In this document: positions 1 through 64,000 of the stretch, in pieces
Position numbering within the stretch: the stretch's first letter is position 1
Layout: the number at the start of each line of letters is the position of its first letter
Assembly: GCA_023053545.1 (NCBI GenBank)
Contig: JAKZAN010000068.1
Span: 62,001 to 126,000 of the forward strand
DNA from: Lepidurus packardi
Lineage: Eukaryota > Arthropoda > Branchiopoda > Notostraca > Triopsidae
DNA length: 64,000 bases
Direction: 5' to 3'
Notes under the pieces: generated by a model
The model's input: the letters and a program-made list of their open reading frames with translations, nothing else
What the model was told of the DNA's origin: nothing
The model's database searches: none
Translations under genes and position numbers: made by a program

Positions 1-2680
1 ATTTCTTTACGTACTGAAGTTATTCCTTACGGACTGAATTAATTACTTACGGACTGAATTATTTCCTTACGTACTGAACTTATTCCTTACGGACTGAATT
101 AATTCCTTACGGACTGAATTAATTCCTTACGGACTGAATTAATTCCTTACGGACTGAATTAATACCTTACGGACTGAATTAAATCCTTACGGACTGAATT
201 AATTCCTTACGGACTGAATTAATTCCTTACGGACTGAATTAATTCCTTACTGACTGAATTAATTCCTTACTGACTGAATTAATTCCTTACGGACTGAATT
301 AATTCCTTACGGACTGAATTAATTCCTTACGGACTGAATTAATTCCTTACGGACTGAATTAATTCCTTACGGACTTAATTAATTCCTTACGTACTTTATT
401 AATTCCTTACGGTCTGAATTAGTTCCGTACGGATTTTATTAATTCCTTACGGACTGAATCAATTCCGTACAGATTTTATTAATTCCTTACGGACTGAAGA
501 AATTCCTTACGAACTGAATTAATTCCGTACGGATTTTATTAATTCCTTACGGACTGAATTAATTCATTACGGACTGAATTAATTCCTTACGGACTGAATT
601 AATTCCTTACGGACTGAATTAATTCCTTAATTAATTCCTTACGGACTGAATTAATTTCATACGGACTGAATTAATTCATTACGGACTTAATTAGTCGTTT
701 ACGGACTGAATTAATTCCTTACGGACTTAATTAGTCGATTACGGACTGAAATAATTCCTTACGTACTGAACTTATTCCTTACGGACTGAATTAATTCCTT
801 ACGGACTGAATTAATACCTTACGGACTGAATTAAATCCTTTCGGACTGAATTAATTCCTTACGGACTGAATTAATTCCTTACGGACTGAATTAATTCCTT
901 ACTGACTGAATTAATTCCTTACGGACTGAATTAATTCCTTACGGACTGAATTAATTCCTTACGGACTGAATTAATTCCTTACGGACTGAATTAATTCCTT
1001 ACGGACTTAATTAATTCCTGACGGTCTGAATTAATTCCGTACGGATTTTATTAATTCCTTACGGACTGAATTAATTCATTACGGACTTAATTAATCCAAT
1101 ACGGACTGAATTATTTCCTTACGTACTGAAGTTATTCCTTACGGACTGAATTAATTCCTTACGTACTGAAATAATTCCTTACGGACTGAATTAATTCCTT
1201 ACGGACTGAATTAATTCCTTACGGACTGAATTAATTCCTTAATTAATTCCGTACGGACTGAATTAATTTCATACGGACTGAATTAATTCATTACGGACTT
1301 AATTAATCGATTACGGACTGAATTAATACCTTACGGACTGAATTAATTCCTTACGGACTGAATTAATTCCTTACGGACTTAATTAATTCCTTACGTACTT
1401 AACTAATTCCTTACGGTCTGAATTAATTCCGTACGGATTTTATTAATTCCTCACGGACTGAATTAATTCCGTACGGATTTTATTAATTCCTTACGTACTT
1501 AATTAATTCCTTACGGTCTGAATTAATTCATTACGGACTTAATTAATCCATTTCGGATTGAATTATTTCTTTACGTACTGAAGTTATTCCTTACGGACTG
1601 AATTAATTACTTACGGACTGAATTATTTCCTTACGTACTGAACTTATTCCTTACGGACTGAATTAATTCCTTACGGACTGAATTAATTCCTTACGGACTG
1701 AATTAATTCCTTACGGACTGAATTAATACCTTACGGACTGAATTAAATCCTTACGGACTGAATTAATTCCTTACGGACTGAATTAATTCCTTACGGACTG
1801 AATTAATTCCTTACTGACTGAATTAATTCCTTACTGACTGAATTAATTCCTTACGGACTGAATTAATTCCTTACGGACTGAATTAATTCCTTACGGACTG
1901 AATTAATTCCTTACGGACTGAATTAATTCCTTACGGACTTAATTAATTCCTTACGTACTTTATTAATTCCTTACGGTCTGAATTAGTTCCGTACGGATTT
2001 TATTAATTCCTTACGGACTGAATCAATTCCGTACAGATTTTATTAATTCCTTACGGACTGAAGAAATTCCTTACGAACTGAATTAATTCCGTACGGATTT
2101 TATTAATTCCTTACGGACTGAATTAATTCATTACGGACTGAATTAATTCCTTACGGACTGAATTAATTCCTTACGGACTGAATTAATTCCTTAATTAATT
2201 CCTTACGGACTGAATTAATTTCATACGGACTGAATTAATTCATTACGGACTTATTTAATCGATTACGGACTGAATTAATTCCTTACGTACTGAACTTATT
2301 CCTTACGGACTGAATTAATTCCTTACGGACTGAATTAATACCTTACGGACTGAATTAAATCCTTACGGACTGAATTAATTCCTTACGGACTGAATTAATT
2401 CCTTACGGACTGAATTAATTCCTTACTGACTGAATTAATTCCTTACGGACTGAATTAATTCCTTACGGACTGAATTAATTCCTTACGGACTGAATTAATT
2501 CCTTACGGACTGAATTAATTCCTTACGGACTTAATTAATTCCTTACGTACTTTATTAATTCCTTACGGTCTGAATTAATTCCGTACGGATTTTATTAATT
2601 CCTTACGGACTGAATTAATTCATTACGGACTGAATTAATTCCTTACGGACTGAATTAATTCCTTACGGACTGAATTAATT

Positions 2681-2792
2681 CCTTAATTAATTCCTTACGG
2701 ACTGAATTAATTTCATACGGACTGAATTAATTCATTACGGACTTATTTAATCGATTACGGACTGAATTAATTCCTTACGTACTGAACTTATT
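2681..2792 (+). repeat. Representative marker plus leader module (about 112 bp)
   Basis: This shows the ordered block that follows almost every short monomer. After the 12-bp marker come a canonical monomer, one with TTTCATACGG (C3 to T, T5 to A), one with TTCATTACGG and a GACTTA end (C4 to A, G14 to T), one with TCGATTACGG (T2 to C, C3 to G, C4 to A), then a monomer ending normally, and TTCCTTACGTACTGAACTTA (G10 to T, T17 to C, A19 to T). Here the fourth monomer is entered by TTATTTAATCG, a left-region subtype also seen after 2189, 3813, 5437, 6269 and 10165. Exceptions to the order are visible after 19738, 19950, 23290, 24574, 35605, 48397, 49601, 51016 and 51640, where the leader is shortened or replaced. 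Confidence 0.9.
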
Positions 2793-3050
2793 CCTTACGG
2801 ACTGAATTAATTCCTTACGGACTGAATTAATACCTTACGGACTGAATTAAATCCTTACGGACTGAATTAATTCCTTACGGACTGAATTAATTCCTTACGG
2901 ACTGAATTAATTCCTTACTGACTGAATTAATTCCTTACGGACTGAATTAATTCCTTACGGACTGAATTAATTCCTTACGGACTGAATTAATTCCTTACGG
3001 ACTGAATTAATTCCTTACGGACTTAATTAATTCCTTACGGTCTGAATTAA

Positions 3051-3070
3051 TTCCGTACGGATTTTATTAA
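3051..3070 (+). repeat. Representative of the four-substitution monomer type CCGTACGGATTTT
   Basis: This type differs from the consensus at four linked positions (T5 to G, C12 to T, G14 to T, A15 to T), giving TTCCGTACGGATTTTATTAA. It recurs hundreds of times across the window and usually follows a GGTCTGAA monomer (A11 to T). The four changes travel together, so this is an old monomer lineage, not repeated independent mutation. Subtypes include CCGTACAGATTTT after GAATCAATT, TTCTGTACGG (about 15.6-46.6 kb), TTACGTACGG and a CCCTACGG form. It creates the palindrome CGTACG, absent from the consensus. Confidence 0.9.
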
Positions 3071-4160
3071 TTCCTCACGGACTGAATTAATTCCGTACGG
3101 ATTTTATTAATTCCTTACGTACTTAATTAATTCCTTACGGTCTGAATTAATTCATTACGGACTTAATTAATCCATTTCGGATTGAATTATTTCTTTACGT
3201 ACTGAAGTTATTCCTTACGGACTGAATTAATTACTTACGGACTGAATTATTTCCTTACGTACTGAACTTATTCCTTACGGACTGAATTAATTCCTTACGG
3301 ACTGAATTAATTCCTTACGGACTGAATTAATTCCTTACGGACTGAATTAATACCTTACGGACTGAATTAAATCCTTACGGACTGAATTAATTCCTTACGG
3401 ACTGAATTAATTCCTTACGGACTGAATTAATTCCTTACTGACTGAATTAATTCCTTACTGACTGAATTAATTCCTTACGGACTGAATTAATTCCTTACGG
3501 ACTGAATTAATTCCTTACGGACTGAATTAATTCCTTACGGACTGAATTAATTCCTTACGGACTTAATTAATTCCTTACGTACTTTATTAATTCCTTACGG
3601 TCTGAATTAGTTCCGTACGGATTTTATTAATTCCTTACGGACTGAATCAATTCCGTACAGATTTTATTAATTCCTTACGGACTGAAGAAATTCCTTACGA
3701 ACTGAATTAATTCCGTACGGATTTTATTAATTCCTTACGGACTGAATTAATTCATTACGGACTGAATTAATTCCTTACGGACTGAATTAATTCCTTACGG
3801 ACTGAATTAATTCCTTAATTAATTCCTTACGGACTGAATTAATTTCATACGGACTGAATTAATTCATTACGGACTTATTTAATCGATTACGGACTGAATT
3901 AATTCCTTACGTACTGAACTTATTCCTTACGGACTGAATTAATTCCTTACGGACTGAATTAATACCTTACGGACTGAATTAAATCCTTACGGACTGAATT
4001 AATTCCTTACGGACTGAATTAATTCCTTACGGACTGAATTAATTCCTTACTGACTGAATTAATTCCTTACGGACTGAATTAATTCCTTACGGACTGAATT
4101 AATTCCTTACGGACTGAATTAATTCCTTACGGACTGAATTAATTCCTTACGGACTTAATT

Positions 4161-7100
4161 AATTCCTTACGGTCTGAATTAATTCCGTACGGATTTTATT
4201 AATTCCTTACGGACTGAATTAATTCATTACGGACTTAATTAATCCAATACGGACTGAATTATTTCCTTACGTACTGAAGTTATTCCTTACGGACTGAATT
4301 AATTCCTTACGTACTGAAATAATTCCTTACGGACTGAATTAATTCCTTACGGACTGAATTAATTCTTTACGGACTGAATTAATTCCTTAATTAATTCCTT
4401 ACGGACTGAATTAATTTCATACGGACTGAATTAATTCATTACGGACTTAATTAATCGATTACGGACTGAATTAATTCCTTACGTACTGAACTTATTCCTT
4501 ACGGACTGAATTAATTCCTTACGGACTGAATTAATACCTTACGGACTGAATTAAATCCTTACGGACTGAATTAATTCCTTACGGACTGAATTAATTCCTT
4601 ACGGACTGAATTAATTCCTTACTGACTGAATTAATTCCTTACGGACTGAATTAATTCCTTACGGACTGAATTAATTCCTTACGGACTGAATTAATTCCTT
4701 ACGGACTTAGTTAATTCCTTACGTACTTAATTAATTTCTTACGGTCTGAATTAATTCCGTACGGATTTTGTTAATTCCTCACGGACTGAATTAATTCCGT
4801 ACGGATTTTATTAATTCCTTACGTACTTAATTAATTCCTTACGGTCTGAATTAATTCCGTACGGATTTTATTAATTCCTTACGGACTGAATTTATTCATT
4901 ACGGACTTAATTAATCCATTACGGATTGAATTATTTCTTTACGTACTGAAGTTATTCCTTACGGACTGAATTAATTACTTACGGACTGAATTATTTCCTT
5001 ACGTACTGAACTTATTCCTTACGGACTGAATTAATTCCTTACGGACTGAATTAATTCCTTACGGACTGAATTAATTCCTTACGGACTGAATTAATACCTT
5101 ACGGACTGAATTAAATCCTTACGGACTGAATTAATTCCTTACGGACTGAATTAATTCCTTACGGACTGAATTAATTCCTTACTGACTGAATTAATTCCTT
5201 ACTGACTGAATTAATTCCTTACGGACTGAATTAATTCCTTACGGACTGAATTAATTCCTTACGGACTGAATTAATTCCTTACGGACTGAATTAATTCCTT
5301 ACGGACTTAATTAATTCCTTACGTACTTTATTAATTCCTTACGGTCTGAATTAGTTCCGTACGGATTTTATTAATTCCTTACGGACTGAATCAATTCCGT
5401 ACAGATTTTATTAATTCCTTACGGACTGAATTAATTCCTTAATTAATTCCTTACGGACTGAATTAATTTCATACGGACTGAATTAACTCATTACGGACTT
5501 ATTTAATCGATTACGGACTGAATTAATTCCTTACGTACTGAACTTATTCCTTACGGACTGAATTAATTCCTTACGGTCTGAATTAATTCCGTACGGATTT
5601 TGTTAATTCCTCACGGACTGAATTAATTCCGTACGGATTTTATTAATTCCTTACGTACTTAATTAATTCCTTACGGTCTGAATTAATTCCGTACGGATTT
5701 TATTAATTCCTTACGGACTGAATTTATTCATTACGGACTTAATTAATCCATTACGGATTGAATTATTTCTTTACGTACTGAAGTTATTCCTTACGGACTG
5801 AATTAATTACTTACGGACTGAATTATTTCCTTACGTACTGAACTTATTCCTTACGGACTGAATTAATTCCTTACGGACTGAATTAATTCCTTACGGACTG
5901 AATTAATTCCTTACGGACTGAATTAATACCTTTCGGACTGAATTAAATCCTTACGGACTGAATTAATTCCTTACGGACTGAATTAATTCCTTACGGACTG
6001 AATTAATTCCTTACTGACTGAATTAATTCCTTACTGACTGAATTAATTCCTTACGGACTGAATTAATTCCTTACGGACTGAATTAATTCCTTACGGACTG
6101 AATTAATTCCTTACGGACTGAATTAATTCCTTACGGACTTAATTAATTCCTTACGTACTTTATTAATTCCTTACGGTCTGAATTAGTTCCGTACGGATTT
6201 TATTAATTCCTTACGGACTGAATCAATTCCGTACAGATTTTATTAATTCCTTACGGACTGAATTAATTCCTTAATTAATTCCTTACGGACTGAATTAATT
6301 TCATACGGACTGAATTAACTCATTACGGACTTATTTAATCGATTACGGACTGAATTAATTCCTTACGTACTGAACTTATTCCTTACGGACTGAATTAATT
6401 CCTTACGGTCTGAATTAATTCCGTACGGATTTTGTTAATTCCTCACGGACTGAATTAATTCCGTACGGATTTTATTAATTCCTTACGTACTTAATTAATT
6501 CCTTACGGTCTGAATTAATTCCGTACGGATTTTATTAATTCCTTACGGACTGAATTTATTCATTACGGACTTAATTAATCCATTACGGATTGAATTATTT
6601 CTTTACGTACTGAAGTTATTCCTTACGGACTGAATTAATTACTTACGGACTGAATTATTTCCTTACGTACTGAACTTATTCCTTACGGACTGAATTAATT
6701 CCTTACGGACTGAATTAATTCCTTACGGACTGAATTAATTCCTTACGGACTGAATTAATACCTTTCGGACTGAATTAAATCCTTACGGACTGAATTAATT
6801 CCTTACGGACTGAATTAATTCCTTACGGACTGAATTAATTCCTTACTGACTGAATTAATTCCTTACTGACTGAATTAATTCCTTACGGACTGAATTAATT
6901 CCTTACGGACTGAATTAATTCCTTACGGACTGAATTAATTCCTTACGGACTTAATTAATTCCTTACGGTCTGAATTAATTCCGTACGGATTTTATTAATT
7001 CCTTACGGACTGAATTAATTCATTACGGACTTAATTAATCCAATACGGACTGAATTATTTCCTTACGTACTGAAGTTATTCCTTACGGACTGAATTAATT

Positions 7101-7890
7101 CCTTACGTACTGAAATAATTCCTTACGGACTGAATTAATTCCTTACGGACTGAATTAATTCTTTACGGACTGAATTAATTCCTTAATTAATTCCTTACGG
7201 ACTGAATTAATTTCATACGGACTGAATTAATTCATTACGGACTTAATTAATCGATTACGGACTGAATTAATTCCTTACGTACTGAACTTATTCCTTACGG
7301 ACTGAATTAATTCCTTACGGACTGAATTAATACCTTACGGACTGAATTAAATCCTTACGGACTGAATTAATTCCTTACGGACTGAATTAATTCCTTACGG
7401 ACTGAATTAATTCCTTACTGACTGAATTAATTCCTTACGGACTGAATTAATTCCTTACGGACTGAATTAATTCCTTACGGACTGAATTAATTCCTTACGG
7501 ACTTAGTTAATTCCTTACGTACTTAATTAATTCCTTACGGTCTGAATTAATTCCGTACGGATTTTGTTAATTCCTCACGGACTGAATTAATTCCGTACGG
7601 ATTTTATTAATTCCTTACGTACTTAATTAATTCCTTACGGTCTGAATTAATTCCGTACGGATTTTATTAATTCCTTACGGACTGAATTTATTCATTACGG
7701 ACTTAATTAATCCATTACGGATTGAATTATTTCTTTACGTACTGAAGTTATTCCTTACGGACTGAATTAATTACTTACGGACTGAATTATTTCCTTACGT
7801 ACTGAACTTATTCCTTACGGACTGAATTAATTCCTTACGGACTGAATTAATTCCTTACGGACTGAATTAATTCCTTACGGACTGAATTAA
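4161..7890 (+). repeat. Segment repeated at 2,796 bp, flanking the 832-bp triplication
   Basis: The block at about 4161-4932 recurs at about 6957-7728: both contain TCCAATACGG, GAAGTTATTCC, GAAATAATTCC, a TTCTTTACGGACTGAA monomer just before the short monomer (4385 and 7181), and GACTTAGTTAATTCC. The offset is 2,796 bp for the short monomers and for the second diagnostic monomers (4933 and 7729). The 832-bp copies lie between the two, so the larger and smaller duplications are nested. The downstream copy has TACCTTTCGG near 7891, as in the second and third 832-bp copies. Confidence 0.78.
4741..6944 (+). repeat. 832-bp tandem triplication (third copy partial)
   Basis: Copies run at about 4741-5572, 5573-6404 and 6405-6944. 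Each begins at an ACGGTCTGAA monomer followed by CCGTACGGATTTTGTT, a rare ending. The short monomers at 5437 and 6269 and the second diagnostic monomers at 4933, 5765 and 6597 keep the 832-bp step. Copies 2 and 3 share TACCTTTCGG where copy 1 has TACCTTACGG, so copies 2 and 3 are the closest pair, or copy 1 differs by one later change. The rare GAATTAACTCATTACGG occurs only near 5485 and 6317. The third copy departs at about 6,940, where one canonical monomer is missing and a different block begins. Confidence 0.88.
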
Positions 7891-7940
7891 TACCTTTCGG
7901 ACTGAATTAAATCCTTACGGACTGAATTAATTCCTTACGG

Positions 7941-8980
7941 ACTGAATTAATTCCTTACGGACTGAATTAATTCCTTACTGACTGAATTAATTCCTTACTG
8001 ACTGAATTAATTCCTTACGGACTGAATTAATTCCTTACGGACTGAATTAATTCCTTACGGACTGAATTAATTACTTACGGACTGAATTAATTCCTTACGG
8101 ACTGAATTAATTCCTTACTGACTGAATTAATTCCTTACGGACTGAATTAATTCCTTACGGACTGAATTAATTCCTTACTGACTGAATTAATTCCTTACGG
8201 ACTTAATTAATTCCTTACGTACTTTATTAATTCCTTACGGTCTGAATTAATTCCGTACGGATTTTATTAAATCCTTACGGACTGAATTAATTCCGTACGG
8301 ATTTTATTAATTCCTTACGGACTTAATAAATTCCTTACGAACTGAATTAATTCCGTACGGATTTTATTAATTCCTTACGGACTGAATTAATTCATTACGG
8401 ACGGAATTAATTCCTTACTGACTGAATTAATTCATTACGGACTGAATTAATTCCTTACGGACTGAATTAATTCCTTACGGACTGAATTAATTCCTTACTG
8501 ACTGAATTAATTCCTTACTGACTGAATTAATTCCTTACGGACTGAATTAATTCCTTACGGACTGAATTAATTCCTTACGGACTGAATTAATTACTTACGG
8601 ACTGAATTAATTCCTTACGGACTGAATTAATTCCTTACTGACTGAATTAATTCCTTACGGACTGAATTAATTCCTTACGGACTGAATTAATTCCTTACTG
8701 ACTGAATTAATTCCTTACGGACTTAATTAATTCCTTACGTACTTTATTAATTCCTTACGGTCTGAATTAATTCCGTACGGATTTTATTAAATCCTTACGG
8801 ACTGAATTAATTCCGTACGGATTTTATTAATTCCTTACGGACTTAATAAATTCCTTACGAACTGAATTAATTCCGTACGGATTTTATTAATTCCTTACGG
8901 ACTGAATTAATTCATTACGGACGGAATTAATTCCTTACTGACTGAATTAATTCATTACGGACTGAATTAATTCCTTACGG
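7941..8980 (+). repeat. 520-bp (26-monomer) tandem duplication
   Basis: Two copies, about 7941-8460 and 8461-8980, match monomer by monomer. They share two TTACTGAC monomers in a row, a TTACTTACGG monomer (8071 and 8591), GAATTAATTCCGTACGG, TTAAATCC, GACTTAATAAATTCC, TTACGAACTG and the rare TTCATTACGGACGGAA. The period is exactly 26 monomers with no short monomer inside the first copy, so exchange occurred in register. This insertion explains the longest marker interval in the window (7181 to 8993, 1,812 bp). Confidence 0.9.
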
Positions 8981-11900
8981 ACTGAATTAATTCCTTAATT
9001 AATTCCTTACGGACTGAATTAATTTCATACGGACTGAATTAATTTATTACGGACTTAATTAATCGATTACGGACTGAATTAATTCCTTACGTACTGAACT
9101 TATTCCTTACGGACTGAATTAATTCCTTACGGACTGAATTAATACCTTACGGACTGAATTAAATCCTTACGGACTGAATTAATTCCATACGGACTGAATT
9201 AATTCCTTACGGACTGAATTAATTCCTTACTGACTGAATTAATTCCTTACGGACTGAATTAATTCCTTACGGACTGAATTAATTCCTTACGGACTGAATT
9301 AATTCCTTACGGACTTAATTAATTCCTTACGTACTTAATTAATTTTTTACGGTCTGAATTAATTCCGTACGGATTTTATTAATTCCTCACGGACTGAAAT
9401 AATTCCGTACGGATTTTATTAATTCCTTACGTACTTAATTAATTCCTTACGGTCTGAATTAATTCCGTACGGATTTTATTAATTCCTTACGGACTGAATT
9501 TATTCATTACGGACTTAATTAATCCATTACGGATTGAATTATTTCTTTACGTACTGAAGTTATTCCTTACGGACTGAATTAATTACTTACGGACTGAATT
9601 ATTTCCTTACGTACTGAACTTATTCCTTACGGACTGAATTAATTCCTTACGGACTGAATTAATTCCTTACGGACTGAATTAATTCCTTACGGACTGAATT
9701 AATACTTTACGGACTGAATTAAATCCTTACGGACTGAATTAATTCCTTACGGACTGAATTAATTCCTTACGGACTGAATTAATTCCTTACTGACTGAATT
9801 AATTCCTTACTGACTGAATTAATTCCTTACGGACTGAATTAATTCCTTACGGACTGAATTAATTCCTTACGGACTGAATTAATTCCTTACGGACTGAATT
9901 AATTCCTTACGGAATTAATTAATTCCTTACGTACTTTATTAATTCCTTACGGTCTGAATTAGTTCCGTACGGATTTTATTAATTCCTTACGGACTGAATC
10001 AATTCCGTACAGATTTTATTAATTCCTTACGGACTGAATAAATTCCTTACGAACTGAATTAATTCCGTACGGATTTTATTAATTCCTTACGGACTGAATT
10101 AATTCATTACGGACTGAATTAATTCCTTACGGACTGAATTAATTCCTTACGGACTGAATTAATTCCTTAATTAATTCCTTACGGACTGAATTAATTTCAT
10201 ACGGACTGAATTAATTCATTACGGACTTATTTAATCGATTACGGACTGAATTAATTCCTTACGTACTGAACTTATTCCTTACGGACTGAATTAATTCCTT
10301 ACGGACTGAATTAATACCTTACGGACTGAATTAAATCCTTACGGACTGAATTAATTCCTTACGGACTGAATTAATTCCTTACGGACTGAATTAATTCCTT
10401 ACTGACTGAATTAATTCCTTACGGACTGAATTAATTCCTTACGGACTGGATTAATTCCTTACGGACTGAATTAATTCCTTACGGACTGAATTAATTCCTT
10501 ACGGACTTAATTAATTCCTTACGGTCTGAATTAATTCCGTACGGATTTTATTAATTCCTTACGGACTGAATTAATTCATTACGGACTTAATTAATCCAAT
10601 ACGGACTGAATTATTTCCTTACGTACTGAAGTTATTCCTTACGGACTGAATTAATTCCTTACGTACTGAAATAATTCCTTACGGACTGAATTAATTCCTT
10701 ACGGACTGAATTAATTCCTTACGGACTGAATTAATTCCTTACGGACTGAATTAATTCCTTAATTAATTCCTTACGGACTGAATTAATTTCATACGGACTG
10801 AATTAATTCATTACGGACTTAATTAATCGATTACGGACTGAATTAATTCCTTACGTACTGAACTTATTCCTTACGGACTGAATTAATTCCTTACGGACTG
10901 AATTAATACCTTACGGACTGAATTAAATCCTTACGGACTGAATTAATTCCTTACGGACTGAATTAATTCCTTACGGACTGAATTAATTCCTTACTGACTG
11001 AATTAATTCCTTACGGACTGAATTAATTCCTTACGGACTGAATTAATTCCTTACGGACTGAATTAATTCCTTACGGACTTAGTTAATTCCTTACGTACTT
11101 AATTAATTCCTTACGGTCTGAATTAATTCCGTACGGATTTTGTTAATTCCTCACGGACTGAATTAATTCCGTACGGATTTTATTAATTCCTTACGTACTT
11201 AATTAATTCCTTACGGTCTGAATTAATTCCGTACGGATTTTATTAATTCCTTACGGACTGAATTTATTCATTACGGACTTAATTAATCCATTACGGATTG
11301 AATTATTTCTTTACGTACTGAAGTTATTCCTTACGGACTGAATTAATTACTTACGGACTGAATTATTTCCTTACGTACTGAAATAATTCCTTACGGACTG
11401 AATTAATTCCTTACGGACTGAATTAATTCCTTACGGACTGAATTAATACCTTACGGACTGAATTAAATCCTTACGGACTGAATTAATTCCTTACGGACTG
11501 AATTAATTCCTTACGGACTGAATTAATTCATTACGGACTTAATTAATCCAATACGGGCTGAATTATTTCCTTACGTACTGAAGTTATTCCTTACGGACTG
11601 AATTAATTCCTTACGTACTGAAATAATTCCTTACGGACTGAATTAAATCCTTACGGACTGAATTAATTCCTTACGGACTGAATTAATTCCTTACGGACTG
11701 AATTAATTCCTTACGGACTGAATTAATTCCTTACGGACTGAATTAATTCCTTACGGACTGAATTAATTCCTTACGGACTGAATTAATTCCTTACGGACTG
11801 AATTAATTCCTTACGGACTGAATTAATTCCTTACTGACTGAATTAATTCCTTACGGACTGAATTAATTCCTTACGGACTGAATTAATTCCTTACTGACTG

Positions 11901-12700
11901 AATTAATTCCTTACGGACTTAATTAATTCCTTACGTACTTTATTAATTCCTTACGGTCTGAATTAATTCCGTACGGATTTTATTAAATCCTTACGGACTG
12001 AATTAATTCCGTACGGATTTTATTAATTCCTTACGGACTTAATAAATTCCTTACGAACTGAATTAATTCCGTACGGATTTTATTAATTCCTTACGGACTG
12101 AATTAATTCATTACGGACTGAATTAATTCCTTACTGACTGAATTAATTCATTACGGACTGAATTAATTCCTTACGGACTGAATTAATTCCTTAATTAATT
12201 CCTTACGGACTGAATTAATTTCATACGGACTGAATTAATTCATTACGGACTTAATTAATCGATTACGGACTGAATTAATTCCTTACGTACTGAACTTATT
12301 CCTTACGGACTGAATTAATTCCTTACGGACTGAATTAATACCTTACGGACTGAATTAAATCCTTACGGACTGAATTAATTCCTTACGGACTGAATTAATT
12401 CCTTACGGACTGAATTAATTCCTTACTGACTGAATTAATTCCTTACGGACTGAATTAATTCCTTACGGACTGAATTAATTCCTTACGGACTGAATTAATT
12501 CCTTACGGACTTAATTAATTCCTTACGTACTTAATTAATTCCTTACGGTCTGAATTAATTCCGTACGGATTTTATTAATTCCTCACGGACTGAATTAATT
12601 CCCTACGGATTTTATTAATTCCTTACGTACTTAATTAATTCCTTACGGTCTGAATTAATTCCGTACGGATTTTATTAATTCCTTACGGACTGAATTAATT

Positions 12701-15181
12701 CCTTAATTAATTCCTTACGGACTGAATTAATTTCATACGGACTGAATTAATTCATTACGGACTTAAATAATCGATTACGGACTGAATTAATTCCTTACGT
12801 ACTGAACTTATTCCTTACGGACTGAATTAATTCCTTACGGACTGAATTAATTCCTTACGGACTGAATTAATTCCTTACGGACTGAATTAATACCTTACGG
12901 ACTGAATTAAATCCTTACGGACTGAATTAATTCCTTACGGACTGAATTAATTCCTTACGGATTGAATTAATTCCTTACGGACTGAATTAATTCCTTACGG
13001 ACTGAATTAATTCCTTACGGACTGAATTAATTCCTTACGGACTGAATTAATTCCTTACGGACTGAATTAATTCCTTACGGACTGAATTAATTCCTTACTG
13101 ACTGAATTAATTCCTTACGGACTGAATTAATTCCTTACGGACTGAATTAATTCCTTACTGACTGAATTAATTCCTTACGGACTTAATTAATTCCTTACGT
13201 ACTTTATTAATTCCTTACGTAATTTATTAATTCCTTAGGGTCTGAATTAATTCCGTACGGATTTTATTAAATCCTTACGGACTGAATTAATTACGTACGG
13301 AATTTATTAATTCCTTACGGACTTAATAAATTCCTTACGAACTGAATTAATTCCGTACGGATTTTATTAATTCCTTACGGACTGAATTAATTCATTACGG
13401 ACTGAATTAATTCCTTACTGACTGAATTAATTCATTACGGACTGAATTAATTCCTTACGGACTGAATTAATTCCTTAATTAATTCCTTACGGACTGAATT
13501 AATTTCATACGGACTGAATTAATTCATTACGGACTTAATTAATCTATTACGGACTGAATTAATTCCTTACGTACTGAACTTATTCCTTACGGACTGAATT
13601 AATTCCTTACGGACTGAATTAATACCTTACGGACTGAATTAAATCCTTACGGACTGAATTAATTCCTTACGGACTGAATTAATTCCTTACGGACTGAATT
13701 AATTCCTTACTGACTGAATTAATTCCTTACGGACTGAATTAATTCCTTACGGACTGAATTAATTCCTTACGGACTTAATTAATTCCTTACGGTCTGAATT
13801 AATTCCGTACGGATTTTATTAATTCCTCACGGACTGAATTAATTCCGTACGGATTTTATTAATTCCTTACGTACTTAATTAATTCCTTACGGTCTGAATT
13901 AATTCCGTACGGATTTTATTAATTCCTTACGGACTGAATTAATTCCTTAATTAATTCCTTACGGACTGAATTAATTTCATACGGACTGAATTAGTTCATT
14001 ACGGACTTAAATAATCGATTACGGACTGAATTAATTCCTTACGTACTGAACTTATTCCTTACGGACTGAATTAATTCCTTACGGACTGAATTAATTCCTT
14101 ACGGACTGAATTAATTCCTTACGGACTGAATTAATACCTTACGGACTGAATTAAATCCTTACGGACTGAATTAATTCCTTACGGACTGAATTAATTCCTT
14201 ACGGATTGAATTAATTCCTTACGGACTGAATTAATTCCTTACGGACTGAATTAATTCCTTACGGACTGAATTAATTCCTTACGGACTGAATTAATTCCTT
14301 ACGGACTGAATTAATTCCTTACGGACTGAATTAATTCCTTACTGACTGAATTAATTCCTTACGGACTGAATTAATTCCTTACGGACTGAATTAATTCCTT
14401 ACTGACTGAATTAATTCCTTACGGACTTAATTAATTCCTTACGTACTTTATTAATTCCTTACGTAATTTATTAATTCCTTAGGGTCTGAATTAATTCCGT
14501 ACGGATTTTATTAAATCCTTACGGACTGAATTAATTACGTACGGAATTTATTAATTCCTTACGGACTTAATAAATTCCTTACGAACTGAATTAATTCCGT
14601 ACGGATTTTATTAATTCCTTACGGACTGAATTAATTCATTACGGACTGAATTAATTCCTTACTGACTGAATTAATTCATTACGGACTGAATTAATTCCTT
14701 ACGGACTGAATTAATTCCTTAATTAATTCCTTACGGACTGAATTAATTTCATACGGACTGAATTAATTCATTACGGACTTAATTAATCTATTACGGACTG
14801 AATTAATTCCTTACGTACTGAACTTATTCCTTACGGACTGAATTAATTCCTTACGGACTGAATTAATACCTTACGGACTGAATTAAATCCTTACGGACTG
14901 AATTAATTCCTTACGGACTGAATTAATTCCTTACGGACTGAATTAATTCCTTACTGACTGAATTAATTCCTTACGGACTGAATTAATTCCTTACGGACTG
15001 AATTAATTCCTTACGGACTTAATTAATTCCTTACGGTCTGAATTAATTCCGTACGGATTTTATTAATTCCTCACGGACTGAATTAATTCCGTACGGATTT
15101 TATTAATTCCTTACGTACTTAATTAATTCCTTACGGTCTGAATTAATTCCGTACGGATTTTATTAATTCCTTACGGACTGA
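12701..15181 (+). repeat. 1,244-bp tandem duplication, nearly identical copies
   Basis: Copy 1 is 12701-13944 and copy 2 is 13945-15181. Marker intervals repeat as 772, 472, 772 and then diverge. Both copies carry private variants: TTACGGATTGAATTAA, TTACGTAATTTATT, TTAGGGTCTGAA, TTACGTACGGAATTTATT and TTAATCTATTACGG. I noticed one difference, GAATTAGTTCATT near 13991 against GAATTAATTCATT in copy 1. Similarity ends at about 15,182, where copy 2 continues with GAATTTATTCATT. This looks like one of the youngest duplications in the window. Confidence 0.9.
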
Positions 15182-15828
15182 ATTTATTCATTACGGACTT
15201 AATTAATCCATTACGGATTGAATTATTTCTTTACGTACTGAAGTTATTCCTTACGGACTGAATTAATTACTTACGGACTGAATTATTTCCTTACGTACTG
15301 AACTTATTCCTTACGGACTGAATTAATTCCTTACGGACTGAATTAATTCCTTACGGACTGAATTAATTCCTTACGGACTGAATTAATACCTTACGGACTG
15401 AATTAAATCCTTACGGACTGAATTAATTCCTTACGGACTGAATTAATTCCTTACGGACTGAATTAATTCCTTACTGACTGAATTAATTCCTTACTGACTG
15501 AATTAATTCCTTACGGATTGAGTTAATTCCTTACGGACTGAATTAATTCCTTACGGACTGAATTAATTCCTTACGGACTGAATTAATTCCTTACGGACTT
15601 AATTAATTCCTTACGTACTTTATTAATTCCTTACGGTCTGAATTAATTCTGTACGGATTTTATTAATTCCTTACGGACTGAATCAATTCCGTACAGATTT
15701 TATTAATTCCTTACGGACTGAATAAATTCCTTACGAACTGAATGAATTCCGTGCGGATTTTATTAATTCCTTACGGACTGAATTAATTCATTACGGACTG
15801 AATTAATTCCTTACGGACTGAATTAATT
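14717..15828 (+). repeat. 1,112-bp module, first of at least four copies
   Basis: Marker-bounded modules of exactly 1,112 bp occur at 14717-15828, 16622-17733, 22178-23289 and 24606-25717, with longer relatives starting at 18126, 23322 and 26110. Shared subtypes in order include TCCTCACGG, GAATTTATTCATT, the second diagnostic monomer, two TTACTGAC monomers, GGATTGAGTTAATTCC, TTCTGTACGG, GAATCAATTCCGTACAG and GAATGAATTCC. GAATGAATTCC supplies GAATTC, which the consensus lacks. Minor differences separate copies, for example GTGCGGATTTT near 15751 in this copy only. Confidence 0.85.
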
Positions 15829-16477
15829 CCTTAATTAATTCCTTACGGACTGAATTAATTTCATACGGACTGAATTAATTCATTACGGTCTTAATTAATC
15901 GATTACGGACTGAATTAATTCCTTACGTACTGAACTTATTCCTTACGGACTGAATTAATTCCTTACGGACTGAATTAATACCTTACGGACTGAATTAAAT
16001 CCTTACGGACTGAATTAATTCCTTACGGACTGAATTAATTCCTTACGGACTGAAATTATTCCTTACTGACTGAATTAATTCCTTACGGACTGAATTAATT
16101 CCTTACGGACTGAATTAATTCCTTACGGACTGAATTAATTCCTTACGGACTTAATTAATTCCTTACGTACTTAATTAATTCCTTACGGTCTGAATTAATT
16201 CCGTACGGATTTTATTAATTCCTTACGGACTGAATTAATTCATTACGGACTTAATTAATCCAATACGGACTGAATTAATTCCTTACGGACTGAATTAATT
16301 CCTTACTGACTGAATTAATTCCTTACGGACTGAATTAATTCCTTACGGACTGAATTAATTCCTTACTGACTGAATTAATTCCTTACGGACTTAATTAATT
16401 CCTTACGTACTTTATTAATTCCTTACGTAATTTATTAATTCCTTACGGTCTGAATTAATTCCGTACGGATTTTATTA

Positions 16478-16478
16478 A
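16478..16478 (+). other. One-base register shift (+1)
   Basis: TTATTAAATTCCTTACGAACTG has one base more than the 20-bp register allows, making the surrounding marker interval 793 bp. Compared with related blocks (for example near 20,470-20,550), the simplest reading is a 59-bp deletion joining a TTATTAAATCC monomer to a TTAATAAATTCC monomer at shared AAAT, and not an inserted A. Confidence 0.85.
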
Positions 16479-16621
16479 ATTCCTTACGAACTGAATTAAT
16501 TCCGTACGGATTTTATTAATTCCTTACGGACTGAATTAATTCATTACGGACTGAATTAATTCCTTACTGACTGAATTAATTCATTACGGACTGAATTAAT
16601 TCCTTACGGACTGAATTAATT

Positions 16622-19600
16622 CCTTAATTAATTCCTTACGGACTGAATTAATTTCATACGGACTGAATTAATTCATTACGGACTTAATTAATCGATTACG
16701 GACTGAATTAATTCCTTACGTACTGAACTTATTCCTTACGGACTGAATTAATTCCTTACGGACTGAATTAATACCTTACGGACTGAATTAAATCCTTACG
16801 GACTGAATTAATTCCTTACGGACTGAATTAATTCCTTACGGACTGAATTAATTCCTTACTGACTGAATTAATTCCTTACGGACTGAATTAATTCCTTACG
16901 GACTGAATTAATTCCTTACGGACTTAATTAATTCCTTACGGTCTGAATTAATTCCGTACGGATTTTATTAATTCCTCACGGACTGAATTAATTCCGTACG
17001 GATTTTATTAATTCCTTACGTACTTAATTAATTCCTTACGGTCTGAATTAATTCCGTACGGATTTTATTAATTCCTTACGGACTGAATTTATTCATTACG
17101 GACTTAATTAATCCATTACGGATTGAATTATTTCTTTACGTACTGAAGTTATTCCTTACGGACTGAATTAATTACTTACGGACTGAATTATTTCCTTACG
17201 TACTGAACTTATTCCTTACGGACTGAATTAATTCCTTACGGACTGAATTAATTCCTTACGGACTGAATTAATTCCTTACGGACTGAATTAATACCTTACG
17301 GACTGAATTAAATCCTTACGGACTGAATTAATTCCTTACGGACTGAATTAATTCCTTACGGACTGAATTAATTCCTTACTGACTGAATTAATTCCTTACT
17401 GACTGAATTAATTCCTTACGGATTGAGTTAATTCCTTACGGACTGAATTAATTCCTTACGGACTGAATTAATTCCTTACGGACTGAATTAATTCCTTACG
17501 GACTTAATTAATTCCTTACGTACTTTATTAATTCCTTACGGTCTGAATTAATTCTGTACGGATTTTATTAATTCCTTACGGACTGAATCAATTCCGTACA
17601 GATTTTATTAATTCCTTACGGACTGAATAAATTCCTTACGAACTGAATGAATTCCGTACGGATTTTATTAATTCCTTACGGACTGAATTAATTCATTACG
17701 GACTGAATTAATTCCTTACGGACTGAATTAATTCCTTAATTAATTCCTTACGGACTGAATTAATTTCATACGGACTGAATTAATTCATTACGGTCTTAAT
17801 TAATCGATTACTGACTGAATTAATTCCTTACGGACTTAATTAATTCCTTACGTACTTTATTAATTCCTTACGTAATTTATTAATTCCTTACGGTCTGAAT
17901 TAATTCCGTACGTATTTTATTAAATCCTTACGGACTGAATTAATTACGTACGGATTTTATTAATTCCTTACGGACTTAATAAATTCCTTACGAACTGAAT
18001 TAATTCCGTACGGATTTTATTAATTCCTTACGGACTGAATTAATTCATTACGGACTGAATTAATTCCTTACTGACTGAATTAATTCATTACGGACTGAAT
18101 TAATTCCTTACGGACTGAATTAATTCCTTAATTAATTCCTTACGGACTGAATTAATTTCATACGGACTGAATTAATTCATTACGGACTTAATTAATCGAT
18201 TACGGACTGAATTAATTCCTTACGTACTGAACTTATTCTTTACGGACTGAATTAATTCCTTACGGACTGAATTAATACCTTACGGACTGAATTAAATCCT
18301 TACGGACTGAATTAATTCCTTACGGACTGAATTAATTCCTTACGGACTGAATTAATTCCTTACTGACTGAATTAATTCCTTACGGACTGAATTAATTCCT
18401 TACGGACTGAATTAATTCCTTACGGACTTAATTAATTCCTTACGGTCTGAATTAATTCCGTACGGATTTTATTAATTCCTCACGGACTGAATTAATTCCG
18501 TACGGATTTTATTAATTCCTTACGTACTTAATTAATTCCTTACGGTCTGAATTAATTCCGTACGGATTTTATTAATTCCTTACGGACTGAATTTATTCAT
18601 TACGGACTTAATTAATCCATTACGGATTGAATTATTTCTTTACGTACTGAAGTTATTCCTTACGGACTGAATTAATTACTTACGGACTGAATTATTTCCT
18701 TACGTACTGAACTTATTCCTTACGGACTGAATTAATTCCTTACGGACTGAATTAATTCCTTACGGACTGAATTAATTCCTTACGGACTGAATTAATACCT
18801 TACGGACTGAATTAAATCCTTACGGACTGAATTAATTCCTTACGGACTGAATTAATTCCTTACGGACTGAATTAATTCCTTACTGACTGAATTAATTCCT
18901 TACTGACTGAATTAATTCCTTACGGATTGAGTTAATTCCTTACGGACTGAATTAATTCCTTACGGACTGAATTAATTCCTTACGGACTGAATTAATTCCT
19001 TACGGACTTAATTAATTCCTTACGTACTTTATTAATTCCTTACGGTCTGAATTAATTCTGTACGGATTTTATTAATTCCTTACGGACTGAATCAATTCCG
19101 TACAGATTTTATTAATTCCTTACGGACTGAATAAATTCCTTACGAACTGAGTGAATTCCGTACGGATTTTATTAATTCCTTACGGACTGAATTAATTCAT
19201 TACGGACTGAAATAATTTCATACGGACTGAATTAATTCATTACGGTCTTAATTAATCGATTACGGACTGAATTAATTCCTTACGTACTGAACTTATTCCT
19301 TACGGACTGAATTAATTCCTTACGGACTGAATTAATACCTTACGGACTGAATTAAATCCTTACGGACTGAATTAATTCCTTACGGACTGAATTAATTCCT
19401 TACGGACTGAATTAATTCCTTACTGACTGAATTAATTCCTTACGGACTGAATTAATTCCTTACGGACTGAATTAATTCCTTACGGACTGAATTAATTCCT
19501 TACGGACTTAATTAATTCCTTACGGTCTGAATTAATTCCGTACGGATTTTATTAATTCCTTACGGACTGAATTAATTCATTACGGACTTAATTAATCCAA

Positions 19601-21444
19601 TACGGACTGAATTATTTCCTTACGTACTGAAGTTATTCCTTACGGACTGAATTAATTCCTTACGTACTGAAATAATTCCTTACGGACTGAATTAATTCCT
19701 TACGGACTGAATTAATTCCTTACGGACTGAATTAATTCCTTAATTAATTCCTTACGGACTGAATTAATTTCATACGGACTGAATTAATTCCTTACGTACT
19801 GAACTTATTCCTTACGGACTTTATTAAGTCCTTACGGACTGAATTAATACCTTACGGACTGAATTAAATCCTTACGTACTGAAATAATTCCTTACGGACT
19901 GAATTAATTCCTTACGGACTGAATTAATTCCTTACGGACTGAATTAATTCCTTAATTAATTCCTTACGGACTGAATTAATTCATTACGGACTTAATTAAT
20001 CCAATACGGACTGAATTAATTCATTACGGACTTAATTAATCCAATACGGACTGAATTATTTCCTTACGTACTGAAGTTATTCCTTACGGACTGAATTAAT
20101 TCCTTACGTACTGAAACAATTCCTTACGGACTGAATTAATTCCTTACGGACTGAATTAATTCCTTACGGACTGAATTAATTCCTTACGGACTGAATTAAT
20201 TCCTTACGGACTGAATTAATTCCTTACGGACTGAATTAATTCCTTACGGACTGAATTAATTCCTTACGGACTGAATTAATTCCTTACGGACTGAATTAAT
20301 TCCTTACGGACTAAATTAATTCCTTACTGACTGAATTAATTCCTTACGGACTGAATTAATTCCTTACGGACTGAATTAATTCCTTACTGACTGAATTAAT
20401 TCCTTACGGACTTAATTAATTCCTTACGTACTTTATTAATTCCTTACGGTCTGAATTAATTCCGTACGGATTTTATTAAATCCTTACGGACTGAATTAAT
20501 TCCGTACGGATTTTATTAATTCCTTACGGACTTAATAAATTCCTTACGAACTGAATTAATTCCGTACGGATTTTATTAATTCCTTACGGACTGAATTAAT
20601 TCATTACGGGCTGAATTAATTCCTTACTGACTGAATTAATTCATTACGGACTGAATTAATTCCTTACGGACTGAATTAATTCCTTAATTAATTCCTTACG
20701 GACTGAATTAATTTCATACGGACTGAATTAATTCATTACGGACTTAATTAATCGATTACGGACTGAATTAATTCCTTACGTACTGAACTTATTCCTTACG
20801 GACTGAATTAATTCCTTACGGACTGAATTAATACCTTACGGACTGAATTAAATCCTTACGGACTGAATTAATTCCTTACGGACTGAATTAATTCCTTACT
20901 GACTGAATTAATTCCTTACGGACTGAATTAATTCCTTACGGACTGAAATAATTCCTTACGGACTGAATTAATTCCTTACGGACTTAATTAATTCCTTACG
21001 TACTTAATTAATTCCTTACGGTCTGAATTAATTCCGTACGGATTTTATTAATTCCTCACGGACTGAATTAATTCCCTACGGATTTTATTAATTCCTTACG
21101 TACTTAATTAATTCCTTACGGTCTGAATTAATTCCGTACGGATTTTATTAATTCCTTACGGATTGAATTAATTCCTTAATTAATTCCTTACGGACTGAAT
21201 TAATTTCATACGGACTGAATTAATTCATTACGGACTTAAATAATCGATTACGGACTGAATTAATTCCTTACGTACTGAACTTATTCCTTACGGACTGAAT
21301 TAATTCCTTACGGACTGAATTAATTATTTACGGACTGAATTAATTCCTTACGGACTGAATTAATACCTTACGGACTGAATTAAATCCTTACGGACTGAAT
21401 TAATTCCTTACGGACTTAATTAATTCCTTACGGACTGAATTAAT
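16622..21444 (+). repeat. Segmental duplication inside the array, copy 1 (4.8 kb)
   Basis: This segment is repeated at about 24606-29320, at an offset of 7,984 bp falling to 7,956 and then 7,876 bp through internal gains and losses of whole monomers. Rare variants shared by both copies in order: TCGATTACTGACTGAA (17811 and 25791), GACTTTATTAAGTCC (19811 and 27771), a run with TCCAATACGG twice (about 19,990-20,050 and 27,945-28,005), GAAACAATTCC (20111 and 28067), TTACGGGCTGAA (20601 and 28563), GGATTGAATTAATTCC before a short monomer (21163 and 29038) and TTATTTACGG (21323 and 29195). In this copy the short monomer expected near 19,210 is missing, replaced by GAAATAATTTCATACGG. Confidence 0.9.
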
Positions 21445-22465
21445 TCCTTACGGACTGAATTAATTCCTTAATTAATTCCTTACGGACTGAATTAATTTCA
21501 TACGGACTGAATTAATTCATTACGGACTTAATTAATCGATTACGGACTGAATTAATTCCTTACGTACTGAACTTATTCCTTACGGACTGAATTAATTCCT
21601 TACGGACTGAATTAATACCTTACGGACTGAATTAATTCCTTTCGGACTGAATTAATTCCTTACGGATTGAATTAATTCCTTACGGACTGAATTAATTCCT
21701 TACGGACTGAATTAATTCCTTACGGACTGAATTAATTCCTTACGTACTGAATTAATTCCTTACGGACTGAATTAATTCCTTACGGACTGAATTAATTCCT
21801 TACTGACTGAATTAATTCCTTACGGACTGAATTAATTCCTTACGGACTGAATTAATTCCTTACTGACTGAATTAATTCCTTACGGACTTAATTAATTCCT
21901 TACGTACTTTATTAATTCCTTACGTAATTTATTAATTCCTTACGGTCTGAATTAATTCCGTACGGATTTTATTAAATCCTTACGGACTGAATTAATTACG
22001 TACGGATTTTATTAATTCCTTACGGACTTAATAAATTCCTTACGAACTGAATTAATTCCGTACGGATTTTATTAATTCCTTACGGACTGAATTAATTCAT
22101 TACGGACTGAATTAATTCCTTACTGACTGAATTAATTCATTACGGACTGAATTAATTCCTTACGGACTGAATTAATTCCTTAATTAATTCCTTACGGACT
22201 GAATTAATTTCATACGGACTGAATTAATTCATTACGGACTTAATTAATCGATTACGGACTGAATTAATTCCTTACGTACTGAACTTATTCCTTACGGACT
22301 GAATTAATTCCTTACGGACTGAATTAATACCTTACGGACTGAATTAAATCCTTACGGACTGAATTAATTCCTTACGGACTGAATTAATTCCTTACGGACT
22401 GAATTAATTCCTTACTGACTGAATTAATTCCTTACGGACTGAATTAATTCCTTACGGACTGAATT

Positions 22466-24605
22466 AATTCCTTACGGACTTAATTAATTCCTTACGGTCT
22501 GAATTAATTCCGTACGGATTTTATTAATTCCTCACGGACTGAATTAATTCCGTACGGATTTTATTAATTCCTTACGTACTTAATTAATTCCTTACGGTCT
22601 GAATTAATTCCGTACGGATTTTATTAATTCCTTACGGACTGAATTTATTCATTACGGACTTAATTAATCCATTACGGATTGAATTATTTCTTTACGTACT
22701 GAAGTTATTCCTTACGGACTGAATTAATTACTTACGGACTGAATTATTTCCTTACGTACTGAACTTATTCCTTACGGACTGAATTAATTCCTTACGGACT
22801 GAATTAATTCCTTACGGACTGAATTAATTCCTTACGGACTGAATTAATACCTTACGGACTGAATTAAATCCTTACGGACTGAATTAATTCCTTACGGACT
22901 GAATTAATTCCTTACGGACTGAATTAATTCCTTACTGACTGAATTAATTCCTTACTGACTGAATTAATTCCTTACGGATTGAGTTAATTCCTTACGGACT
23001 GAATTAATTCCTTACGGACTGAATTAATTCCTTACGGACTGAATTAATTCCTTACGGACTTAATTAATTCCTTACGTACTTTATTAATTCCTTACGGTCT
23101 GAATTAATTCTGTACGGATTTTATTAATTCCTTACGGACTGAATCAATTCCGTACAGATTTTATTAATTCCTTACGGACTGAATAAATTCCTTACGAACT
23201 GAATGAATTCCGTACGGATTTTATTAATTCCTTACGGACTGAATTAATTCATTACGGACTGAATTAATTCCTTACGGACTGAATTAATTCCTTAATTAAT
23301 TCCTTACGGACTGAATTAATTCCTTAATTAATTCCTTACGGACTGAATTAATTTCATACGGACTGAATTAATTCATTACGGTCTTAATTAATCGATTACG
23401 GACTGAATTAATTCCTTACGTACTGAACTTATTCCTTACGGACTGAATTAATTCCTTACGGACTGAATTAATACCTTACGGACTGAATTAAATCCTTACG
23501 GACTGAATTAATTCCTTACGGACTGAATTAATTCCTTACGGACTGAATTAATTCCTTACTGACTGAATTAATTCCTTACGGACTGAATTAATTCCTTACG
23601 GACTGAATTAATTCCTTACGGACTGAATTAATTCCTTACGGACTTAATTAATTCCTTACGTACTTAATTAATTCCTTACGGTCTAAATTAATTCCGTACG
23701 GATTTTATTAATTCCTTACGGACTGAATCAATTCCGTACAGATTTTATTAATTCCTTACGGACTTAATTAATTCCTTACGGTCTGAATTAATTCCGTACG
23801 GATTTTATTAATTCCTCACGGACTGAATTAATTCCGTACGGATTTTATTAATTCCTTACGTACTTAATTAATTCCTTACGGTCTGAATTAATTCCGTACG
23901 GATTTTATTAATTCCTTACGGACTGAATTTATTCATTACGGACTTAATTAATCCATTACGGATTGAATTATTTCTTTACGTACTGAAGTTATTCCTTACG
24001 GACTGAATTAATTACTTACGGACTGAATTATTTCCTTACGTACTGAACTTATTCCTTACGGACTGAATTAATTCCTTACGGACTGAATTAATTCCTTACG
24101 GACTGAATTAATTCCTTACGGACTGAATTAATACCTTACGGACTGAATTAAATCCTTACGGACTGAATTAATTCCTTACGGACTGAATTAATTCCTTACG
24201 GACTGAATTAATTCCTTACTGACTGAATTAATTCCTTACTGACTGAATTAATTCCTTACGGATTGAGTTAATTCCTTACGGACTGAATTAATTCCTTACG
24301 GACTGAATTAATTCCTTACGGACTGAATTAATTCCTTACGGACTTAATTAATTCCTTACGTACTTTATTAATTCCTTACGGTCTGAATTAATTCTGTACG
24401 GATTTTATTAATTCCTTACGGACTGAATCAATTCCGTACAGATTTTATTAATTCCTTACGGACTGAATAAATTCCTTACGAACTGAATGAATTCCGTACG
24501 GATTTTATTAATTCCTTACGGACTGAATTAATTCATTACGGACTGAATTAATTCCTTACGGACTGAATTAATTCCTTAATTAATTCCTTACGGACTGAAT
24601 TAATT
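22466..24605 (+). repeat. 1,284-bp offset duplication ending in short-monomer doublets
   Basis: The second diagnostic monomers at 22686 and 23970, and the marker doublets 23290/23322 and 24574/24606, all lie 1,284 bp apart. A doublet is two 12-bp short monomers separated by a single canonical monomer (32 bp start to start), a structure seen nowhere else in the window. The second unit (23322-24573) is 1,252 bp against 1,112 bp for the first because about 140 bp extra, with GGTCTAAATT and GAATCAATTCCGTACAG, lies near 23,690-23,780. Confidence 0.83.
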
Positions 24606-27600
24606 CCTTAATTAATTCCTTACGGACTGAATTAATTTCATACGGACTGAATTAATTCATTACGGACTTAATTAATCGATTACGGACTGAATTAATTCCT
24701 TACGTACTGAACTTATTCCTTACGGACTGAATTAATTCCTTACGGACTGAATTAATACCTTACGGACTGAATTAAATCCTTACGGACTGAATTAATTCCT
24801 TACGGACTGAATTAATTCCTTACGGACTGAATTAATTCCTTACTGACTGAATTAATTCCTTACGGACTGAATTAATTCCTTACGGACTGAATTAATTCCT
24901 TACGGACTTAATTAATTCCTTACGGTCTGAATTAATTCCGTACGGATTTTATTAATTCCTCACGGACTGAATTAATTCCGTACGGATTTTATTAATTCCT
25001 TACGTACTTAATTAATTCCTTACGGTCTGAATTAATTCCGTACGGATTTTATTAATTCCTTACGGACTGAATTTATTCATTACGGACTTAATTAATCCAT
25101 TACGGATTGAATTATTTCTTTACGTACTGAAGTTATTCCTTACGGACTGAATTAATTACTTACGGACTGAATTATTTCCTTACGTACTGAACTTATTCCT
25201 TACGGACTGAATTAATTCCTTACGGACTGAATTAATTCCTTACGGACTGAATTAATTCCTTACGGACTGAATTAATACCTTACGGACTGAATTAAATCCT
25301 TACGGACTGAATTAATTCCTTACGGACTGAATTAATTCCTTACGGACTGAATTAATTCCTTACTGACTGAATTAATTCCTTACTGACTGAATTAATTCCT
25401 TACGGATTGAGTTAATTCCTTACGGACTGAATTAATTCCTTACGGACTGAATTAATTCCTTACGGACTGAATTAATTCCTTACGGACTTAATTAATTCCT
25501 TACGTACTTTATTAATTCCTTAGGGTCTGAATTAATTCTGTACGGATTTTATTAATTCCTTACGGACTGAATCAATTCCGTACAGATTTTATTAATTCCT
25601 TACGGACTGAATAAATTCCTTACGAACTGAATGAATTCCGTACGGATTTTATTAATTCCTTACGGACTGAATTAATTCATTACGGACTGAATTAATTCCT
25701 TACGGACTGAATTAATTCCTTAATTAATTCCTTACGGACTGAATTAATTTCATACGGACTGAATTAATTCATTACGGTCTTAATTAATCGATTACTGACT
25801 GAATTAATTCCTTACGGACTTAATTAATTCCTTACGTACTTTATTAATTCCTTACGTAATTTATTAATTCCTTACGGTCTGAATTAATTCCGTACGGATT
25901 TTATTAAATCCTTACGGACTGAATTAATTACGTACGGATTTTATTAATTCCTTACGGACTTAATAAATTCCTTACGAACTGAATTAATTCCGTACGGATT
26001 TTATTAATTCCTTACGGACTGAATTAATTCATTACGGACTGAATTAATTCCTTACTGACTGAATTAATTCATTACGGACTGAATTAATTCCTTACGGACT
26101 GAATTAATTCCTTAATTAATTCCTTACGGACTGAATTAATTTCATACGGACTGAATTAATTCATTACGGACTTAATTAATCGATTACGGACTGAATTAAT
26201 TCCTTACGTACTGAACTTATTCTTTACGGACTGAATTAATTCCTTACGGACTGAATTAATACCTTACGGACTGAATTAAATCCTTACGGACTGAATTAAT
26301 TCCTTACGGACTGAATTAATTCCTTACGGACTGAATTAATTCCTTACTGACTGAATTAATTCCTTACGGACTGAATTAATTCCTTACGGACTGAATTAAT
26401 TCCTTACGGACTTAATTAATTCCTTACGGTCTGAATTAATTCCGTACGGATTTTATTAATTCCTTACGGACTGAATTTATTCATTACGCACTTAATTAAT
26501 CCATTACGGATTGAATTATTTCTTTACGTACTGAAGTTATTCCTTACGGACTGAATTAATTACTTACGGACTGAATTATTTCCTTACGTACTGAACTTAT
26601 TCCTTACGGACTGAATTAATTCCTTACGGACTGAATTAATTCCTTACGGACTGAATTAATTCCTTACGGACTGAATTAATACCTTACGGACTGAATTAAA
26701 TCCTTACGGACTGAATTAATTCCTTACGGACTGAATTAATTCCTTACGGACTGAATTAATTCCTTACTGACTGAATTAATTCCTTACTGACTGAATTAAT
26801 TCCTTACGGATTGAGTTAATTCCTTACGGACTGAATTAATTCCTTACGGACTGAATTAATTCCTTACGGACTGAATTAATTCCTTACGGACTTAATTAAT
26901 TCCTTACGTACTTTATTAATTCCTTACGGTCTGAATTAATTCTGTACGGATTTTATTAATTCCTTACGGACTGAATCAATTCCGTACAGATTTTATTAAT
27001 TCCTTACGGACTGAATAAATTCCTTACGAACTGAATGAATTCCGTACGGATTTTATTAATTCCTTACGGACTGAATTAATTCATTACGGACTGAATTAAT
27101 TCCTTACGGACTGAATTAATTCCTTAATTAATTCCTTACGGACTGAATTAATTTCATACGGACTGAATTAATTCATTACGGTCTTAATTAATCGATTACG
27201 GACTGAATTAATTCCTTACGTACTGAACTTATTCCTTACGGACTGAATTAATTCCTTACGGACTGAATTAATACCTTACGGACTGAATTAAATCCTTACG
27301 GACTGAATTAATTCCTTACGGACTGAATTAATTCCTTACGGACTGAATTAATTCCTTACTGACTGAATTAATTCCTTACGGACTGAATTAATTCCTTACG
27401 GACTGAATTAATTCCTTACGGACTGAATTAATTCCTTACGGACTTAATTAATTCCTTACGTACTTAATTAATTCCTTACGGTCTGAATTAATTCCGTACG
27501 GATTTTATTAATTCCTTACGGACTGAATTAATTCATTACGGACTTAATTAATCCAATACGGACTGAATTATTTCCTTACGTACTGAAGTTATTCCTTACG

Positions 27601-29320
27601 GACTGAATTAATTCCTTACGTACTGAAATAATTCCTTACGGACTGAATTAATTCCTTACGGACTGAATTAATTCCTTACGGACTGAATTAATTCCTTAAT
27701 TAATTCCTTACGGACTGAATTAATTTCATACGGACTGAATTAATTCCTTACGTACTGAACTTATTCCTTACGGACTTTATTAAGTCCTTACGGACTGAAT
27801 TAATACCTTACGGACTGAATTAAATCCTTACGTACTGAAATAATTCCTTACGGACTGAATTAATTCCTTACGGACTGAATTAATTCCTTACGGACTGAAT
27901 TAATTCCTTAATTAATTCCTTACGGACTGAATTAATTCATTACGGACTTAATTAATCCAATACGGACTGAATTAATTCATTACGGACTTAATTAATCCAA
28001 TACGGACTGAATTATTTCCTTACGTACTGAAGTTATTCCTTACGGACTGAATTAATTCCTTACGTACTGAAACAATTCCTTACGGACTGAATTAATTCCT
28101 TACGGACTGAATTAATTCCTTACGGACTGAATTAATTCCTTACGGACTGAATTAATTCCTTACGGACTGAATTAATTCCTTACGGACTGAATTAATTCCT
28201 TACGGACTGAATTAATTCCTTACGGACTGAATTAATTCCTTACGGACTGAATTAATTCCTTACGGACTGAATTAATTCCTTACTGACTGAATTAATTCCT
28301 TACGGACTGAATTAATTCCTTACGGACTGAATTAATTCCTTACTGACTGAATTAATTCCTTACGGACTTAATTAATTCCTTACGTACTTTATTAATTCCT
28401 TACGGTCTGAATTAATTCCGTACGGATTTTATTAAATCCTTACGGACTGAATTAATTCCGTACGGATTTTATTAATTCCTTACGGACTTAATAAATTCCT
28501 TACGAACTGAATTAATTCCGTACGGATTTTATTAATTCCTTACGGACTGAATTAATTCATTACGGGCTGAATTAATTCCTTACTGACTGAATTAATTCAT
28601 TACGGACTGAATTAATTCCTTACGGACTGAATTAATTCCTTAATTAATTCCTTACGGACTGAATTAATTTCATACGGACTGAATTAATTCATTACGGACT
28701 TAATTAATCGATTACGGACTGAATTAATTCCTTACGTACTGAACTTATTCCTTACGGACTGAATTAATTCCTTACGGACTGAATTAATACCTTACGGACT
28801 GAATTAAATCCTTACGGACTGAATTAATTCCTTACGGACTGAATTAATTCCTTACGGACTTAATTAATTCCTTACGTACTTAATTAATTCCTTACGGTCT
28901 GAATTAATTCCGTACGGATTTTATTAATTCCTCACGGACTGAATTAATTCCCTACGGATTTTATTAATTCCTTACGTACTTAATTAATTCCTTACGGTCT
29001 GAATTAATTCCGTACGGATTTTATTAATTCCTTACGGATTGAATTAATTCCTTAATTAATTCCTTACGGACTGAATTAATTTCATACGGACTGAATTAAT
29101 TCATTACGGACTTAAATAATCGATTACGGACTGAATTAATTCCTTACGTACTGAACTTATTCCTTACGGACTGAATTAATTCCTTACGGACTGAATTAAT
29201 TATTTACGGACTGAATTAATTCCTTACGGACTGAATTAATACCTTACGGACTGAATTAAATCCTTACGGACTGAATTAATTCCTTACGGACTTAATTAAT
29301 TCCTTACGGACTGAATTAAT
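24606..29320 (+). repeat. Segmental duplication inside the array, copy 2 (4.7 kb)
   Basis: Partner of 16622-21444. It keeps the short monomer at 27122 that copy 1 has lost, but lacks the TCCTCACGG stretch near 26,460 and about 80 bp near 28,850. It carries private changes, including TTAGGGTCTG near 25523 and TTACGCACTT near 26487. Private differences on both sides argue that the copies are real and not an assembly collapse or read duplication. The match ends at about 29,320, where this copy turns to TTCATTACGG monomers. Confidence 0.88.
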
Positions 29321-31820
29321 TCATTACGGACTGAATTAATTCCTTACTGACTGAATTAATTCATTACGGACTGAATTAATTCCTTACGGACTGAATTAAT
29401 TCCTTAATTAATTCCTTACGGACTGAATTAATTTCATACGGACTGAATTAATTCATTACGGACTTAATTAATCGATTACGGACTGAATTAATTCCTTACG
29501 TACTGAACTTATTCCTTTCGGACTGAATTAATTCCTTACGGACTGAATTAATACCTTACGGACTGAATTAAATCCTTACGGACTGAATTAATTCCTTACG
29601 GACTGAATTAATTCCTTACGGACTGAATTAATTCCTTACTGACTGAATTAATTCCTTACGGACTGAATTAATTCCTTACGGACTGAATTAATTCCTTACG
29701 GACTGAATTAATTCCTTACGGACTTAATTAATTCCTTACGTACTTAATTAATTCCTTACGGTCTGAATTAATTCCGTACGGATTTTATTACTTCCTCACG
29801 GACTGAATTAATTCCCTACGGATTTTATTAATTCCTTACGTACTTAATTAATTCCTTACGGTCTGAATTAATTCCGTACGGATTTTATTAATTCCTTACG
29901 GACTGAATTAATTCCTTAATTAATTCCTTACGGACTGAATTAATTTCATACGGACTGAATTAATTCATTACGGACTTAAATAATCGATTACGGACTGAAT
30001 TAATTCCTTACGTACTGAACTTATTCCTTACGGACTGAATTAATTCCTTACGGACTGAATTAATTCCTTACGTACTTAATTAATTCCTTACGGTCTGAAT
30101 TAATTCCGTTCGGATTTTATTAATTCCTTACGGACTGAATTTATTCATTACGGACTTAATTAATCCATTACGGATTGAATTATTTCTTTACGTACTGAAG
30201 TTATTCCTTACGGACTGAATTAATTACTTACGGACTGAATTATTTCCTTACGTACTGAACTTATTCCTTACGGACTGAATTAATACCTTACGGACTGAAT
30301 TAAATCCTTACGGACTGAATTAATTCCTTACTGACTGAATTAATTCCTTACGGATTGAGTTAATTCCTTACGGACTGAATTAATTCCTTACGGACTGAAT
30401 TAATTCCTTACGGACTGAATTAATTCCTTACGGACTTAATTAATTCCTTACGTACTTTATTAATTCCTTACGGTCTGAATTAATTCTGTACGGATTTTAT
30501 TAATTCCTTACGGACTGAATCAATTCCGTACAGATTTTATTAATTCCTTACGGACTGAATAAATTCCTTACGAACTGAATGAATTCCGTACGGATTTTAT
30601 TAATTCCTTACGGACTGAATTAATTCATTACGGACTGAATTAATTCCTTACGGACTGAATTAATTCCTTACGGACTGAATTAATTCCTTAATTAATTCCT
30701 TACGGACTGAATTAATTTCATACGGACTGAATTAATTCATTACGGTCTTAATTAATCGATTACGGACTGAATTAATTCCTTACGTACTGAACTTATTCCT
30801 TACGGACTGAATTAATTCCTTACGGACTGAATTAATACCTTACGGACTGAATTAAATCCTTACGGACTGAATTAATTCCTTACGGACTGAATTAATTCCT
30901 TACGGACTGAATTAATTCCTTACTGACTGAATTAATTCCTTACGGACTGAATTAATTCCTTACGGACTGAATTAATTCCTTACGGACTGAATTAATTCCT
31001 TACGGACTGAATTAATTCCTTACGGACTTAATTAATTCCTTACTGTCTGAATTAATTCCGTACGGATTTTATTAATTCCTTACGGACTGAATTAATTCAT
31101 TACGGACTTAATTAATCCAATACGGACTGAATTATTTCCTTACGTACTGAAGTTATTCCTTACGGACTGAATTAATTCCTTACGTACTGAAATAATTCCT
31201 TACGGACTGAATTAATTCCTTACGGACTGAATTAATTCCTTACGGACTGAATTAATTCCTTAATTAATTCCTTACGGACTGAATTAATTTCATACGGACT
31301 GAATTAATTCATTACGGACTTAATTAATCGATTACGGACTGAATTAATTCCTTACGTACTGAACTTATTCCTTACGGACTGAATTAATTCCTTACGGACT
31401 GAATTAATACCTTACGGACTGAATTAATTCCTTACGGACTGAATTAATTCCTTACGGACTTAATTAATTCCTTACGTACTTAATTAATTCCTTACGGTCT
31501 GAATTAATTCCGTACGGATTTTATTAATTCCTCACGGACTGAATTAATTCCGTACGGATTTTATTAATTCCTTACGTACTTAATTAATTCCTTACGGTCT
31601 GAATTAATTCCGTACGGATTTTATTAATTCCTTACGGACTGAATTTATTCATTACGGACTTAATTAATCCATTACGGATTGAATTATTTCTTTACGTACT
31701 GAAGTTATTCCTTACGGACTGAATTAATTACTTACGGACTGAATTATTTCCTTACGTACTGAACTTATTCCTTACGGACTGAATTAATTCCTTACGGACT
31801 GAATTAATTCCTTACGGACT

Positions 31821-32020
31821 TAATTAATTCCTTACGTACTTTATTAATTCCTTACGGACTGAATTAATTCCGTACGGACTGAATTAATTCCTTACGGACT
31901 GAATTAATTCCTTACGGACTTAATTAATTCCTTACGTACTTTATTAATTCCTTACGGACTGAATTAATTCCGTACGGACTGAATTAATTCCTTACGGACT
32001 GAATTAATTCCTTACGGACT
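31821..32020 (+). repeat. 100-bp (5-monomer) local duplication
   Basis: The run GACTTAATTAATTCC, TTACGTACTTTATT, canonical, then TTCCGTACGGACTGAA is present at 31821-31920 and again at 31921-32020. A third related start at 32041 continues with the GGTCTGAATTAG block. CCGTACGGACTGAA is unusual: it has the T5 to G change without the other three changes normally linked to it, which suggests conversion or exchange between monomer types. A related copy occurs at about 33,469-33,560 as part of the 1,548-bp duplication. Confidence 0.82.
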
Positions 32021-35010
32021 GAATTAATTCCTTACGGACTTAATTAATTCCTTACGTACTTTATTAATTCCTTACGGTCTGAATTAGTTCCGTACGGATT
32101 TTATTAATTCCTTACGGACTGAATCAATTCCGTACAGATTTTATTAATTCCTTACGGACTGAATAAATTCCTTACGAACTGAATTAATTCCGTACGGATT
32201 TTATTAATTCCTTACGGACTTAATTAATTCCTTACGGTCTGAATTAATTCCGTACGGATTTTATTAATTCCTTACGGACTGAATTAATTCATTACGGACT
32301 TAATTAATCCAATACGGACTGAATTATTTCCTTACGTACTGAAGTTATTCCTTACGGACTGAATTAATTCCTTACGTACTGAAATAATTCCTTACGGACT
32401 GAATTAATTCCTTACGGACTGAATTAATTCCTTACGGACTGAATTAATTCCTTAATTAATTCCTTACGGACTGAATTAATTTCATACGGACTGAATTAAT
32501 TCATTACGGACTTAATTAATCGATTACGGACTGAATTAATTCCTTACGTACTGAACTTATTCCTTACGGACTGAATTAATTCCTTACGGACTGAATTAAT
32601 ACCTTACGGACTGAATTAAATCCTTACGGACTGAATTAATTCCTTACGGACTGAATTAATTCCTTACGGACTGAATTAATTCCTTACGGACTGAATTAAT
32701 TCCTTAATTAATTCCTTACGGACTGAATTAATTTCATACGGACTGAATTAATTCATTACGGACTTAATTAATCGATTACGGACTGAATTAATTCATTACG
32801 GACTGAATTAATTCCTTACTGACTGAATTAATTCATTACGGACTGAATTAATTCCTTACGGACTGAATTAATTCCTTAATTAATTCCTTACGGACTGAAT
32901 TAATTTCATACGGACTGAATTAATTCATTACGGACTTAATTAATCGATTACGGACTGAATTAATTCCTTACGTACTGAACTTATTTCTTACGGACTGAAT
33001 TAATTCCTTACGGACTGAATTAATACCTTACGGACTGAATTAAATCCTTACGGACTGAATTAATTCCTTACGGACTGAATTAATTCCTTACGGACTGAAT
33101 TAATTCCTTACTGACTGAATTAATTCCTTACGGACTGAATTAATTCCTTACGGACTGAATTAATTCCTTACGGACTGAATTAATTCCTTACGGACTTAAT
33201 TAATTCCTTACGTACTTAATTAATTCCTTACGGTCTGAATTAATTCCGTACGGATTTTATTAATTCCTTACGGACTGAATTAATTCCTTAATTAATTCCT
33301 TACGGACTGAATTAATTTCATACGGACTGAATTAATTCATTACGGACTTAAATAATCGATTACGGACTGAATTAATTCCTTACGTACTGAACTTATTCCT
33401 TACGGACTGAATTAATTCCTTACGGACTGAATTAATTCCTTACGGACTGAATTAATTCCTTACGGACTTAATTAATTCCTTACGGACTTTATTAATTCCT
33501 TACGGACTGAATTAATTCCGTACGGACTGAATTAATTCCTTACGGACTGAATTAATTCCTTACGGACTGAATTAATTCCTTACGGACTTAATTAATTCCT
33601 TACGTACTTTATTAATTCCTTACGGTCTGAATTAGTTCCGTACGGATTTTATTAATTCCTTACGGACTGAATCAATTCCGTACAGATTTTATTAATTCCT
33701 TACGGACTGAATAATTCCTTACGAACTGAATTAATTCCGTACGGATTTTATTAATTCCTTACGGACTTAATTAATTCCTTACGGTCTGAATTAATTCCGT
33801 ACGGATTTTATTAATTCCTTACGGACTGAATTAATTCATTACGGACTTAATTAATCCAATACGGACTGAATTATTTCCTTACGTACTGAAGTTATTCCTT
33901 ACGGACTGAATTAATTCCTTACGTACTGAAATAATTCCTTACGGACTGAATTAATTCCTTACGGACTGAATTAATTCCTTACGGACTGAATTAATTCCTT
34001 AATTAATTCCTTACGGACTGAATTAATTTCATACGGACTGAATTAATTCATTACGGACTTAATTAATCGATTACGGACTGAATTAATTCCTTACGTACTG
34101 AACTTATTCCTTACGGACTGAATTAATTCCTTACGGACTGAATTAATACCTTACGGACTGAATTAAATCCTTACGGACTGAATTAATTTCTTACGGACTG
34201 AATTAATTCCTTACGGACTGAATTAATTCCTTACGGACTGAATTAATTCCTTAATTAATTCCTTACGGACTGAATTAATTTCATACGGACTGAATTAATT
34301 CATTACGGACTTAATTAATCGATTACGGACTGAATTAATTCATTACGGACTGAATTAATTCCTTACTGACTGAATTAATTCATTACGGACTGAATTAATT
34401 CCTTACGGACTGAATTAATTCCTTAATTAATTCCTTACGGACTGAATTAATTTCATACGGACTGAATTAATTCATTACGGACTTAATTAATCGATTACGG
34501 ACTGAATTAATTCCTTACGTACTGAACTTATTTCTTACGGACTGAATTAATTCCTTACGGACTGAATTAATACCTTACGGACTGAATTAAATCCTTACGG
34601 ACTGAATTAATTCCTTACGGACTGAATTAATTCCTTACGGACTGAATTAATTCCTTACTGACTGAATTAATTCCTTACGGACTGAATTAATTCCTTACGG
34701 ACTGAATTAATTCCTTACGGACTGAATTAATTCCTTACGGACTTAATTAATTCCTTACGTACTTAATTAATTCCTTACGGTCTGAATTAATTCCGTACGG
34801 ATTTTATTAATTCCTTACGGACTGAATTAATTCCTTAATTAATTCCTTACGGACTGAATTAATTTCATACGGACTGAATTAATTCATTACGGACTTAAAT
34901 AATCGATTACGGACTGAATTAATTCCTTACGTACTGAACTTATTCCTTACGGACTGAATTAATTCCTTACGGACTGAATTAATTCCTTACGGACTGAATT
35001 AATTCCTTAC
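31921..35010 (+). repeat. 1,548-bp tandem duplication
   Basis: Copy 1 is about 31921-33468 and copy 2 about 33469-35010. Marker intervals 252, 172 and 412 repeat in both (32450, 32702, 32874, 33286; 33997, 34249, 34421, 34833). Both include an unusual short stretch with TTCATTACGG, TTACTGAC, TTCATTACGG before a short monomer, and GAACTTATTTCTTACGG (about 32980 and 34529). After a one-base loss in copy 2 near 33713 the offset becomes 1,547 bp. The match ends at about 35,010. Confidence 0.88.
33713..33713 (+). other. One-base register shift (-1)
   Basis: GACTGAATAATTCCTTACGAACTG lacks one A compared with GAATAAATTCC in the parallel copy near 32,160. It makes the marker interval 711 bp and changes the offset of the 1,548-bp duplication to 1,547 bp, so it arose after that duplication. 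Confidence 0.88.
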
Positions 35011-38000
35011 GGACTGAATTAATACCTTACGGACTGAATTAAATCCTTACGGACTGAATTAATTCCTTACGGACTGAATTAATTCCTTACGGATTGAATT
35101 AATTCCTTACGGACTGAATTAATTCCTTACGGACTGAATTAATTCCTTACGGACTGAATTAATTCCTTACGGACTGAATTAATTCCTTACGGACTGAATT
35201 AATTCCTTACGGACTGAATTAATTCCTTACTGACTGAATTAATTCCTTACGGACTGATTTAATTCCTTACGGACTGAATTAATTCCTTACTGACTGAATT
35301 AATTCCTTACGGACTTAATTAATTCCTTACGTACTTTATTAATTCCTTACGTACTTTATTAATTCCTTACGGTCTGAATTAATTCCGTACGGATTTTATT
35401 AAATCCTTACGGACTGAATTAATTACGTACGGATTTTATTAATTCCTTACGGACTTAATAAATTCCTTACGAACTGAATTAATTCCGTACGGATTTTATT
35501 AATTCCTTACGGAATGAATTAATTCATTACGGACTGAATTAATTCCTTACTGACTGAATTAATTCATTACGGACTGAATTAATTCCTTACGGACTGAATT
35601 AATTCCTTAATTAATTCCTTACGGACTGAATTAATTTCATACGGACTGAATTAATTCATTACGGACTGAATTGATTCCTTACGGACTGAATTAATTCCTT
35701 ACGGACTGAATTAATTCCTTAATTAATTCCTTACGGACTGAATTAATTTCATTCGGACTGACTTAATTCATTACGGACTTAATTAATCGATTACGGACTG
35801 AATTAATTCCTTACGTACTGAACTTATTCCTTACGGACTGAATTAATTCCTTACGGACTGAATTAATACCTTACGGACTGAATTAAATCCTTACGGACTG
35901 AATTAATTCCTTACGGACTGAATTAATTCCTTACGGACTGAATTAATTCCTTACTGACTGAATTAATTCCTTACGGACTGAATTAATTCCTTACGGACTG
36001 AATTAATTCCTTACGGACTGAATTAATTCCTTACGGACTGAATTAATTCCTTACGGACTTAATTAATTCCTTACGGTCTGAATTAATTCCGTACGGATTT
36101 TATTAATTCCTTACGGACTGAATTAATTCATTACGTACTTAATTAATCCAATACGGACTGAATTATTTCCTTACGTACTGAAGTTATTCCTTACGGACTG
36201 AATTAATTCCTTACGTACTGAAATAATTCCTTACGGACTGAATTAATTCCTTACGGACTGAATTAATTCCTTACGGACTGAATTAATTCCTTAATTAATT
36301 CCTTACGGACTGAATTAATTTCATACGGACTGAATTAATTCATTACGGACTTAATTAATCGATTACGGACTGAATTAATTCCTTACGTACTGAACTTATT
36401 CCTTACGGACTGAATTAATTCCTTACGGACTGAATTAATACCTTACGGACTGAATTAATTCCTTACGGACTGAATTAATTCCTTACGGACTTAATTAATT
36501 CCTTACGTACTTAATTAATTCCTTACGGTCTGAATTAATTCCGTACGGATTTTATTAATTCCTCACGGACTGAATTAATTCCGTACGGATTTTATTAATT
36601 CCTTACGTACTTAATTAATTCCTTACGGTCTGAATTAATTCCGTACGGATTTTATTAATTCCTTACGGACTGAATTTATTCATTACGGACTTAATTAATC
36701 CATTACGGATTGAATTATTTCTTTACGTAATGAAGTTATTCCTTACGGACTGAATTAATTACTTACGGACTGAATTGTTTCCTTACGTACTGAACTTATT
36801 CCTTACGGACTGAATTAATTCCTTACGGACTGAATTAATTCCTTACGGACTGAATTAATTCCTTACGGACTGAATTAATACCTTACGGACTGAATTAAAT
36901 CCTTACGGACTGAATTAATTCCTTACGGACTGAATTAATTCCTTACGGACTGAATTAATTCCTTACTGACTGAATTAATTCCTTACTGACTGAATTAATT
37001 CCTTACGGACTGAATTAATTCCTTACGGACTGAATTAATTCCTTACGGACTGAATTAATTCCTTACGGACTGAATTAATTCCTTACGGACTTAATTAATT
37101 CCTTACGTACTTTATTAATTCCTTACGGTCTGAATTAGTTCCGTACGGATTTTATTAATTCCTTACGGACTGAATCAATTCCGTACAGATTTTATTAATT
37201 CCTTACGGACTGAATAAATTCCTTACGAACTGAATTAATTCCGTACGGATTTTATTAATTCCTTACGGACTGAATTAATTCATTACGGACTGAATTAATT
37301 CCTTACGGACTGAATTAATTCCTTACGGACTGAATTAATTCCTTAATTAATTCCTTACGGACTGAATTAATTTCATACGGACTGAATTAATTCATTACGG
37401 ACTTAATTAATCGATTACGGACTGAATTAATTCCTTACGTACTGAACTTATTCCTTACGGACTGAATTAATTCCTTACGGACTGAATTAATACCTTACGG
37501 ACTGAATTAAATCCTTACGGACTGAATTAATTGCTTACGGACTGAATTAATTCCTTACGGACTGAATTAATTCCTGACTGACTGAATTAATTCCTTACGG
37601 ACTGAATTAATTCCTTACGGACTGAATTAATTCCTTACGGACTGAATTAATTCCTTACGGACTGAATTAATTCCTTACGGACTTAATTAATTCCTTACGG
37701 TCTGAATTAATTCCGTACGGATTTTATTAATTCCTTACGGACTGAATTAATTCATTACGGACTTAATTAATCCAATACGGACTGAATTATTTCCTTACGT
37801 ACCGAAGTTATTCCTTACGGACTGAATTAATTCCTTACGTACTGAAATAATTCCTTACGGACTGAATTAATTCCTTACGGACTGAATTAATTCCTTACGG
37901 ACTGAATTAATTCCTTAATTAATTCCTTACGGACTGAATTAATTTCATACGGACTGAATTAATTCATTACGGACTTAATTAATCGATTACGGACTGAATT

Positions 38001-38104
38001 AATACCTTACGGACTGAATTAAATCCTTACGGACTGAATTAATTCCTTACGGACTGAATTAATTCCTTACGGACTGAATTAATTCCTTACGGACTGAATT
38101 AATT

Positions 38105-39460
38105 CCTTAATTAATTCCTTACGGACTGAATTAATTTCATACGGACTGAATTAATTCATTACGGACTTAATTAATCGATTACGGACTGAATTAATTCATT
38201 ACGGACTGAATTAATTCCTTACTGACTGAATTAATTCATTACGGACTGAATTAATTCCTTACGGACTGAATTAATTCCTTAATTAATTCCTTACGGACTG
38301 AATTAATTTCATACGGACTGAATTAATTCATTACGGACTTAATTAATCGATTACGGACTGAATTAATTCCTTACGTACTGAACTTATTTCTTACGGACTG
38401 AATTAATTCCTTACGGACTGAATTAATACCTTACGGACTGAATTAAATCCTTACGGACTGAATTAATTCCTTACGGACTGAATTAATTCCTTACGGACTG
38501 AATTAATTCCTTACTGACTGAATTAATTCCTTACGGACTGAATTAATTCCTTACGGACTGAATTAATTCCTTACGGACTGAATTAATTCCTTACGGACTT
38601 AATTAATTCCTTACGTACTTAATTAATTCCTTACGGTCTGAATTAATTCCGTACGGATTTTATTAATTCCTTACGGACTGAATTAATTCCTTAATTAATT
38701 CCTTACGGACTGAATTAATTTCATACGGACTGAATTAATTCATTACGGACTTAAATAATCGATTACGGACTGAATTAATTCCTTACGTACTGAACTTATT
38801 CCTTACGGACTGAATTAATTCCTTACGGACTGAATTAATTCCTTACGGACTGAATTAATTCCTTACGGACTGAATTAATACCTTACGGACTGAATTAAAT
38901 CCTTACGGACTGAATTAATTCCTTACGGACTGAATTAATTCCTTACGGATTGAATTAATTCCTTACGGACTGAATTAATTCCTTACGGACTGAATTAATT
39001 CCTTACGGACTGAATTAATTCCTTACGGACTGAATTAATTCCTTACGGACTGAATTAATTCCTTACGGACTGAATTAATTCCTTACTGACTGAATTAATT
39101 CCTTACGGACTGAATTAATTCCTTACGGACTGAATTAATTCCTTACTGACTGAATTAATTCCTTACGGACTTAATTAATTCCTTACGTACTTTATTAATT
39201 CCTTACGTACTTTATTAATTCCTTACGGTCTGAATTAATTCCGTACGGATTTTATTAAATCCTTACGGACTGAATTAATTACGTACGGATTTTATTAATT
39301 CCTTACGGACTTAATAAATTCCTTACGAACTGAATTAATTCCGTACGGATTTTATTAATTCCTTACGGAATGAATTAATTCATTACGGACTGAATTAATT
39401 CCTTACTGACTGAATTAATTCATTACGGACTGAATTAATTCCTTACGGACTGAATTAATT
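38105..39460 (+). repeat. Third copy of the 172-412-772 marker module
   Basis: The marker intervals 172, 412 and 772 bp at 38105, 38277, 38689 and 39461 repeat those at 34249, 34421, 34833 and 35605, an offset of 3,856 bp. The shared rare variants include GAACTTATTTCTTACGG (38388 and 34529), GGATTGAATTAATTCC (38946 and 35090), two GTACTTTATT monomers in a row, and TTACGGAATGAA just before the end. The preceding interval is 192 bp here and 252 bp at 33997, a loss of exactly three monomers. Confidence 0.85.
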
Positions 39461-42400
39461 CCTTAATTAATTCCTTACGGACTGAATTAATTTCATACGG
39501 ACTGAATTAATTCATTACGGACTTAATTAATCGATTACGGACTGAATTAATACCTTACGTACTGAACTTATTCCTTACGGACTGAATTAATTCCTTACGG
39601 ACTGAATTAATACCTTACGGACTGAATTAAATCCTTACGGACTGAATTAATTCCTTACGGACTGAATTAATTCCTTACGGACTGAATTAATTCCTTACTG
39701 ACTGAATTAATTCCTTACGGACTGAATTAATTCCTTACGGACTGAATTAATTCCTTACGGACTGAATTAATTCCTTACGGACTTAATTAATTCCTTACAT
39801 ACTTAATTAATTCCTTACGGTCTGAATTAATTCCGTACGGATTTTATTAATTCCTCACGGACTGAATTAATTCCGTACGGATTTTATTAATTCCTTACGT
39901 ACTTAATTAATTCCTTACGGTCTGAATTAATTCCGTACGGATTTTATTAATTCCTTACGGACTGAATTTATTCATTACGGACTTAATTAATCCATTACGG
40001 ATTGAATTATTTCTTTACGTACTGAAGTTATTCCTTACGGACTGAATTAATTACTTACGGACTGAATTAATTCCTTACGGACTGAATTAATTCCTTACGG
40101 ACTGAATTAATACCTTACGGACTGAATTAAATCCTTACGGACTGAATTAATTAATTACGGACTGAATTAATTCCTTACGGACTGAATTAATTCCTTACTG
40201 ACTGAATTAATTCCTTACTGACTGAATTAATTCCTTACGGACTGAATTAATTCCTTACGGACTGAATTAATTCCTTACGGACTGAATTAATTCCTTACGG
40301 ACTGAATTAATTCCTTACGGACTTAATTAATTCCTTACGTACTTTATTAATTCCTTACGGTCTGAATTAATTCTGTACGGATTTTATTAATTCCTGACGG
40401 ACTGAATCAATTCCGTACAGATTTTATTAATTCCTTACGGACTGAATAAATTCCTTACGAACTGAATGAATTCCGTACGGATTTTATTAATTCCTTACGG
40501 ACTTAATAAATTCCTTACGAACTGAATTAATTCCGTACGGATTTTATTAATTCCTTACGGAATGAATTAATTCATTACGGACTGAATTAATTCCTTACTG
40601 ACTGAATTAATTCATTACGGACTGAATTAATTCCTTACGGACTGAATTAATTCCTTAATTAATTCCTTACGGACTGAATTAATTTCATACGGACTGAATT
40701 AATTCATTACGGACTTAATTAATCGATTACGGACTGAATTAATACCTTACGTACTGAACTTATTCCTTACGGACTGAATTAATTCCTTACGGACTGAATT
40801 AATACCTTACGGACTGAATTAAATCCTTACGGACTGAATTAATTCCTTACGGACTGAATTAATTCCTTACGGACTGAATTAATTCCTTACTGACTGAATT
40901 AATTCCTTACGGACTGAATTAATTCCTTACGGACTGAATTAATTCCTTACGGACTGAATTAATTCCTTACGGACTTAATTAATTCCTTACATACTTAATT
41001 AATTCCTTACGGTCTGAATTAATTCCGTACGGATTTTATTAATTCCTCACGGACTGAATTAATTCCGTACGGATTTTATTAATTCCTTACGTACTTAATT
41101 AATTCCTTACGGTCTGAATTAATTCCGTACGGATTTTATTAATTCCTTACGGACTGAATTAATTCCTTAATTAATTCCTTACGGACTGAATTAATTTCAT
41201 ACGGACTGAATTAATTCATTACGGACTTAAATAATCGATTACGGACTGAATTAATTCCTTACGTACTGAACTTATTCCTTACGGACTGAATTAATTCCTT
41301 ACGGACTGAATTAATTCCTTACGGACTGAATTAATTCCTTACGGACTGAATTAATACCTTACGGACTGAATTAAATCCTTACGGACTGAATTAATTCCTT
41401 ACGGACTGAATTAATTCCTTACGGATTGAATTAATTCCTTACGGACTGAATTAATTCCTTACGGACTGAATTAATTCCTTACGGACTGAATTAATTCCTT
41501 ACGGACTGAATTAATTCCTTACGGACTGAATTAATTCCTTACGGACTGAATTAATTCCTTACTGACTGAATTAATTCCTTACGGACTGAATTAATTCCTT
41601 ACGGACTGAATTAATTCCTTACTGACTGAATTAATTCCTTACGGACTTAATTAATTCCTTACGTACTTTATTAATTCCTTACGTACTTTATTAATTCCTT
41701 ACGGTCTGAATTAATTCCGTACGGATTTTATTAAATCCTTACGGACTGAATTAATTACGTACGGATTTTATTAATTCCTTACGGACTTAATAAATTCCTT
41801 ACGAACTGAATTAATTCCGTACGGATTTTATTAATTCCTTACGGAATGAATTAATTCATTACGGACTGAATTAATTCCTTACTGACTGAATTAATTCATT
41901 ACGGACTGAATTAATTCCTTACGGACTGAATTAATTCCTTAATTAATTCCTTACGGACTGAATTAATTTCATACGGACTGAATTAATTCATTACGGACTT
42001 AATTAATCGATTACGGACTGAATTAATACCTTACGTACTGAACTTATTCCTTACGGACTGAATTAATTCCTTACGGACTGAATTAATACCTTACGGACTG
42101 AATTAAATCCTTACGGACTGAATTAATTCCTTACGGACTGAATTAATTCCTTACGGACTGAATTAATTCCTTACTGACTGAATTAATTCCTTACGGACTG
42201 AATTAATTCCTTACGGACTGAATTAATTCCTTACGGACTGAATTAATTCCTTACGGACTTAATTAATTCCTTACATACTTAATTAATTCCTTACGGTCTG
42301 AATTAATTCCGTACGGATTTTATTAATTCCTCACGGACTGAATTAATTCCGTACGGATTTTATTAATTCCTTACGTACTTAATTAATTCCTTACGGTCTG

Positions 42401-43635
42401 AATTAATTCCGTACGGATTTTATTAATTCCTTACGGACTGAATTTATTCATTACGGACTTAATTAATCCATTACGGATTGAATTATTTCTTTACGTACTG
42501 AAGTTATTCCTTACGGACTGAATTAATTACTTACGGACTGAATTAATTCCTTACGGACTGAATTAATTCCTTACGGACTGAATTAATACCTTACGGACTG
42601 AATTAAATCCTTACGGACTGAATTAATTAATTACGGACTGAATTAATTCCTTACGGACTGAATTAATTCCTTACTGACTGAATTAATTCCTTACTGACTG
42701 AATTAATTCCTTACGGACTGAATTAATTCCTTACGGACTGAATTAATTCCTTACGGACTGAATTAATTCCTTACGGACTGAATTAATTCCTTACGGACTT
42801 AATTAATTCCTTACGTACTTTATTAATTCCTTACGGTCTGAATTAATTCTGTACGGATTTTATTAATTCCTGACGGACTGAATCAATTCCGTACAGATTT
42901 TATTAATTCCTTACGGACTGAATAAATTCCTTACGAACTGAATGAATTCCGTACGGATTTTATTAATTCCTTACGGACTTAATAAATTCCTTACGAACTG
43001 AATTAATTCCGTACGGATTTTATTAATTCCTTACGGAATGAATTAATTCATTACGGACTGAATTAATTCCTTACTGACTGAATTAATTCATTACGGACTG
43101 AATTAATTCCTTACGGACTGAATTAATTCCTTAATTAATTCCTTACGGACTGAATTAATTTCATACGGACTGAATTAATTCATTACGGACTTAATTAATC
43201 GATTACGGACTGAATTAATACCTTACGTACTGAACTTATTCCTTACGGACTGAATTAATTCCTTACGGACTGAATTAATACCTTACGGACTGAATTAAAT
43301 CCTTACGGACTGAATTAATTCCTTACGGACTGAATTAATTCCTTACGGACTGAATTAATTCCTTACTGACTGAATTAATTCCTTACGGACTGAATTAATT
43401 CCTTACGGACTGAATTAATTCCTTACGGACTGAATTAATTCCTTACGGACTTAATTAATTCCTTACATACTTAATTAATTCCTTACGGTCTGAATTAATT
43501 CCGTACGGATTTTATTAATTCCTCACGGACTGAATTAATTCCGTACGGATTTTATTAATTCCTTACGTACTTAATTAATTCCTTACGGTCTGAATTAATT
43601 CCGTACGGATTTTATTAATTCCTTACGGACTGAAT
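38689..43635 (+). repeat. 2,476-bp tandem duplication
   Basis: Copy 1 is 38689-41164 and copy 2 is 41165-43635. Marker intervals repeat as 772, 1,192, 512 in copy 1 and 772, 1,192 in copy 2 before divergence. The second diagnostic monomers at 40009 and 42485 are also 2,476 bp apart. The rare TTACATACTT occurs at about 39797, 40989, 42273 and 43465, twice per copy, and TTAATTAATTACGG near 40151 and 42627 is private to these copies. The unit itself contains an older 1,192-bp repetition (39461 and 40653). Confidence 0.9.
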
Positions 43636-44280
43636 TTATTCATTACGGACTTAATTAATCCATTACGGATTGAATTATTTCTTTACGTACTGAAGTTATT
43701 CCTTACGGACTGAATTAATTACTTACGGACTGAATTATTTCCTTACGTACTGAACTTATTCTTTACGGACTGAATTAATTCCTTACGGACTGAATTAATT
43801 CCTTACGGACTGAATTAATTCCTTACGGACTGAATTAATACCTTACGGACTGAATTAAATCCTTACGGACTGAATTAATTCCTTACGGACTGAATTAATT
43901 CCTTACGGACTGAATTAATTCCTTACTGACTGAATTAATTCCTTACGGACTGAATTAATTCCTTACGGACTGAAATAATTCCTTACGGACTGAATTAATT
44001 CCTTACGGACTGAATTAATTCCTTACGGACTTAATTAATTCCTTACGTACTTTATTAATTCCTTACGGTCTGAATTAATTCTGTACGGATTTTATTAATT
44101 CCTGACGGACTGAATCAATTCCGTACAGATTTTATTAATTCCTTACGGACTGAATAAATTCCTTACGAACTGAATGAATTCGGTACGGATTTTATTAATT
44201 CCTTACGGACTGAATTAATTCATTACGGACTGAATTAATTCCTTACGGACTGAATTAATTCCTTACGGACTGAATTAATT

Positions 44281-45104
44281 CCTTAATTAATTCCTTACGG
44301 ACTGAATTAATTTCATACGGACTGAATTAATTCATTACGGTCTTAATTAATCGATTACGGACTGAATTAATTCCTTACGTACTGAACTTATTCCTTACGG
44401 ACTGAATTAATTCCTTACGGACTGAATTAATACCTTACGGACTGAATTAAATCCTTACGGACTGAATTAATTCCTTACGGACTGAATTAATTCCTTACGG
44501 ACTGAATTAATTCCTTACGTACTTAATTAATTCCTTACGGTCTGAATTAATTCCGTACGGATTTTATTAATTCCTCACGGACTGAATTAATTCCCTACGG
44601 ATTTTATTAATTCCTTACGTACTTAATTAATTCCTTACGGTCTGAATTAATTCCGTACGGATTTTATTAATTCCTTACGGACTGAATTAATTCCTTAATT
44701 AATTCCTTACGGACTGAATTAATTTCATACGGACTGAATTAATTCATTACGGACTTAAATAATCGATTACGGACTGAATTAATTCCTTACGTACTGAACT
44801 TATTCCTTACGGACTGAATTAATTCCTTACGGACTGAATTAATACCTTACGGACTGAATTAAATCCTTACGGACTGAATTAATTCCTTACGGACTGAATT
44901 AATTCCTTACGGACTGAATTAATTCCTTACGTACTTAATTAATTCCTTACGGTCTGAATTAATTCCGTACGGATTTTATTAATCCCTCACGGACTGAATT
45001 AATTCCCTACGGATTTTATTAATTCCTTACGTACTTAATTAATTCCTTACGGTCTGAATTAATTCCGTACGGATTTTATTAATTCCTTACGGACTGAATT
45101 AATT
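44281..45104 (+). repeat. 412-bp tandem pair
   Basis: Short monomers at 44281, 44693 and 45105 bound two successive 412-bp modules of the same order: leader, TTAATACC, TTAAATCC, canonicals, TTACGTACTTAA, GGTCTGAA, CCGTACGGATTTT, TCACGG, CCCTACGG and back to the marker. Copy 1 has TACGGTCTTAATTAATCG in its leader where copy 2 has TTAAATAATCG, and copy 2 has AATCCCTCACGG near 44983. Five other marker intervals of 412 bp occur, at 28638, 32874, 34421, 38277 and 47201. Confidence 0.85.
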
Positions 45105-46948
45105 CCTTAATTAATTCCTTACGGACTGAATTAATTTCATACGGACTGAATTAATTCATTACGGACTTAAATAATCGATTACGGACTGAATTAATTCCTT
45201 ACGTACTGAACTTATTCCTTACGGACTGAATTAATTCCTTACGGACTGAATTAATTCCTTACGGACTGAATTAATTCCTTACGGACTGAATTAATACCTT
45301 ACGGACTGAATTAAATCCTTACGGACTGAATTAATTCCTTACGGACTGAATTAATTCCTTACGGATTGAATTAATTCCTTACGGACTGAATTAATTCCTT
45401 ACGGACTGAATTAATTCCTTACGGACTGAATTAATTCCTTACGGACTGAATTAATTCCTTACGGACTGAATTAATTCCTTACGGACTGAATTAATTCCTT
45501 ACTGACTGAATTAATTCCTTACGGACTGAATTAATTCCTTACGGACTGAATTAATTCCTTACTGACTGAATTAATTCCTTACGGACTTAATTAATTCCTT
45601 ACGTACTTTATTAATTCCTTACGTACTTTATTAATTCCTTACGGTCTGAATTAATTCCGTACGGATTTTATTAAATCCTTACGGACTGAATTAATTACGT
45701 ACGGATTTTATTAATTCCTTACGGACTTAATAAATTCCTTACGAACTGAATTAATTCCGTACGGATTTTATTAATTCCTTACGGAATGAATTAATTCATT
45801 ACGGACTGAATTAATTCCTTACTGACTGAATTAATTCATTACGGACTGAATTAATTCCTTACGGACTGAATTAATTCCTTAATTAATTCCTTACGGACTG
45901 AATTAATTTCATACGGACTGAATTAATTCATTACGGACTTAATTAATCGATTACGGACTGAATTAATTCCTTACGTACTGAACTTATTCCTTACGGACTT
46001 AATTAATTCCTTACGGTCTGAATTAATTCCGTACGGATTTTATTAATTCCTCACGGACTGAATTAATTCCGTACGGATTTTATTAATTCCTTACGTACTT
46101 AATTAATTCCTTACGGTCTGAATTAATTCCGTACGGATTTTATTAATTCCTTACGGACTGAATTTATTCATTACGGACTTAATTAATCCATTACGGATTG
46201 AATTATTTCTTTACGTACTGAAGTTATTCCTTACGGACTGAATTAATTACTTACGGACTGAATTATTTCCTTACGTACTGAACTTATTCCTTACGGACTG
46301 AATTAATTCCTTACGGACTGAATTAATTCCTTACGGACTGAATTAATTCCTTACGGACTGAATTAATACCTTACGGACTGAATTAAATCCTTACGGACTG
46401 AATTAATTCCTTACGGACTGAATTAATTCCTTACGGACTGAATTAATTCCTTACTGACTGAATTAATTCCTTACTGACTGAATTAATTCCTTACGGACTG
46501 AATTAATTCCTTACGGACTGAATTAATTCCTTACGGACTGAATTAATTCCTTACGGACTGAATTAATTCCTTACGGACTTAATTAATTCCTTACGTACTT
46601 CATTAATTCCTTACGGTCTGAATTAATTCTGTACGGATTTTATTAATTCCTGACGGACTGAATCAATTCCGTACAGATTTTATTAATTCCTTACGGACTG
46701 AATAAATTCCTTACGAACTGAATGAATTCCGTACGGATTTTATTAATTCCTTACGGACTGAATTAATTCATTACGGACTGAATTAATTCCTTACGGACTG
46801 AATTAATTCCTTACGGACTGAATTAATTCCTTACTGACTGAATTAATTCCTTACGGACTGAATTAGTTCCTTACGTACTGAAATAATTCCTTACGGACTG
46901 AATTAATTCCTTACGGACTGAATTAATTCCTTACGGACTGAATTAATT

Positions 46949-48120
46949 CCTTAATTAATTCCTTACGGACTGAATTAATTTCATACGGACTGAATTAATT
47001 CATTACGGACTTAATTAATCGATTACGGACTGAATTAATTCCTTACGTACTGAACTTATTCCTTACGGATTGAATTAATTCCTTACGGACTGAATTAATT
47101 CCTTACGGACTGAATTAATTCCTTACGTACTGAAATAATTCCTTACGGACTGAATTAATTCCTTACGGACTGAATTAATTCCTTACGGACTGAATTAATT
47201 CCTTAATTAATTCCTTACGGACTGAATTAATTTCATACGGACTGAATTTATTCATTACGGACTTAATTAATCGATTACGGACTGAATTAATTCCTTACGT
47301 ACTGAACTTATTCCTTACGGACTGAATTAATTCCTTACGGACTGAATTAATTCCTTACGGACTGAATTAATTCCTTACGGACTGAATTAATACCTTACGG
47401 ACTGAATTAAATCCTTACGGACTGAACTAAATCCTTACGGACTGAATTAATTCCTTACGGACTGAATTAATTCCTTACGGACTGAATTAATTCCTTACTG
47501 ACTGAATTAATTCCTTACGGACTGAATTAGTTCCTTACGTACTGAAATAATTCCTTACGGACTGAATTAATTCCTTACGGACTGAATTAATTCCTTACGG
47601 ACTGAATTAATTCCTTAATTAATTCCTTACGGACTGAATTAATTTCATACGGACTGAATTAATTCATTACGGACTTAATTAATCGATTACGGACTGAATT
47701 AATTCCTTACGTACTGAACTTATTCCTTACGGACTGAATTAATTCCTTACGGACTGAATTAATTCCTTACGGACTGAATTAATTCCTTACGTACTGAAAT
47801 AATTCCTTACGGACTGAATTAATTCCTTACGGACTGAATTAATTCCTTACGGACTGAATTAATTCCTTAATTAATTCCTTACGGACTGAATTAATTTCAT
47901 ACGGACTGAATTTATTCATTACGGACTTAATTAATCGATTACGGACTGAATTAATTCCTTACGTACTGAACTTATTCCTTACGGACTGAATTAATTCCTT
48001 ACGGACTGAATTAATTCCTTACGGACTGAATTAATTCCTTACGGACTGAATTAATACCTTACGGACTGAATTAAATCCTTACGGACTGAATTAATTCCTT
48101 ACGGACTGAATTAATTCCTT
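46949..48120 (+). repeat. 664-bp tandem pair at the start of the right domain
   Basis: Short monomers at 46949, 47201, 47613 and 47865 give repeated intervals 252 and 412 then 252. The variant GAATTAGTTCCTTACGTACTGAAATAA near 46861 and 47525, and GAATTTATTCATTACGG after 47201 and 47865, are 664 bp apart. Copy 1 has an extra pair of TTAAATCC monomers with GAACTAA near 47425. Copy 2 diverges at about 48,120, where the TTCGG/TTAAGG vocabulary of the right domain begins. Confidence 0.8.
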
Positions 48121-49854
48121 ACGGACTGAAATAATTCCTTACTGACTGAATTAAATCCTTACGGACTGAATTAATTCCTTTCGGACTGAATTAGTTCCTT
48201 AAGGACTGAATTAATTCCTTACGGACTGAATTAATTCCTTTCGGACTTAGTTAATTCCTTACGTACTTAATTAATTCCTTACGGTCTGAATTAATTCCGT
48301 ACGGATTTTATTAATTCCTTACGGACTGAATTAATTCATTACGGACTGAAATAATTCCTTACGGACTGAATTAATTCATTACGGACTGAATTAATTCCTT
48401 AATTAATTCCTTACGGACTGAATTAATTTCATACGGACTGAATTAATTAATTACGGACTGAACTTATTCCTTACGGACTGAATTAATTCCTTACGGACTG
48501 AATTAATTCCTTACGGACTGAATTAATACCTTACGGACTGAAATAAATCTTTACGGACTGAATTAATTCCTTACGGACTGAATTAATTCCTTACGGACTG
48601 AATTAATTCCTTACGGACTGAATTAATTCCTTACGGACTGAATTAATTCCTTACGGACTGAATTAATTCCTTACGGACTTAATTAATTCCTTACGGATTT
48701 TATTAATTCCTTACGGACTGAATTAATTCCGTACGGATTTTATTAATTCCTTACGGACTGAATAAATTCCATACGAACTGAATTAATTCCGTACGGATTT
48801 TATTAATTCCTTACGGACTGAATTAATTCATTACGGACTTAATTAATCCATTACGGACTAAATTATTTCCTTACGTACTGAAGTTATTCCTTACGGACTG
48901 AATTAATTCCTTACGTACTGAAATAATTTCTTACGGACTGAATTAATTCCTTACGGACTGAATTAATTCCTTACGGACTGAATTAATTCCTTAATTAATT
49001 CCTTCCGGACTGAATTAATTTCATACGAACTGAATTAATTCATTACGGACTTAATTAATCGATTACGGACTGAATTAATTCCTTACGTACTGAACTTATT
49101 CCTTACGGACTGAATTAATTCCTTACGGACTGAATTAATTCCTTACGGACTGAATTAATTCCTTACGGACTGAATTAATACCTTACGGACTGAATTAAAT
49201 CCTTACGGACTGTATTAATTCCTTACGGACTGAATTAATTCCTTACGGACTGAAATAATTCCTTACTGACTGAATTAAATCCTTACGGACTGAATTAATT
49301 CCTTTCGGACTGAATTAGTTCTTTAAGGACTGAATTAATTCCTTACGGACTGAATTAATTCCTTTCGGACTCAGTTAATTTCTTACGTACTTAATTAATT
49401 CCTTACGGTCTGAATTAATTCCGTTCGGATTTTATTAATTCCTTACGGACTGAATTAATTCATTACGGACTGAAGAAATTCCTTACGAACTGAATTAATT
49501 CCGTACGGATTTTATTAATTCCCTACGGACTGAATTAATTCATTACGGACTGAAATAATTCCTTACGGACTGAATTAATTCATTACGGACTGAATTAATT
49601 CCTTAATTAATTCCTTACGGACTGAATTAATTTCATACGGACTGAATTAATTCATTACGGACTGAACTTATTCCTTACGGACTGAATTAATTCCTTACGG
49701 ACTGAATTAATTCCTTACGGACTGAATTAATTCCTTACGGACTGAATTAATACCTTACGGACTGAATTAAATCCTTACGGACTGAATTAATTCCTTACGG
49801 ACTGAATTAATTCCTTACGGACTGAATTAATTCCTTACTGACTGAATTAATTCC

Positions 49855-49855
49855 T
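49855..49855 (+). other. One-base register shift (-1)
   Basis: TTCCTACTGACTG lacks one T of the usual TTCCTTACTGACTG. It makes the marker interval from 49601 to 50412 equal to 811 bp. No parallel copy with the same loss was seen, so it is a private event. Confidence 0.88.
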
Positions 49856-50663
49856 ACTGACTGAATTAATTCCTTACGGACTGAATTAATTCCTTACGGA
49901 CTGAATTAATTCCTTACGGACTGAATTAATTCCTTACGGACTGAATTAATTCCTTACGGACTTAATTAATTCCTTACGGACTGAATCAATTCCGTACAGA
50001 TTTTATTAATTCCTTACGGACTGAATAAATTCCTTACGAACTGAATTAATTCCGTACGGATTTTATTAATTCCTTACGGACTGAATTAATTCATTACGGA
50101 CTGAATTAATTCCTTACGGACTGAATTAATACCTTACGGACTGAATTAAATCCTTACGGACTGAATTAATTCTTTACGGACTGAATTAATTCCTTACGGA
50201 CTGAATTAATTCCTTACTGACTGAGTTAATTCCTTACTGACTGAATTAATTCCTTACGGACTGAATTAATTCCTTACGGACTGAATTAATTCCTTACGTA
50301 CTGAAATAATTCCTTACGGACTGAATTAATTCCTTACGGACTGAATTAATTCCTTACGGACTGAATTAATTCCTTACGGACTGAATTAATTCCTTACGGA
50401 CTGAATTAATTCCTTAATTAATTCCTTACGGACTGAATTAATTTCATACGGACTGAATTAATTCATTACGGACTTAATTAATCGATTACGGACTGAATTA
50501 ATTCCTTACGTACTGAACTTATTCCTTACGGACTGAATTAATTCCTTACGGACTGAATTAATTCCTTACGGACTGAATTAATTCCTTACGTACTGAAATA
50601 ATTCCTTACGGACTGAATTAATTCCTTACGGACTGAATTAATTCCTTACGGACTGAATTAATT

Positions 50664-51931
50664 CCTTAATTAATTCCTTACTGACTGAATTAATTTCATA
50701 CGGACTGAATTAATTCATTACGGACTTAATTAATCGATTACGGACTGAATTAATTCCTTACGTACTGAACTTATTCCTTACGGACTGAATTAATTCCTTA
50801 CGGACTGAATTAATTCCTTACGGACTGAATTAATTCCTTACGGACTGAAATAATTCCTTACTGACTGAATTAAATCCTTACGGACTGAATTAATTCCTTT
50901 CGGACTGAATTAGTTCCTTAAGGACTGAATTAATTCCTTACGGACTGAATTAATTCCTTTCGGACTGAAATAATTCCTTACGGACTGAATTAATTCATTA
51001 CGGACTGAATTAATTCCTTAATTAATTCCTTACGGACTGAATTAATTTCATACGGACTGAATTAATTAATTACGGACTGAACTTATTCCTTACGGACTGA
51101 ATTAATTCCTTACGGACTGAATTAATTCCTTACGGACTGAATTAATTCCTTACGGACTGAATTAATACCTTACGGACTGAATTAAATCCTTACGGACTGA
51201 ATTAATTCCTTACGGACTGAATTAATTCCTTACGGACTGAATTAATTCCTTACGGACTGAATTAATTCCTTACGGACTGAATTAATTCCTTAATTAATTC
51301 CTTACTGACTGAATTAATTTCATACGGACTGAATTAATTCATTACGGACTTAATTAATCGATTACGGACTGAATTAATTCCTTACGTACTGAACTTATTC
51401 CTTACGGACTGAATTAATTCCTTACGGACTGAATTAATTCCTTACGGACTGAATTAATTCCTTACGGACTGAAATAATTCCTTACTGACTGAATTAAATC
51501 CTTACGGACTGAATTAATTCCTTTCGGACTGAATTAGTTCCTTAAGGACTGAATTAATTCCTTACGGACTGAATTAATTCCTTTCGGACTGAAATAATTC
51601 CTTACGGACTGAATTAATTCATTACGGACTGAATTAATTCCTTAATTAATTCCTTACGGACTGAATTAATTTCATACGGACTGAATTAATTAATTACGGA
51701 CTGAACTTATTCCTTACGGACTGAATTAATTCCTTACGGACTGAATTAATTCCTTACGGACTGAATTAATTCCTTACGGACTGAATTAATACCTTACGGA
51801 CTGAATTAAATCCTTACGGACTGAATTAATTCCTTACGGACTGAATTAATTCCTTACGGACTGAATTAATTCCTTACGGACTGAATTAATTCCTTACGGA
51901 CTGAATTAATTCCTTACGGACTGAATTAATT
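50664..51931 (+). repeat. 624-bp tandem pair (second copy 644 bp)
   Basis: Copies at 50664-51287 and 51288-51931. Marker intervals are 352 then 272 in copy 1 and 352 then 292 in copy 2, so copy 2 has gained exactly one canonical monomer. Both start with a TTACTGACTGAATTAATTTCATACGG run in which the first leader monomer carries the G9 to T change, unique to this pair. Both contain a TTAATTACGGACTGAACTTATTCC monomer that fuses two leader positions. Confidence 0.88.
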
Positions 51932-52740
51932 CCTTAATTAATTCCTTACGGACTGAATTAATTTCATACGGACTGAATTAATTCATTACGGACTTAATTA
52001 ATCGATTACGGACTGAATTAATTCCTTACGTACTGAACTTATTCCTTACGGACTGAATTAATTCCTTACGGACTGAATTAATTCCTTACGGACTGAATTA
52101 ATTCCTTACGTACTGAAATAATTCCTTACGGACTGAATTCATTCCTTACGGACTGAATTAATTCCGTACGGATTTTATTAATTCCTTACGGAATGAATTA
52201 ATTCATTACGGACTGAAGAAATTCCTTACGAACTGAATTAATTCCGTACGGATTTTATTAATTCCTTACGGACTGAATTAATTCATTACGGACTGAAATA
52301 ATTCCTTACGGACTGAATTAATTCCTTACGGACTGAATTAATTCCTTACGGACTGAATTAATTCCTTACGGACTTAATTAATTCCTTACGGACTGAATTA
52401 ATTCCTTACGGACTGAATTAATTCCTTACGGACTGAAATAATTCCTTACTGACTGAATTAAATCCTTTCGGACTGAATTAATTCCTTTCGGACTGAATTA
52501 GTTCCTTAAGGACTGAATTAATTCCTTACGTACTTAATTAATTCCTTACGGTCTGAAATAATTCCGTACGGATTTTATTAATTCCTTACGGACTGAATTA
52601 ATTCATTACGGACTGAAGAAATTCCTTACGAACTGAATTAATTCCGTACGGATTTTTTTAATTCCTTACGGACTGAATTAATTCATTACGGACTGAAATA
52701 ATTCCTTACGGACTGAATTAATTCATTACGGACTGAATTA

Positions 52741-53635
52741 ATTTCATACGGACTAAATTAATTCATTACGGACTTAATTAATCGATTACGGACTGAATTA
52801 ATTCCTTACGTACTGAACTTATTCCTTACGGACTGAATTAATTCCTTACGGACTGAATTAATACCTTACGGACTGAATTAAATCCTTACGGACTGAATTA
52901 ATTCCTTACGGACTGAATTAATTCCTTACGGACTGAATTAATTCCTTACTGACTGAATTAATTCCTTACGGACTGAATTAATTCCTTACGGACTGAATTA
53001 ATTCCTTACGGACTGAATTAATTCCGTACGGATTTTATTAATTCCTTACGGACTGAATTAATTCCGTACGGATTTTATTAATTCCTTACGGACTGAATTA
53101 ATTAATTACGGACTGAATTAATTCCTTACGGACTGAATTAATTCCTTACGGACTGAATTAATTCCTTAATTAATTCCTTACGGACTGAATTAATTTCATA
53201 CGGACTGAATTAATTCATTACGGACTTAATTAATCGATTACGGACTGAATTAATTCCTTACGTACTGAACTTATTCCTTACGGACTGAATTAATTCCTTA
53301 CGGACTGAATTAATTCCTTACGGACTGAATTAATTCCTTACGGACTGAATTAAATCCTTACGGACTGAATTAATTCCTTACGGACTGAATTAATTCCTTA
53401 CGGACTGAATTAATTCCTTACTGACTGAATTAATTCCTTACGGACTGAATTAATTCCTTACGGACTGAATTAATTCCTTACGGACTGAATTAATTCCGTA
53501 CGGATTTTATTAATTCCTTACGGACTGAATTAATTCCGTACGGATTTTATTAATTCCTTACGGACTGAATTAATTAATTACGGACTGAATTAATTCCTTA
53601 CGGACTGAATTAATTCCTTACGGACTGAATTAATT
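52741..53635 (+). repeat. 472-bp tandem pair
   Basis: Copy 2 is 53164-53635. Copy 1 corresponds to about 52741-53163 and lacks the short monomer at its start, the leader being joined straight to a TTCATTACGG monomer near 52,720. Both contain two CCGTACGGATTTT monomers separated by one canonical monomer, followed by TTAATTAATTACGG. Copy 1 has GGACTAAATT near 52752 and a TTAATACC monomer; copy 2 has a canonical monomer at that place. Confidence 0.8.
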
Positions 53636-54919
53636 CCTTAATTAATTCCTTACGGACTGAATTAATTTCATACGGACTGAATTAATTCATTACGGACTTA
53701 ATTAATCGATTACGGACTGAATTAATTCCTTACGTACTGAACTTATTCCTTACGGACTGAATTAATTCCTTACGGACTGAATTAATTCCTTACGGACTGA
53801 ATTAATTCCTTACGGACTGAATTAATTCCTTACGGACTGAATTAATTCCTTACGGACTGAATTAAATCCTTACGGACTGAATTAATTCCTTACGGACTGA
53901 ATTAATTCCTTACGGACTGAATTAATTCCTTACGTACTGAATTAATTCCTTAATTAATTCCTTACGGACTGAATTAATTTCATACGGACTGAATTAATTC
54001 ATTACGGACTTAATTAATCGATTACGGACTGAATTAATTCCTTACGTACTGAACTTATTCCTTACGGACTGAATTAATTCCTTACGGACTGAATTAATTC
54101 CTTACGGACTGAATTAATTCCTTACGGACTGAATTAATTCCTTACGGACTGAATTAATACCTTACGGACTGAATTAAATCCTTACGGACTGAATTAATTC
54201 CTTACGGACTGAATTAATTCCTTACGGACTGAATTAATTCCTTACTGACTGAATTAATTCCTTACGGACTGAATTAATTCCTTACGGACTGAATTAATTC
54301 CTTACGGACTGAAATAATTCCTTACTGACTGAATTAAATCCTTACGGACTGAATTAATTCCTTTCGGACTGAATTAGTTCCTTAAGGACTGAATTAATTC
54401 CTTACGTACTTAATTAATTCCTTACGGTCTGAATTAATTCCGTACGGATTTTATTAATTCCTTACGGACTGAATCAATTCCGTACAGATTTTATTAATTC
54501 CTTACGGACTGAATAAATTCCTTACGAACTGAATTAATTCCGTACGGATTTTATTAATTCCTTACGGACTGAATTAATTCATTACGGACTGAATTAATTC
54601 CTTACGGACTGAATTAATTTCTTAATTAATTCCTTACGGACTGAACTAATTTCATACGGACTGAATTAATTCATTACGGACTTAATTAATCGATTACGGA
54701 CTGAATTAATTCCTTACGTACTGAACTTATTCCTTACGGACTGAATTAATTCCTTACGGACTGAATTAATACCTTACGGACTGAATTAAATCCTTACGGA
54801 CTGAATTAATTCCTTACGGACTGAATTAATTCCTTACGGACTGAATTAATTCCTTACTGACTGAATTAATTCCTTACGGACTGAATTAATTCCTTACGGA
54901 CTGAATTAATTCCTTACGG

Positions 54920-57367
54920 ACTGAATTAATTCCTTACGGACTTAATTAATTCCTTACGTAATTAATTAATTCCTTACGGTCTGAATTAATTCCGTACGGA
55001 TTTTATTAATTCCTTACGGACTGAATTAATTCATTACGGACTTAATTAATCCATTACGGACTGAATTATTTCCTTACGTACTGAAGTTATTTCTTACGGA
55101 CTGAATTAATTCCTTACGTACTGAAATAATTCCTTACGGACTGAATTAATTCCTTACGGACTGAATTAATTCCTTACGGACTGAATTAATTCCTTACGGA
55201 CTGAATTAATTCCTTACGGACTGAATTAATTCCTTAATTAATTCCTTACGGACTGAATTAATTTCATACGGACTGAATTAATTCATTACGGACTTAATTA
55301 ATCGATTACGGACTGAATTAATTCCTTACGTACTGAACTTATTCCTTACGGACTGAATTAATTCCTTACGGACTGAATTAATTCCTTACGGACTGAATTA
55401 ATTCCTTACGGACTGAATTAATACCTTACGGACTGAATTAAATCCTTACGGACTGAATTAATTCCTTACGGACTGAATTAATTCCTTACGGACTGAAATA
55501 ATTCCTTACTGACTGAATTAAATCCTTACGGACTGAATTAATTCCATTCGGACTGAATTAGTTCCTTAAGGACTGAATTAATTCCTTACGTACTTAATTA
55601 ATTCCTTACGGTCTGAATTAATTCCGTACGGATTTTATTAATTCCTTACGGACTGAATTAATTCATTACGGACTGAAGAAATTCCTTACGGACTGAATTA
55701 ATTCCGTACGGATTTTATTAATTCCTTACGGACTGAATTAATTCATTACGGACTGAAATAATTCCTTACGGACTGAATTAATTCCTTACGGACTGAATTA
55801 ATTCCTTACGGACTGAATTAATTCCTTACGGACTTAATTAATTCCTTACGTACTTTATTAATTCCTTACGGTCTGAATTAATTCCGTACGGATTTTATTA
55901 ATTCCTTACGGACTGAATCAATTCCGTACAGATTTTATTAATTCCTTACGGACTGAATAAATTCCTTACGAACTGAATTAATTCCGTACGGATTTTATTA
56001 ATTCCTTACGGACTGAATTAATTCATTACGGACTGAATTAATTCCTTACGGACTGAATTAATTCCTTAATTAATTCCTTACGGACTGAATTAATTTCATA
56101 CGGACTGAATTAATTCATTACGGACTTAATTAATCGATTACGGACTGAATTAATTCCTTACGGACTTAATTAATTCCTTACGTAATTAATTAATTCCTTA
56201 CGGTCTGAATTAATTCCGTACGGATTTTATTAATTCCTTACGGACTGAATTAATTCATTACGGACTTAATTAATCCATTACGGACTGAATTATTTCCTTA
56301 CGTACTGAAGTTATTTCTTACGGACTGAATTAATTCCTTACGTACTGAAATAATTCCTTACGGACTGAATTAATTCCTTACGGACTGAATTAATTCCTTA
56401 CGGACTGAATTAATTCCTTACGGACTGAATTAGTTCCTTACGGACTGAATTAATTCCTTAATTAATTCCTTACGGACTGAATTAATTTCATACGGACTGA
56501 ATTAATTCATTACGGACTTAATTAATCGATTACGGACTGAATTAATTCCTTACGTACTGAACTTATTCCTTACGGACTGAATTAATTCCTTACGGACTGA
56601 ATTAATTCCTTACGGACTGAATTAATTCCTTACGGACTGAATTAATACCTTACGGACTGAATTAAATCCTTACGGACTGAATTAATTCCTTACGGACTGA
56701 ATTAATTCCTTACGGACTGAAATAATTCCTTACTGACTGAATTAAATCCTTACGGACTGAATTAATTCCATTCGGACTGAATTAGTTCCTTAAGGACTGA
56801 ATTAATTCCTTACGTACTTAATTAATTCCTTACGGTCTGAATTAATTCCGTACGGATTTTATTAATTCCTTACGGACTGAATTAATTCATTACGGACTGA
56901 AGAAATTCCTTACGGACTGAATTAATTCCGTACGGATTTTATTAATTCCTTACGGACTGAATTAATTCATTACGGACTGAAATAATTCCTTACGGACTGA
57001 ATTAATTCCTTACGGACTGAATTAATTCCTTACGGACTGAATTAATTCCTTACGGACTTAATTAATTCCTTACGTACTTTATTAATTCCTTACGGTCTGA
57101 ATTAATTCCGTACGGATTTTATTAATTCCTTACGGACTGAATCAATTCCGTACAGATTTTATTAATTCCTTACGGACTGAATAAATTCCTTACGAACTGA
57201 ATTAATTCCGTACGGATTTTATTAATTCCTTACGGACTGAATTAATTCATTACGGACTGAATTAATTCCTTACGGACTGAATTAATTCCTTAATTAATTC
57301 CTTACGGACTGAATTAATTTCATACGGACTGAATTAATTCATTACGGACTTAATTAATCGATTACGG
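54920..57367 (+). repeat. 1,224-bp tandem duplication
   Basis: Copy 1 is about 54920-56143 and copy 2 about 56144-57367. The short monomers 55232 and 56456, and 56064 and 57288, are 1,224 bp apart. Private shared variants are TTACGTAATTAATTAA (54958 and 56182), GAAGTTATTTCTTACGG (about 55085 and 56309) and TTCCATTCGG (55543 and 56767). Copy 2 has a private TTAGTTCCTTACGG near 56429. Confidence 0.88.
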
Positions 57368-59850
57368 ACTGAATTAATTCCTTACGTACTGAACTTATTC
57401 CTTACGGACTGAATTAATTCCTTACGGACTGAATTAATACCTTACGGACTGAATTAAATCCTTACGGACTGAATTAATTCCTTACTTACTGAATTAATTC
57501 CTTACGGACTGAATTAATTCCTTACTGACTGAATTAATTCCTTACGGACTGAATTAATTCCTTACGGACTGAATTAATTCTTTACGGACTGAATTAATTC
57601 CTTACGGACTTAATTAATTCCTTACGTACTTAATTAATTCCTTACGGTCTGAATTAATTCCGTACGGATTTTATTAATTCCTTACGGACTGAATTAATTC
57701 ATTACGGACTTAATTAATCCATTACGGACTGAATTATTTCCTTACGTACTGAAGTTATTCCTTACGGACTGAATTAATTCCTTACGTACTGAAATAATTC
57801 CTTACGGACTGAATTAATTCCTTACGGACTGAATTAATTCCTTACGGACTGAATTAATTCCTTACGGACTGAATTAATTCCTTACGGACTGAATTAATTC
57901 CTTAATTAATTCCTTACGGACTGAATTAATTTCATACGGACTGAATTAATTCATTACGGACTTAATTAATCGATTACGGACTGAATTAATTCCTTACGTA
58001 CTGAACTTATTCCTTACGGACTGAATTAATTCCTTACGGACTGAATTAATTCTTTCCGGATTGAATTAAATCCTTACGGACTGAATTAATACCTTACGGA
58101 CTGAATTAAATCCTTACGGACTGAATTAATTCCTTACGGACTGAATTAATTCCTTACGGACTGAAATAATTCCTTACTGACTGAATTAAATCCTTACGGA
58201 CTGAATTAATTCCTTACGGACTGAATTAATTCCTTACGGACTGAATTAATTCCTTACGGACTGAAATAATTCCTTACTGACTGAATTAAATCCTTACGGA
58301 CTGAATTAATTCCTTTCGGACTGAATTAATTCCTTAAGGACTGAATTAATTCCTTACGTACTTAATTAATTCCTTACGGTCTGAATTAATTCCGTACGGA
58401 TTTTATTAATTCCTTACGGACTGAATTAATTCATTACGGACTGAAGAAATTCCTTACGGACTGAATTAATTCCGTACGGATTTTATTAATTCCTTACGGA
58501 CTGAATTAATTCATTACGGACTGAAATAATTCCTTACGGACTGAATTAATTCCTTACGGACTGAATTAATTCCTTACGGACTGAATTAATTCCTTACGGA
58601 CTTAATTAATTCCTTACGTACTTTATTAATTCCTTACGGTCTGAATTAATTCCGTACGGATTTTATTAATTCCTTACGGACTGAATCAATTCCGTACAGA
58701 TTTTATTAATTCCTTACGGACTGAATAAATTCCTTACGAACTGAATTAATTCCGTACGGATTTTATTAATTCCTTACGGACTGAATTAATTCATTACGGA
58801 CTGAATTAATTCCTTACGGACTGAATTAATTCCTTAATTAATTCCTTACGGACTGAATTAATTTCATACGGACTGAATTAATTCATTACGGACTTAATTA
58901 ATCGATTACGGACTGAATTAATTCCTTACGTACTGAACTTATTCCTTACGGACTGAATTAATTCCTTACGGACTGAATTAATACCTTACGGACTGAATTA
59001 AATCCTTACGGACTGAATTAATTCCTTACGGACTGAATTAATTCCTTACGGACTGAATTAATTCCTTACTGACTGAATTAATTCCTTACGGACTGAATTA
59101 ATTCCTTACGGACTGAATTAATTCTTTACGGACTGAATTAATTCCTTACGGACTTAATTAATTCCTTACGTACTTAATTAATTCCTTACGGTCTGAATTA
59201 ATTCCGTACGGATTTTATTAATTCCTTACGGACTGAATTAATTCATTACGGACTGAATTAATCCATTACGGACTGAATTATTTCCTTACGTACTGAAGTT
59301 ATTCCTTACGGACTGAATTAATTCCTTACGTACTGAAATAATTCCTTACGGACTGAATTAATTCCTTACGGACTGAATTAATTCCTTACGGACTGAATTA
59401 ATTCCTTACGGACTGAATTAATTCCTTACGGACTGAATTAATTCCTTAATTAATTCCTTACGGACTGAATTAATTTCATACGGACTGAATTAATTCATTA
59501 CGGACTTAATTAATCGATTACGGACTGAATTAATTCCTTACGTACTGAACTTATTCCTTACGGACTGAATTAATTCCTTACGGACTGAATTAATTCTTTC
59601 CGGACTGAATTAAATCCTTACGGACTGAATTAATACCTTACGGACTGAATTAAATCCTTACGGACTGAATTAATTCCTTACGGACTGAATTAATTCCTTA
59701 CGGACTGAAATAATTCCTTACTGACTGAATTAAATCCTTACGGACTGAATTAATTCCTTACGGACTGAATTAATTCCTTACGGACTGAATTAATTCCTTA
59801 CGGACTGAAATAATTCCTTACTGACTGAATTAAATCCTTACGGACTGAAT
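57288..59850 (+). repeat. 1,544-bp offset duplication (second copy partial)
   Basis: Copy 1 is 57288-58831 and copy 2 is about 58832-59850. The intervals 612 bp (57288 and 58832) match and the rare TTCTTTCCGG followed by TTAAATCC occurs near 58053 and 59597. Copy 1 has TTACTTACTGAA near 57481 and TTCCGGATTG; copy 2 has TTCCGGACTG. After about 59,850 copy 2 switches to a CGTACTTTATT block, so the next marker interval is 652 bp and not 932 bp. Confidence 0.83.
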
Positions 59851-60747
59851 TAATTCCTTACGTACTTTATTAATTCCTTACGGTCTGAATTAATTCCGTA
59901 CGGATTTTATTAATTCCTTACGGACTGAATTAATTCCGTACGGATTTTATTAATTCCTTACGGACTGAATAAATTCCTTACGAACTGAATTAATTCCGTA
60001 CGGATTTTATTAATTCCTTACGGACTGAATTAATTAATTACGGACTGAATTAATTCCTTACGGACTGAATTAATTCCTTACGGACTGAATTAATTCCTTA
60101 ATTAATTCCTTACGGACTGAATTAATTTCATACGGACTGAATTAATTCATTACGGACTTAATTAATCGATTACGGACTGAATTAATTCCTTACGTACTGA
60201 ACTTATTCCTTACGGACTGAATTAATTCCTTACGGACTGAATTAATTCCTTACGGACTGAATTAATTCCTTACGGACTGAATTAATACCTTACGGACTGA
60301 ATTAAATCCTTACGGACTGAATTAATTCCTTACGGACTGAATTAATTCCTTACGGACTGAAATAATTCCTTACTGACTGAATTAAATCCTTACGGACTGA
60401 ATTAATTCCTTACGGACTGAATTAATTCCTTACGGACTGAATTAATTCCTTACGGACTGAAATAATTCCTTACTGACTGAATTAAATCCTTACGGACTGA
60501 ATTAATTCCTTACGTACTTTATTAATTCCTTACGGTCTGAATTAATTCCGTACGGATTTTATTAATTCCTTACGGACTGAATTAATTCCGTACGGATTTT
60601 ATTAATTCCTTACGGACTGAATAAATTCCTTACGAACTGAATTAATTCCGTACGGATTTTATTAATTCCTTACGGACTGAATTAATTAATTACGGACTGA
60701 ATTAATTCCTTACGGACTGAATTAATTCCTTACGGACTGAATTAATT
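59444..60747 (+). repeat. 652-bp tandem pair
   Basis: Short monomers at 59444, 60096 and 60748 bound two 652-bp modules of the same composition. Each contains GAAATAATTCCTTACTGAC twice, a CGTACTTTATT monomer, two CCGTACGGATTTT monomers, GAATAAATTCC with TTACGAACTG, and TTAATTAATTACGG before the end. Copy 1 has the TTCTTTCCGG and TTAAATCC pair near 59597, replaced by canonical monomers in copy 2. A similar closing block precedes the short monomers at 61640, 63256 and 63808. Confidence 0.85.
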
Positions 60748-61719
60748 CCTTAATTAATTCCTTACGGACTGAATTAATTTCATACGGACTGAATTAATTC
60801 ATTACGGACTTAATTAATCGATTACGGACTGAATTAATTCCTTACGTACTGAACTTATTCCTTACGGACTGAATTAATACCTTACGGACTGAATTAAATC
60901 CTTACGGACTGAATTAATTCCTTGCGGACTGAATTAATTCCTTACGGATTGAATTAATTCCTTACTGACTGAATTAATTCCTTACGGACTGAATTAATTC
61001 CTTACGGACTGAATTAATTCCTTACGGACTGAAATAATTCCTTACTGACTGAATTAAATCCTTACGGACTGAATTAATTCCTTTCGGACTGAATTAGTTC
61101 CTTAAGTACTGAATTAATTCCTTACGTACTTAATTAATTCCTTACGGTCTGAATTAATTCCGTACGGATTTTATTAATTCCTTACGGAATGAATTAATTC
61201 ATTACGGACTGAAGAAATTCCTTACGAACTGAATTAATTCCGTACGGATTTTATTAATTCCTTACGGACTGAATTAATTCATTACGGACTGAAATAATTC
61301 CTCACGGACTGAATTAATTCCTTACGGACTGAATTAATTCCTTACGGACTGAATTAATTCCTTACGGACTTAATTAATTCCTTACGGACTGAATTAATTC
61401 CTTACGTACTTTATTAATTCCTTACGGTCTGAATTAATTCCGTACGGATTTTATTAATTCCTTACGGACTGAATTAATTCCGTACGGATTTTATTAATTC
61501 CTTACGGACTGAATAAATTCCTTACGAACTGAATTAATTCCGTACGGATTTTATTAATTCCTTACGGACTGAATTAATTAATTACGGACTGAATTAATTC
61601 CTTACGGACTGAATTAATTCCTTACGGACTGAATTAATTCCTTAATTAATTCCTTACGGACTGAATTAATTTCATACGGACTGAATTAATTCATTACGGA
61701 CTTAATTAATCGATTACGG

Positions 61720-62863
61720 ACTGAATTAATTCCTTACGTACTGAACTTATTCCTTACGGACTGAATTAATTCCTTACGGACTGAATTAATTCCTTACGGA
61801 CTGAATTAATTCCTTACGGACTGAATTAATTCCTTACGGACTTAATTAATTCCTTACGTACTTAATTAATTCCTTACGGTCTGAATTAATTCCGTACGGA
61901 TTTTATTAATTCCTTACGGACTGAATAAATTCCTTACGAACTGAATTAATTCCGTACGGATTTTATTAATTCCTTACGGACTGAAATAATTCATTACTGA
62001 CTGAATTAAATCCTTACGGACTGAATTAATTCCTTTCGGACTGAATTAGTTCCTTAAGGACTGAATTAATTCCTTACGTATTTAATTAATTCCTTACGGT
62101 CTGAATTAATTCCGTACGGATTTTATTAATTCCTTACGGACTGAATTAATTCATTACGGACTGAAGAAATTCCTTACGGACTGAATTAATTCCGTACGGA
62201 TTTTATTAATTCCTTACGGACTGAATTAATTCATTACGGACTGAAATAATTCCTTACGGACTGAATTAATTCATTACGGACTGAATTAATTCCTTAATTA
62301 ATTCCTTACGGACTGAATTAATTTCATACGGACTGAATTAATTCATTACGGACTTAATTAATCTATTACGGACTGAATTAATTCCTTACGTACTGAACTT
62401 ATTCCTTACGGACTGAATTAATTCCTTACGTACTTAATTAATTCCTTACGGTCTGAATTAATTCCGTACGGATTTTATTAATTCCTTACGGACTGAATAA
62501 ATTCCTTACGAACTGAATTAATTCCGTACGGATTTTATTAATTCCTTACGGACTGAAATAATTCATTACTGACTGAATTAAATCCTTACGGACTGAATTA
62601 ATTCCTTTCGGACTGAATTAGTTCCTTAAGGACTGAATTAATTCCTTACGTACTTAATTAATTCCTTACGGTCTGAATTAATTCCGTACGGATTTTATTA
62701 ATTCCTTACGGACTGAATTAATTCATTACGGACTGAAGAAATTCCTTACGGACTGAATTAATTCCGTACGGATTTTATTAATTCCTTACGGACTGAATTA
62801 ATTCATTACGGACTGAAATAATTCCTTACGGACTGAATTAATTCATTACGGACTGAATTAATT
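61720..62863 (+). repeat. 572-bp tandem pair
   Basis: Copies at about 61720-62291 and 62292-62863. Both carry GAAATAATTCATTACTGAC (61983 and 62555), TTAAATCC, TTCCTTTCGG, the TTAAGG monomer, GAAGAAATTCCTTACGG and TTCATTACGG before the marker. Copy 1 has TTACGTATTTAATT near 62080 where copy 2 has TTACGTACTTAATT. TTAATCTATTACGG follows the short monomers at 62292 and 62864. In this window it is otherwise limited to the 1,244-bp pair near 13.5 and 14.8 kb. Confidence 0.82.
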
Positions 62864-64000
62864 CCTTAATTAATTCCTTACGGACTGAATTAATTTCATA
62901 CGGACTGAATTAATTCATTACGGACTTAATTAATCTATTACGGACTGAATTAATTCCTTACGTACTGAACTTATTCCTTACGGACTGAATTAATTCCTTA
63001 CGGACTGAATTAATTCCTTACGGACTGAATTAATTCCTTACGGACTTAATTAATTCCTTACGGTCTGAATTAATTCCGTACGGATTTTATTAATTCCTTA
63101 CGGAATGAATTAATTCATTACGGACTGAAGAAATTCCTTACGAACTGAATTAATTCCGTACGGATTTTATTAATTCCTTACGGACTGAATTAATTAATTA
63201 CGGACTGAATTAATTCCTTACGGACTGAATTAATTCCTTACGGACTGAATTAATTCCTTAATTAATTCCTTACGGACTGAATTAATTTCATACGGACTGA
63301 ATTAATTCATTACGGACTTAATTAATCGATTACGGACTGAATTAATTCCTTACGTACTGAACTTATTCCTTACGGACTGAATTAATTCCTTACGGACTGA
63401 ATTAATTCCGTACGGATTTTATTAATTCCTTACGGACTGATTAAATTCCTTACGAACTGAATTAATTCCGTACGGATTTTATTAATTCCTTACGGACTGA
63501 AATAATTCATTACTGACTGAATTAAATCCTTACGGACTGAATTAATTCCTTTCGGACTGAATTAGTTCCTTAAGGACTGAATTAATTCCTTACGTACTTA
63601 ATTAATTCCTTACGGTCTGAATTAATTCCGTACGGATTTTATTAATTCCTTACGGAATGAATTAATTCATTACGGACTGAAGAAATTCCTTACGAACTGA
63701 ATTAATTCCGTACGGATTTTATTAATTCCTTACGGACTGAATTAATTAATTACGGACTGAATTAATTCCTTACGGACTGAATTAATTCCTTACGGACTGA
63801 ATTAATTCCTTAATTAATTCCTTACGGACTGAATTAATTTCATACGGACTGAATTAATTCATTACGGACTTAATTAATCGATTACAGACTGAATTAATTC
63901 CTTACGTACTGAACTTATTCCTTACGGACTGAATTAATTCCTTACGGACTGAATTAATTCCTTACGGACTGAATTAATTCCTTACGGACTGAATTAATAC

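Follow-up and report, generated by a model that had tools for sequence, protein, structure and literature searches.

Smith (1976) is said to have proposed an unequal-crossover model of repeated DNA. That model, together with satellites that carry higher-order repeats, such as alpha satellite and the pericentric satellites of insects, is described in the available sections of PMC8122249. The array analysed here is ordinary satellite DNA with higher-order repeats. Like the satellites in those sections, it is built of non-coding head-to-tail monomers whose variants are co-amplified in multi-monomer blocks, its block copies are closer to each other than its monomers are, and its length changes are quantised (PMC8122249, in part). 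Unlike them, it has a short 20-bp monomer, an irregular block length and a 12-bp partial unit, and the window (the whole stretch of DNA analysed, 64,000 bp) has no perfect CENP-B box. It resembles the Smith model, as far as those sections present it, in combining periodicity and homogeneity without selection with length changes in repeat units; that model is a general one, to which this array contributes a tally of on-step versus off-step changes (PMC8122249).

The window consists of 3239 head-to-tail units of the 20-bp repeat TTCCTTACGGACTGAATTAA (TRF row 3..63998, period 20). The satellite fills it entirely, as it does the whole 210,571-bp contig (C57; 10,645 units in total), and it also lies inside the first 213 kb of contig C4 (13.49 Mb), where its orientation switches. 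Periodic alignment of the window gave 4173 substitutions relative to the consensus in 63,999 aligned bases (6.5%). These are mostly inherited copies, since there are only 153 distinct sequences among the 3239 units, 70 of them single-copy. The array descends from few distinct copies: 44,354 of the 63,901 100-mers of the window have an exact earlier copy within it, most commonly at a distance of about 0.4 to 3.5 kb, and multi-monomer blocks are thus repeated at a higher identity than the monomers, whose bases differ from the consensus at 6.5%. No ORF of at least 40 aa was found in the window (six frames, table 11, ATG/GTG/TTG starts), which rules out coding constraint as the source of the register. 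Neither strand of the window holds a perfect match to the canonical CENP-B box, NTTCGNNNNANNCGGGN, for which shuffled sequences give an expectation of 1.30. Consensus pieces of 16 to 17 bases, taken from both strands and searched as unbroken strings, were unmatched in open-licence PMC main texts, and the available parts of the literature on satellites, indel ratios and branchiopod satellites name no such satellite (including PMC4929002 and PMC8122249).

The regularity that drew attention to this DNA held on alignment. Using the 12-bp units as markers (98 in the window, 290 on C57), 94 of the 97 marker-to-marker distances equal 12 modulo 20, two equal 11 and one equals 13. Alignment of the monomers to the consensus, the check that had been proposed, returned 98 8-bp deletions and three small shifts beside the substitutions, and placed the three single-base breaks already noted at 16477 (+1), 33713 (-1) and 49856 (-1). 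The alignment did not change across six values of the gap-opening cost between -6 and -1.5; there are therefore no compensated indel pairs in the window, and indels concealed by the alignment are ruled out. The +1 shift is most simply read, from its sister places, as a 19-bp deletion and not as the gain of one base. Restoring 19 bp gave matching places with 30-bp as well as 40-bp flanks (14) and none with 60- or 100-bp flanks, and removing only the extra A gave none at any of the four flank lengths. At 33713, the number of sister places drops to 1 with 60-bp flanks.

Features of the window, with coordinates and the basis of each assignment.
Feature	Position	Strand	Basis
20-bp satellite array TTCCTTACGGACTGAATTAA, irregular higher-order blocks	1..64000	+	TRF, periodic alignment
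First of 98 12-bp units (TTCCTTAATTAA, monomer less 8 bp)	623..634	+	sequence, alignment
Register shift +1, simplest reading a 19-bp deletion	16477..16478	+	14 sister places, 40-bp flanks
Register shift -1, AAA run minus one A	33712..33713	+	13 sister places, 40-bp flanks
Register shift -1, TT pair minus one T	49855..49856	+	15 sister places, 60-bp flanks

Length changes in the window are not rare; they are quantised as whole repeats or blocks. Copies of blocks within the window differ by 55 substitutions, 46 length changes of a multiple of 20 bp, 4 of other multiples of 4 and 3 off-step, and those on the whole contig by 173, 146, 22 and 4, respectively, counting length differences of at most 200 bp at divergence points that resume within 200 bp. 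An earlier comparison was set aside, with 402 of 1,673 divergence points unresolved and large gaps that were possibly chance resumptions. Whole-repeat or block steps thus account for 50 of the 53 classified length differences in the window and for 168 of 172 across the whole contig, in agreement with the original prediction that exchange between copies is in register.

Homology-guided unequal exchange with block duplication, that is, Smith-type turnover in a homogenised higher-order array, very probably explains the register. The window is the interior of a large non-coding satellite array, probably of an arthropod, in which blocks would be gained and lost by such exchange or by an equivalent, for example break-induced replication. 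If pairing follows the 20-bp repeats, length would change by multiples of 20 bp, or by blocks that include the 12-bp unit, and the register would then be kept automatically, without selection on spacing. An off-step indel is copied along with its block in the same way as any substitution, and this array would by chance derive from blocks poor in off-step variants. Both the exchange mechanism and the recency of the turnover are what we infer from these patterns.

The 12-bp units bear directly on the other reading originally offered, in which a phased array of proteins or nucleosomes puts the spacing of the satellite under selection but tolerates substitutions. All 290 units on C57 share a single breakpoint and therefore go back to one ancestral 8-bp deletion that was copied, and the units themselves shift the register. 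With the 8-bp shifts included there are 101 shifts in the window, the median uninterrupted run is 572 bp, and 15 of the 20 lattice offsets are occupied. Spacing is not constant, as it would be in a phased lattice, within the window or between arrays.

Other arrays of the satellite often break register. On C4, 24 of 53 intervals on the plus strand and 11 of 12 on the minus strand are broken, and on C30, 9 of 18, against 3 of 89 in the window; counts outside C57 come from a small part of those arrays. Many 19- and 21-bp units occur there, and off-step variants are propagated: one 19-mer is amplified to 3 copies on C30, and an amplified 19-mer has 6 copies on C90 and 11 on C210. On C57, 8 of 18 distinct off-length types are present in at least two copies, compared with 238 of 374 20-mers (Fisher p = 0.13). 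A 10-kb sample of C50 contains 11 8-bp shifts, though no small ones. Selection on spacing could claim the low number of small shifts in the window (three, where 20-bp flanks give 74 private substitutions), the lower share of off-length types among distinct 20-mers and off-length types in the window (3/151) than in two blindly sampled satellite contigs (9/97; p = 0.013), and the exclusion by simulation of a Drosophila-like input of 1:6. Set against the 101 shifts, the 15 offsets, the broken registers on C4, C30, C90 and C210 and the amplified off-length units, it is highly improbable, and this part of the original prediction is not upheld. Older flanks of alpha satellite drift out of register relative to the active core. 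By analogy, near-perfect register could mark an active layer of the satellite (C57/C50 type, for example a kinetochore-bearing core) in which off-step indels are purged because of spacing or recombination fidelity, with the C4 end, C90 and C210 as retired, drifting layers, a scheme to which we give very little credence.

A strong under-representation of indels had also been proposed. For length changes overall this does not hold; for small off-step indels it does, more weakly than it seemed. Neutral simulations of in-register turnover were run with varied indel-to-substitution inputs and scored as the fraction of samples with as few off-length types. Inputs of 1:6 and 1:10 gave far too many such types (as few in 0.000 and 0.005 of 200), 1:15 was marginal (0.040), and 1:20 (0.125) and 1:30 (0.365) fitted. 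When 12-mers were not counted, the fractions were 0.028 of 400 at 1:20 and 0.120 at 1:30, and longer blocks, a poorer match, gave 0.025 even at 1:30. The window-matched runs, which yielded about 55 single-copy types against the 70 seen, replaced a miscalibrated whole-contig simulation (about 1,085 distinct types, where 399 are observed). Judged by the simulations, small off-step indels per substitution seem to be about 3- to 5-fold scarcer here than at the 1:6 that is average for Drosophila. Because Drosophila-like inputs give too many off-length types, some shortage may remain beyond turnover alone; a monomer poor in runs and polishing of the assembly may account for it. Private substitutions in the window number 74, 72, 76, 54 and 41 at flanks of 20, 30, 40, 60 and 100, respectively.

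The chances are about even that the residual scarcity is mutational: replication slippage would be rare because the consensus has no runs longer than two bases, leaving only changes in run length and one mis-stepped deletion of 19 bp. In two of the three shifts a run has lost one base (AAA to AA, TT to T); the third is read as a 19-bp deletion. Seven pairs of presumed mitochondrial inserts in the same genome gave 5.9 to 35.7 substitutions per indel, a baseline in which pairs share members and mitochondrial and nuclear change are mixed, and from which L013 (a COX1 match) was left out, having no COX1 on the strand read. Once runs of at least 3 were removed, this ratio rose in 5 of the 7 pairs, and once only runs of at least 4 were removed, in 6; however, it fell in the other 2 and 1, respectively, and C210, whose monomers belong to the same family, has 7 off-length units among 50 distinct 19- to 21-mers.

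Long-read consensus or polishing could instead have erased true small indels in near-identical blocks, or made the few that are seen. A run length off by one is a typical read-error class, and two of the shifts are of this kind. The junctions at 16477 (32 bases) and 33713 (35 bases) each occur once in the assembly. The 32-mer at 49856, however, is present three times, twice on contig C211, and off-length units survive in plenty on other contigs, which leaves an artefact rather unlikely.

Striking regularity over 64 kb can arise from shared descent and repeat-guided exchange, and it would be wrong to treat each marker multiplied by block duplication as a separate test of constraint. Should raw reads bear out the residual shortage, satellites would offer a clean gauge of indel mutation in homopolymer-free sequence.

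In a periodic alignment the window shows 4,173 substitutions, 8-bp deletions at 98 places and small shifts at three. The original observation that register is kept was borne out: 94 of 97 distances between 12-bp units, each a 20-bp monomer less 8 bp, equalled 12 modulo 20. The alignment stayed the same across gap costs of -6 up to -1.5, and there are therefore no hidden compensated indels; the first of the conditions set to refute the observation does not apply. The two exceptions besides 16477 both shorten a run of identical bases.

Small shifts in the register of the window
Feature	Position	Change	Seen by
small shift	16477	+1	periodic alignment
small shift	33713	one-base run-length loss, AAA -> AA	periodic alignment, block-copy comparison
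small shift	49856	one-base run-length loss, TT -> T	periodic alignment, block-copy comparison

The surrounding contig (C57, 210,571 bp, of which the window is positions 62001-126000; the assembly holds 108.6 Mb in 344 contigs) is entirely satellite in a single orientation, with 10,645 units of the 20-bp monomer TTCCTTACGGACTGAATTAA by alignment, the rest of the contig included. All 290 of its 8-bp deletions have a single common breakpoint, as do the 11 and 14 found in 10-kb samples of contigs C50 and C30. Most simply, these sequences would reflect one event, copied repeatedly, and the 97 distances are therefore not 97 independent samples. The window's 3,239 units reduce to 153 distinct sequences, of which 70 occur once; of its 63,901 100-mers, 44,354 exactly repeat one that lies earlier in it. 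Independent recent material amounts to approximately 74 private substitutions (20-bp flanks; 273 on the whole contig) and three small shifts; the fair contrast is 74 to 3, rather than 4,173 to 3.

Each block was set against the preceding identical copy, at the position where the two cease to agree. Counting distinct differences that resumed within 200 bp, and excluding points that did not (402 of 1,673 were unresolved in a wider version), C57 showed 173 substitutions, together with length changes that were 20n in 146 cases, another multiple of 4 in 22 and off the repeat step in 4; the window showed 55, 46, 4 and 3, respectively. The other multiples of 4 are blocks holding the 12-bp unit. The claim that indels are strongly under-represented thus holds, though less strongly than it first seemed, for small off-step changes, of which the window has three, but not for length change overall, which is about as frequent as substitution. 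The modular test from which that claim came is blind to such length change. Such quantised change is the expected product of homology-guided exchange along a 20-bp repeat, and the proposal of in-register exchange is supported by the 50 of 53 length changes in the window that are 20n or block steps by this comparison. The shift at 16477 may also be of this type, judging from its flanks (40 bp): 14 matching places were found once 19 bp were restored, and none once an A was removed. The shifts at 16477 and 33713 share a block position: AATTCCTTACGAACTGAATTAATTCCGTACGG follows both, and an AAA variant adjoins.

The satellite as a whole does not keep register. Using exact 40-base markers at intervals of up to 3 kb, and scoring intervals that are not multiples of 4, we found 3 of 89 off register in the window and 15 of 222 on C57; among the matches listed, the values were 24 of 53 on the C4 plus strand, 11 of 12 on the C4 minus strand and 9 of 18 on C30. 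Outside C57 this test covered C4 and part of C30, the first 100 of 2,808 places listed. Longer intervals were dropped (C57, 5 of 227; window, 0 of 89; C4 plus, 9 of 62; C4 minus, 3 of 15; C30, 2 of 20). Off-register intervals are partly copies of one another, such as one of 951 bp seen three times on C4, and are not independent events. Direct reading found 16 one-base deletions and 6 insertions in 4 kb of C210, and one-base deletions in 4 kb of C90 (7), in C4:117501-121000 (2), a stretch picked because its markers were off register, and in 10 kb of C30 (3); 10 kb of C50 had no one-base shifts. C90 and C210 were the two satellite contigs among ten sampled regardless of register. When C57 is divided into 4-kb bins, by comparison, 39 of 52 lack such shifts and the richest contains 10. 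C57 has an off-register stretch of its own at approximately 6.8-16 kb, with six copies of a pair of one-base deletions spaced 27 bp apart.

These results also bear on the alternative that a protein or nucleosome lattice constrains spacing, for which the regular marker distances were the argument. With 8-bp deletions counted, the window has 101 shifts and a median of 572 bp between interruptions, and 15 of the 20 possible offsets of the 20-bp lattice are occupied. A lattice tied to this spacing would therefore be reset about every 0.6 kb; with off-register arrays elsewhere as well, the proposed constraint is not supported.

The 12-bp unit with its surroundings, as a 40-base sequence, is present at 2,808 places in the assembly (1,701 + 1,107), 228 of them on C57. 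Scaled from these counts, arrays carrying the unit would total approximately 2.6 Mb, a figure that leaves out stretches lacking it, such as the C210 sample. Satellite is also found in C4:4,692-213,375, close to an end of this chromosome-scale contig of 13.49 Mb, and its orientation changes between approximately 128 and 163 kb. A TAACC tract in the genome is consistent with the arthropod telomere repeat. A 19-bp monomer, TTCTTTAGGATTGATTGAA, which may mark a second satellite sub-family, has 11 copies in L041 (C210:1001-5000), six in L037 (C90:1001-5000) and six on C57; a one-base relative has two in L047 (C4:117501-121000). The 12-bp unit occurs six times in L037 and not at all in L041. A tandem repeat of another kind, with a 96-bp period, was seen in L046 (C340:1001-5000; 41.6 copies, 91% matches, 0% indels, long open frames).

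Mitochondrial COX1 appears to have been inserted into the nuclear genome several times (L012, L014, L015, L016, L035, L036); two of these presumed insertions form a pair within an inverted duplication on C4 (at least 5.2 kb, 99.4% identity). One insertion reads as COX1 under the invertebrate mitochondrial code, with what we take to be arthropod-like affinity; this and the TAACC tract make an arthropod genome probable. Genes of the COX1 family that are open under the standard code (L009 on C52, L010 on C214, L011 on C43; G+C 41%, 66% and 41%) are perhaps from bacterial genomes in the assembly. Seven insertion pairs gave 5.9 to 35.7 substitutions per indel, but are poor yardsticks, with mitochondrial change mixed in and members shared; one recent duplication (at least 5.2 kb) gave 12 substitutions to 4 indels. 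Leaving out runs of at least 3 bases raised the ratio in five of seven pairs (up to 51 to 1) and lowered it in two; when runs of at least 4 bases were left out, it rose in six and fell in one.

A study of Drosophila mutation accumulation (PMC4929002) puts the indel rate at about one-sixth of the substitution rate, with indels enriched in low-complexity sequence. We ran a neutral simulation in which blocks turn over in register, tuned to give the observed number of distinct units. With the 12-bp unit counted as off-length, indel-to-substitution inputs of 1:6 (0.000 of 200 samples, drawn from 100 runs) and 1:10 (0.005) were rejected for the window, 1:15 (0.040) was marginal, and 1:20 (0.125) and 1:30 (0.365) were accepted; with it not counted, 1:20 gave 0.028 and 1:30 gave 0.120 of 400 samples. 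C57 agreed (1:10, 0.000; 1:15, 0.062; 1:20, 0.175; 1:30, 0.600 of 80 samples). Longer blocks, less well matched at approximately 200 distinct types, gave 0.025 at 1:30 and 0.230 at 1:50. Under this model, small off-step indels would perhaps fall 3- to 5-fold below the average for Drosophila, and further still if blocks are longer.

Among single-copy units of C57, 136 were 20-mers and 10 off-length. Types in at least two copies made up 8 of 18 off-length versus 238 of 374 20-mer types, a difference that points towards purging but falls short of significance (p = 0.13). For the remaining shortage of small off-step indels we favour two possible causes: the run-poor consensus, in which no run exceeds two bases, and consensus building, which may erase indels in near-identical blocks; the run-exclusion results lean to the former. 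Against a purely mutational cause, C210 has 50 distinct units of 19 to 21 bases, 7 of them off-length, and C90 and C210 together had 9 of 97 versus 3 of 151 in the window (p = 0.013). Taken together, the five samples outside C57 hold 11 off-length and 247 full-length types, a sum in which types common to several samples enter more than once; this is near the 18 to 374 of the contig. The regularity of the window is real, and is most probably explained by descent and repeat-guided exchange.
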